64,000 bases of DNA from Odiellus spinosus. Taxonomy: Eukaryota > Arthropoda > Arachnida > Opiliones > Phalangiidae. Of the stretch, positions 1 through 64,000 are shown one piece after another (the stretch's first letter is position 1; the number at the start of each line of letters is the position of its first letter). A program made the translations under genes and the position numbers. The stretch covers positions 10,198,601-10,262,600 of the forward strand of contig OY987237.1 in assembly GCA_963920705.1 (NCBI GenBank), in the 5' to 3' direction. The notes beneath the pieces were generated by a model, which was not told the origin of the DNA, did no database searches, and saw only the letters and a list, made by a program, of their open reading frames with translations.

Positions 1-3000
1 CCCCTGTAAAAACGACCGATCGATAGATACACCCCCTGTAAAAACGACCGATCGATAAATACACCCCCTGTAAAAACGACCGATCGATAGATACACTCTC
101 TGTAAAAACGAGCGATCGATAGATACACCCCCTGTAAAAACGACCGATCGATAAATACATCCCCTGTAAAAACGACCGATCGATAGATACACCCCTGTAA
201 AAACGACCGATCGATAGATACACCCCCTGTAAAAACGACCGATCGATAAATACACCCCCTGTAAAAACGACCGATCGATAAATACACCCCCTGTAAAAAC
301 GACCGATCGATAAATACACCCCCTGTAAAAACGACCGATCAATACACCCCCTGTAAAAACGACCGCTCGATAAATACATCCCCTGTAAAAAGGACCGATC
401 GATAAATACACCCCCTGTAAAAATGACCGATCGATAAATACACCCCCTGTAAAAAGGACCGATCGATAAATACACCCCCTGTAAAAACGACCGATCGATA
501 AATACACCCCCTGTAAAAACGACCGATCGATAAATACACCCCCTGTAAAAACGACCGATCGATAAATACACCCCCTGTAAAAACGACCGATCGAGAAACA
601 CACCCCTGTAAAAACGACCGATCGATAGACACACCCCCTGTAAAAACGACCGATCGATAGACACACCCCCTGTAAAAACGACCGATCGATAAATACATCC
701 CCTGTAAAAACGAACGATCGATAGACAAACCTCCTATAAAAACGACCGATCGATAAAAACACCCCCTGTAAAAACGACCGATCGATAAATACACCCCCTG
801 TAAAAACGACCGATCGATAAATACACCCCCTGTAAAAACGACCGATCGATAAATACACCCCCTGTAAAAACGACCGATCGATAAATACACCCCCTGTAAA
901 AACGACCGATCGATAAATACACCCCCTGTAAAAACGACCGATCGATAAATACACCCCCTGTAAAAAGGACCGATCGATAAATACACCCCCTGTAAAAAGG
1001 ACCGATCGATAAATACACCCCCTGTAAAAAGGACCGATCGATAAATACACCCCCTGTAAAATCGACCGATCGATAAATACACCCCCTGTAAAAACGACCG
1101 ATCGATAAATACACCCCCTGTAAAAACGACCGATCGATAAATACACCCCCTGTAAAAACGACCGATCGATAAATACACCCCCTGTAAAAACGACCGATCG
1201 ATAAATACACCCCCTGTAAAAACGACCGATCGATAAATACACCCCCTGTAAAAACAACCGATCGATAAATACACCCCTTGTAAAAACGACCGATCGATAA
1301 ATACACCCCCTGTAAAAACGACCGATCGATAAATACACCCCTGTAAAAACGACCGATCGATAAATACACCCCCTGTAAAAACGACCGATCGATAAATACA
1401 CCCCCTGTAAAAACGACCGATCGATAAATACACCCCCTGTAAAAACGACCGATCGATAAATACACCCCCTGTAAAAACGACCGATCGATAAATACACCCC
1501 CTGTAAAAACGACCGATCGATAAATACACCCCCTGTAAAAACGACCGATCGATAGATACACCCCCTGTAAAAACGACCGATCGATAGATACACCCCCTGT
1601 AAAAACGACCGATCGATAAATACACCCCCTGTAAAAACGACCGATCGATAAATACACCCCCTGTAAAAACGACCGATCGATAAATACACCCCCTGTAAAA
1701 ACGACCGATCGATAAATACACCCCCTGTAAAAACGACCGATCGATAGATACACCCCCTGTAAAAACGACCGATCGATAGATACATCCCCTGTAAAAACGA
1801 CCGATCGATAAACACACCCCCAGTAAAAGCGACCGATCGATAGAAACACCCCCTGTAAAAACGACCGATCGATAGATAGATACACCCCCTGTAAAAACGA
1901 CCGATCGATAGATACACCCCCTGTAAAAACGACCGATCGATAGATACACCCCCTGTTAAAACGACCGATCGATAGATACACCCCCTGTAAAAACGACCGA
2001 TCGATAGATACACCCCCTGTAAAAACGACCGATCGATAAATACACCCCCTGTAAAAACGACCGATCGATAAATACACCCCCTGTAAAAACGACCGATCGA
2101 TAAATACACCCCCTGTAAAAACGACCGATCGATAAATACACCCCCTGTAAAAACGACCGATCGATAAATACACCCCCTGTGAAAACGACCGATCGATAAA
2201 TACACCCCCTGTAAAAACGACCGATCGATAAATACACCCCCTGTAAAAACGACCGATCGATAAATACACCCCCTGTAAAAACGACCGATCGATAAATACA
2301 CCCCCTGTAAAAACGACCGATCGATAAATACACCCCCTGTAAAAACGACCGATCGATAAATACACCCCCTGTAAAAACGACCGATCGATAAATACACCCC
2401 CTGTAAAAACGGTCGATCGATAAATACACCCCCTGTAAAAACGACCGATCGATAAATACACCCCCTGTAAAAACGACCGATCGATAAATACACCCCCTGT
2501 AAAAACGACCGATCGATAGATACACCCCCTGTAAAAACGACCGATCGATAAATACACCCCCTGTAAAAACGACCGATCGATAAATACACCCCCTGTAAAA
2601 ACGACCGATCGATAAATACACCCCTGTAAAAACGACCGATCGATAGATACACCCCCTGTAAAAACGACCGATCGATAAATACACCCCTAGTAAAAGCGAC
2701 CGATCGATAGATACACCCCCTGTAAAAACGACCGATCGATAGATACACCCCCTGTAAAAACGACCGATCGATAGATACACCCCCTGTTAAAACGACCGAT
2801 CGATAGATACACCCCCTGTAAAAACGACCGATCGATAGATACACCCCCTGTAAAAACGACCGATCGATAAATACACCCCCTGTAAAAACGACCGATCGAT
2901 AAATACACCCCCTGTAAATCGACCGATCGATAAATACACCCCCTGTAAATCGACCGATCGATAAATACACCCCCTGTAAAAACGACCGATCGATAAATAC

Positions 3001-4998
3001 ACCCCCTGTAAAAACGACCGATCGATAAATACACCCCCTGTAAAAACGACCGATCGATAAATACACCCCCTGTAAAAACGACCGATCGATAAATACACCC
3101 CCTGTAAAAACGACCGATCGATAAATACACCCCCTGTAAAAACGACCGATCGATAAATACACCCCCTGTAAAAACGACCGATCGATAAATACACCCCCTG
3201 TAAAAACGACCGATCGATAAATACACCCCCTGTAAAATCGACCGATCGATAAATACACCCCCTGTAAAAACGACCGATCGATAAATACACCCCCTGTAAA
3301 AACGACCGATCGATAAATACACCCCCTGTAAAAACGACCGATCGATAAACACACCCCCTGTAAAAACGACCGATCGATAAATACACCCCCTGTAAAAACG
3401 ACCTATCGAGATATACACCCCCTGTAAAAACGACCGATCGATAAACACACCCCCTGTAAAAACGACCGATCGATAAATACACCCCCTGTAAAAACGACCG
3501 ATCGATAAATACACCCCCTGTAAAAACGACCGATCGATAAATACACCCCCTGTAAAAACGACCGATCGAGAAATACACCCCCTGTAAAAACGACCGATCG
3601 ATAAATACACCCCTGTATAAACGACCGATCGATAGATACACCCCCTGTAAAAAAGACCGATCGATAAATACACCCCCTGTAAAAACGACCGATCGATAAA
3701 TACATCCCCTGTAAAAACGACCGATCGATAAATACATCCCCTGTAAAAACGACCGATCGATAGACAAACCCCCTGTAAAAACGACCGATCGATAAATACA
3801 CCCCCTGTAAAAACGACCGATCGATAAATACACCCCCTGTAAAAACGACCGATCGATAAACACACCCCCTGTAAAAACGACCGATCGATAAATACACCCC
3901 CTGTAAAAACGACCGATCGATAGACACACCCCCTGTAAAAACGACCGATCGATAGACACGCCCCCTGTAAAAACGACCGATCGATAAATACGCCCCCTGT
4001 AAAAACGACCGATCGATAAATACGCCCCCTGTAAAAACGACCGACGGATAAATACGCCCCCTGCAAAAACGACCGACGGATAAATACGCCCCCTGCAAAA
4101 ACGACCGACGGATAAATACGCCCCCTGCAAAAACGACCGACGGATAAAGATGCCCCCTGCAAAAACGACCGACGGATAAATACGCCCCCTGCAAAAACGA
4201 CCGACGGATAAATACACCCCCCTGCAAAAACGACCGACGGATAAATACACCCCCTGCAAAAACGACCGGCGGATAAATACACCCCCTGCGAAAACGACCG
4301 GCGGATAAATACACCCCCTGCGAAAACGACCGACGGATAAATACACCCCCTGCAAAAACGACCGACGGATAAATACACCCCCTGCAAAAACGACCGACGG
4401 ATAAATACACCCCCTGCAAAAACGACCGACGGATAAATAAACCCCCTGCAAAAACGATCGACGGATAAATACACCCCCTGCAAAAACGATCGACGGATAA
4501 ATACACCCCCTGCAAAAACGACCGACGGATAAATACACCCCCTGCAAAAACGACCGACGGATAAATACACCCCCTGCAAAAACGATCGACTTATAAATAC
4601 ACCCCCTGCAAAAACGACCGACGGATAAATACACCCCCTGCAAAAACGACCGACGGGTAAATACACCCCCTGCAAAAACGACCGACGGGTAAATACACCC
4701 CCTGTAAAAACGACCGACGAGTAAATAAACCCCCTGTAAAAACGACCGACGAGTAAATAAACCCCCTGTAAAAACGACCGACGGGTAAATACACCCCTGT
4801 AAAAACGACCGACGGGTAAATACACCCCCTGTAAAAACGACCGACGGGTAAATACACCCCTTGTAAAAATGACCGACGGGTAAATACACCCCCTGTAAAA
4901 ACGACCGACGGGTAAATACACCTCCTGTAAAAACGACCGACGGGTAAATACATCCCCTGTAAAAACGACCGACGGGTAAATACACCCCCTGTAAAAAA
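1..4998. repeat. 32-bp satellite array, three variants in blocks; continues past the left edge
   Basis: About 155 head-to-tail copies. The commonest unit reads cgaccgatcgataaatacac followed by cccctgtaaaaa. To about 4030 most units carry CGATCGATA and CTGTAAAAA. From about 4031 to 4690 they carry CGACGGATA and CTGCAAAAA. From about 4691 to 4998 they carry CGACGGGTA and CTGTAAAAA. Scattered units are one base shorter (CACCCCTG), carry small indels, or have TACGCCCCC near the first transition. The block structure suggests local amplification of successive variants. The minus strand of the unit has no stop codon in any frame, which creates spurious long open frames. Confidence 0.98.
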
Positions 4999-6020
4999 AC
5001 ACCCCTTGAAATTAAAATAAAACACCCCTTGAAATTAAAATAAAACACCCCTTGAAATTAAAATAAAACACCCCTTGAAATTAAAATAAAACACCCCTTG
5101 AAATTAAAATAAAACACCCCTTGAAATTAAAATAAAACACCCCTTGAAATTAAAATAAAACACCCCTTGAAATTAAAATAAAACACCCCTTGAAATTAAA
5201 ATAAAACACCCCTTGAAATTAAAATAAAACACCCCTTGAAATTAAAATAAAACACCCCTTGAAATTAAAATAAAACACCCCTTGAAATTAAAATAAAACA
5301 CCCCTTGAAATTAAAATAAAACACCCCTTGAAATTAAAATAAAACACCCCTTGAAATTAAAATAAAACACCCCTTGAAATTAAAATAAAACACCCCTTGA
5401 AATTAAAATAAAACACCCCTTGAAATTAAAATAAAACACCCCTTGAAATTAAAATAAAACACCCCTTGAAATTAAAATAAAACACCCCTTGAAATTAAAA
5501 TAAAACACCCCTTGAAATTAAAATAAAACACCCCTTGAAATTAAAATAAAACACCCCTTGAAATTAAAATAAAACACCCCTTGAAATTAAAATAAAACAC
5601 CCCTTGAAATTAAAATAAAACACCCCTTGAAATTAAAATAAAACACCCCTTGAAATTAAAATAAAACACCCCTTGAAATTAAAATAAAACACCCCTTGAA
5701 ATTAAAATAAAACACCCCTTGAAATTAAAATAAAACACCCCTTGAAATTAAAATAAAACACCCCTTGAAATTAAAATAAAACACCCCTTGAAATTAAAAT
5801 AAAACACCCCTTGAAATTAAAATAAAACACCCCTTGAAATTAAAATAAAACACCCCTTGAAATTAAAATAAAACACCCCTTGAAATTAAAATAAAACACC
5901 CCTTGAAATTAAAATAAAACACCCCTTGAAATTAAAATAAAACACCCCTTGAAATTAAAATAAAACACCCCTTGAAATTAAAATAAAACACCCCTTGAAA
6001 TTAAAATAAAACACCCCTTG
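4999..6020. repeat. 23-bp satellite array, nearly identical units
   Basis: About 44 copies of ttgaaattaaaataaaacac plus ccc, with essentially no variation that I can see by eye. It abuts the 32-bp array at gtaaaaaaacacccc. Both units share a core of ACACCCC(C/T)TG, so the two arrays may be related or the junction was made by slippage in that core. The homogeneity implies recent expansion, gene conversion or assembly collapse. Confidence 0.97.
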
Positions 6021-6320
6021 AAAATAAAATAAAACACCCCTAAAAATAAATAAAACACCCCTAAAAATAAATAAAACACCCCTAAAAATAAATAAAACAC
6101 CCCTAAAAATAAATAAAACACCCCTTGAAAATAAATAAAACACCCCTTGAAAATAAATAAAACACCCCTTGAAAATAAATAAAACACCCCTTGAAAATAA
6201 ATAAAACACCCCTTGAAAATAAATAAAACACCCCTTGAAATTAAATAAAACACCCCTTGAAATTAAATAAAACACCCCTTGAAATTAAATAAAACACCCC
6301 TTGAAATTAAATAAAACGAC
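6021..6320. repeat. 21-22-bp derivatives of the 23-bp repeat
   Basis: Three short blocks with different units: taaaaataaataaaacaccc (21-bp type, about four copies), ttgaaaataaataaaacacc (22-bp type, about six) and ttgaaattaaataaaacacc (22-bp type, about four). Each block is internally uniform, which points to stepwise local amplification at the array edge. Confidence 0.93.
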
Positions 6321-6385
6321 CCGTGATAAAGGCTCTAAAATAAAACGCCCCTCAAACAGGCTTTGAAAATAAAACGCCCTTTTAA
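6321..6385. repeat. Left fragment of the 30-bp repeat
   Basis: Degenerate units of the pattern caggctttgaaaataaaacg followed by cccttttaaa. The last copy is interrupted after CGCCCTTTTAA by the 792-bp insert. It shares the AATAAAACGCCC core with the neighbouring 22-23-bp units. Confidence 0.85.
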
Positions 6386-7177
6386 AGGGAAAGGCAACCC
6401 AACTTTAAAAGTACTTCCATTGGAAAGAGCATGCTTAAAAAACCTACAAATCAAAACACATTACAGTGATTTAAGTCTTGGTTAATTTATAAATATTATT
6501 TTAAAACTGAAATTTACGATCCTAGAAGAACGCCATATTTGCTTCCCGGCATTTCGAGTTTTAAAAATAAGGATCCGCTTCAATGATTGGCCTTTAAGTG
6601 ACCCAATAAAGATTCGCGAAACGAAGGCCATTCGAGTCGGCTGCAGTCGGATCGTCTGTTCGTAACTTCGTAAGAAGACCCGTAATTTTGTGATTTCTAA
6701 CTTTCTACGAAAACATGCCTAATTGCGTAATTAATGAATGCAGTTTAGTTCTTACCTTCTAATTCTTCAAATCAACTTAAGACTCGGTTAATACCTAGTA
6801 CTGACTACTACTAGCTCAGCTGGCCGACCGACCTTCGGGTTAGTGTTCGCGCGCGGGGTCCTTCGGAAGTAGCCTATGTTTCGGCCCGGCATATCTTATT
6901 TGACTCTAAAAAAATTGAGCGCGCTTATACCCGCATCTATTTTCAGCTAGAGTCAAGTGACTTTAGGTGAGAAATAAACCAATCGGCGAAGCCGATCCTC
7001 AGCAGGCATCGAAAGGGTATGAAAAAACTAAAATGGCGTTCACTAGAGATCACTTTTTGCTTATAATAAACGCAAATATCTTAATATCTACTAACTATTA
7101 AATTTTTTGCGATATGATATTAGTCGTTTTAATATACTATAATTTAAGACGCACTTTTTTTATCCCGGTCTGTACCT
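6386..7177. mobile_element. 792-bp insert in the 30-bp array, TTAA on both sides
   Basis: The left border is CGCCCTT-TTAA-AGGGAAAGGCAACCC and the right border GTACCT-TTAA-ACAGGC. Removing the insert and one TTAA restores the array's own CGCCCTTTTAAACAGGC. This is the mark of a TTAA-targeting (piggyBac-type) DNA element. The ends match as AGGGA versus AGGTA, a weak inverted repeat, and the left end resembles the AGGGAGAATGCAACC element found elsewhere here. No transposase is visible inside, so it is non-autonomous or not an element of this class. Confidence 0.65.
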
Positions 7178-7295
7178 TTAAACAGGCTTTGAAAATAAAA
7201 CGCCCTTTTAAACAGGCTTTGAAAATAAAACGCCCTTTTAAACAGGCTTTGAAAATAAAACGCCCCTTAAAAAACAGGCTTAGAAAATAAAATAA
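7178..7295. repeat. 30-bp tandem repeat, about 3.5 copies
   Basis: Units aaacaggctttgaaaataaa plus acgccctttt, three almost identical and a last diverged one ending near 7295. It is the right-hand continuation of the fragment at 6321-6385. It lies about 620 bp beyond the CARP stop codon, in its 3' flank. Confidence 0.93.
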
Positions 7296-7912
7296 TTTTT
7301 AGTATTTATTAAGGGGTACCCTCTAGGTCTTTATTGGATTTTTTGTTTGTTTTAGTTTTAACTCGAAACTTAATAATGAACAAACAAAACTTACACTTGA
7401 ATTGACACTGGATATTGCGTTTACGATGAACATTTTCGGCTTCCAAAGGGATGGGTTTAGATTATATTTCACTCCGTGTTCGGTGGCGCTAAAAATGAGT
7501 TCTCGCGTAAGCCATAAAGCTTACGCAATCCCAAAACGTTTTATTAAAACCTAAATACTGGAAGAACATTTAGAATTGAAAATTAAAGGAAAGGACACGA
7601 ATTTAAAAAAAGAGATTCGCCGAAGCTTTTTTATATCAGAGACCAGTCATTCGTTACATATGACACATAGCCAATTTTTGGCATAAATATTCGTATTCAC
7701 CGCACACGCGTTCTTTGTCACTTTTATAGTTAAATAAATCGTTCGTTATCCACTTTTTGGTGGTGGATACGCGATCCAATTTTTGAAACGTCTAAATGCG
7801 CCCGAACAGAGTTGAGAAAATTAAAAGGAGAAATATAACCTTTCACGTGTTCCGTTTCATAACGAACGTATCGTTATATTCGCGCGTAAAGTTCATTTTG
7901 CACTTGGTCAGA
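7296..7912. other. 3' flank / 3' UTR of the CARP gene
   Basis: Apart from the candidate AATAAA at 7540-7545 I see no repeat, RNA gene or coding signal here. The short plus-strand frame starting at 7796 overlaps the terminal CARP exon in antisense and has no recognisable product. Confidence 0.5.
7540..7545 (-). promoter_or_regulatory. Candidate polyadenylation signal of the CARP gene
   Basis: AATAAA on the minus strand, about 370 nt beyond the CARP stop codon. It is the first canonical hexamer I noticed downstream in the 3' flank. In AT-rich DNA chance occurrence is likely, so this is only a candidate 3' end. Confidence 0.35.
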
Positions 7913-7975
7913 TCAGGGCCTATGTCTATGAATATTAGCTTTATAAAACACAGAACGTTCAGTAGTAGGACAAGG
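7913..7975 (-). CDS. CARP terminal exon G: PCPTTERSVFYKAN to stop
   Basis: 63 nt: 20 codons and TGA, read in the phase 0 required by exon F, after acceptor tttttag. It encodes PCPTTERSVFYKANIHRHRP. The CP...YxxN pattern matches the CARP C-terminal tail after the CA fold (human CA10 ends DCPNNRAQKLQYRVNEW). It is too short to show as an open frame and was found by phase and motif. Similarity is short, so slightly less certain than the other exons. Confidence 0.85.
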   Translation of the reverse strand, partial: PCPTTERSVFYKANIHRHRP

Positions 7976-10666
7976 CTAAAAAGAAAAGAAAAAACACGAT
8001 AGTTTGAACAAGATTCAATAGGCCTTTTTATTATAAAATTATCTTGGAAACGGATATTGTCTATTGCACGCTCTGTTGTAAAATATCAAAGTTGAATTCG
8101 AATGTTAAAAAATAAAAACCCAGCTAGTATATTTTAAAGAAAAATGTGTTCTTTTCCATGGCACCTTATTTTCTCTGAACTACGTTTTCGGGGGAGTGCC
8201 GGGGTGGATGTTTAGGGGGTCAATAGGTTTTACCACTTCTGACTATCTTCCGAAAGCGTCGTTAGAACTTGCCTTTGCCTAGTTATTTTAATACGAATTT
8301 TTTTTAGTATCAATTATGCTTATTATTACTCTTCTTCTATCATAATATCATATTTAAATTTAATTATATTTTGTAAATAAATACGCAGCAAACGTTCTAC
8401 CTTGAGCCCGAGCCTGAGGTGAAATGTAGTAAAAAATTGATTTTTTGGAACCCGAGCTGAGCCCTGTTAATGTAAATTGAACCTGAGCTGAGACCTATCG
8501 TGAGATTTGCGTGAGCCCGAGGTGAGGTGAGCTGTAGTAAAATGATAGATTTCTTGGAGCGCGAGCTTGAGCTATCAATTAATAAAGCGATCACCTTGAG
8601 ACTGTGCGTTTAAATTGGAAGTGGCGAGCGCGAGATGAGGTCCAAGTAAAACGTGGTAAACTTTAAGCCAGAGTTGAGCTCGATACCAATTTAAAGTAAG
8701 ACGAGGTGAGCTGAGCCCGACCCTCGGCGCACAGGCTAACTATATTGTAGCAGCTCCTTGGACTCCTGTAGCTTTGGATCATTTAAGCTGTGTTCACACT
8801 ACAGACTTTGAAACCGTTTTAAACATTTTAGTAAAGGTCAAAGTGGAAAATTTTGGGGTCAACTGTAGAGATCTATTGTTCAAATATGTAATTATTAGCT
8901 TTAAAAATCGATTTGAACATCCAAAACGGTTAGAAAACAGTTCGAAAGTGTCTAGTGTGAACGTAGCTTACGTTATTTTGTCTCCAGCTCGCGTAAAAGC
9001 TTTCCGAAAAATGACAGTACTTTAAGTTATTAAAACTTACGGGATTTCTAGTCAGGGCGATGTTCGTTCGGACGGGCCTGTGATGCAAATGTAACGGGGG
9101 ACGGAAATTATCGGCTAAACTAGTTTTAGGGTTCGTCGGTTCACCTTGCATCAGTTTGCGCAGGCTGTAGAGCTGAAAATTATGAAAAAATAAAATTACT
9201 TTAAAAGCCATAATAATACGTTTGAAATTTTTAAGAGAAAGAAATAATAGTACAATTTGAAAATTCATTACTTTCTTCCTCGATAATTTTGGAGCAAATG
9301 ATATTTTAAAGGCCTCCACGAAATATATTACACTTACAAGGAGACTACCTGGATTTTCGTAATTGGCGTAGGAATTACGAAATATAAAATAAAATCTTAC
9401 TAAAAATCACGACATCACGAACAAAACAAAACCACGCAATTCCATAAATTAATATCAAAATTTGAAGACATCCGATTTTATTTAAAGTCACATAGACTTT
9501 CAATATACGCGCGACCCTTGGCCCATTCTCACATACAACATCCCTTTCAGCGCTTAAATTAGTCCCGAGTGAAACTCAATTAAAATTTACGAAAACCAAT
9601 ATAATGAACAAACCTGTTGTTTCGTAATATACAGGGGTTTATTTACAATAATCCACGTGACCGTTTCGTAACAGCCGGGCATGGTGGTCGACCCTTCGTA
9701 GGTAATGTAATGCGACGTGTCAGGTAGCAGGTCACGGATGCTAATCAGATTCACCTCAGATTGCATGCCTAAATAAATAATAAGCAAAATAATTAAAATT
9801 AACAAACTCATTAAATACTCAAGAACCAGTGAATCCAGCATTAGCCTCTGGTACCATCCTCGTATACTTTTTAGCCAAATTCGTTCGCTATTCGCTTTGG
9901 TGGCTCTCTAAATCTATGTAGATCGTACTCTTGCGTTTAATTTTTCTTCCGAGGCCAATTGACCAATTCGACGGTAGGAGAGGGGGTAGGCAACCATCTG
10001 TATCACACATGTAAAGGGAGTTGATACATCGCCGTCTCTGCGCGTGAGCTCATGCGCTGTGGCGGCGATGTATCAACCCCCTTACCTACCGTCGAAATGG
10101 TCGATTCACTAACCTAGACCAAAAGATTCGGATTTTACTGTACTATTTTTGTATTAAAATTTTCACGAATCTACATAGGTTTAGAATATTTTTGCTTCCA
10201 CGTTCGTAAGTACATAAATTAGTTCTGGCTATTATTTCATTATGGTCAAAAGTGTATAACTTTATTCCATAAAAGTAAACAACGCTCCTTAGGTTAATAC
10301 TATCAGCAAAGCTAAAGTTTTACGTCATACAACCCATCACTGAAAACTTGACTCTTTGAGTCAGGAGAGGGACGGAATTTAGGCGGGCCGCGCTTGTCTG
10401 TATTGTTTTCTCCCCCATCTCCGAAATTTCTCCAAAGAGTGGCGCTTCCGATTTTACTATTTACATCAACTGCGGCCGATTCAGAATCTATCGGTACATT
10501 TACCTGACCTTTTGCTGATAGTATTAAGCTGCGGGGCGTTGTTTTCTTTTAGGGATATACCTTTGTTAAGGTTGATATTAGTCGAATAATTTTTCCTACC
10601 TTTGTAGGTGATCTTTTCCAGGGAAGATGTTAGAATTTCCAGTTGAGGATTCGGTGTTTCACCCAG

Positions 10667-10704
<38 letters not shown>

Positions 10705-13700
10705 TTTTCAAATATTTTACTAGTTATCGCTTTGTCTGTATGCATTCAGCTTAAGTGGGTTCACATATAGGGGTGACGGAAAGGAACATGGAGAAAGAAC
10801 TACCCGAAATCTAATGAAATTGAATGCAAGATTGTGGTCACACTACCATTTCTTAATCGATTCTAAACTGTAAAATGAAACCAATATTCAAATCGCCAGG
10901 AATCGTTTTAAGCGTCACGTGTTCACGCATTATTGCAGCCCTTAAGCATGAACGAGGCTTTAGACGCTGGCTCGAAGAACGCTTTAGCGTATTACATTCA
11001 CGATAAAACGTTTTTCGTGCTTATGTAACATTCATCTAGCGCTTTTGCATTTCTTTCATGAGGATGAAAATAGCTTGATCAAAAAGCGACTTTCGCTATA
11101 GGACAAAGCTCACGATATTTTTAGAATAAAAAAATTCCAAATCAAAACAAAAATCTGTTCCAAAACCGAAGAAAAGGAAAAACATACCACCCCCACCCCA
11201 GAGACGGATAAGAAAATGCTCTGGTTTTCACAGAAATTTTCGAAAACAATTTTTTACTTTCATTCCATTTCTAAGATTGAAAATAATAAACCCTCTACTG
11301 CAAGCTACTTCAGTTCTTAAAAAAATGAGGATAGATCGTACGATTTTATTGTAACTATTGCAAGACTTCATGCTTTAGCAAATTCCCCGGAAAAAGAATA
11401 AGTCAAGAAAACGAAAATTGAGTCCCGTTGTTCTAAAATCATCCAGAAATTCATCTCACCTATATTTAAGTACCCCCATTTTTGGGAACTTTTTCAAAAG
11501 TAATAACACTGGTTTCAAAATTAAATTACAGGAAATTACCTGTAAAATTACTAGGTTTTATTACATTTTATCACAACTTTTAATTATTGTTTAAAATCCA
11601 ACTTAAGAGCTAATGCATATCCAAAGTTTACTCGTATGATGAGACACTAAACTACTAAATAATAAAGTTTACAGTAAATACGGGACTTCTTGGTCAACAC
11701 TGACACGCCACCCTGTAACAGGTTAGTCCTACTACAAATATAGGAAACTGCTTAATTGAGCCTCCTTTCAAGAATGCCGGATGTTAAAGTTTCTGGCTCA
11801 ACGACCCGTTGAGCTGGCTCAAAGATTTAACCACTATTGTAGAGTGAATGGACAGTGAATAGAACTACATTTAAAAACTAGTTTTGCGGAAAATAGTATG
11901 GCTTAAATTGAAGTCTGTCTAAAAACGAATTTATAGAGAAGTTTTCAACTTTCACAAAAGTCGATTCAGGAAACAAGCTACAAAGTTATTCTATTTAGCT
12001 TTTCAGGATCTATGATGTCTGTGGCTAGGCGTGTAATCTCCCTTAAAGTTGGACTCGAATAGGCTAAGTCTGAAGTTACGTAACTAACAATGGTAACGTG
12101 AAGGGATACGCAATGCTAACTCCATGGAGAAACAAAATGTAGTAAACATTTCTACAAAAAGTAGAGGGCGGATGTGAACGATGTTTGGGGGAGGGGGTAC
12201 AGAAGGAGTAAAGAAAAAATACAAAAGCGAGGCAATATCATGTAGTCAGGCAAGGCCAGGCCAAAGAGGGAGAAAGAGTGAGTCGAGCCTGAGGCGCCAA
12301 TTATCCAAGATTAGCTTCCGCGCTTTTCTGTTTTGGCGGGCATCTCCCAGAGACACAGTATAGAGAAGAAAGAGGAGAGCGAGAGAAAAGCGCAAGTCTG
12401 TTAGACTTATTTGGACTCCTAGAATTATAGTTGGGGGAAAGAAGAAATTCCGGTAGATGGGTGCTTACAAAATTCGCTTACTACGAGGTTTATACTCATT
12501 AGTTCAAAAAAGATGAACACAGACTTCTACGTAAAGAAGAGTGGATACGGGGAAGGGATGATAGGAAAAATGTTGGAGTTTAGGTTTGGCAAGCTCCGCA
12601 AATGGAGTCACTTCTTTTTCATCTTCTCCGGCTACGCTATATTGACCGCTTCCATCAAGAGAATAGGCCTGACCGCCAACCAGCAATGCGCCTTCCTAAC
12701 CCAATCCACCAAGACCTTTCTCTATTCAATCCAATTTCTAAGAAGGTTTTCCTTTTTCTGGCCTCTTTTTTTGGGCGTGCGAGTTCTCACACCGACGATA
12801 GGTGTTAGTTCCGAGTTTTATGATTCTAGATCTACTAAAGTACTGCTCAAGAGCAGTTGGCGAAACTATTTTTACCCTCCAATGACGATTAACATCAATG
12901 TTTGTTAGTAGAACAATTTCCGATAATTTTTAAGTTGTACTTGGACTTTACACGTAAGAAATAGCTCCTTAACTATTATTCGCTTCTTAACAAAAACTGC
13001 TAAATATTTAGAGTTCCTATATTAGCAGTATATTTCAACTTTGCTTTTAAATTTTTATAAACAGACATTTGAGACTCCAAATACCGGTTTCAGACTTGAA
13101 TTAATTTTAAATAATGTTATTTGGAATCAGCTATTTGGAGATTAAAAATTCATATTTATTAGTGATTTGTCGGATGTTAAATTCAAGGGGGACGTCACCC
13201 CCGAATTAGTTATACATATTGAGTTCAAACTCTCAGAGATCAGCTTTGGCAGTACAATAGTTGAAATATTTTGCACACCCGAGTTTCCAGGTCTCTACCC
13301 CAGCGGATAAATATGGCAAGGAATGGAAACAATTCAATGTTACAATTAAACACTGGCTTCTCAACCTAACCTATACAATTTAAAATCTTGTTGAAAAAAA
13401 GTTTGTAAACCAATACTTTCTTATTTTCTTTCTTCCCCAGTCTAGCCACTAAGGTTTTTGTGTTGTTTTCATCGTTGACACCGGAAACTATAAGAGTATT
13501 TTTCCCCCCTACCCTTTCTCAAACAACCAACGTTACACGCGAGACACGTACGTCTCAAACTGGACACTGACGGGTTCTAGCTAACCCAGTCTTCTTTCCC
13601 TCCAACTCTTCTTCCTGTTTAGTTATCTTGGACATTGGGAACGACGTTCAGACCTCTTAACGTCACCGTAATGACCAAAGAAATGAGCCGAGTTCGCATT

Positions 13701-16700
13701 TACACTGTAAACGAGACCCATTGTCACGATTTCTGTACATTCTAGCCAGTTTTTTTGTATAAAAAGCAGCCTATCAAAATTTCATATTAAACAATAGCTA
13801 AACCTCAATGAAACGATTGAAAGTTATTCCCGTCAAAAACAAATGGGAATGAAAATAACGATATTTATAATACTCGCTTATCGTGTTGTAGCGAGTGTTG
13901 TAAACACTGTATTTCTTCTTTGTTAGGTTAAATTTACGTATCAACCCGCCTGCAGTTCAACAAGGTCAATATATTAATAAATTATTATAATTATTATAAT
14001 TATTGTGTAAATCTCAATCCTAATTTATTTCCAAATTTAGATTCAATTTTTTTTATTTTTTTCCATAAGAGTTGCACCTTAAAATATTTTACCCATGAAC
14101 GAGAAATTGCTGTAGAACGAAAAAACTCAACGGGTTAGAAAAATATCCAGCAAAGACCCGATAAAGATCGCGACTCGAAATAAAATTTGCCAAAAACATG
14201 GCTAGGTACTCCATTAAAAAACGTTTTAGCTTCCCTCTGGCGTTCAGAAATGGTAATATTTAGGAGCTTTGAAAAACTTTTTTGTTGTTGTTTTCGTTAC
14301 CAAGGCGTATGTAAAGACGTGGTATTGCCCAGCCGCGAAAAAACTTTTGTTATTATTTCTAACCTTAAGAGAATAGCCGAAAGCTTCGAAAAACTTGCTC
14401 GTTCAAAGGAAACAAAAAAGGGACGAAAGATTACGAAGGTTTTATAAATAAGCCTTAATATATAATAACAACTATCAGGATTTTTTTTTTGGAAGAACAG
14501 AATAGCGATATGAATCGGGTAACCATTATGTCATTATCTTTGGATAAACATTTTTACGGATATTTCATTTTAGATAAATTGTTTGTAACTTTAAAAACGC
14601 GTTTTATACGCATAGATACAGAAACAATTTGAACGAATATAGTTAGGCCTTGTACGATGACATATATAAAACAGATATTCGAGGATTAAAAATCGAATTT
14701 TCCGGGTAAGTTTTAAATTTATTTCTAGTTTACTGTGTGTTTTGTAAACTTTTTATTGGTGGATTAGGCCTATTTAAACAATAAGGAATCGACGAAAAAT
14801 CACTTATTAGGTTGCATTCTTCCTTTAAATAAAACCTTCAGGGTGACCAATCTCCGTATATTTTAGAATTTTTCCTATAAATTTCCCTATATATTTTCTA
14901 AGCTAAGTTCTTCTAAGTTCCTTAAATTTTCATATTTTTCCTATAATTATTGTAATTTTCCAATATTTCTAAAAAACCCTATCATTTCCTATAAATCAAT
15001 AGAGTATGACTCAATAATTCTAGGTATACGACAAATCGGTAGCCTTTCAAATCTTTAAATTTCGGAGAGATGTACTGGAATCCCTTATTGGTATTGTGGC
15101 TGCTCTTCGAGAACTTAAATTTGATTCACAAGTGGGAGTGTGGACGCTCGTAATAAATATATATTTAAGAGCCCCAAATAATATCTATTTAACAGATTTA
15201 ACAAAAAGGGTATAGTAAATAAAACCCCAATTTAATTAGCAAATTAAATTCCTTCGTAACCCTCCAAGAATAAAAAAAATATATCTTTCCCTCATACCAC
15301 GAGCTTTAACTCTTGGGAAACGAACACGCCACAGGCTAGAATTAAAACCAGAGCGATTCCACCTTCACAACCTCCCACCAGCGCACATACATACACATTC
15401 TTTTTAACCACTCGAGACCTAATCCGCAGTATATTTAAACGACAGAATCGTGCCTAAACATGGAAATCCTGAAAAACCTATCTCCCTCTCTCTTTCCTCG
15501 ATAGAAAGAAGGTTGGAGGAAAGAACGTGTGGGATAGAAGAACTAAGATCACGCAAAAAAGTCAGTAGACGCGAAGAGAGGCGAATTCTGTCTCTATAGC
15601 AAATGTTGTTTCGTTTCATCTACTTTTATATAAATGAGGATTAACACTGCGTATTAATCCACCAGCTATTTTTGAGGGCTTAGTTAAAATTTTGAAAATG
15701 ATCAATTTCAAATTATCGAGAAACAGTTATATTGTTATTATGAATAATTTAAAGCTCAAATCTATAAAAATATATGGCTCTTCGTCTTCATTATCCATTT
15801 ATAGAAATGCTCTCACCGATTTTATACGCAATTCAAATGGAATTTGATTAAGTTTCAAAATGATCGTTATAAAATTATTTAAAATGCTATAAAAAATACG
15901 GAATTTTTAGAAATGAAAACAAACGTTCCACTTCATTACTAGGGTTAAATGTTATTATATAAAAATCAAATGTATCTCGTGTATCATCTGCCACGTGATC
16001 AACCCATCAACCCAGATGTATACAATATTGAATGTTTTAAATATAATGAAAAAAACTAAGAATATAATCAATAAGCCTTCCTAAAAATGTTATTTAAAGA
16101 ACAATTTTGTAATATCTCGCATTTAGACTTTAAAACGTAGACTGGATCTAAGCTTTTTCGTATAATGAAATCTCTGACAAAATCCAAATTCAACCGGGCG
16201 GAGTAAATTCGACCCCCTATCCCTTCCTCGGCAATTCGCTTAATTTATTCCGTTTGTGAAATCCTTTCTTCTCTTCTTTTTTCCCCACATTCACCCTGGG
16301 CTCGCGCATCGCTACCGAAACATTTTTTTTCCGGCGCGTTATTCTAAAACCGAGACCCAATTTCTATCCCAAGTCCACACACAACCCTTCTCTCTCGGTA
16401 CCCTCCCTCGTACCATCCTAAAACTCGTTCAAAAAGATCTCTTAGGCATAGCCTCTAGCCTAATTAAATTCCGAGCCTTCTCGGTAAACTAATCAGCTTG
16501 GAAAACCTTCCATTGCTAATTACCACTTCCTCGATCTTCACTAGATTCCCCCATTCTCACCCACTCGATCCTAGTTTCTAACAATGTATACACGGATCAG
16601 GTCGAAAACGATTTAATTGGAAATGATAAGGCGAATTGTTACGCAATAGTAAATTACGCGGCGAAAAAAGTAGATCAATACATTTTCAAACGTATTTTAC

Positions 16701-19700
16701 TCCCTTTTTCCTCCGAAAACCCCGATTCCTATAGATCCAAAACTTGGTTCGAGAGGAGAGGCTTAAAACTCCGGTATATTTCCAATCTTTAAGTCTTTTC
16801 GTTTTCAGAGTTTTCTCATCGGTTCCTCTTCATCTATTCCCCCTTTCCACATCCGCTCGTCTTAACCTTCTGTTTGTATTAACTTGTAATTTTTTATTTA
16901 TTTTATTTGGTTTCAGACTTTGGTATATCCACTCTCTTCAATAATTGTTTTCGGTGGAATTAAGATTGGTTTAATTATCTATCTACCCTCTGGAACGATG
17001 CCCAGTGGGAAGGAACCTTATACCGTCGTATTATAGGCACTTACTTTAGAAATACCATCCACTTATGGTTTCAAGGGAGGGTGGAATACGTAATCAAAAT
17101 GTTTCATTACTAGCGCTCGCATTGATTGCGATTAAATTTAATTTAGACAGTTGTGTTCGTGTTAATCGTCTTATTCCAGCAATTGCATTTCGTATTATAC
17201 TACATTTAGTCATTCCAATTAAATGTATAGAGTGAGAATCAAGTCCATTAACTGATTTTTAATGTATTCCGTATCTTTTAAATACCTAAGCCTAGTAAAA
17301 TTAATTACAAACAAATAGTAATATCCATATCTCAATGTTTCCGAAAGCCTGTCTTAAAAGTAAGTTAAAAATTATAATAATTGGTTAATTACGTATCTGT
17401 TTTATCACTTTATTCTCCCTTTAAGTATACTAATAACTTGATTAGGTGTTGAATTATGCATTAAAGATTAAGAAAGTATTTAATATGATATGGGAAATTT
17501 CAATATACGAAACATTTCAGAACATTGTTCGTTTTGTGCCAATAATTTTAACATTTACAATAATCTTTGGAATGCAAACGATACGCAACAAGAATTTGAA
17601 AGAATGTTAATACCAGAAGTATATAACACTTGTATAGAATTATTGTTCTACTAAAAGAGGGCATTGAAAAAATAATCAAGTTCAGAATAGTCCTTTCATA
17701 AAAAAACGTATTGCATTAGATGCAATCCCTCTTGACGTTCGTTCACCTGGGAACAGGGTGAAACAAAGATATTCAAGGTTATCATGAAAATGTTTCTCTA
17801 GTGTACTGAACATAAGGCACCTCATTCTCATTTCTGAAGACACCATCGGTCAAACTTGGAGATGATCAACTTATGATTATTTCTATCGAAATGGACCGAC
17901 TATAAAATCAAGGAAGTTAAGAACTAGGCGCGCGGAGAAGCGGAAAGAAAACACGATTGTTTGCCATTTGTTCAAACAAACTAATCAGCGCGTTTTCATC
18001 TCAGTTTGGCTATCCATTAATTCCTCATTCATTCTTAAACCAAGCAGCTAGCTTTTCCCGCTTTCACCAAAGTTAATTAAAAAGCTCTTTGGGGGTTTGT
18101 TCTACCACTCCACCGTACCACACCGGGTGAAGGGTATACTTTAGTTGGAAATCCAACACGGAGTGGTCAGCTCTTTCCGAAAACAATGCACCCAGAGTTT
18201 TTGATGGCTCGATTAGGGAAGAAAACAAGACACGCGAGATAAAAAAGTACATCAAAACGGAATAATTGGATCGAAGGATGCCGAATGGGTAAATAGAAAA
18301 CTGAAACATAAACCCTTCTTGCCTGTTTGGATATTTACATTAATATTAGGGGTGTGTGGGAATAGACTTTTGGATTTCGGGGCGAGTACTGGTAATGAAA
18401 TTTTTTCTTATCAGGTAACTCGTAGGAGAATGCTTTCGGGTACTCGCGGGTAATTAGTCTTAACCAATAATGGTTGACGGGTAGCAATCTGCATTGTATT
18501 AATAGTTATAACGAAGTGTCGAACAGGGAAGCTAGATTGTAAGCATAGATTATAGGAAAAATTATATAAGTATAATAGTGTAAATAAATACTACGTAAAT
18601 AGGCAATTATACTTCGGAGTCACTGTTACTTTTGGTAAACTATAGTTTAATTTTTTTACCACAGAAAAGAAACTAAAATCTTGTTTTTCATTTCGTTTTC
18701 CCTGAGGAGTCGGACATATGAAAGAATTTGTACGTCACAGATTATTTCTCATAGAAACTTATTTCGGGAGTGATTCCGCTATATATCTGGAGTGATAGAA
18801 ATATACTTCTGGCCCTTGTGTGTTAAAATTTAAACTCAGATTTAAATTAAAAACTGATAGCTAGTGCTTTGAATTAATAAAGCTTTGGTAGCGCAAAGAG
18901 TTCTTACACCCGAGTTCTCAAGTGTCTGCCCCCTCTATCTCCACGCGTACTAGATTATCTAATATTTATATTCAATAAAATCAAAATTTACGCAAATACC
19001 AGATAAAATAAGTACAAAAAAATGGTAATTTACGACATGGTATCAGGTAAATTACCAGCATATACGCGTGTCTATTATTCCAAGTCAGTCATGATGCCTC
19101 GATTGATTTCAGATAGAGCGTCTCTTGTTAACAAAAAACTACTTGTTTCCGATAACATCAATCAAGCTACACCCCAAAAGGAGCACCAATCACGCAATAA
19201 ATTTTTCATACAGTATAACACCCTTCGACCTCCATCATCACAATTCATAACGTATACTACAACACGACTTTCAAACCTACGTGTATTTATATATATTGAA
19301 TTTTTTGATATGATCGAAGTTAGAGGGCAAAAATATTTCAAATTCCCTAGTTCCCTCACAGTTACGTATAACCTGTACCGTTCAGCATCCCTATCTTAAA
19401 CAGTCACGGTATACTATCCTATATATTGACGATATATAAAAAACGAATTGAGTTACACAAACTGATAAGAAACTCAGTCCGTGACGATTTTTTTTTCTTC
19501 TTTTGCCCCGGGGCCCACGAGATACCGACTCTGTAATGTACAAGACCTGTCCATATAGAAAGCGAAAAGGAACTCTCGTAGATAGACCACACTATACCGC
19601 GCGTACCATCACCACGCTTGGCGTCTTTTCAATTTTACTCTTCCCGACTTCCAAGGGCCCCGAGGGGGCGAACGCCATATCCCCTACCCCAGCCCTCTTC

Positions 19701-22700
19701 TTCGATTCTACCTATAAGGCGGTTACTTGCAACAAGAATATCATAAGTACAATTAAGTGTGATTATCTTTTGATTTAAAATGGACACGAGCAACCCGACT
19801 CGTTTCGGGCCTTGTCAAATTTGTCTCGCAAATTTATTCTTTAGAAATTTAAAAAAAAATCCTAGGCTGTTTTTTACATAAGATGGAGTTGTACGGAAAA
19901 TTTGATATAGACTACTGCCGATATTTTTTTTTTATTGGGACATTAGGTTTATTTAAAAGGTAATGAATCGATAATAGAAAAATTGTTGTCGGGTTGGGTA
20001 CTTTCAAAAGAAACTCGAGAAACTTAAATATTAATGATTTACAAATTGTTTCGTATCTATTCTCCATCAATTGGACTCCTGTTCGAGGGAAGTTTTTTCG
20101 ACTGCTTTTTCCTAAGACTTGTTAAATTGGTGTAAGTCTTCTTGAAGGAGAGTATAACAAACATTACGTTGATTATTTGAAAAACAAAAACTTAAAATTC
20201 TCTACATTTCTATTTGTACTATAGAATTTTCTAAATTCGAAAAATTCGAGTTACTATAATCTTGTTGGAAGATAGCGACCTATAGGACTTGTCATTCCCT
20301 ATCTCCGGTTCTTATCCTCTTCATACACACTACAGAGACCAGGGGGCTTTAGCCTCCTAGTTACATTAGCCGGAGAAATATAAAGGGCGAGCCAATTGGG
20401 GCTGTACCTACCATGGATAAGAAGAAAATCCATCCCCCAATCTGATTAAAATTGGATGGAAAGCGGGGTGTGGAGAATGAGGGCTGAAGACTCGCGGACA
20501 TCCTTCCCTCGCGCTTATTAACTGTTACTTTGTGAAGATGAATCTATCGACGAGTTTGTCTACGATGCGCGTACATATGGTCAGGTTATTTTTTGCTCAC
20601 GTCAGTTTAATTACGCTTGGCTAGTTACTTTGTACCTTGGTGAATTGTTTGCATAGTTTAAGGTTGTTGGCAACACTAACTGAACTGCGAGAGAGGGCAA
20701 AGTGGCAATTACAATACCAGTACTGGTTTCAGATAAAAACGGGCTGCTTTAAGAGTTATAAAATGAGGACCCCTCCCAAGTCGTGGACAAATGCAAATTC
20801 TTAGTTATTTGTAAGCTAGAACTACATACTTCCCTGAAACAAGAAGAAAATTACACTTTTTCATATATCTGTAAATAACTCATTATAATTTTAGAGATTC
20901 AACAAGGTATGGTTGCGATAAATAATACTAATTATTTCTTTCAATCGGTGAGGCTAAGCTACTGGAATATTTTCTAATTCACGGCAGACAAGAACGAAGT
21001 TTTGGTTGTTACTTAATTTTGTTCATACTTTTGCTTGCACTGCTTGCCGTTAGAGGACGCTTATGATCGCCATGTTTTATTATTCATCGTTACCTATTTA
21101 TATAGGTGTCCATTGTTAATAATCCTAGGTGCCATTGAAGTTTATAATCAAGTTATCTTACATCCATAAATTTGCCCGATTTATTTCAAGTTTTTGAATT
21201 TGGTGTTTGATGAAAATTAGAGGATTGTGCATTAAGATATATTAGATTTTAAAGCTCGCTTGCCATTTTAAAATAAAAAAATCAAATATACCACATAAAC
21301 CGAACCAGGAGTTTATCCGCGGAGAGATTAACCCACCAAATCTCTTAAATGCGAAAGCCCAAAATGATCCCATATAAACACTACATTTTAAAATGATTAA
21401 AAGCTATAAACCTCTAACTCGACTGCGCACGTTTTGATTTAACCCCAAACAACAGACTCATCATGACCCCACTTTAACAGTTAAAGCTAAACAGTAAACT
21501 CTAAAACACAAGGCTGGTATAGCCCGAAGCCATAGACTAAATAAACCTTTAGTTTCATTGGATCTTTCAATACGCACGAAGCGGTAGAAAACTGTTCATA
21601 ACTCTTATCTCTTACAGTCAAACGAAATATTTTAAATTTATAACGAGGGATCCCCTGTTTTGAACCGGTTGAAAACTTCAACACTTACTTTGACTAGAGC
21701 AGAGAACAAGAAATACTTTCATTCTCTCAGAGCTTTAACATTATATGTTAGTTCGCCCCAAGCTTGTCTAGTTTGCGAACTGCTTTCGCGAGTATAATAT
21801 TATATAAACATTCATCGTATACGCGTCGTCTCTTTTAAAACAACAACCAGACCATTTCCACTGATATCTTTTCCCCCTAGGCAGTAAACGCTTCATTTCG
21901 TAGCCAATTAAACAGATCCGCTTGGAATTTGTACACTTCAGAAGAAGGGCCATGCGGCAAAGTGGGTGGACAGGCAAGCGGGAGGATGGAACAGCTTCTG
22001 CTTTATTCCTCAAACAATCCCACCCCCTTTTAAACCTTTAAAGCGCGTTAGCGAGACGCGTCACTTTGGAGCCTACACAACGGACACCCCTACGAGTTAC
22101 CCTTTAGTGTGAGCAAATGATGATGACGGTTTTATCAGCACGCTCTATTAAAAGAATATTATAGAGAACGGAAAGAAGTTGTTTTAATCGATTTGGACTG
22201 TAAAAAAATACGAAAAACTTCATTAAAACTCGCTTTTAATTACGTAGGTCACGAAATGTACTCCCTAAGCCTAAATGGGTTTCGAAGAAATTTTAAGACT
22301 AAAAATTCTCGAGAAGACAGAATTGCTGATGATATAGAGACAGTATACATTGGTGCTTGACCAATCAACTATAAATAAAGCTATTTCTTAAAATTACTCC
22401 TTTGGTTCACGTGTCATTTCAAAAGATGAATTAAATTTTTTAACATGAAATTTATTCGAACAGAATTTTCCCAATTTTATAAAACCTTTGGCGAGTGACT
22501 TCGAGCCACATTTCGCAACTTTAATCATTAACAGCGTTTAAAAAGCCAGTGGTAGAAGGTGAGAGTAAGCATCAAAATCGAACGAATAAAGCTAGGGGGG
22601 GCCTGAAATTATATTTGAGCAAAAAAAACCTAGTTTTTAGTTTTAACGATTGACAATGCAATGACGACATCAAATGAGTAACGATTATAAATATTTGGAG

Positions 22701-25700
22701 GTTTGAAATACGAGTTTACGTACCAACAGTTTTACCACTTCTACAAAGAAGTTAAAGTAGCGCTGCTTGTCCAATAGTAGTAAGGTTAAAGCTATTTTAA
22801 TCTGAGACGAGACGTCTTCCAATATAGAGCAGTGCACGCTTAGCAAAGGCCAAGGAACACGAGGCTTAAGTGGACTAAAGCGGGCGCAAACTTTGTTGAC
22901 GTGCGGGGTGAAACCTTTATTGATATAAATGCTCTGCCAAGTAAAAGGAAGCTATCCAGGAGGGGATACCAAAATGTCCAATAGCCAGACCAGCCCACCA
23001 AGAACGCTATCTTCCACCATACATCCACCTAAATAGTACGTGGACTGAAGACTACCAAGGGGACGGATAGAATCTCATCCGAAGGCCCTCTTTCTATCCT
23101 TAACGTTTCAGCATTATTATTGAAATAAACGGTACTATAGACTATCAAGACGATGCGCTTTCCGAACCTTCCGAATTAGGGATGAACTCGCCAGGGATAT
23201 CCGAAATGGGAGGACCAATTGATCGCTAGAGTCTTTACCAAGTCAAGAGAGTAAGCTAACGAAAGCTGCAAGTGGATGAACACACAATGATAAACTTCGT
23301 AGGACCAAAAGTAGTCGTAACTAACTTCTACAGAATGGGATTATATAGACTTTTCCCGAAACGTGGCCTCCCACTTTGCCTGAGCCTTTTATCTATAGAA
23401 TATATATACATACAGGAACTTTGGACATGTTAAAATAATTTAACATGGTAACACTTTTAAAACTTGTTTGTCGGCAAATTAAAAGAGAATTTTAGTGGGT
23501 TTGAATGAGACTAATATGTTGATAGATAGGGAGTTTGAAATTTAAATGGAAAGGTTAACAAGGGTTAAGACTTAAATTTAAAGTCAAACTTAAAAGAACA
23601 AATTAAGAGGGTTTAAATTAATGTCAACGTTTACGAGAAATCTTGATGTTACCCTATATTTAGTTTGGTGTTGATTTATAAGAAACTTATATACATTTTA
23701 AGAATACTTTGGCGATAAACAAAAGGGCATCAAATTTGCGCATTGCTCATGCAACTAAATTATTATTTGTTTCATAAATTTCTTTAAGCTACTGACCAAA
23801 CTTATTAACGTTAGTCACATGGCCAAAATTAATTAGTTCTTAAAAACACGTCAAACCAGAGGTACGAATTTTGATTATGGGTTTTTAATACTACGTATTT
23901 AAAACAGCCAAAAACATTAAAATCTAAATTATTATATTTTTCAACATGTTCAGAATCAGATGTTCCTTGGAAAGTGTGCAGTTTAAGATTATATAAAAAC
24001 TTAACTCTACAGAAGCTATGAACATAATTATTTTCGTGATTGCTTAGATGGTTTTCCTTACTTATTCTCGAAGGCTTAGAGAGTTTATGACAGTATATTA
24101 ATTAAAGATTATTTCGCTGCAATTTTTATTGTGAAAAACCAGGAAAATAATTTTGTTTAGGGTTAAAATAATTTAGATACAATAGGCCATAAATTATGTT
24201 AGTAATGGGGTTATTCTAAATCGGTAAACAAAATGCCTTACTCTATAAATAAAATATAGTTCTATAGGTTTAGAATAAATCGTATACAAGCACCCTTTAA
24301 AGGGAGAATGTAACCTAACAGCATGTGATTTTTGTTCTTTCGATTCCTTATACGTGAGGAAATCAATGTCCACATGAATCCAGCCAGGTAAGCCTATTTT
24401 CCGGGCAAGTTTTTAATTTATTTATAGTTTAATATTTGTTTGTAATTTATTTTGCTGATGGATTAAGCATATTTAAATGATAAGGAATGGATTAAAAATC
24501 TCTTGCATTCTCCCTTTAAGTGGAATCTAAGCTTAAAAGTTAAATTATTCTACGGGCCATTTTTATACGTTAAATTATTATTAGTAAAATTTCTTCAAAA
24601 CGGATTTAGGCTTAGCGAGTCTAGTTCGCGAATTTGGTAATTAACTTTAAATTACCGCGAAACCTTTGGTGAGTTTTGATTCGTTTTTTACGCGTATTAT
24701 AAGAGTCCAAATCGTTTCAAAATAATATCTTAAACTGAAAGCCAGGTTCCAAATACAAAAGCGAGGGTATGGTTCAATATCTTTTGAATAAAACTCGTAC
24801 TATCACCCTTTAAGGCCTGTAAACACGAATATTCATTTTCTCTGGAGAATATCTTGACAAGTTGGCTATTCTAAGAGGCCTACATATAGGTAAATGGAGC
24901 GTGTTTGGGGTTGATTATAGGAGCAACGAAAGAGAGGCTCTCATCAGCACGGACGTCAAACGAAGACAATTTTAAATCGCTTTTGGTAAATAAACGAGAG
25001 CAAACTAGCAATTAAGGGCCGGCTAACGGTAGCCAACCAATTCTTGGGCCGCAATTTTTCATTCGCCCCTAATAGAATCACGTAGACTCGTGAGGAGCGC
25101 TTATCATACAACGAACGCGGAATAGTAATTAACGCTTCGTCTACTTCCAGTACAACCTTCCTTTCAGCTATAGATTTATGCATGCCTGAAAACGACCGGG
25201 AAACTATAAAGTTAAGGTGACGGAATATAATCGAAATTCTAACAAATTATTGATAAACCGCGATACCAGTTCAATGCCAATCTAAATTTCGTTGACTTGA
25301 AAATATCAGTTATTTAAGGAATGCCGAATATCAATATTTAAATTGGTTTCAGAACCCGCAACCATATAGAGAAATGTAATTTACAATTTTCTTCAATTAT
25401 TAAGCGTCATGAAATTTAGTTTCTAAATATGACTCAAGAATTTCAAGCCATCGAGTCTCGATAAAGAGTCGTAATGAAAACTTAATTTCGAAAAAAATGG
25501 GGCTGTAATGCGCGGTATTTAGAGTAGAATTCAAATTGATAACTGACAATTTTTAATAAAATTGTCAGATTTTAATATATGAAGATTATTTAGATTGGAA
25601 TTTCAGCAAGGCAAAAATTCGGCTAATCATTTTAATGTAATGAGTTAATATTAATATTATAATTATCAAAAATTTAATGCAGCCTCTTGATTATAAAAAC

Positions 25701-28700
25701 TGGATTGATGTTTCATTTTTGGCAAGATTTTCAACTTAAAGACTAAATTCGAAGATATGTACATACATTAAGAGGAATGCATTTAAATCTTTGACACACA
25801 TATAACTTATGCAAAAACCATTAAATGATAAAATCAAGAGTTTGGGCATTTCTCTCTCGTCACCGACACTTTAAAAGTTGATTGTTATTCTAGAGCCATC
25901 GGTTCTAGTTATGGCATACGTCAACAAACTTTGGGACAAGGACCGACATACTCGCTGCTTAAGCTTTATAGGAGATTCAGTGTAGAAGTGGACTGTACTA
26001 AAGTATAGATCAGCTGAATTACATTGCCAACTTGACGCGCTTCATAAAAAGACAAGGGGTTTCCGATGTTGTTTATAGTTAAATGGTAATTACAATTCGG
26101 GAATGAAGAAGAGGGTGTACGGAAAAATATGATGGAGTGGTACACGAATGTTTGTTGATTACTGATTGTACGTTACATTAAGATCCTTAACTTAGATAAA
26201 GTCAACAAAATGTTACGACTTGACTGAACTACACGATTTATCTAGTAATTGGCAAGAAAACTAAATATTAAAGGGAAGCCGTCAATAAAATATTTATTTC
26301 TGGCACTTATTGGTCAATGTTTTGTATTTGACGAATGAACGCAACGTGAGGCCTGTTCAGACTAAACAACTTTAGGATTAGAATTGTTCAGAAAACTCGA
26401 GTTTAGTCAAGTAATTCCATAGTGCAAATACAAGTTGGATAAGCTGAATTACAAAAACTTTTGATTGCAAAAAGTAGAAGTGGTCCATTTTTGCTGACTT
26501 ATATTTTTAACTCAAAAAGTTGAGTTGTCCGAGCAGAGCTTAATTATTAATTTAAATTTATTTTAGATGTTACAGTGACCGAGTTCAGCGATACACACCA
26601 ATGGAGGCTTCAAAAAGCAACAATTCACAGCTAAACAGAAATTATCACTTCTTGTTCCCTCCAATCTTTTCCTACCACCACCAGATAAGAATCGAAAGGC
26701 TCCGGTACCTTTGCTACCAAACCGCTCCGTCGCTGACCACAGTCAATAAACGCAACATCTAAATTTAATAACTTCCACTTTACAGTCTGAGTAAAACCGA
26801 CGTCACAAATCCTTCAGGGATATGTTTTAATTTCTTGAAAAGGAAATTCAATATGTGTTTGATGAGAGTTAAAATTGACGAGGCCCGAAATGAGTCAGCT
26901 ATAGCGTGTATACATTAAGGGGTGTAACAGTCTCTGGACTTTTAAAATGGGGAAAGAATGTAAACATTACATTCATACCATCGGCAGTGATGGAAATAAA
27001 CTATTGGAGTTTGAAAATAAAAGCACGGTTCATTTTAATCCAGGACTTATATATGGACTATGAAAGTTATAAAAAAATTGTTTAGCCACAAGTTTCATTT
27101 TACCTTTATATTAGGCCGCTGGGGAGCTCCAAGCCACTATAATATATATATAATCCATTCAATGACGTGAACTAAAATGGCCTTGCTCCATTAAGGCATA
27201 ACGCTAAGTAGCTATCCTAGTAGTAGGCCTAGAGGGGACAGTAACACACCGAGATATTATTGTAATTGCCCGTCGGAATGAGACAACATTCGAAACACCT
27301 GGCAAAGACGACACAGATAGAGCTGAGGGCAGAAACTGGGCTTCATCGTAATACAGAGGGAGGCATTTGATGGGATGAAGGAGGTATAAGCAAAAACGCC
27401 ACGTAATGACACCCATCCAACGAGAGACAGAGGGAAGTTTTCCTTAAAAGCTGTTGCTTACTTAAATACGCTTCGTGGGAGAAAAAATACATTACGCAAC
27501 CCCGTCCCTATGGGGGAGTAGTTTAAATCGACAGTAAAGGCCTAGCGTCACCAAATCTAAACCTATACGCCACACATTAGCACTTTCTTAGAGTGTGGCA
27601 CAAACTGTTTTAGAACGGGATATCACATAACGTTACTCAAAAAATTCTTGGTACAGGGATGAGAAACAGCTGCTTGGAATAAAGCCCCGACCTGCGCAAC
27701 CATCTTTGGGAATTGTTCGCATTTGACCTTGGGTACCGTTGGGAAAATAACTCAATTTTGTTTCTGCACTCAATATGGCACAGTATTGCCGCCATTATTT
27801 TACCATAGATGATTAACGTGTGTTTCGCAAAATGTATGCAGGTTAGTATTCGAGAAAATAAGTGTCTGGCCAATTTGGATTAAAAAAAATCAATGGAAAC
27901 CTTAACTCCATGTGAGGTGGGATGATTATTACTACTCCTAGCGTCAATCACGTTCTAACTAAAAAGAATACCCTTAAAAATTGCATTGAAAGAGTTAATG
28001 ATACGTAATCAAATGAACTTGATTTACAACTACACTCATCCCTCTCTGAAAGTCTAAGTAAATACGATCGATGTAGCTATCTCATTAACAGAGTCGAATA
28101 ACGAAAAGTTTGTAAGGTGTAGACTTATATTCCGTATACGGTTTCTCACAAGGTTTCGTATGACCATTATCGGCAGATAAAGTCCCTAAGACCCTTAATT
28201 TATAGAAGGTATACGCTATACAATATAATCCTATCCCCTGGAATAAGTCGCAATATACTTGTAAATTGCCTATTTCAGCAATAGTCATTGCATTTTCTTA
28301 CCGATAAAGTAAATTTCGTTTCAATTGTATCTAAGAAAATAAATCTCATGTAGTGGTTAATCAAGCTTTGTTCTTGTTGAAAAATAAACTATAAATATAC
28401 TACAAAGAGGTACGAAAACCTTCGAAATATTTTTTTTATTTAAACTCAGCAATATATTTATGAATTTGATATGGTTTGAACTTCAACTCTAGTATCGACA
28501 GTTGGAATTTAAAAAACACCAAATAACATGAGCGATTGTCAAAACAACGTTACCAAAGGGGAATTTATATAAAACTGCGACAGTGATAGCGTGTTAGTTT
28601 AAAAAGAAAAGATGTTCTGAACTTCCGACACCCGTTGAAACGGTAAACGCTGTTTTAAAAACCACTGCCTACAGGAGATTTAGGTTCGAAAATAATCTTG

Positions 28701-31700
28701 AATAATATGGAAATATAAACATATTCTGTCGTTATTGCTCGATATTTCATTCCGCGGTCGCCATACCCCTTAAAAAACAACTTTAATTTTTCTCCTATTT
28801 ACTATAGGAGTTTATAAAACACAGGAAAGAAACGCGGAAGCCGGTCTCCGACTTCACCATTCTAGCGCCTTTATGAAATTGGACCAAATGAAACTGTTTG
28901 TATTCTGATATGAAGTATTTCGAATTAATGGGCGTGGGCGTCCTAATGCGAACTCGACTGACGTATTAAAGACGAGCTCTATTGTTTATTGGCGGACACG
29001 CGGCATCGAGTACGTCCGGATTCTTATAGATGCGAGAGAGAAGAGAGAAGGATAGCGGTCCAAGGCTTCGCTGTCTACTTTAATACACACAATAAGAGTT
29101 GTTTGAAATAGTAAGAGGGGAAGATCGGGAGAGCGGGAGGTCTAATATAGTCGGAGTCACTTTAAGAGAGAAGCGCGAATGAAGAAATCTTCCACATTAT
29201 CTTAGGAATTGGTTCCTTAGAGATGTAAGGGAACCAAACCTCGAACGAAGCCGAAATCTAAATCTGATTCCGCGTGAGTGTAGTAAGAAGAGAAAGACGC
29301 TCGTGGATAAAGGAAAACGCTATATGGCTATAGTAGGGAAAGGGGAATCGAGCTGACATCTGGCGTGTGACAGGCCTAACTCATTGGGGACGTATAGGGG
29401 TAGCCATTTGACAAGAAACGCCCGCGTACTCTCTCGCGCCCGTCGCCTAAGAAGTAGAAGAGAAAGCGAGCCAAAAAAGTATAGCGTGGGGAAAGCGTGA
29501 GGGAAGAAAAGGGTTTCGAATACAAAAGACACCCCAATCGATGATTGGTCGATACGCCGATTGTTTCCCGCCAAAAACCCGCCGCGTGTTCGGAAGTCCC
29601 GTTCTCATTCGCGCCGAATTAATCGAATAGAGCAGCTACGTCCCCTTTAATTGATTCGGTCTACAAACCAAAGGCCAAATCCTACAAACTTATTCTTATA
29701 GATAGGAGGAATAGGAACCGAGGCGGGCGAAAGAGGTATTCTGACCACAGACAGTCCTTTTAACCCTCTTACACAAACACGTAGCTTATTCAAACCGTTT
29801 TCGCGTACGGATATCGTTAGTCGATACGGATTTCACGGGTCGCGACCAGCTAGGAAGAAAAACCTTTTTACCTCCTGTCCTTTTTTGAATTACCAAACGC
29901 TCCCCAATTTACGAAAAAAGGGAGAATAAGGAGTGGGGAAGCGAAGGAAAAAATTTATCTCCAATAATGATTCAAACAGGTGTTTCGGTATTGGAACAAC
30001 GACAAAAGGTAGCGAAGTAGAAAACTTTTACAATTTTTTTTTTTTGGACTCTCGAGTGTTAAGCCTAATTTTTTATTAAGGACTGGTCTTTTGTTTTAAA
30101 AGTCAAAACGTAAAGAGTTTTGGGAGTTTTGAGTCCAGTGTACCTATTTTATTATTTGTAAGACAATGGGAACACAAAACTTCCATTCTATCGCCATTTT
30201 CGAGTGTTGTAAATCTTGAGAGCTCTTGCCAATGCCGTGAGAAGGGGGACCGCATCATTGCGGCTCTATGTACCTTCGAAATCTCATCCAAGGCAAAACT
30301 CCGAATCAAGTGGAAAGCTGGATGCAGCAAAATTCGTATTGTTTGCTTAAAGGGCAAGTATCGCGAAGATTTTGTTTTAAAACCAAGGACTTGAAAATCT
30401 CCAACTTTAAAGTTATCATTTTCTCCAATAATAAATGGAATTTGAAATTAATAATATTGACTGGCTTACACGTTTTGCATGACGCGGTTAAAAGCTTTCG
30501 CTAGCAAAAAGGTGGCTCTCAATGAATCTCAAAATCCAAATGGAATTTCATTAGCATTTTTGAAGACCGTTAAAAAATACGATTTTTTTTTTTAATAGTA
30601 TCTTCGAAATATTCTACGTCTTCTATTTTAATTTTGGAAAATTAATTTGGAAAGTCAAGCCAGATATGTAAAATGAAAGAAACTAAAAATTCAATCCGTA
30701 AGCACTCGAAAAAGTAAGAGCATACTTAATTATTTTTGAAATAACGTTTTAATTAGATCTATAATTATTTTTATATTAATAAAAATAGAAATTACTGGCC
30801 GACTTGTCCTTTAAACACATTATTTTTCTTTCCTAACTCCCGCTGTATTCAGCCTCGAATCGCGTCCTGAATTGTGGGCTTAAGACGGAAGCTGACGCCC
30901 GCTATATGACGGGGTGAACAACGAACGTCTCACGATTGATAGATAGAATAAAAAGGTTGGGGTAGAATGGTGGAGATAAAATGCAAGGAAATCTCATTTT
31001 ACCTTATACTCCCTTATTCTTCCCAGTGTACCCTTTTGCTCCGGGAGAGTTCAGATTTCAGTGGGTCGCTTCGGTCGTAAAGCTCAAATATAGTAGGCCT
31101 ATATATATATCCCTAGATCTTTCTCTAAATTCCCTTCGCGTTTCGTTCCCGGGGAAGACTCGGGTACTTCATAAATTCAACGAGAAAGCGAGGATGGAGC
31201 AAATACCAAAGGCTTATATGCATGCGAAATTCGCATTCATTCAAAATGCTTCAGTTGTCAAATAGGAATTATTTTACATAAATGTTGGGCGGGCCAACCT
31301 GATTTGAGTACCTACTAGAAATTCCCGCAGCACTGTAATATTACCATAAGTAATATAAGATTATGAGGTCGTATAAGTATGACAAAATGTAAAACAATTG
31401 ATTAGCCTTCACTTCCCAATCAATCTCCTACCTATAAAGGTGATTGTGGATAGAAAGTATCTTACTGATCGTAATAATGTATTATATATATGAGGCTGAA
31501 CCATTTCTTGGATTTTTTTTTTAGTTTCTTCATACGTTTAAAAAACGCATTCAAAGTTTTACACCTCTGAAGTGACTCGTTTTTAAGAAAAATAGTTTTC
31601 AAGTTTTTCGATGGAGAACTTAGAAGGTATAACTTTCTGGATTAAGTAGTTTCACGAAAGAAATTGCGTGAAATCAGACATGTGCCAAAATATGCACACT

Positions 31701-34700
31701 TTTTTTTTTATTTTTTTAAGTTTTTTCAAACTTTTAATTCCAAAAAATGCGTTTGAATTTCTCTGTCATTACCAGTAACACAATAAAATTTTAATTTTGT
31801 AAATATCCGACTATTCTAGCATATGTTCGAAAATCTCAGGAATTGACTCTTGGCTCTGATTGGCCATTGGGTAGTTTAGGTAAATTCAAACGCATTTCTA
31901 AGCCCAACGAAGTTATAAAAAGGTATTGTCGAAAAATATGTTTAAAAAAAATGGGAAATGATTCAGGAGATTAAATTTAATTATAATTAAGACTTGGGTT
32001 TTTAAATTTTCAGCTAGTAATCTTCCTTTAACAGTAAAAAAGTTCAGGATTACGCCCAGATAGTATCTCTGCCCCTAACAACAACACACTGCGGAAAAAA
32101 CATTTCTACAGGCGCCCTATGGGAAACTGAATACGGATTTCTCCTATAAGGGCGATTCTGTCTGAACTTTACTGCTCTTTGGACAATTCTACAGTTGTTT
32201 TATGGAGGAATAGATATGTTAAATGTAGAATACAAGAATTTAAGCGATTTTATGACTGTAAAATTCTGAATTTTTTTTATTTGTACTTCGTTCTCGACTC
32301 GAAATTTAATATATATTTTCTAATATAATTTACTTAATATTAAAAACCATCCGTGTTCTAGAGTTCTGGGAATGGGGTGAAGTCTAAGCTCAACCTACAA
32401 TTTTGGTCTGACACCAACAGTCAAAATACTTTTCGCTTATATAAATAATATAAGTTGTACGTCTAGATATTTCTCTAGATTTATTCCGTACGAAGACACG
32501 TATTTTTACCCATTATAACCTATCAGGCTAGTGGGTCAAGTAAAAAGCAATTACAACAACTGACAGATGTGACCCGTATTTTTGATCCACGAAATAAAAA
32601 CTAAGGCTTTCCCATATAACACGTCGCAAAATTACAGTTCCGTGATATTATTAATATCTACAATGAATCTGAAAATTTGCAGCTGGCTTTTCTGTCCTTA
32701 TATTAACTTTTGATGCGTTTAAAAAAAATACTTTATCATCGTAAATGTCTTTGGCAAGATAAAAATCCATAAAAACACAGAAACCTCGACCCCTTTTGCC
32801 CGTTTCTTTCATATTTTTGCATGCTACGTCATTTAAAGGGAGGAAATAAAATATGCATTTTATTTCCACTATTGAAATCAGAATTTTAAATCGCTCCAGC
32901 AATTATTAAAAAAATATTATTAAAATTATATTCATTAATAGTTATTCAAAAGTTAATTATTTACTACTTTTAACTAGTAAAATCTTGGAACCAATCAGAA
33001 ACGAACTAAGACCGGGGAAGTGTAAATACAAGGAGAAAATATTTCAGAGGAAGTGCCAGAAGCGAAAAGATTGATTTATAAGCGGCAAGAATTCTAGACC
33101 ATTTTAAATTTCCTCGAACAACTCGGCAAATTTCAGTAAGAGTAAGGCTAGACTTGAATTACATGTTCCTCGTACGAACTGTAAGATCATTTCCTATTGG
33201 TCGGACAGTCACGTGACTCCCACAAACAGAAATTAGGAAGTGAAGATTTTGGTGACATCAGTTGATATTAAACGTGACTTCCATAAGTCAAGTGCTAGTT
33301 TAACCACTCTAAAGCCTCGTTCATACAGACCTAAATGCGCTTCGATTTCTATAACTGGTTATCAAACCAACGTGAGAAATCAGTTCGTGTAAGTTCGGGA
33401 AGCAATGTGGTCAAGTCGCTCGAACGGTTAAATCCGCTTTGAAAATAAGAGACGGAGAGACAAAATTGTTTGACAAATTTTAAAATAACGATAAAATTAT
33501 ATTTTCTGTCAAAAATAATTAACCAACGAGTTACAAACACGATTAACTAATTAGTTCAACTTAATTATTTATAATATTGAAATTCTGGACATTTTTTAAA
33601 ATGACGCTAAGCCTTGGCTTAGGTCGAACCGGGGCGAACTGACTTCTCAGCGTATGAACCACGGAAAACAAAAAACGCTTCGTACCGGTTCGGGGAACCG
33701 ATTTTGCTCTCAAGTATGAACGAAGCTTTAGAAATTCACGATGTTACTCCGTTATTATTTATTATTAAAAGTAACTTTCTTTTCATCCTGCCTTTCTAAT
33801 CCCTCCTTCCCCTGTTATAGCGTTCTTCCCATTTTTGCACGACCAACGAAGAAAACACCTGTCTGGATCTCAGTCCCTTTACGAACAATAACACGACCTA
33901 TAGTTGAGATTAGGTATGAAGTAGAACAAGCTGGAGTTTTTATTTTATGGTTTGAAAGATGTCGCTGACCGACTATTAACATAAATACTGTCTATAGATT
34001 TATATTGTATAAAGAAAACGTTTTACGAACGTTTTGTCAAATTTTAATTATCCTATATAGGTACGAGCTAAGGAAACATAAGGGATAATCGATTTATGCG
34101 GTAAGGTTAGTGGTTTTTTTAAACACGACAGGTGAATTGATTTTGAAGTAAATGGAACAACGGGGGGGTCCCGCGGGAAAATTACCAGAGTGCAAAAGAA
34201 ATGAGTGTACCATGATTTCAAAAACAATGCAAGTCGAAAAGGTATTGTCCATGCTCGTAATTTGAAAATATACAGATGTTCTTTGTAGATTAAATCACGA
34301 TTAAATTGCGTTCAAAATTTCCCAGCCTTCCACACACCCATTGATTATATTTTAATAGATTAGTTTAGACTAATATGCTAAGTTCAATTATTTAAGGGGT
34401 TTATATCTATTACTACAAAAATATATGAGCCTTGTGCTTAGTGTTCTTTAACAAATCGGATTAATGGAACAAATTAGACTTTTTTTTATCATAATTATTA
34501 TTATATTTGGCCACGGATATGAGAGATATTAATGTTGATTTACGTACAAATGAAGTACATAATTAGAAAGCTTTCGGCCATAACACCTGATCTTTATCAA
34601 TCTGCTACAAGATAACAAGGCTATTTAAGAAGAAATTAAAAACAATAAAACATAAAAGGGGTCAACACCTATTAATGGCCAGGCATGAGTATCCTTCTTT

Positions 34701-37700
34701 CAAACCACACTTAATATTTTTTATTATATCTTGACTATCACCTATATTACTTCGCTAGGACAGCTTTCAAAAAAAGTACTTTAGTTAAGGTGAATTAACA
34801 CAGTAGAGGAACATCATTTTAGGCTTTAGGACAAACAACTTATTAAATGGAGAATGCAACCCAATAAAGATTTTTCATCGATTCTTAATAGTTCAAATAT
34901 GCCTAATCCACTAGTAAAAAGTTTATAAAACAAATATTAAACTAATTTAATTAATTAAACTAATTAATTAAAACTTTCCCGGTAAAGAGTCTTGGCAGGA
35001 TACATGGAGATCCTGAATTGCCTCCCTGTAAGTCTACCGACCAATGAGCAAAGGAAATCAGGATCTCCATGAATCCCGCTAAGCCTATTTTCCGGGTAAG
35101 TTTTAAATTTATTTCTAGTTCAATATTAGTTCGTAAAATTTTTCACTAGTTGATTAGGCGATTTAAATAAGGAATCGATAAAAAATCACTTGTTGTTAGG
35201 TTGCATTCTCCATTTAACAAGTTAAAGACCGACCACAAGTTCCCTTCATTATGTAATTAAAGTAGGTTTCTAAAATTAATTGTATTCTCATAGTTGTTGA
35301 AATATTCGCTCAAAGCCCTAAATATCGTTATTAATATGAGGTAAGTAATTAATTACCGAAATAATTGTTCATTATACTAAATTGCTCTCATACATTCTCT
35401 AATTTCCTCTTACAATTGTAAGCGTTAAAAATAAAGCCATTCTTACAGACTGGTTATTATTCTCGTTAAAATAGACTCCTAACAGCAACACAATGGAAAT
35501 AACCCAAAACTATATTTACTAGTCTAGCCAACAACTGTTCCCGCCTTTGAAATAAAATAAAAGGCAAAAAAAAAAAAAAAATCCTTTAACCTTCCAAGGG
35601 TTAGTTACTGATTTGTTTAGAATTACCATATTTCCCAAAAAAAGATTGACTATGTCGAAAGTACTCTTAAGATTATTTTAACTATCCAAGTGTTGACTAG
35701 TAACCGTAAGATGTCACTGCAAGCTGAACAAGACCTAAGACTATATTTGTGGTCGAAATTTGTGATCATTATTTAAGAATTAATCATTTTCGCCGTTTTA
35801 CTGATTTGAGCAGAAAAACCTGGAAACATTATCCGAATGCACCGTAAAACTTGAAATTCTATACGCAAATTATCTTATGATGAGGTCTGTTCAGGATCTA
35901 GATACTCTGATTAGGGCTTAGGAAATATTTAAACTATACTGCATGCAGCGCCAAAATGGCCATAACACTAGCGTTGTTTTAAGGGTCATCTTCAGTAGAA
36001 GTCACCTTTGAAGTGGCGACAGGCCCCTGTTAAGGTGGCAAAGCCACAGCTATTCCAGGTCAGGGTTTGGACAAGATTATCCATAAATATTTATGAATAA
36101 TAATAAGTTAAATATTGGCCATTACATTGCATTTATCATAGACTTCCCGTGGATAATTTCAAATTATTAATAAAGGTAAACAAGCATATCTTGTCCAAAC
36201 GCCGACTTGTAAGCTATCCTCACATTTTTGGAGCCCATGTGACGCGCCAAATCCAGCGCGTACAAGAGATATTTTGAAGCTTCTCCTTTAGAGCGAACCC
36301 GAGTATAGGGATTTTGAACCGACTATTACTTTTAAAATAAATCCGGTAATTCTCTAGAGTTGTTATATATTTATAAAAAAGCAACTATCGCTTTGAAATT
36401 TGCACATTGAAAACCGGAAGCCCCACTTAATATACAAGACGCGCGACAAGCAAAACACACGAGGCGACTGAACAGGCCGGGGCCAGAAAAGTCAATATAT
36501 TTCTATTTTTAACGAACCGAGTGGTTAGGAGGTAGCTGTTCAAGCAAGAAGGTCCCGGGTAAAAACTTCCCTCTTAGGCGAAGCAAATTAAAAATCACTA
36601 TCAATAAAATATTTAATTAATTCCTCGACATAGCGATAGACGCAAGAAATGTCGCCGGTATAGGAGGATCGAGGACCGACGACCCAGAAGGCGGAGGAGA
36701 AAAATAACAAAGTCAAATTAAGTGTCTAGGAGGAAAGTATCTAATCAATAGAAAATGCCAACCAACCCTTTTCAACCCAAGAGTGCGTCTTCATGGTCGT
36801 TACTTTGAAGAAATCGAACTTTAATTTACAACATGGCAATTTTTACCCATTTTGCTACGCGATCGAATATTCTACACACTGAATTACCGTCCCTCTCTAC
36901 CAGATTCAAAATCTCGAAGAAGAGTCCAAATTATTAAAGCGCAGCATGGGTTTAAATTACGCACCGGCTCAACACACTCAGATCGTTACGTGTCTTCAAG
37001 TGAATTACTCTTCTAGAATCAAAATTTACGAGCTTTTTCTTTAACCAAGAATAAATCTACGAAAGCAAAAATTGGGCAAAAAGGGGATTTTATGCTTCTA
37101 TGAAGTCCAACAGCTTATTGGAATGCAGCCTAAAGTGCTCAAATCTACGCTCGTATAACGATAAAGTTCAGATTGTCCGATTCTAGGTGTTTGAAAGCGG
37201 TGAGTCGAAATATATATATAAGTAACTCTCGTAGCTTTATCACCTCAATGTTCGCCACTGGTCATAAAATATTCGATTATACAAGAAGCAAGTTCGTGTT
37301 AAATTGGAGTTATTGTAATGGGAAATATAGAGGCAGATTTTGTACGAAAAACACGCAATGAAAACGCTCCCTAACTTATAGAAAAAGGTCCCTAGTGACT
37401 CGAAGAGGGAGGGTGGCATATTACTCTATGTAAAGAGTCCGAGGAATTTTAATAAGCCCCACTTTATCATAATAAACTGGATGGTCCTGGGCACCCTCTC
37501 GTTTAACGCGTCTAGCTGCTGTACTTTTCATTTCGGCAAGAGTATAAGTCCTATCATTGCGCGATGAAACCTTTAATACCTTTACTGCGTTTATATAACA
37601 GACAACGACGGAAGCGAGATGAGGTTACTCAAATTCTGCACCGCCTATTATTCACCCAGAAATGTATAATTAAGACAAACTACTTAAATTGTAAAAAAAT

Positions 37701-40700
37701 GTAATGGTTTTAGTGCAAATAGGATAACGTTATCCTTTCTGACATGGTCGCTAAAGACTAGCTTGTACAGTTTACGAGTACATGCGCGTTAAAATAGCCA
37801 TTCGCGCTGGCTTTCTTAGTTCGGTATCTAAGGTAGGAAGGATGTAAGAGAGTATATAGTAAATGCATTAAGACACCGATATTAACTTGAAAACTCGATT
37901 AAATATTGAGTTACTATATCTTTGCAGCGCCAATTCTATCCAAGTGGCTAATAATACGGCTCGAGTGATTTTAGTGAAAGGGAGCTGTCAACTATATTAT
38001 ACGTTTTATAGAAAGAGACGCGATGAGAAAGCGAGAAAGACAAACCCGCCCATAAGACCCGTCGCTTAAAGTACACAATTTACGCGCTTTATAATATTTA
38101 GTTCTTTCGCTAGCCGCTTGGGTGTGGCGTACTTCAGATACTTCGAAAAAGTACCAAACCCAACCCTATATACTAACCTTTCCACACGAGCTTCCCCCAT
38201 AACGCGACAGAAAAGATAAGTTTCGGATATATTGACTTTTCTCTCAAGAGCCGAGGAGTTTTCTCCCACCCACTCGTCCTGGGCCCGACCTGATAATAGC
38301 TCTCCTTTTTTGGAGCTCCTATAGATTGCGTAATCGAGTTCGGATTGATTTAAAGGTCGCTATAGTGTTAAGAAAGACTAGGTTTTCCTTAAAACTATTA
38401 GGCTAAGGCTTAGCGACGTCGAAAGCCCGCGCGCGACGATTTAAAGGGTTTGTCGCGCGTAATTATGTTTCGAATTTACGCTTTTTTTTTGTTGAATTAC
38501 GATCTAACCAGGGACTTTATTTTATCGGAGAAGCAATATCTATCTGAAGTATATTATTATAGATTTTCTGTCCTCCTAAACATATTTCAGTAGGGAAATT
38601 GCATTGATTTTCTTCAATGTGCGTAGACATTCCTCGTGAGTCAAAACGAATTAAAGTAAGAACTAAGCCTTCTGTTATGAAGTTAGATATAGTTTCTACA
38701 GAGAATTGGGAGTAACTAATTTACAGTGTTGCCGACAGAGATTAGGCAAGTACGCCTTTGTATTTGATAAGAGCCCCGAGATAACTTTATCTTGTGTTCA
38801 AGATGGAGCATTGAGATAGAGCTTTATGGTTCAAGAAAGAGCACCGACATAGAGCTTAAGGGATCAAGAAAGAGCATAAATAGAATAGGGTTCAATAAAG
38901 AGCCCAAAAATAGATCTTGAGGGGTTGCGAAATCAAGCGCGTGAAGCCCAAAAATCTTAGGATATGAAGATTGTCCAACTTTGAGAGTAATAAAAAAGCT
39001 CTCGATTCAATCAAAACAATAATTAAACCTAATAAACTCATTTTCTTCCTTTCTCTCTTAAGTTTTTTTTATTTAGTTACGAAATTTGATTTTTGACGTT
39101 CATTATAAATAATAAATTTATATTTCAAAGGGATAAAAGATGCTACTAACTCTTTAGAAACGAGGCAAAAAGGAATGAAAACCCTTTCCAATATTGGGCC
39201 GATAACTGAAAATGTATATACATCTTCGGCACGCTTATTACTAGCAATGGCCAGTGTCCTAACAGAACGTCTTTCATACACACATTCACATATCGCTGAC
39301 ATTCTTTACTAACTATATATTTTTATTCACTGGAGGGCGTTAGTGAAAGAGCTTAAACGACCCGTTGCCACGCGATGCTTGCTTTCAAGGAGTACTTTTA
39401 GGTTTTTCAGAGTCACAAGGGTTTTTTCGCAGAGCCGTGAGGGTTATGACTTCACGTTGCGTTTCCACGATCAAGTTATTTCTATTTTCATAAAGGCTAA
39501 TTACAAAACTGTACTATGTTTTTTATTTAACACGCACTTACGCGTATATACATTTAAATTTAAAGGCAAATACCTTCGAGCCAATTAAATTTAAAATTCT
39601 CAAATCAATTCAAGGAACGGAAGATTTTAATTAAAATTTGGACAATATCGACTATCGAGGAAGCCTGAGAACCACTAACATTGTAACTAACTTAACCGTC
39701 AATGGAGCTCTCGTTCGAGGGCGGGGTAATCTCAAAGACCAATATTCAAAGTTCACAGATATAACCTTTTTGGAACCATATGGCTCCAAAAAAGTTATCT
39801 TAACGTCCGCAAACAAACTCTGGCGTACAGAATCTGATTGATTTGAGACACCCAAGAGGCTGCCGTCAGCGTAAATAATTTAAATTCGAAACGCCGTCTA
39901 ACGGAGCATTTCTAGAAACAATTTAGAACCGATGCCATTTGATTTACGACCTTTCATACCCTACTCAAAACCTCTAGAAAGAGTTCATATCCCGTACTGA
40001 AGCTGACATGGGTGTTAGATAGTTTTATGAGTGTTACACCCCCTTTGTTAGCTATAACGTTACTTAACTGGGTCTTAGATACTTAGATACTTTCTTGAAT
40101 AAGTTAAGAATTTGCCATTATTAGTTGATTCTAGTTCTCAAAACTCGTGGGCAATTAAAATAAAATTCACAGAAGTATATACATTCAATTTTGCCGGTGT
40201 ATATTACAGTACATTTTAGAACTACTAATACCATGGGAACGCGGCTTAAACCCCCTCTCCTCCCCCCAAAAAAGAAGAAACTCTAAGCGCTTCGAAACGC
40301 CACCTATAGATCGTTTTTAGCGCCCCACACCCCCGTTTTTAGAAATATAATCTAACTTGACAGCGAAATTCGTTCCGGAGAAAAGTAGGGCGAGAGAAGA
40401 GGGTAGAATCTTCCTTTGGGGGAACTCCTAGAGCGAAGAGTGTCACCGAAGCGGCAGCTCTTAAAAGCTCTTACCACAAACAGCGGGGTAACTTCCCGCA
40501 GCTCTTTTTTTATTTTGTTAAAAAAGGTGTGTTATATATCTTGGAAAAATATTTATCCATCGTTTTATTTCGGGGAGACTTAATATAATAGACACGATGT
40601 TTTTATTTTTTCGTTAGCGTCGCCGATAGGAGAAAGTTTAGATGGAGATTAAATACTGAGCGCAAGTTGCGCAAAGGGGTATGATATTTTAAGACCACCC

Positions 40701-43700
40701 TTCTCGCGCGAAAAACCGACCTGATAAGACAAGAGGTGAAAGACCCATGAACTTTACTTATTAGAGTAACTCCATCCTCGTTCGTTAATTACAACAAAAA
40801 AGTTAGATGTCAGAAATTTGGATTGCTATTGCCAATTCCATCGACTAACTTACTAGACAATCTATCATGTTATTTTAAACACGATATATATTAACTTATG
40901 CACCAAATTATAAGGAGACTTATTTCTCAATTTTACATGTTTGTTTCGTTTCATAACGACGTAAATTTGGAACAAATAAAGAACCTATCGAAATTTTAAA
41001 GGGATGGATCTAGAGTGTAACATAGGTATGAATGGAAGGATGAAAACTGAAATGCAGTCTTTCTCTCGAATTAAAATTGTATTAATTATTGGTAGTGCGT
41101 ATAAACAGATCAAATTCGTAGAAATACTAATGACTTTAATCACTTTTCATTCAATCGTGGAGCTTAGATGAAAGCGAACCAATTAGTCATTTATAGCATA
41201 GAAAATGGGCTTAACACAACCATATGTATCGGACATGTAAATTGGAATCAATGATAAATTTGCGCAAAAGTAGATATAAAAACCCTATACCGCAAACGCG
41301 ATGAAGTAGGAGTTTGAGTTTTACCCCGTGTTTCCCTCTTAGTTTAGTGAATATGGTCAACATTTAATCTAATCACACTCCATATGGAGTTCGAAATCGA
41401 CACTCAGTCTAGTAAACCATTTAAGCACATTATTATCAACTATTTTATAACGAATTCTAGCTTCGGCAAAAATCACTCGAAACCATATAGTAAACCAAAA
41501 TGAAACAGACCTGAAGCAGCAGAGCAATTCCCACTAAGCCTTGAGTCTTCTCCAAAGATTCCTCCATGCTTTCGTACAGTTGGTTATTAAATCCATAGAT
41601 CTGAATCTGGTACAAGAGAAAAAAAAGTTAGTTTTTCCATAGTTTTACGGAACTACTTTGGAAACAAATAGCCTACTATATATTTCAAATCGAGGGGAGG
41701 AAAGTGGACTCGTACGGAAAGAGATTGTTAAAAAATTGTCCAATCTTCTTTGGAAAAGTTAAGAGCCCAAGAGCAGGAAAAAAATATAGAAATAAAAAAA
41801 AGGACAGTTCTGTAGGAGGTTTTTTCCCCGATAATCGAAAACATTTCGTCTCTTGTCCTTCTATTTTTTTTTTAAGTGTCATATATATATAAAACGAAAA
41901 AAGCTAGATAGAGAGAAGGGCCTGGGGTATAACCCTTTTGAAATTCTTGAAATGCCCCGTTCAGTCTCTCAGCGACTCTGCAAAGCGGTTTTCGATGGCT
42001 GCTATTTTCCCTGCACCCTCTTAGAACTTCTTATTCTCCCCTTTTTCTTTTGGCCTCAGAGGTGCCGTTACGAATACGCATAAAAACTCAAAATCGAGAA
42101 GCAGAAGGTGTAGAATTTTTGTCCACTTTACAAATATTAAAGTTTATTAATTGCTCATCCTATTCTAAAAAGTATGTATAATGGATTGTCCATTTACAAG
42201 ATTTTACTGCTTGGTCTTTGGCATGAAAAGACTATTATAGTGAAACAGCTGATCATATGATCAGACGTCATTCAAACCACATGGAACATAGTTTCCAATT
42301 AGTTAACTGTGCGTGTTCCCAAACCCACTCATCTTCGCGAGCGTTCTCGACACCTTTTCGATTACCTTATAGGCCTAAGCACGTGTTTGGCGTTCTAGTT
42401 TTAAGTCTACTACAGGTCACTATCAATGGCGCCACCAGGGTAGTGATTTTGGGGTCCACTCGTCAACTACTAGCGGCAGGAATGAAGGCTCCCCCACTAT
42501 AGTGACGTCGAGTAACTTGAACTAAGGGATATGTTAATCATGTTTTTGTTTTTTACACGCAGAAGAAACGCTGCAATAATTCAAAGTATAGGAGAAATTA
42601 GAGAACAAGGATCGAAAGGCCGGGATTTTTGGGTCCATGCATTTCGTGGCTTTTTACAAAAACTAAATGGAATTCGAAAAAATATTTCGAAAATATTTGA
42701 TCGAACTTGTCTCTTTTCTAACTAAGCCTAAATATCAAGACGTTTGAACCCTTTGGAATTTGTGAGGGCACCTTGGACTGCGCCTCTCTTCCCATCTTAT
42801 TTTCGCTTTCTAAATCTTCGCCAACCTTCTCCCAACACTCATCCCCTTCCAGATACACTTCAGTATAGAGAAGCAACGACAACGATATGAGATAAAATCT
42901 TCGGGAAGGAAAAAGGGATCCCCGAAAAGAAATTGTTGCTTCTTTCGAGAGAAAACGATAACTCTAATGGGAATCCGTCCACTGCAAAATGCACCTCATC
43001 TAAACAACCAAAGCCGAATGAAATCGAGGAAGGCTTTTCCAAAAGGTTGACGACAGGGTTTAGTTAGCTTGAATAAAATTGGGTTTATCTGACAGTGTGA
43101 ATGTTTGAGGTTAAGCCACGTAACATATATATATATATATATACGTAGTATCATCGTTATATCTTTTCAATAACAGTTTGCGCAAAAGCGATGCCCGTGG
43201 CGGATTAATACATAATGTAAAACCTCATAGGGACAAAATAAATTCGGAACTTGCGCTTTCAGTAAATTTTCCCTTATTCAATATGAAAAACTTTGCCATA
43301 TTTCTGTAAAAGAGAAGCTGACATAAATGGAAAGATAGAGAAATTAGCCTGTCCTATTTTTCTTCGCACAATTAAGAATGCATTATATTAGATACAATTA
43401 TTTTCACATTGATTTTGTTATTCTTTAAACGATGGGCTACAAGTAATTTTTAAGTTGGTTTCCATGAATAAATATGAACCATATGTTATGTCTGATTACT
43501 AAAATACAATGTAAACTTAATGAAAAAAGTTCTTACAACAGAAATGGCAGTTAATCTTTAAGAAAACTACCATGACCATTAAAAACTCTGCTATCGACTT
43601 TAGAGGTTTTCATTATATTTTAGACAATCCCCATAAGCTTTTCCGACTTTGCAAACTATTACTAAAGATAATTTAACATTTTGAAATATGATTACACAAT

Positions 43701-46700
43701 CATAAAATAATGCAAAAGTAATAAGCTTCAAGCGATAGCTGCCCAATCCAAACTCGGCCAAGTCAACTTCCGGAAATAAGTGTCATATATACCCCCATCC
43801 AGCAATAAAAAAAACCCAATATCACGCTTGTCTTTTCAAGCAACTCGCCCAAGCTCATCACGGACATGTATTTAATGTTGTAGATTAAAATGTGTGTATC
43901 TTAGCAGCGTACAGTCTGGCCATCACCAGTTAAGTTAGCAGTTTCCGTGGTGTTCTTGTTGCACAATATGCCGCTCTGATTGGTCTGATAAAAGGCCAAA
44001 GTCGTAAATTACAAAAAATATATAGATTTATATACCAGCCAAAAGTCAACCAGAGATTTCAGAGCTAAGCTCATTTATTTTTCTAAAAATACCTTCACTC
44101 CTAATCGTAAAATTATGTTCGAAGCTTGAACTTAGGGATAAAAAATAGAACATTAAACGATTAAAAAATAAGATGGGATACTACAATAATTTTTTGGTTC
44201 AGATTTTAGATTTGGGAATGCTTAAACTAGTTCTCTTAAAATGAAACTGCACCATAAAAACATCACATTTCAATAATGACCACGTTTCAAAACGTAGAAA
44301 AGCGTTTACAGCAATCTTTCGATATTAAAAGCTGATTTAAGGCCTCGTTTAGGGCAACCATCGAGTGGTTACACCACCTTCTAACATCTCCAAATAAGCC
44401 TAAGCTCGCAAGACACTAAGATCATTTCAATTCATACTCGCAAGATGTCAACTGAAAAACTAGTTTTTGACCTTGTGGTAAAAAAACTACTTATAAGGTC
44501 AATTAAATTTTATCTCGATCCTGTTCTTTGCGATACCAACTCAGAGTTAGGTGGTCTACCTTTTGTACTAGCTGAAATTTCAATTTGACTAGTTCTAGAA
44601 AAGCAGTGTGGTGGCAAATGGGGATACGCGAGCCCAGTCTAGTAGAAAGAAGCGCAAAGTACCGCTAAGGCGAAAAGCCAAATCCAAAGGGGGCGTAAAC
44701 ATAGACGAACCAAAGGGGTGGGGGTCGAACTGGCAAGCTTATCTTAAGCATAAAGGGTAGGGAGGAGGCGAGAGTCTCGGAAGACAACCTAAGAAGCGAT
44801 CGTTACGACCTCTAGGGAAAAAAGAACGAGCCCAAAAAAAGACAATACGAGCAATAAGAACCAGTTTGAAGTTTCAGTTTCTAAAAAGGTTGCTTTTTTA
44901 TATAGGGAGTTTAGTTTCTTAGAGATAGATGGCGGTTCTATATTCGCGCCTGTCACAAATTCTACTGTATACCATGCATGTTTCAAGCTTTTAAAGGTTT
45001 TATATGGGTTCTAGTAAAATCCCAAGATATTTATGGAGTTTATATACTACTTCTAAATCGGAGAGGTAAACCGCCTCCTTAGAACTTGGGTCCCTCTGGA
45101 AGACTTTTAAGTTCCTAAGAATAAATAAGTTTGTCTGTCGGGATGTAAAAATTAAAATAATATCATTGCATTTTGTAAATGGTATGAAGACAAGTTTGTA
45201 ATATTGTAGCTTTTAATGAACTTTTAAACTACTGCTTAATATAAATGGGGGAAATCTGAACTTGACAGGTTTATCCAAGGGTCTACATATCTGTTTTAAA
45301 GTCTATAGCGACAATCGATGAAACTATTAGAGCTCTTTTCAGAGAAATAACGTTAATAGCTAATGGGGCGTTTATAAAACAATTATCTCGATATGTTTTT
45401 GTTTTTGTGATTTATAATTAATGAGTTTTAGAATGTTAACAAGTTCCATTCAAAATTTCTAAATTAATGTTTTCAATTATTTGGCTGACCACTAAATTTC
45501 AATGGGGTTTGTCATACCGCCAATTTCTTCAACTTTTTCATAATATTATTAAATAAATTTACGAGGCTGCATGGTTATGAATAACAGTTAAATGTACGGT
45601 TATGTAGAGCTTTCGTGGTAGTGACGAAAAACAAGTTTTTGCGTAACTAAAAAAAAATTCGTAAAAAATCAGCAAAAGATTAACTACTCGGAAGGCTCAG
45701 AAACGTTTGCTCTTGAAAGAATACCCTGTTTTGACGGCGCGAATAAAAGTTTAATTTGAGACTCGAATTAGGCCTAAAGCTCTTCAGCCTTTAGACAGGT
45801 AAATACCCGAAGCACCGAATAAACTCGTACACAGCGATATAAACCAAAAGAACAATGAGGAGTATTTACTGCTCGAGAAACTCTCGACAAGAATAGATTG
45901 GGGTGTTCGACAGTAATAGGCTTTACTTCCTCCCCTAAAGCCAAATCTTACACGGAACAATACACCAACATTTCCCGCATTGCCCCACTTTTCTGGTTAA
46001 TTGCGAAAGATTGGTTTCAATTACCTCGGCGGGAAAGGCGAATCCAGCTATCGTGTGTTCGGAGCCACGTTCGTCGCTGCGTCCATAATGAAGGTGAATC
46101 TCGTGAAATTGGTAACGATAGGATAAAGGACCACCCGAGACGTTGGCCGGGGGACCGTTTTGCTGGCTCACTCGGAAGACGACGCTATGTCCCGTATTTT
46201 CGATCATGCCACCAACCTATTAATAAAAAAAATACAACTGTTTAATTACAATCAAAATTTATAAATAGAAGATACGCGTACTTTCTTAATGGTTAATTAT
46301 TTTTGAAATTTAAATCTGAATAAAGAAAGTTAAGCTAAATTATATTAATTACACGTATTTTCTTAATGGTTAACTATTTTTAAAATTTAAATCTGAATAA
46401 TGAAGGTTAAGCTAAATTATATTCTACTAACGAGTGGCAACTGTGGTGTAGATAACGCGATTGGTTAAAAATGATAAAATGTGTTACCGAAAAAAAAAAC
46501 AAGTGATAATTAGAGTTTTAACCCCCTTTTTCCAAATTAGAAATAGATCTTAAAGTTTAAAAAACTGTGTAAGTTCAATTAATTCTAATTAAATACATTA
46601 TAATTACGATTTCAAAATTATTTTAAATGCTTCTTCGGTTCTCAAATATTTCTAATGAAAATGAATGAAGACTAAAATTTTAGTAAAGAAAACGTTCTTG

Positions 46701-49700
46701 GTTTTGAGAAAAAAAAATTAAAAATATCCCGAGGAAAATTCTCAAACTTACAAGAAAAATTCGATGAAACACTAGGACGAGTAGTTAATATCTCTGGTAA
46801 CAGTGCTAATCCAGATAACATTAAAGTTACGCTTTTGATTTACAACCCATGTTTAAATAAACTCAATGTTTCAACTCAAGAAAATTTAAAGAAATAATTT
46901 CCATTTAAATCTGGTATAAATATGGTAAAATTAACAATTAAAACTGACATAATAAACGCCGATTATACGCGGCGATGCGATCTGTTTGCTGCCTATTACT
47001 CAAATGATTGTTTCAACAAAATTGCAAATTTTGCTTTGCTAAAAAATGAAAGTAAAAAAAAAAAAAAAAGGCACATTTTTGTTAAAAAATTACAACTATG
47101 TGAACTGATAATGAAAAAAAGTCGACCATAAAATAATCATACATATAGTAAGTTCCACCAACAGTTGGCAGCACGCTCAAATTTATGCTCCGAATTATGC
47201 CTAAGATTTGTTAACTTAGTTATAAAGGTAGCCAAGCTTCGTGCGTACTGCGAAGTAGTGGTGTAATTGAGTATTATATTTTTTGAAATTAAAGGGTCCA
47301 AAGTTAAAATTAAATTTTTATATTTCTTCCACAGCCTATCACAGAGCCCGCCCAAAATTTCCCCCCGAACGTATGGTTCCCCATTGGTTATGACGTAACT
47401 TGACAAAAACGAACGTAAGCTATTTTAGTGTATAATTAATTTTACACCTTTTTACTCCTTTTTTCGAGGGGGGGGGAGGGGAATTCTCTACGCGGCGTAA
47501 ACCTAGAAATGGCGAGAAACGTCACGAAAGTGACCTTTATCCCATTGGTTTGGAGGTAATGGCGGCCCCCGATCGACAATACTAACAGGGTTAATATTAT
47601 TAAATGTTACAGCATTATTACTGGGCAATTTTATAAGACTTGCACTGGGGTACCTCAAGGGTTAGCTCTTTGCCCTTTACTATTCACTATATATGTTAAT
47701 GACTTAACTAATTATATAAAATATCGGACCTTTTGCAATTTGCTCATGATTCAGAATTGTAAGAAAATATTACACCAATAACAGATTGCCATGTTTTACA
47801 AAATGGTATCTATAATATTAAGAAGTGGAGTATAGAAAACAAAATTCCCACTAACTGTGAAAAAAACTACGTTAGTTTCGTATGCGGGAAAAAGCAATAA
47901 GTAAATCTTTAAATACTCTCTGAATGTATGGTACTAAATTGAAACGTGAAACTTGTCAAACACCTAGGTATAATTATTGACCAAAAGTAATTAAAACTAG
48001 CAAAGTCATTAAGGTCTGACAAAGTAAATTGTTATATATGACACTAGCTAGAAAAAAATAGGGTTTTTATTTTTCATATAGGCTCCCTTTAAACATTAAT
48101 AATTTTGATTTTTGTGACAGTATTTAATTGCCTATCGAGTGCACAAAGCTAGGTAGCAGACTAGCGAGTATACTCCATGACTTATCGGTTTCGGAACTCT
48201 AGTAAGTCCAGGAATTTTGACCTCTTACAGGCACTCCTTTAAAGTTTAAACCAGAAGCATGCAGTCGTGAGATATATCGTTCCTTGAAACTGGGAATGGA
48301 ATCTGCCGTATAAAATATCTACTTTCTTAGGAGCAATAGAAAGGAAAGCGCAGGTACAAATAAATACCTTTAATGACATACCACGTATATCTTTCTCTCA
48401 GTCTTTCTATATTGCCTCTAATCTATGGAGTAGACTAGGGGAATGAATGAAATACGGGGAAAAGAAGGTCACCCCGCAATTTTACGCCAAGATACCAATC
48501 TATAGAGTGTGTTTTCCAACTTATTAGTGTCAATGAGAAAGCAGTTGGAGGGTATGGATTTTCAAAGTTCTCGCCAAACTCCTTTTTTCCGTCATCCCCA
48601 AAATAACTTCATTACTTCGAACAAGGCGAATGGACTGCAATACGAATCAGATTGAAATTGCAGCTTTTAAAAGCCTACGCTACATTCTTAATTTCAAATA
48701 GATTGTTTCCTATGATGGAGAGTATTCTTTACTTCATTGTGAAAACTCCAAATGACTCTGACCATAAAAGTACGCCAGGAAAACGAGCCCACACGCGCCA
48801 GAATCGATGGAACTCAACCGATACTAGCTCGAAATAAAGGCACGTAAAGAGTTAAAACAGTGGAAACGAGAATCCAAGGCTTGCCGCCTACAAATGGTGC
48901 CTTGAACGGCGCGGGAGTTCCTTCAGAGGGATAACTTTAGGTTCCATGTCTCTATATTTCGTAGGTGCGAGGAATTCCATCGAGAAGAAAGGAATTTTTG
49001 AGGATTTTTTTTTCCTTATAGGAGATTCGTAGCTAGGCTTAGTAACCTTGTAAGGGTCGATCTCGTATTGGGGAGCATTCCACGTCGTGTTCACAACGTT
49101 ACTAAAGTTATAACCTCCGTACCTAGCCGGTTTTAAAAACAATTGATGTGTATGAAGCCTAGAATCGTATACATTGCACGCAAACAATGAACATTTAACA
49201 ACTTGGGCGATATAGCTTCGCAATCCCACCACACCAGTTTCGTTTTGTTCGCTTTTGGCGCGAAAAAGGGTTTCGTGCGAGAAGCTCGGAACACGTTCCG
49301 AGGTGAAACCCGGTAATTACTTTTCAGGAATTATTAGAGGGTAACGTTCCAAATTGGTCAACCGCTCCCCCCCGCGCCGTTCGACTCTATAGTATTTTAT
49401 ACAAGTACAATATAGCCGCGAGTCTCTCCAATAAACAACGAATGGGCCGAAATCTAAATCAGATTTTTCGCCTATAAAGCATTCTTTACAGGCCTGATAC
49501 TCAGTAACGCCCTAAAAATTCGTTGAAAAAATTACTAACCATTTAAAAAAAAAAAAGGTCGAAATATAATGACGTTTTTACGACTAAAAGGTGACTGAAA
49601 GTGACAAATAAATAAAGAATTAAATAAATTGATGCCACAATTTTCCCAGTCGGCGGCAAATATTTTGCGCGGGAAAAATTACAAGAGCACACTATATATT

Positions 49701-52700
49701 GGACAACTTTAATCAGCTCCTTGGAAAAAAAAAAAATCAAAATTTATTTGTGCCGGCTATAGGGCTCTAAACCAAGGAGCCGATGAAAGTTGGCCGTGGG
49801 AGAAGGTAGCAGTCGCGTCTCTGGCGAGTGACTCCACCATGTGGAATAAAATGAAACTTGGTCGATAAATCGCGAACACTAACCTAATATTCAACCATTT
49901 TTAAAGTTTGACACGATATTTAGATCAGGAAAAAGTAGCTTTTAGTGCTGAAGTAGAAAAAAGGATTAGATGAAAAAGGGACTCGGTATCAGGCCTGTCT
50001 TTAAGTTTAATAACCTTCCCAGCAAGCCACTTATTACTTCTGTATCGTAATTATTGCGGTCTCAACCTGTGTCTTTGGTAATTAGTCCTCAAGTCCCCTA
50101 ATTTATGTATAATTCTCCTCGATTCCTTGAGGCATCGCTAGTGGCACGTGACGTCAGCCGGCTAGTTAATTAGCTACTGAACTACTCTGGTCAATTAGAC
50201 TAGTTGACAGCACGTGTAAAACTATCCAAATTATTTTAATTATTTGTTACCTTAGATACTAAGCGAACAAAGGTTGGAGTGTTCTGCCATTTCGAGATAT
50301 GGAAATGACTTTATGATCAAATAACAACTGAACCTTTTTCCCTAGGCGACAAAAGTATTATTTTTGGATTTGAAAATTACCATTAACGCTAGAGTTGAAT
50401 GGTCTAGACGTTTTTCTCAAGACTCAACGATTCCCCGCATCGTTTAGCCGAGAATAAAAGAGGAGTATTAAAAAATTTGAGATTGAATAGCCTCCTAAAA
50501 ATAAAAAACCTTGAACTTAAAAAAAAAAATAATAATAAAAACCGTTTTCTTTTTAATTTAAACAACTATCTTTCGTAGAAGAAAAGCGACCGTAAAAAAC
50601 ATTTTAAGATAAAAAACGTTTGAAGGGCTAACAAGGCATAAAGACTAAATCATTAGGGAGTATAACTACGTTGTTTTCTGCCTTCTTAATGATTCTCTGA
50701 GGAGAAGCTTAAAAAAATAAAAAAAATAACACGCAGCAAATATATTGGTCATTACGGAAACTAAAGAAGCTAGATTATCCCTCTTGGCCCCGGAATAAAA
50801 AAAGGAAGGAAGAAAATGCAACTTAACGACAGAACCAAAGAATCGGATATATTGACTTTTAAGACGACCTAAACAAGTAGGCGCATTTAAAACGAAACCT
50901 GACAACTTAAGGACAATGTTCAAATTTTGTCTTGTTCGGCTCGCGTCCCTAAGTGGGAAAATAATGCCGAATTGAGGGGAGAATACATTTTTTTTATCGA
51001 TTCCTTATCGTTTAAATAGGCATAATCCACCAGTAAACTAATTAACAAATAAATATTAAACTAGAAATAAATTTAAAATTTACCATCAAAATAGGCTTAG
51101 CTAGATTCATGGAGATATAAGGAATAGCGGTCGTGGAGATCCTGCATTCCCCATATACGAGCCATCGTTCAATTTCCTTATATGAGGAGTTCTGGTAATC
51201 TCCATGAATCCAGCTAAGAATATTTTCCTGGTAAGTTTTAAAATTTATTTCTAGTTTAATGTTGGTTTTTAATTTTTTTTTACTTGTGGATTAGGCCTAT
51301 TTAAACGATAAGGAATTGATAATCTCTTGTTTTTAGGTTGCATTCTCCCTTTAACGAATTTTTGAAGTTGAATACCACAATTAAATTCTTATAGAGAACA
51401 GTCGGTTAGTAAAAACACAAATCGAAAACATTCACTTCAAGATTAGTAAAGATATAGGTTAAGGAGAGACTGCCAAAGCCACGTGACTGTTTTTTAATTT
51501 GAGCGGGATTTCCAGACCGGATCCATTTTAATTTCTAGTCACAACTGAATAGATGTCAGACACACTCAATACCGCAAAACAATGGTGACAGTCATTAAGC
51601 TGACTGATAAAATTTATCACTATCACTTTCATTAAACTTCCCAAGATATTTCATGTTAATTTCTTTTCGAGGGAAAAAAATGGCGAACATATTGAAGGAA
51701 AACCATATATAATTCTTCCTCTAACTGTCTCTATACAAAATAAAAGTGTTGTTTTAGTTCCACTATCCTTTTAAAATGTATAGAAAATTTTAAATAATCA
51801 CATTTACACAATTTGACGATGACGAGTTTTGAAGTTTGCTACTTTCTAGAAACTAACGTACCCCAATTAGTAGGTTAAATACATCAAAGCTCGCTAAGAC
51901 TATAATTTGGGAAGAGGATATATTCCATTTCAGAACGCGAGTTCTTGTTTTTAATAGGCCCAGATTCCCAAAGCAGTAAACATTCGCGAATTACCCATCT
52001 GATATACATTTTGCAGATTCTCCTACATATAATTTGACTATAATTTATAACGATATATAACATCAATCGGCCAATTTTCCAGAAGTTCCGTATCTCTTCG
52101 TCAAGATTTACTCATTGGAAATTAAGTACGAATTTGCATATAAGATTGCTAATTACGCCCGCGAAGGTTATACGGCAAATTGTTAAGTTTAAACTTTGGA
52201 AAAGATTTTGAAACTTTGAAATTAAACTTGTTAGTATATATGAGCGGAAAACAACCCTTTCAATTAACTAAAGTATGTATAAATTACAAAAAAAAAACTT
52301 TTTAATTGAGCAGTTAAAATTAACATAATAAAACCCCGTTTTCAATCAACGTTTTTCAAGCTTTTGCTTTAGCATATTCAAATTTCATTTAGATATCGAC
52401 TTCTGTTAACTTGATTTTAAGCCTCATCTTTGATGTTAGGCAAGAGCTCGATTCTTGATCAAATCAATATTGATTGAAAACGCGCCATATACAAATGGAA
52501 AAGTATAGAGTATCACTTTTGGAAAGATTGTTAAAATATATTTATATCTATGTCATAGAAAATAAATATTTTATAATCGCCTTCATAATTTTTTAAAACA
52601 ATATTTGAGACTATGGTCACGTGGTTATGATTTTCCCGCGTTCTGGCACGTGATGGGGTCGCTTTCACGCAGTCTTTTTCGTGAAAGAACTTAATTCATA

Positions 52701-55700
52701 GAGTCCTTTTTTACATTGAGAGTCAAAAATATAACTTTATATATTTTTGTTATTTAAATATTGATTTTTCTTAAAAACGTGCCAGCCCGGAGGTGTATTT
52801 TGAATATGAGTTTTTAATGCTACGTAAAAAAATGTAGACAGCCTCAAGGGTTTAAAGGAAGCGACTTTAAGAAAAAACGTATTTTTCGCTTAAAAATCTT
52901 CAAGTAGGTTAGTTCACTATAAAAAATTCATTTATATTATAAAAGTTCAATGTAAATTTGAAATTTACGTTTTGAAAAAATTTCAGATAATTTTGTAATC
53001 ACAGCCTCTGTTTAATAAACAGTTCATTGGCAGTTTCGTTAATTTAATAATATTATAAATAAGTCTTACTTTTACAAGTTATTCTTTAAAGGGAGAATGC
53101 AACCTAGAGTTCTTATAGTTTAAAAAGTCCTAATCCAACAGTAAAAAAATTTCAAACAATTATTGCACTCGAAATAAATTTAAAACTTACCACCAAAATT
53201 GGCTTAGCTACATTCATGGACATATCCTTAAACTCTCCGTATAAGGACCAGCGACGAATGACATTGATCATGGAGATCCCGTATTGCCTTTATTAGAGCC
53301 ATCAATCAATATCATTGGTCGCTATCCTTATATGGGGAGTTCGGATGACCTCCATGAATCCAGCTAAGCCTACTTTCCGGTTAAGTTTTAAATTTATTTC
53401 TAGTTTAATTTTTTTTACTGGTGGATTAGGCCAACGCCATCATTCATAGAGATCAATATCCCTGGTGGCAAGCAAAATATCCATCTTTATGGACCACAGA
53501 AAATTTGGATAGATTATACTCCATTTAATAACGAAATAGTAATTTTTTAGAATATAGAGGTTTAAAAAGCATCTTTAGTCTCATATATTGATTTCGAAAA
53601 TAAAATGCGGGTTTGCCCTAATGCCCTTAAGTATACCAAAGGAAAAGTAGTACTTTTATTTCAAATTCCGAATTTATAAATTCGATATATATAGACTGAC
53701 ATCGACTTGAATATCATAAAACCCAACCCTCACTTATAGATAAAAAACGGGACATCTAAAGAAAAGGGATCTGCTAGAGAAACTGCACATACGAATTTCA
53801 AAAACGTTAAAAACGAGGAAAAGGGGTTACAAAAATCCCAAAAGACGTAGGTAATGATGGTGTATGGAAAAAAGAGAGAGAGATAGTGAACGGGGAGAGA
53901 TGGGGATACCTTCTGTCCCCCCAATTTCACCCTCCTCTTCTTCCGATTCGAAGATTTCTCGTCATCATAGAGCAATCCCCCATTTCCCTTATGGTTTATT
54001 CGACGTAATCGAACCAACGTTTTCAAAGCTATAGATGGCGGGGATTTCTATACGAGAACATACCATGATTTTATGTTTCCTCCTTTACACGACTTTATTA
54101 ATTCAAATAAATCGAATAGATTACACTTCTCCACCTACTTTTCCTACCAAATTTTGTTACCGATCATTAGACATAAGAGAAAAAAAAGACAAGTAAAAGA
54201 GAAAGAGAGGGCCAAAGATCCTTAATGTTTTGGGAAGAAGGAAGGTCGAGGTGGGGTTAAAAAAAGATTTGGGTAGCGAATGCCAAAAGTCTTTCCTGGA
54301 TTATATTGCTAATCGATTTCGGTTAGAAATAAAATTCCTTTTTATTTTATTTTTTTCTTGTTTCCTTCTTCGTTTCCTAACCGGAGAATTTTGGAGGGTA
54401 TTAAAGCAAATACCTTATTGATTATAGGTTCGTCCGTCCCCCTCGTTAACTATTCCTTAACTTTTAGGTTTTTCTTTTCGCTATTTCATTCATATATCAT
54501 TAAATTCTGTTCTCAACATATGTTTTTTTCTGTATCTTTCTTTAGATAACCGGGTTCAAACGTCTTAACTTTTAATGTTTTTTTCTTCTTATCGTTTAAG
54601 TTCCGCTTATACATATCAGTTGGGGTTTGTTGTATCTCCCGGATACATTACATTTAACGACTACAACTAGAACCATCAAAATCTGATCGAGGTTTCAAAC
54701 TATACTAATCCAGATTATACGCTACATGCTTTATAGAGCTATAAGGGTAGTGTATCTTCAAACGCGTTGAAACATATGATTGTGTATAGATTTCCAATAA
54801 CCTCATTGATTCGGGTTTTTAAAATTTGGTTACATAGTACCTTATTAAATACTTTATAAATATGGATCAATTTTTTTTCTCTTCCAAGAGTTTCAGAAAT
54901 ATTGAAGAATTAAGTCATGGTTTAAAGGAGTTTATATTGGACTTTTCCAGTTTAAACTGTTACCGTAGATATTTAGATTATTTCCATGCAACCTGACTCG
55001 ATATGTGAAATTTCCTTTCGCGCCAAACTTCGCGAACTCTTCTTATCCAATGAAGAAAATCTTTTATTTTGGTTGGAATTTTCCAATAGTTGGTATTATA
55101 AAAGAACTTGTGGGTGCGATATCTAGTTCGAGTGTTGCTAACTACGTCACGAAGTCACGTGGCGTTAATGTTATACAGCGCAGTTATTTACGCTTTCATA
55201 AAACGCTAGGGGTCAGACGGCTTAGAAGTCACTCAGGAGATACCCAAAACGGAAAAAATAAGCTTTAGGAATGCTCGGTGCTCACGAGCGATATGAGATT
55301 TACAAGCTATTACGTAGCTGATGACGTCGACGGCAGCAATTCCTAAGCTCCTCCTCTTTTATGATAGCAACTACTTGCACCATTTTTCACCAAACTAGAT
55401 TTTATCTCATTGCGAAACATAACATGGGGGCGCATTGAAATGATAAGTAAAATCGACGTCACGTGTATTTCTCAGGAGTTCGTATAGAAATATTTTTTAT
55501 TATTATTATATTCGAAAAAATAAAAATGGAAATTTAATTATTAAATTTATAAATCTCGATCTGAATTTCGTTCACAACCAGACATATTTCTTCGTAATAT
55601 TTCCTTTAGGTTTAAGAAACGATTACGAGGGGGCCAAACCCTTTTGAAACTCAAAACAGATAAAGTCCGACTTGATCTAGAATAGGAAGCGGTGCGAGAG

Positions 55701-56711
55701 ACTCCCAAGATTATTTTTCTCTGGATTTATTGAGCTTGGAATTTCTCTTCTAAGAAATAACTCCCTTTTCTATACATATGTAATAAGGGTTGGAAACCGG
55801 CCGGAAGTGGGCCAACTGTATTCGATTATTGGTATTTCATTCTAAGCATATTTTTCCCAGAGCGGTACAAACTTTATACAGTTCATACAGACGGACTTAG
55901 CCTCAAAAAATACGGACTTAAGCCTATTATATTGGTTTCTTTTCCATTTTCTTATTCATATTTTTTTTTTCTCTTTACGAACTTAAGAGGTTAGTTGCGT
56001 CAATTTAACGAATTAGATTTATACCTAATGGCCTTTTATTGAAATGACAAATTTATTCTTAGTTATAAAATAATAAACTCTTGAATAAGCTTATTTTAAA
56101 TAAATGGAGTTTGATTTCTAATTAAAGAAAAATGAAGACGGGTAATAATTTAATTTTTGGTAAACCTTTCTTTTAGTGATCGATACCAGCCCCTTTGGAT
56201 CGGTAGAATCGAAATTACACTATGTGGTTCTTTTACTAAGTATATATTTTCAATGTATTTCCTAAGCCTTAGTAGGAAAAAACAAACACTTATACGACAT
56301 CAATTGTAACACGTTTTTCAGAATTTTGTACTCATTATGACCGGTGGTTAATTTTTACAAAGAATAGAACTAACCCTTTAGAAGAGTAAGTATATAGATC
56401 TAAAAAAACTGGCTTTACTTTACATACATTTTAAACGCGATTCCCCCCTTTCAGTATTTCTTTCCTCCGCTTTTTAAGAACATAAGCTTGTATGAAGTTG
56501 ATCTAAAATTCATTTCACATTTGCGTAAAAAGGCTTAGCGCCCAAAACGAATAAAATAAAAAAAAAAAACTCACTTTTTCTTTATTGACGTGGAAAGCTT
56601 CGAGTTTGGGATCGTAGAGCAGATATTCGGGTTTGATATCGACGGGGGATTGTCTCCGCCCTTTGTTGCAAAGGCTCCATTCAGGGTTTAACAAGCCCCA
56701 GAAATCAGGAC
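7913..56711 (-). CDS. Carbonic-anhydrase-related protein, CA10/CA11 (CARP-B-like) family; 5'-partial, 7 exons
   Basis: Coding exons, in transcript order, are 56711-56575, 46216-46025, 41606-41511, 10666-10600, 9768-9614, 9172-9041 and 7975-7913. They sum to 842 nt and about 280 residues including the codon split at the first acceptor, with GT/AG borders and matching phases throughout. Seen motifs: FWGLLNPEW, LCNKGRRQSPV, IENTGHS, NVSGGPLSYRY, EIHLHYG, RGSEHT, LLPDTSHYITYEGSTT, GCYETVTWIIVNKP, DNFRPP, HRPVRTNI. Together these cover the alpha-carbonic-anhydrase fold of the CARP branch. In CA2 numbering His64, His94, His96 and Thr199 are kept, but His119 is Gln (AE-IQ junction), so CO2 hydration is not expected. 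Two cysteines (LCNK, GCYE) fit the disulfide of secreted CAs, and NVS is a glycosylation sequon. In vertebrates CA10/CA11 are secreted neuronal neurexin ligands; the same role here is inference. The N-terminal signal-peptide exon is missing from the window. Closest by memory to Drosophila CARP-B; the exact orthologue is not tested. Confidence 0.95.
8784..8970. mobile_element. Short inverted-repeat element (MITE), GTTCACACTA type
   Basis: The ends are TAAGCTGTGTTCACACTA and the inverse TAGTGTGAACGTAGCTTA, with further matching inside (GACTTTGAAACCGTTTT against AAAACAGTTCGAAAGTGTC). The size of about 187 bp without coding potential fits a MITE of a cut-and-paste DNA transposon. It lies in the CARP intron between exons F and G. 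A diverged relative lies at 62321-62480. Confidence 0.75.
9041..9172 (-). CDS. CARP exon F: LYSLRKLMQG to LTRNP
   Basis: 132 nt, 44 codons, phase 0 at both ends, with acceptor ataattttcag and consensus donor gtaagt. It encodes LYSLRKLMQG, then SLADNFRPPLHLHHRPVRTN and IALTRNP. DNFRP and RTNI are conserved C-terminal CA motifs (human CA10: DNFRPVQPLNNRCIRTNI). Translation past the donor is meaningless, so the exon ends at 9041 rather than running on as the open frame does. Confidence 0.96.
9614..9768 (-). CDS. CARP exon E: MQSEVNL to YITKQQ
   Basis: 155 nt: two bases finishing a Gly codon, then 51 codons, ending in phase 0. The acceptor is attatttag and the donor gtttgt. It encodes ISIRDLLPDTSHYITYEGST and GCYETVTWIIVNKPLYITKQ. 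STT contains the equivalent of Thr199, and the Cys in GCYE is the expected partner of the exon A cysteine. This is the most strongly conserved part of the CARP family and fixes the gene's identity. Confidence 0.97.
9959..10104. mobile_element. Foldback element in CARP intron D-E
   Basis: Outer arms TTGACCAATTCGACGGTAG and CTACCGTCGAAATGGTCGA. Inner arms AGTTGATACATCGCCG and CGGCGATGTATCAAC around a short loop. The whole 146 bp could fold into one long hairpin. GC content is above its surroundings. No coding content; likely a MITE. Confidence 0.75.
10277..10545. mobile_element. Inverted-repeat element 55 bp from CARP exon D
   Basis: The left end AAACAACGCTCC...TTAATACTATCAGCAAA and the right end TTTGCTGATAGTATTAA...GGGGCGTTGTTTT are inverted copies of about 34 bp. 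The 269-bp element has no coding content. With the foldback at 9959-10104 it fills about half of the 831-bp intron D-E. Confidence 0.72.
10600..10666 (-). CDS. CARP micro-exon D: LGETPNPQLE to ITYK
   Basis: 67 nt: 22 codons plus one base of a Gly codon completed by exon E. It encodes LGETPNPQLEILTSS then LEKITYK-G, the expected link between the LLLQ strand and the loop before LLPDT (Drosophila CARP-B from memory: LGDLSNAEL...IRYGG). The length and end phase are exactly those required by exons C and E. The donor is gtagga. The acceptor's pyrimidine tract is an uninterrupted run of 34 T on the minus strand (10669-10702), followed directly by AG at 10668-10667. Confidence 0.93.
10669..10702. repeat. 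Poly(A) run of 34, the poly(T) tract of the exon D acceptor
   Basis: 34 consecutive A on the plus strand. Read on the gene's minus strand it is an unbroken T34 ending in AG, the pyrimidine tract of the 67-nt exon D. Slippage here could vary the splice site between individuals. Confidence 0.95.
10703..14694. other. CARP intron C-D, distal part
   Basis: Non-coding AT-rich sequence. Apart from a tRNA-like relic at 13242-13303 I see no gene or strong repeat. A GC-richer purine patch at 12180-12420 and open frames near 12500-12900 on both strands have no recognisable domain. Confidence 0.5.
13242..13303 (+). repeat. tRNA-like SINE relic
   Basis: AGCTTTGGCAGTACAA resembles a diverged A box, and CCCGAGTTTCCAGGTCTCT resembles a B box of the CCGGGTTCGAATCTC type. 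It shares this arrangement and the phrase ACACCCGAGTT with 18881-18932. Short and decayed; tail and target duplications are not defined. Confidence 0.35.
14695..14828. mobile_element. TTAA palindromic MITE family, right half only
   Basis: Starts near TTTTCCGGGTAAG and includes TTTAAATTTATTTCTAGTTT and GGATTAGGCCTATTTAAAC. It ends TAGGTTGCATTCTTCC then TTTAA. The left arm is absent. It matches the right arm of the fuller copies at 34843-35217 and 50972-51354. Confidence 0.82.
18881..18932 (+). repeat. tRNA-like SINE relic
   Basis: AGCTTTGGTAGCGCAAAGAG followed 10 bp later by CCCGAGTTCTCAAGTGTCTG, with spacing and words like those of Pol III A and B boxes. Related to 13242-13303. No full tRNA cloverleaf can be drawn, so it is not a functional tRNA gene. 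Confidence 0.38.
19938..20010. mobile_element. Remnant of the TTAA MITE family (right arm)
   Basis: GGGACATTAGGTTTATTTAA, AGGTAATGAATCGATAATAG and TTGTTGTCGGGTTG correspond in order to the right arm of the family (GGATTAGGCCTATTTAAACG, ATAAGGAATCGAT, TTGTTAGGTTG). It is strongly decayed and lacks both ends. Confidence 0.5.
24297..24519. mobile_element. TTAA palindromic MITE family, short copy with both ends
   Basis: Left end TTAA-AGGGAGAATGTAACC and right end CTTGCATTCTCCCT-TTAA, both with TTAA. At 223 bp it is shorter than the roughly 375-bp copies, because most of the left arm is missing while the CCACATGAATCCAGC centre and the right arm remain. The intact ends make it a good reference for the termini. 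Confidence 0.88.
24520..33308. other. CARP intron C-D, continued
   Basis: No gene, RNA or clear repeat recognised. A GC-richer part at about 28930-29640 carries a minus-strand open frame of 84 codons with no recognisable domain. Confidence 0.5.
33309..33731. mobile_element. Inverted-repeat element, CTAAAGC(C/T)TCGTTCATAC ends
   Basis: The left end CTAAAGCCTCGTTCATAC and right end GTATGAACGAAGCTTTAG are inverted copies with one difference. Inside, GAGAAATCAGTTCGT on the left mirrors ACTGACTTCTC on the right, so the arms are longer but diverged. 423 bp, no transposase; a MITE-like relic in CARP intron C-D. Confidence 0.75.
34843..35217. mobile_element. TTAA palindromic MITE family, complete copy
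   Basis: TTAA-ATGGAGAATGCAACC at the left and GGTTGCATTCTCCAT-TTAA at the right. The arms are complementary over about 130 bp each (CGATTCTTAATAGTTCAAAT against ATTTAAATAAGGAATCGAT). The centre has a second inverted pair, CATGGAGATCCTGA and TCAGGATCTCCATG. 375 bp, no coding sequence. It is the best copy for defining the family. Confidence 0.92.
36065..36200. mobile_element. Small foldback element, GTTTGGACAAGAT ends
   Basis: GTTTGGACAAGATTATCC at the left and GCATATCTTGTCCAAAC at the right form an inverted pair around about 100 bp of AT-rich sequence. 136 bp, no coding content; MITE-like. Confidence 0.7.
36509..36565 (+). repeat. tRNA-like relic (Ser/Leu-like A box)
   Basis: AACCGAGTGGTTAGGAGG resembles the A box region of type II tRNAs (GGCCGAGTGGTTAAGG). 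GGTCCCGGGTAAAAAC at a short distance resembles a damaged B box. It probably derives from a tRNA-headed SINE; it cannot fold as a working tRNA. Confidence 0.35.
38771..38930. repeat. Degenerate minisatellite, about 5 units of 28-34 bp
   Basis: Units share GAGC...GATAGAGCTT...GGTTCAAGAA: for example GAGCATTGAGATAGAGCTTT, then GAGCACCGACATAGAGCTTA, then GAGCATAAATAGAATAGGGT. The copies are considerably diverged, so the array is old. Confidence 0.75.
39761..39798. repeat. 38-bp near-perfect palindrome
   Basis: Centred on CCATATGG with arms ATAACCTTTTTGGAACCAT and ATGGCTCCAAAAAAGTTAT, two mismatched pairs and no loop. This is why open frames on both strands here share the same residues. Function unknown. 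Confidence 0.85.
41511..41606 (-). CDS. CARP exon C: IQIYGFN to LLLQ
   Basis: 96 nt, 32 codons, phase 0 at both ends. The acceptor is cttgtaccag and the donor gtctgt (weak at +3). It encodes IQIYGFNNQLYESMEE and TQGLVGIALLLQ. The Gln at codon 2 occupies the place of zinc ligand His119, and Gly replaces His122, as in other CARPs (human CA10 has VQLIHYN). This is the residue that makes the protein a predicted pseudoenzyme. It lies 4.4 kb downstream of exon B and 30.8 kb upstream of exon D. Confidence 0.95.
41607..46024. other. CARP intron B-C
   Basis: 4,418 bp between donor gtaatt of exon B and the acceptor of exon C. Includes a (TA)n run at 43124-43143. The open frames at 41685-42725 are short and without recognisable domains. 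No other structure seen. Confidence 0.55.
43124..43143. repeat. (AT)n microsatellite
   Basis: About ten AT dinucleotides in the CARP intron B-C. Confidence 0.9.
46025..46216 (-). CDS. CARP exon B: zinc-site strand with HLHYG
   Basis: 192 nt, 64 codons, phase 0 at both ends, with acceptor attaatag and donor gtaatt. It begins VGGMIENTGHS, where the His aligns with CA2 His64. It continues through NVSGGPLSYRY and EIHLHYGRSDERGSEHT and ends FPAE. HLH supplies the equivalents of zinc ligands His94 and His96; vertebrate CA10 has Arg at the first of these. NVS is a likely N-glycosylation sequon, matching NIS in human CA10. The plus-strand open frame over this exon is a shadow. Confidence 0.96.
46274..46424. 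repeat. 77-bp tandem duplication next to CARP exon B
   Basis: Two head-to-tail copies, each beginning like ACGCGTACTTTCTTAATGGT or ACACGTATTTTCTTAATGGT and ending AAGCTAAATTATATT. They differ at a handful of positions. The duplication lies about 60 bp upstream, in gene orientation, of the exon B acceptor, where branch points and splicing regulators sit. Confidence 0.88.
46425..47585. other. CARP intron A-B, part between the tandem duplication and the LINE
   Basis: AT-rich, with a poly(A) run near 47056-47069 and a G-rich run near 47468-47480. No coding or repeat structure beyond these was recognised. Confidence 0.5.
47586..48445 (+). mobile_element. Decayed LINE (non-LTR retrotransposon), 3' part of ORF2 reverse transcriptase
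   Basis: One frame reads NRVNIIKCYSIITGQFY, then CTGVPQGLALCPLLFTIYVN and DL. This is the GVPQGS-LGPLLFxIYINDL block of Jockey/CR1-like reverse transcriptases. A frame change follows, in which FAHDSEL stands for the catalytic (F/Y)ADD box. After it come IYNIKKWSIENKIPTNCEK, VKLVKHLGIIID (the K-LGI-ID motif), KHAVVRYI and FYIASNLWSRLGE, typical of the region behind the RT domain. Several frame changes and stops show it is dead. The 5' part, endonuclease domain and tail are not seen. It sits in CARP intron A-B, opposite to the gene. Confidence 0.85.
48446..50971. other. CARP intron A-B, continued
   Basis: No repeat or RNA recognised. A minus-strand open frame of 114 codons at 48888-49232 (contains PARYGGYNFSNVVNTTWNAP) reads protein-like, but it belongs to no family I recognise and shows no CARP homology. 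Confidence 0.45.
50972..51354. mobile_element. TTAA palindromic MITE family, near-complete copy
   Basis: The left end is TTGA-GGGGAGAATACATT (diverged) and the right end TTTTAGGTTGCATTCTCCCT-TTAA. The arms carry TATCGATTCCTTATCGTTTA and the inverse TTTAAACGATAAGGAATTGA. The central pair GAGATATAAGGAAT and ATTTCCTTATAT continues the hairpin. 383 bp, no coding sequence. Confidence 0.9.
51355..53085. other. CARP intron A-B, continued
   Basis: AT-rich non-coding sequence between two MITE copies; nothing further recognised. Confidence 0.5.
53086..53432. mobile_element. TTAA palindromic MITE family, copy cut at the right
   Basis: TTAA-AGGGAGAATGCAACC at the left, followed by the left arm, an enlarged centre with CATGGA / GACCTCCATGAATCCAGC, and the right arm up to GTGGATTAGGCCA. 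The last 70 bp or so, including the right terminus, are missing. The central spacer differs from other copies. Confidence 0.88.
53433..56574. other. CARP intron A-B, 5' part
   Basis: Non-coding, with T-rich and purine-rich patches at 53870-54560. Open frames here (for example 98 codons minus at 53730-54026) lack domains. No repeat recognised. Confidence 0.5.
56575..56711 (-). CDS. CARP exon A (first recognised): FWGL to NKEK
   Basis: 137 nt. It begins with two bases completing a split codon (probably Gly), then 45 codons. The acceptor is tttcttttag and the donor gtgagt. It encodes PDFWGLLNPEW and LCNKGRRQSPV, the N-terminal landmark of CA domains (human CA10 has SFWGLVNSAW and CSVGKRQSPV). 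The cysteine in LCNKG should pair with that in exon E. The exon ends in phase 0 after NKEK. The preceding exon, expected to end in something like TYDGIS plus one base of Gly, was not found. Confidence 0.95.
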
Positions 56712-59139
56712 CTAAAAGAAATTATAAATATAATTATTTTAAAGCTCCTAATATTGTTGCAAGTAAAAGTTATTGTAGGAAATTTCTATTCACAAGGATA
56801 TAAATATCCTTTCAATTATTAATTTAACGTTAAAATATATTTTAGGAGAGGATTAGATAAAAAGGAATTTTTTGGAAAATATCCTGTAATTTTTTAAAAT
56901 CTTCTGATATTTTGGGAGGAAGTATATGTTAAACGAAATATCACAGTTACATAATTGTTAAGTATTTTAATAATATTATTTATGTAAATGAAATTAAAGC
57001 AATTTTGAAATTGAAAAACACTCATTAAAAATTCAAAATTAGGGCGAATAAGCTTATACTTTTGTTATAAAAGGTTAATTCCAATAAATTAATGTAGTTT
57101 AAAAGTTATTATATACAAGCTTTGATATATGTGGACTGGAAAACTCGAATTTAAACTGGAGTAAACATTTTGAGGTAGAAAATTAAAAAATTATTAAAAT
57201 TATACTAGCCAAAATGTAATAAATATTGTTTCTGGATTCGATAAGTTTCCAAGAATATCTAAATAACGTAATTATACGGAGAATATTTTGAAAGACAAAT
57301 CTTTGCAAATGAGGTTTATATTTCCTTGTTTACACATAATTCGAAATAATATGTCAGCTTAGTAAGCAAACCCACGTAATTTAAAAATAAAATAATATTT
57401 GAATAATTAATTGGAAACCGAGTTTGATTTCATTTTGATTGGAAGATGATTACGAAGATAATTAACGGGATACTTGAGATTAATTTTTAAAAAAGTTCGT
57501 ACTCCAGATTGGGCTTTGCATAAATATACTTATATTGCGATTTAATTTAAATTTAACTAAATATTTTCTTTCCCAAATCCAGTAGAAAACAACACGGGGG
57601 GATTATGGTTTAAAAATAAACATACCAGTTTATAAACAATAAATATATAAATGAGGATATACCTTCTAGTTTTAACCTTAGACCCATCTTGAAAATTTAT
57701 GATCTAAACCGTGGCAGTATTTTGATAATGAAAAGAAATTTGGGATTCTTTTTATTTACTTTTTTTTTTGTTTTCTTCTTTTCTTTCTCACCCTTCGCCT
57801 CCCGTCTTTATTATTTCCTTTTTTTAACCACTAAATCGTTGCCACTTTTCAAGAGGAGAGTTTTTTTAAGGGTGTTTCTAACGCGAGGGGGTCCTTGGGA
57901 CATTTTTCCAAGCTCGTTCATTGGCTACGCCAGCCGTTAAAGAAAATGAAAGGTGATAAAATACAAGCCTTCGCTCGATCCCAAGGTGACCATCTTAAAA
58001 ACGGATGAGAAAAAAAAAAGCGAGTGCCAGAAAAAAAAAAAAAAAAAAAAAAAAAAATAGAAAGATCTCCCTTTACAGGAGCCTCAAATTGCTCCAATAA
58101 AAAACGCTTCTTGGAGCCGGGTCTAGTCATAAAACAAGACAGGAGTTTGTTTTTTTCAGAAGAATCTAGAAAAAGGATTCTTCAAGATTTTTTTTCTCCT
58201 TCGCTATCATTTTCTTCGTTTTTCTTTTCAAAACTCTATTTCGCAATCCTACTTGTAAATTCCAATTACAATACAAAAGCCTACGAGTTTTAACAGTTTC
58301 AAAGGGAAGATGAAACGTTTGAAAAGGGAAGGATTATTTTTGATCCGCCCCCTAAAATCGGTAAAAATCGATTTAGAAAATCGAACCAAAAACGACATCG
58401 TGTTCACCGTAACTTATATCATCGAGTTATCGTGAGAACTAAATATAATTTTGAGAAGCATTCATGGAAAGAATTTATTCGTGTTTTAATACTTTATCGA
58501 TTAAAAATAAAAAGTTTTTCTTCTTCATTATCTCTTTAATGAACTAGAAATGTCTCGAGAACTGTTCGGGATTGTAAGATTCTAAAATGTAAATTGCTTT
58601 ACACATTCTTCATTACAATTTTTTTGTCTTTCGATTTACAAACCTATACTAGAAAAGTAAATGAATATTTTAAATTAAAACGACAACGATATATGTGACT
58701 ATATACTCAATTCCACCTTAAATAAGCAGTATATATAAAGCTATACCTTTTAGTAATAATATCATGAAGGCACCTAGTTGCGTTAATTTTGTACTCGCTG
58801 TCAATTCAAGGTAAAATTTATTATCTCAAGGATAAAGAAAATTAAAACTTTGCCCATCTCATTCGTCTAGAATTTCTATCATTTACGAACGTTTCTCAAA
58901 CTTAATTTGTAGTAAAGTTTAAAAACTAGTTTTTCAGCACGTCGAAAGAAGATATACGTCACCATTCCATTCTATTCTATTAATTACAATGGTAGAGATA
59001 AAATGAAAGACAAATATGTGCTGAAATCTCGAATCGTACTTTAATTTATAAAGAAGTTTAATTTATTTTGACGCGGCTTTAACACCGGTTGAAGGATTTT
59101 GAAGATCACAAATAGTTATAGCGTATTTGAAGAAACATT
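56712..59139. other. Upstream of CARP exon A; intron expected
   Basis: Because exon A starts with a split codon at an acceptor, this is intron. I searched its minus strand for a WWTYDG-like exon ending and found none. It contains an A27 run at 58031-58057 and T-rich frames near 57690-57940 without domains. Confidence 0.5.
58031..58057. repeat. Poly(A) run of 27
   Basis: Uninterrupted A run. No retrotransposon body is recognisable directly upstream. Confidence 0.95.
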
Positions 59140-59340
59140 TTTTAACGATTCCATATCTTTTAAATAGGCCTACTTTACCATTAAAAAAAAAATTATTTAA
59201 CTATAGAAATCAACTTAAAACTTACCCGAAAATTAGGCTTGATTCATGGAGATCAATGCTAAGAAATTCTCCATAGATCCAGCTAAACTTTTTTTCCGGG
59301 TAAGTTTTAAATTGATTTATAGTTTAATAATTGTTTTTAA
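59140..59340. mobile_element. TTAA MITE family, copy lacking both ends
   Basis: TTTTTAACGATTCCATATC and TTTTAAATAGGCCTACTTTA are the left arm. GATTCATGGAGATC and ATCCAGCTAA are the centre. TTTCCGGGTAAGTTTTAAAT is the start of the right arm. It stops near TAATTGTTTTTAA. Both termini are missing. Confidence 0.82.
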
Positions 59341-60008
59341 ACCAAAAAAGGGGTGCCTCAGTTATAGAGTTTTCCCCTGAGCGATAATCAAACAAAAGGG
59401 CGCCCCCCCTGAGCAATAACCAAACCCAAATTTGGGGCGCCCACTTATTACCATAGATGTATGAAAAGTGAAGTAGATCCACAATCCTACCAAAGTCACG
59501 CGCCAAAAATGTCAGGAATAAAAAATATTTTCACGCGCTAATTCTCGCCTTTGACTGTACAAATCTCATGCTCCAGAGGGGGGGCTTCTATATTGTACAT
59601 CGATGTTAGAAAGAATTGTGGATCTAGTTCATTTTTAATACATCTATTATTACCCCCGTGGAATTAGGCTTAAAATCAATTTTTGGCGGGAAATAGCTAG
59701 TATATACTTAACTACAGAGACTTCACCATAAAGGCGAATGAATATTTTAGGCCTATTTATAGACCAGTCGAATAATATAAAGTAATTTATCGGTGTAAAA
59801 TATTTATATTTATTAATCGCCTGTAAAAGTGTTCCCACCATTTTGCATCGTTGTACAGAGAGAAGTTATCTACCAGGCTGAAACGTTAACATTAATTTCC
59901 CATAGAACGCCTGTAGAAGTGTTTCTCCTGTTGGACTTAAGGGGTTTCTATAAAACATTGTATATAATCTAATTTTGTATTACACGTGAGTCATTGTACT
60001 TTATATCG

Positions 60009-60067
60009 CCATGAATCCAATTAAGCCTTTTTTGTGTAAAAATTTAAATTTATTACTAGTTTAATAT
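60009..60067. mobile_element. TTAA MITE family, small fragment
   Basis: CCATGAATCCAATTAAGCC then AAATTTAAATTTATTACTAG and TTTAATAT match the centre and start of the right arm of the family. Only about 60 bp survive. Confidence 0.6.
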
Positions 60068-60130
60068 AATTAAATTATATTAACTTAACTGAAACTAAAG
60101 ATTCAAATATTTTATAGCCTTAATACCATC

Positions 60131-60269
60131 TTCAGACGAGGCGAAATTAGCCCTGGTTTAATCAGATTTAACCTAGGTTTAAAAAGCCTTCTCAGTTCAA
60201 TAAATCTCGGTTAATCATGATTAAACCTCGGTTAATCTGATTAAAACGGCTAGTTATGCCTCGTCTGAA
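60131..60269. mobile_element. Foldback element with TTCAGACGAGGC ends
   Basis: TTCAGACGAGGCGAAATTAG on the left and CTAGTTATGCCTCGTCTGAA on the right are inverted copies. Internally TTTAATCAGATTTAACC mirrors GGTTAATCTGATTAAA, and GGTTAATCATGATTAAACC is a palindrome of its own. 139 bp without coding content: a MITE able to fold end to end. Confidence 0.82.
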
Positions 60270-60943
60270 AAAAGTATAACGAATAAAAAAGTTAATTTCA
60301 GTCGACTACAAACGACTATTAGAAAATAATCACTTGACACATGTGGCCCAAATTAAACAAGAAGACTTTCCGAAAATTTAAAAGTTTGTAAAACAAGTTT
60401 AAAACCTAATAAACCGTACGAAAAATAAAATAAAAAGAAAATAAAAAAAAAAAGATTTTATGTAAGACCAGTTTTTAGTCTGGGGTTACTGATGAATTTT
60501 TATTTTTTTATCTAAGCCCGCCAAAGGATCGAAATGTCTCCAAGTTTTATTAAAATGTCTAGGCACGAAGCGAAACGTTTGCTTCCTCCCCAACCCTCTC
60601 ACCATCCTATATACTAGTTTTTACTTGGTTATTTTTTCTCCATAGGTTTCAACTCCCACGTTCCCTTACGCAACTTCTAACATCACCCTTCTTTTAGAAC
60701 TTAACAAAATTTAGCTCCGAGTTTCGAAATGAAGTTTGAAGCTTCAGCCTGGGTGTCAAGAAAGCAAACGCCCAAGCCTTTGGGCTAAAAGAAAGAAAGT
60801 TAAAAAAAAAAAAAAAAACTCCTGGTATATAGCGCATCTAATTATCCGACTCGGTTTTTGATCTTGACGATAGAGCCACCTCTATGTATACCCTTTTTTT
60901 TTTAGCCCTCTAGCTTCGGAAGTTCAAGAAAAAAAAATATAAT

Positions 60944-60956
60944 GGGGGGGGGGGGG
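60944..60956. repeat. Poly(G) run of 13
   Basis: Thirteen consecutive G. Its length is uncertain because such runs are error-prone in sequencing. Confidence 0.9.
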
Positions 60957-62003
60957 TTTCGCTTCAAAGTTTCATATCGTACGTGAAAGGTTTTAAAATT
61001 TAAAGACATTATTGACCTAATTTTTGATTAAAAAAATTCAGGGTGCTTTTTCTTGAATTTAAGATCAAAAATATTTTGCTAGATATATTATATTATGTAT
61101 GATATTGAGGCGTTTAAGATTTCATCAAGTTTTTGGATAACTATAGTCTAATATCGAATTAATAGGGACCATCTTTAAAAGATCGATTTCTTGTTTAAAC
61201 AAACGTTTTGGTTAACAAAAGATTCAAGAAATGTTATTACACTGATATTTTACAATGAATAAAACAGTACACTAAACTGGGACTCTTATTCTTACGTCGA
61301 TTTTAAGGATGGTCCTTTAAACATGTCGCTACAAACAAAATATAATCATATACAAAATGATGGACAATTCATGGCTTAGGTAAGGTTAGGTTATTTTTTT
61401 TAAATCAAATAATTTCCTGGAATCATTTCAAAGCCGATCACTTGAATCCAACCCGTTAAGCCTAGCTTTGCGTGTACTACCAACTTGAACTAATTTTCTT
61501 TACTATAAAGCTCTTCAACACATAGCAATAAAGGTATAAAAACTATTAACCAATCAAAAGAGGTGAGGTATAGAACGAAAAGTATTACTCTCCAATATAT
61601 ATTTCCCTTGTTAAAAGTCAGGACTTTTAATTCTAAAGAACTGAGAGATAAAAAAATCTGATAGTGTAGCAAAAATATTTATTTGTAGAGCTTCGCGGCC
61701 GCTACAAGAGTGATTTCTGGTCGCGTTTCTGGTTGGAAGGAAGGGAGGAGAGTAAAAGTAACGTGGGGAGGATAAATCCATTAGAAGTTGAAGGGTAATT
61801 CGATTGACCGAGACACTTAGGGGCAAAAGAGTTCAAGCCTAAAAGGTCAATGGGAAAAGAGAGTTAGCATTTTGGTCGTAACTGCATGGCCATCACTAGA
61901 GAAAGGGAGTAACCGCTTTGTTGTGGTATCGAGCTGCCTTGACTTTGAATTATATATAAAAAGTACTTCAAAAAGGCAACCACTTTAGTACCCCCCCTTC
62001 ATG

Positions 62004-62032
62004 AAAAAAAAAAAAAAAAAAAAAAAAAAAAA
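62004..62032. repeat. Poly(A) run of 29
   Basis: Uninterrupted A run with CCCCCCC shortly before it. No element body recognised. Confidence 0.95.
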
Positions 62033-62320
62033 CACCTCCTCAACCATCGACATATTTTGCTAACTTTTTTAAATTAAGCTCGACAACGAAGTAGGGTTTT
62101 TATATTAAAATTCATTTTTTCTTGTCGGGGGCATTATATCTCCTATAGTATAAAAATTTGCGATTAAGGCTTTACTATACTCGTACGGTGAATTTTAATC
62201 TCCGCGACGTCATTGGGAGAGTCGATTTCTATCGAAGCACATGGAAAAGTAAAACCGACGTCACGCGTATGTAAATACAGCCTAGCGATTTAAATTTCTG
62301 AATTCGCGCGCAAGATCAAT

Positions 62321-62480
62321 TTAGACGCGTTCATACTAGAGACTCTGACACCGTTTTTAACCTTTTTGGAAAGGTCAAATTTAAATATTATTCGTCAAAA
62401 TATAAATTTATTAAAAAAATTATTTGAGGATTCAAAATTGTTTGAAAACTGTTTTCAAAGAGTGTTAAAAATGCACGTCA
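62321..62480. mobile_element. Diverged copy of the GTTCACACTA-type MITE
   Basis: GCGTTCATACTAGAGACTCT and GACACCGTTTTTAACC parallel GTGTTCACACTACAGACTTT and GAAACCGTTTTAAAC at 8791. TTTGAAAACTGTTTTCAAAG and AGTGTTAAAAATG match its right end less well. The right terminus is decayed. Confidence 0.6.
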
Positions 62481-62970
62481 CATGACAAGTGACGATCCTA
62501 TATATAATTTGATAAAGAACACTCCCAAAAGTGGAATAAAAATCATCGATTCGAAAAAAGTCTACAAGTTAATGTAGAAAGTGAAAACGTATAAAAGGGA
62601 CCCAAAGGAGCCACAAATATTCCTTCTTCGAGAATAAGATTCCCCCAAAAACAGTTCCTATTAAAGTATACATCGTAACACTTTTGCACCTTTTAAAAAT
62701 AAAATGGAAAATAAACCAAGTTCACGTCGTTCCGAAAGAAAAAGAGGAAATTTCGTTTGTTATCGTTCCAAAAACATCTTCTCTAAGGTCCTTTTTTTAG
62801 ATGTTACGAAAAAAAACCTAATGAGGCGCAATGTGTGTCGGCAACGTAAGAAAAAAGAACACTCTAGAGATTATGAGTAAAACGTTAGCCATTTTCAATC
62901 ATCTATAACAAACGGAGTGTATAGCAGCGCCCAGTTTTGCAGCTTCACAAAAATTACGTTTTAACCCTTC

Positions 62971-63284
62971 TTAAAGGAACAATGCAACCCGATAGAAATG
63001 ATTTTATATCCATTCATTATCGTTTAAATAGGCATAGTAAAAGAATTTACGAACAGATATTGAGGTATAAATCAATTTTAACTCACTCTGAAAGTAGGCC
63101 CAACAGGAATTCATACGGAGTTTAAAACCTTTCCGGCCAACGAACAGAAGCGCCTACTATCTGATAAATTTTATTTCTACCTCAATATTTGTTTAATTAA
63201 TCTTTTCACTAGGGGATTAGGCTTATTTAAAGAAAAATAAATCGATCGAAAAATCTCTTGTCAGATTTGCATTCTCCCTTTTGG
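62971..63284. mobile_element. TTAA palindromic MITE family, diverged full-length copy
   Basis: TTAA-AGGAACAATGCAACCC at the left and GATTTGCATTCTCCCTTTTG at the right, with the right TTAA changed. Arms ATTATCGTTTAAATAGGCAT and GGGGATTAGGCTTATTTAAA are inverted. The central GGAATTCATACGGAG is more diverged than in other copies, so this is an older insertion. Confidence 0.83.
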
Positions 63285-64000
63285 GTATAAAGAATTTTTG
63301 CTCTTTATTCTATATATAGTTCGCTCGCTGATCGAGCTACTGAGGTAGATGAAATAAAGTGGAAAGCGTTGACACCAAAGGCAGATTAAGGTGTACGTGA
63401 CACACTATAGCCTCCTAAGAAATTTACCAAAAAATGTTTTTGGGTTTGTAAGTATTACAACTTTTTGACAGTCACGTAAAACTAGGTTCATTATCTAATT
63501 CAACAAATCAGACAAAGCTGATTGCTTATATACCTTTGTCAGTTCTTCCAAGCCAAGGGATATGTTCCCATTTAACTCAATTGTTATTTCTCTCAAGATT
63601 ATCAGTACTCCACAAAAAACACAATCCAATTTCACCCAATCCGTAGGTTAGGTTAGAATGTGAGAAACCTTTTAAAGGCGAATTTGACTACAGTAGTAGC
63701 AAAATTAACCCCTATTAAGAGATTCGACCTTTGTTTAGGGAGATAATATTTTTTTACGACACCACAAAATTTATATTTTCATTTGTCCCCCGGTTTAGTT
63801 ACAAAAAATGGTTAATATATAAACCAATTTAATTACAAATTAAAATCTTGTTACTGGCACTTTAAACCTGGTAAGGTTTTCATACGTTGCCCTTGATATG
63901 TCGTCATTACGCGTATCTCTACTTCCAGCATTTCTTTATATTGGCTCCAGGCCAGAAAATGGAATACCGGTAAAACGGGAGTTCACCTCTGGAGGCGCGG
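63285..64000. other. Right-hand end of the window
   Basis: Non-coding by inspection. The expected first CARP exon was not found here. The last 100 bp are GC-richer but too short to judge. Confidence 0.45.

Follow-up and report, generated by a model that had tools for sequence, protein, structure and literature searches.

Vertebrate CA10 and CA11 (CARP X and XI) are secreted neurexin ligands that have in common with the gene described here a CA domain in which a zinc ligand has been lost. CARPs are reported to be acatalytic (PMC2873310, PMC4539348). According to PMC9032886, two of the three zinc histidines are lost in vertebrate CARP X and all three in its sister, which is printed as CARP IX and is by context CARP XI; His64 is retained in CARPs too, as stated in PMC6609565. 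In mammals, neurexin is bound by CA10 within the secretory pathway. The Cys in the CA10 tail forms a bond with the first Cys of the neurexin Cys-loop, and CA10 binding blocks the addition of heparan sulfate to neurexin (PMC8024894). In PMC4539348, all 61 CARP-X-like proteins have three conserved cysteines, which are residues 60, 244, and 310 in human CARP X; the third belongs to a C-terminal tail that only this class has. Two N-glycosylation motifs (N116 and N168) are likewise present in 61 of 61 proteins, including CARP-A and CARP-B of Drosophila. The same paper names a ninth exon for CA10 genes and reports two CA10-like genes in insect genomes.

The window, which is the whole stretch of 64,000 nucleotides analysed here, corresponds to C15:10198601-10262600. 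The genome that contains it measures 443 Mb, is assembled into 286 contigs, and was the one covered by the whole-genome searches. The window harbors a minus-strand gene in which seven exons, lettered A to G and all read on the minus strand, join into 280 codons with a sole stop (TGA) at the end. Exon A (56575..56711, 137 nt; PDFWGLLNPEWSLCNKG...) opens with two bases of a split Gly codon, carries the first conserved Cys, and is recognized from the joined frame and Pfam PF00194. Exon B (46025..46216, 192 nt), the longest of the seven with 64 codons, contains the equivalents of His64, His94, and His96 together with the N-glycosylation motif NVSG. Exon C (41511..41606, 96 nt) has Gln at the His119 position and lacks the second CARP-X glycosylation motif. 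Exon D (10600..10666, 67 nt) is preceded by an intron of 30,844 nt and is equal in length to its counterpart in a paralogue, P4. It shares a Gly codon, split as G|GC, with exon E (9614..9768, 155 nt), in which the Thr199 equivalent and the second conserved Cys are found (PGCYETVTW). The CA domain ends in exon F (9041..9172, 132 nt), and the last coding exon, exon G (7913..7975, 63 nt including the TGA), encodes a C-terminal tail with a single Cys. The residue positions His64, His94, His96, Glu106, His119, and Thr199 are taken to follow CA II numbering. From A to G, the introns measure 10,358, 4,418, 30,844, 831, 441, and 1,065 nt, and all six are bounded by GT and AG. The initial annotation had placed seven minus-strand exons at these positions, with 67 nt for exon D, 63 nt for exon G, no exon above 64 codons, and a Gly codon split between D and E; all are found as it described them.

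The joined exons cover positions 3-253 of the 254-position PF00194 model (E 1.6e-70), which agrees with the initial proposal that a phase-consistent join yields a complete CA domain. PF00194 was also matched by exons E and B when the whole genome was searched with Pfam (E 7.5e-13 and 9.9e-13). At the level of sequence, independent support for the seven exons is provided by the Pfam match of the join, the whole-genome Pfam search, and the paralogues. When the exon peptides were compared with the window in an ungapped frame scan, they scored 110-346 at their true place, at most 35 at the other places listed on either strand, and at most 27 in a reversed-window control; the queries are the exons' own translations, and the scan therefore speaks for uniqueness only. 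Each exon peptide had one strong place, and no alternative or duplicated exons were seen in the window.

The CA domain is complete within the window and the gene is incomplete there. The view that the whole coding gene consists of seven exons in 48.8 kb gives way to one of at least eight coding exons in at least 84.7 kb, with a coding span of at least 84,707 nt. The additional exon, exon Z (48 nt, VLCSWEEWWTYDGISG), lies at window-equivalent positions 92572-92619 (C15:10291172-10291219), 28.6 kb past the window end, and is separated from exon A by an intron of 35,860 nt. Its borders are AG and GT, and it is in phase 1 on both sides. It was detected by a loose W[WST]xY search of the coding strand that covered 200 kb upstream plus the end of the window. 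One of the 15 matches, SWEEWWTYDGISG, resembles a CARP exon and has a phase-1 donor after it. In our reading, a WWTY exon with a phase-1 acceptor precedes exon A in all four CARP-X-like loci examined here. The guide targets printed for exons 2 and 3 of zebrafish ca10a presumably translate to the stretches covered by exons Z and A. Exon Z holds an extra Cys (VLC) upstream of the three hallmark cysteines, in the presumed signal region. As the acceptor of exon Z is in phase 1, the start codon and signal peptide are expected on yet another exon. The coding exons thus number at least eight and probably nine, and nine would match the ninth CA10 exon named in PMC4539348. A start or signal-peptide exon, sought in the fetched upstream stretch as an ATG followed by a hydrophobic core and a phase-1 GTRAG donor, was not found there; the single candidate on the coding strand was dropped, given that the same rule yields three on the other strand and two in the reversed sequence.

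Searching the whole genome with the joined protein produced 28 matches among the best 44 candidates scored. These comprise the seven window exons (one each), 12 exon matches in three CARP-like loci, and nine weaker matches on C1, C3, C5, C7, C12, and C16, a grouping that is our own. Over the exons read in both genes, identity to the window gene is 140/252 for P2 (C15:10.56-10.63 Mb, minus strand), 148/237 for P3 (C15:11.10-11.21 Mb, plus strand), and 117/215 for P4 (C2:33.39-33.42 Mb, plus strand). CARP-X-like loci in the genome number at least four, of which three lie within a ∼1-Mb stretch of C15 (10.20-11.21 Mb). As far as they were read, exon order and phases are alike in the three paralogues. 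In four of four loci, exon A comprises 45 whole codons, the acceptor phase ahead of exon E is common to all three other loci, and the lengths of exons B and C differ from those of the window gene by at most two codons. The suggestion that the length of exon D and the split Gly codon back the splice model is borne out in P4, the one paralogue in which exon D was read and where both the 67 nt and the full split Gly occur. The sequence read lacks exon D in P2, exons D and G in P3, and exons F and G in P4. The first residue of exon E, from the split codon, was entered as Gly in all three, with exon D as its basis in P4 only. A tree of the four paralogues and carbonic anhydrase 13, in which X stood in for exon D in P2 and P3, P3 lacked G, and P4 lacked F and G, gave bootstrap values of 55 and 58, too low to group the four genes.

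The class assignment draws on the cysteines. In the joined exons, counted from SWEEWW, Cys is present at 27, 209, and 274, with a spacing of 182 and 65; the published spacing is 184 and 66 when derived from 60/244/310, although PMC4539348 elsewhere prints 223 for the second residue. A single Cys lies in the tail that follows the CA domain, like that of the neurexin-bonding tail described for CA10 (PMC8024894). With vertebrate CA10 and CA11, the gene has in common three cysteines near the published spacing, the first N-glycosylation motif (NVSG at 83), and the one-Cys tail, and it differs from them, as they are described, in the absence of the second motif, where SMEE stands at +52 from the first. 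The second motif is present at exactly +52 in P2 and P4 and absent in P3. Two N-glycosylation motifs are a conserved trait and are not counted as class-defining. Judged by its sequence, the window gene is CARP-X-like (CA10/CA11-like), in line with the class named in the initial annotation: it combines a CA domain, a lost His119 ligand, three cysteines near CARP-X spacing, and a tail Cys. The match to Drosophila CARP-A (CG1402) and CARP-B (CG32698) is one of class and by description alone (PMC4539348). Both glycosylation motifs are reported there for the fly proteins, whereas the window protein keeps one; the gene is for this reason not filed as CARP-B, and that assignment is weakened. Knowledge of the family is unchanged by the window gene, and the result carries little surprise.

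In an alignment to carbonic anhydrase 13, the reference used for His119, Gln replaces His119, and His64, His94, His96, Glu106, and Thr199 are retained. Gln occupies the same position in P2, P3, and P4 (four of four loci in all), and P3 also has Arg in place of His96. A pattern search of ordinary carbonic anhydrases of the same genome recovered His94 and His96 in five of eight loci and no exon with position 119, so that carbonic anhydrase 13 is the sole control for His119. Two or three zinc histidines are lost in vertebrate CARP X and XI, in contrast with the window gene, which keeps two of the three (PMC9032886). With His94 and His96 retained, one can be less sure that zinc binding is lost than in vertebrate CARP X.

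These residues would allow the product to be a zinc-binding, weakly active secreted carbonic anhydrase, in which His94, His96, and the carboxamide of Gln119 hold the zinc, and His64 and Thr199 are catalytic. Human CA II with Gln at 119 retains some activity; here too one of the three ligands is changed, and changed to Gln, and the other named positions are retained relative to carbonic anhydrase 13. We nevertheless consider an active enzyme unlikely. Gln in all four loci and the Arg at 96 in P3 fit relaxed catalysis, no report of H119Q is found among the literature matches listed, and CARPs are reported as acatalytic (PMC2873310, PMC4539348). His64 is retained in CARPs as well (PMC6609565), and its presence here is therefore no sign of activity. 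A related proposal, which we regard as decidedly improbable, is that the CA10-like class has grown to at least four genes in this lineage, with the window gene and P3 forming a subclass that has lost the second glycosylation site, and that the window gene product may bind zinc and may be a partly active, neurexin-linked carbonic anhydrase; partial activity is conceivable in view of the retained His64, His94, His96, and Thr199 together with the Gln at 119. Decay as a pseudogene after duplication of a CARP-X gene in this lineage, toward which the presence of four or more CARP-X-like loci, the large introns, and the satellite DNA that lies 1.6 kb past the stop codon might point, is barely plausible against the lack of an internal stop across the 280 codons and exon Z, the GT-AG introns between the known exons, and the retained hallmark cysteines.

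The window gene is very likely a CARP-X-like animal gene, probably from an arthropod, that encodes a probably secreted and probably non-enzymatic CA fold and most likely acts in the manner of vertebrate CA10. Its product would be a secreted protein with an alpha-carbonic-anhydrase fold that, having lost the zinc ligand His119 (to Gln), is probably no enzyme. It would acquire a single internal disulfide as it folds in the secretory pathway, the Cys of the C-terminal tail would bond with the Cys-loop of the neurexin stalk, and neurexin would thereby be tuned at synapses; expression is presumably neural. This CA10-like mode is proposed on the basis of the conserved cysteines. The genome contains a candidate partner: a neurexin-like C-terminus on the minus strand at C12:12188634-12188756 displays an acidic Cys-loop, ICDDEEDC, followed by SGSG. 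The match of this gene to PF01034 is weak (E 4e-6), and its frame ends in EWYV, a C-terminal ending from which we presume it to be neurexin-like. The tail Cys of the window protein and the Cys-loop in the genome provide the anatomy from which we infer the role of a neurexin ligand. In comparison with mammals, as described in PMC8024894, the C12 stalk has DNRIC before the loop and neither the Leu-Val pair nor the Ser at the mammalian places. Because the Leu-Val pair and Ser are absent, the contact between the CARP and neurexin may differ, and the effect on heparan sulfate known from mammals may not apply here.

Two points are worth keeping from the comparison with described systems: the mildly damaged zinc site and the number of loci, at least four in this genome against the two CA10-like genes reported for insect genomes in PMC4539348. 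A set of at least four CA10-like genes with differing zinc and glycosylation sites could be used to separate what neurexin binding needs from catalytic leftovers. The gene model also represents a fair test of annotation, as it combines small exons (48, 67, and 63 nt) with long introns (30.8 and 35.9 kb).

The remainder of the window and genome yielded further observations. Three other open reading frames in the window have no Pfam match at E 1, and tRNA and Rfam scans of the window found nothing. Positions 1-4997 of the window consist of 156 copies of a 32-bp unit; genome-wide, exact copies of this unit number 7246 + 3609. As 32 is no multiple of 3, the array gives rise to long overlapping false open reading frames, in minus-strand frames. 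In the adjoining positions 4996-6322, a 23-bp unit is repeated 58 times with 99% matches, and this array ends 1.6 kb behind the CARP stop codon. Many exon matches to PF00194 cluster at C16:15.66-15.69 Mb, where ordinary carbonic anhydrases are probably arrayed in tandem. Arrays of TTAGG, a motif that points to an arthropod and to nothing narrower, account for 7014 + 2583 exact matches in the genome, and those of TCAGG for 85 + 58.
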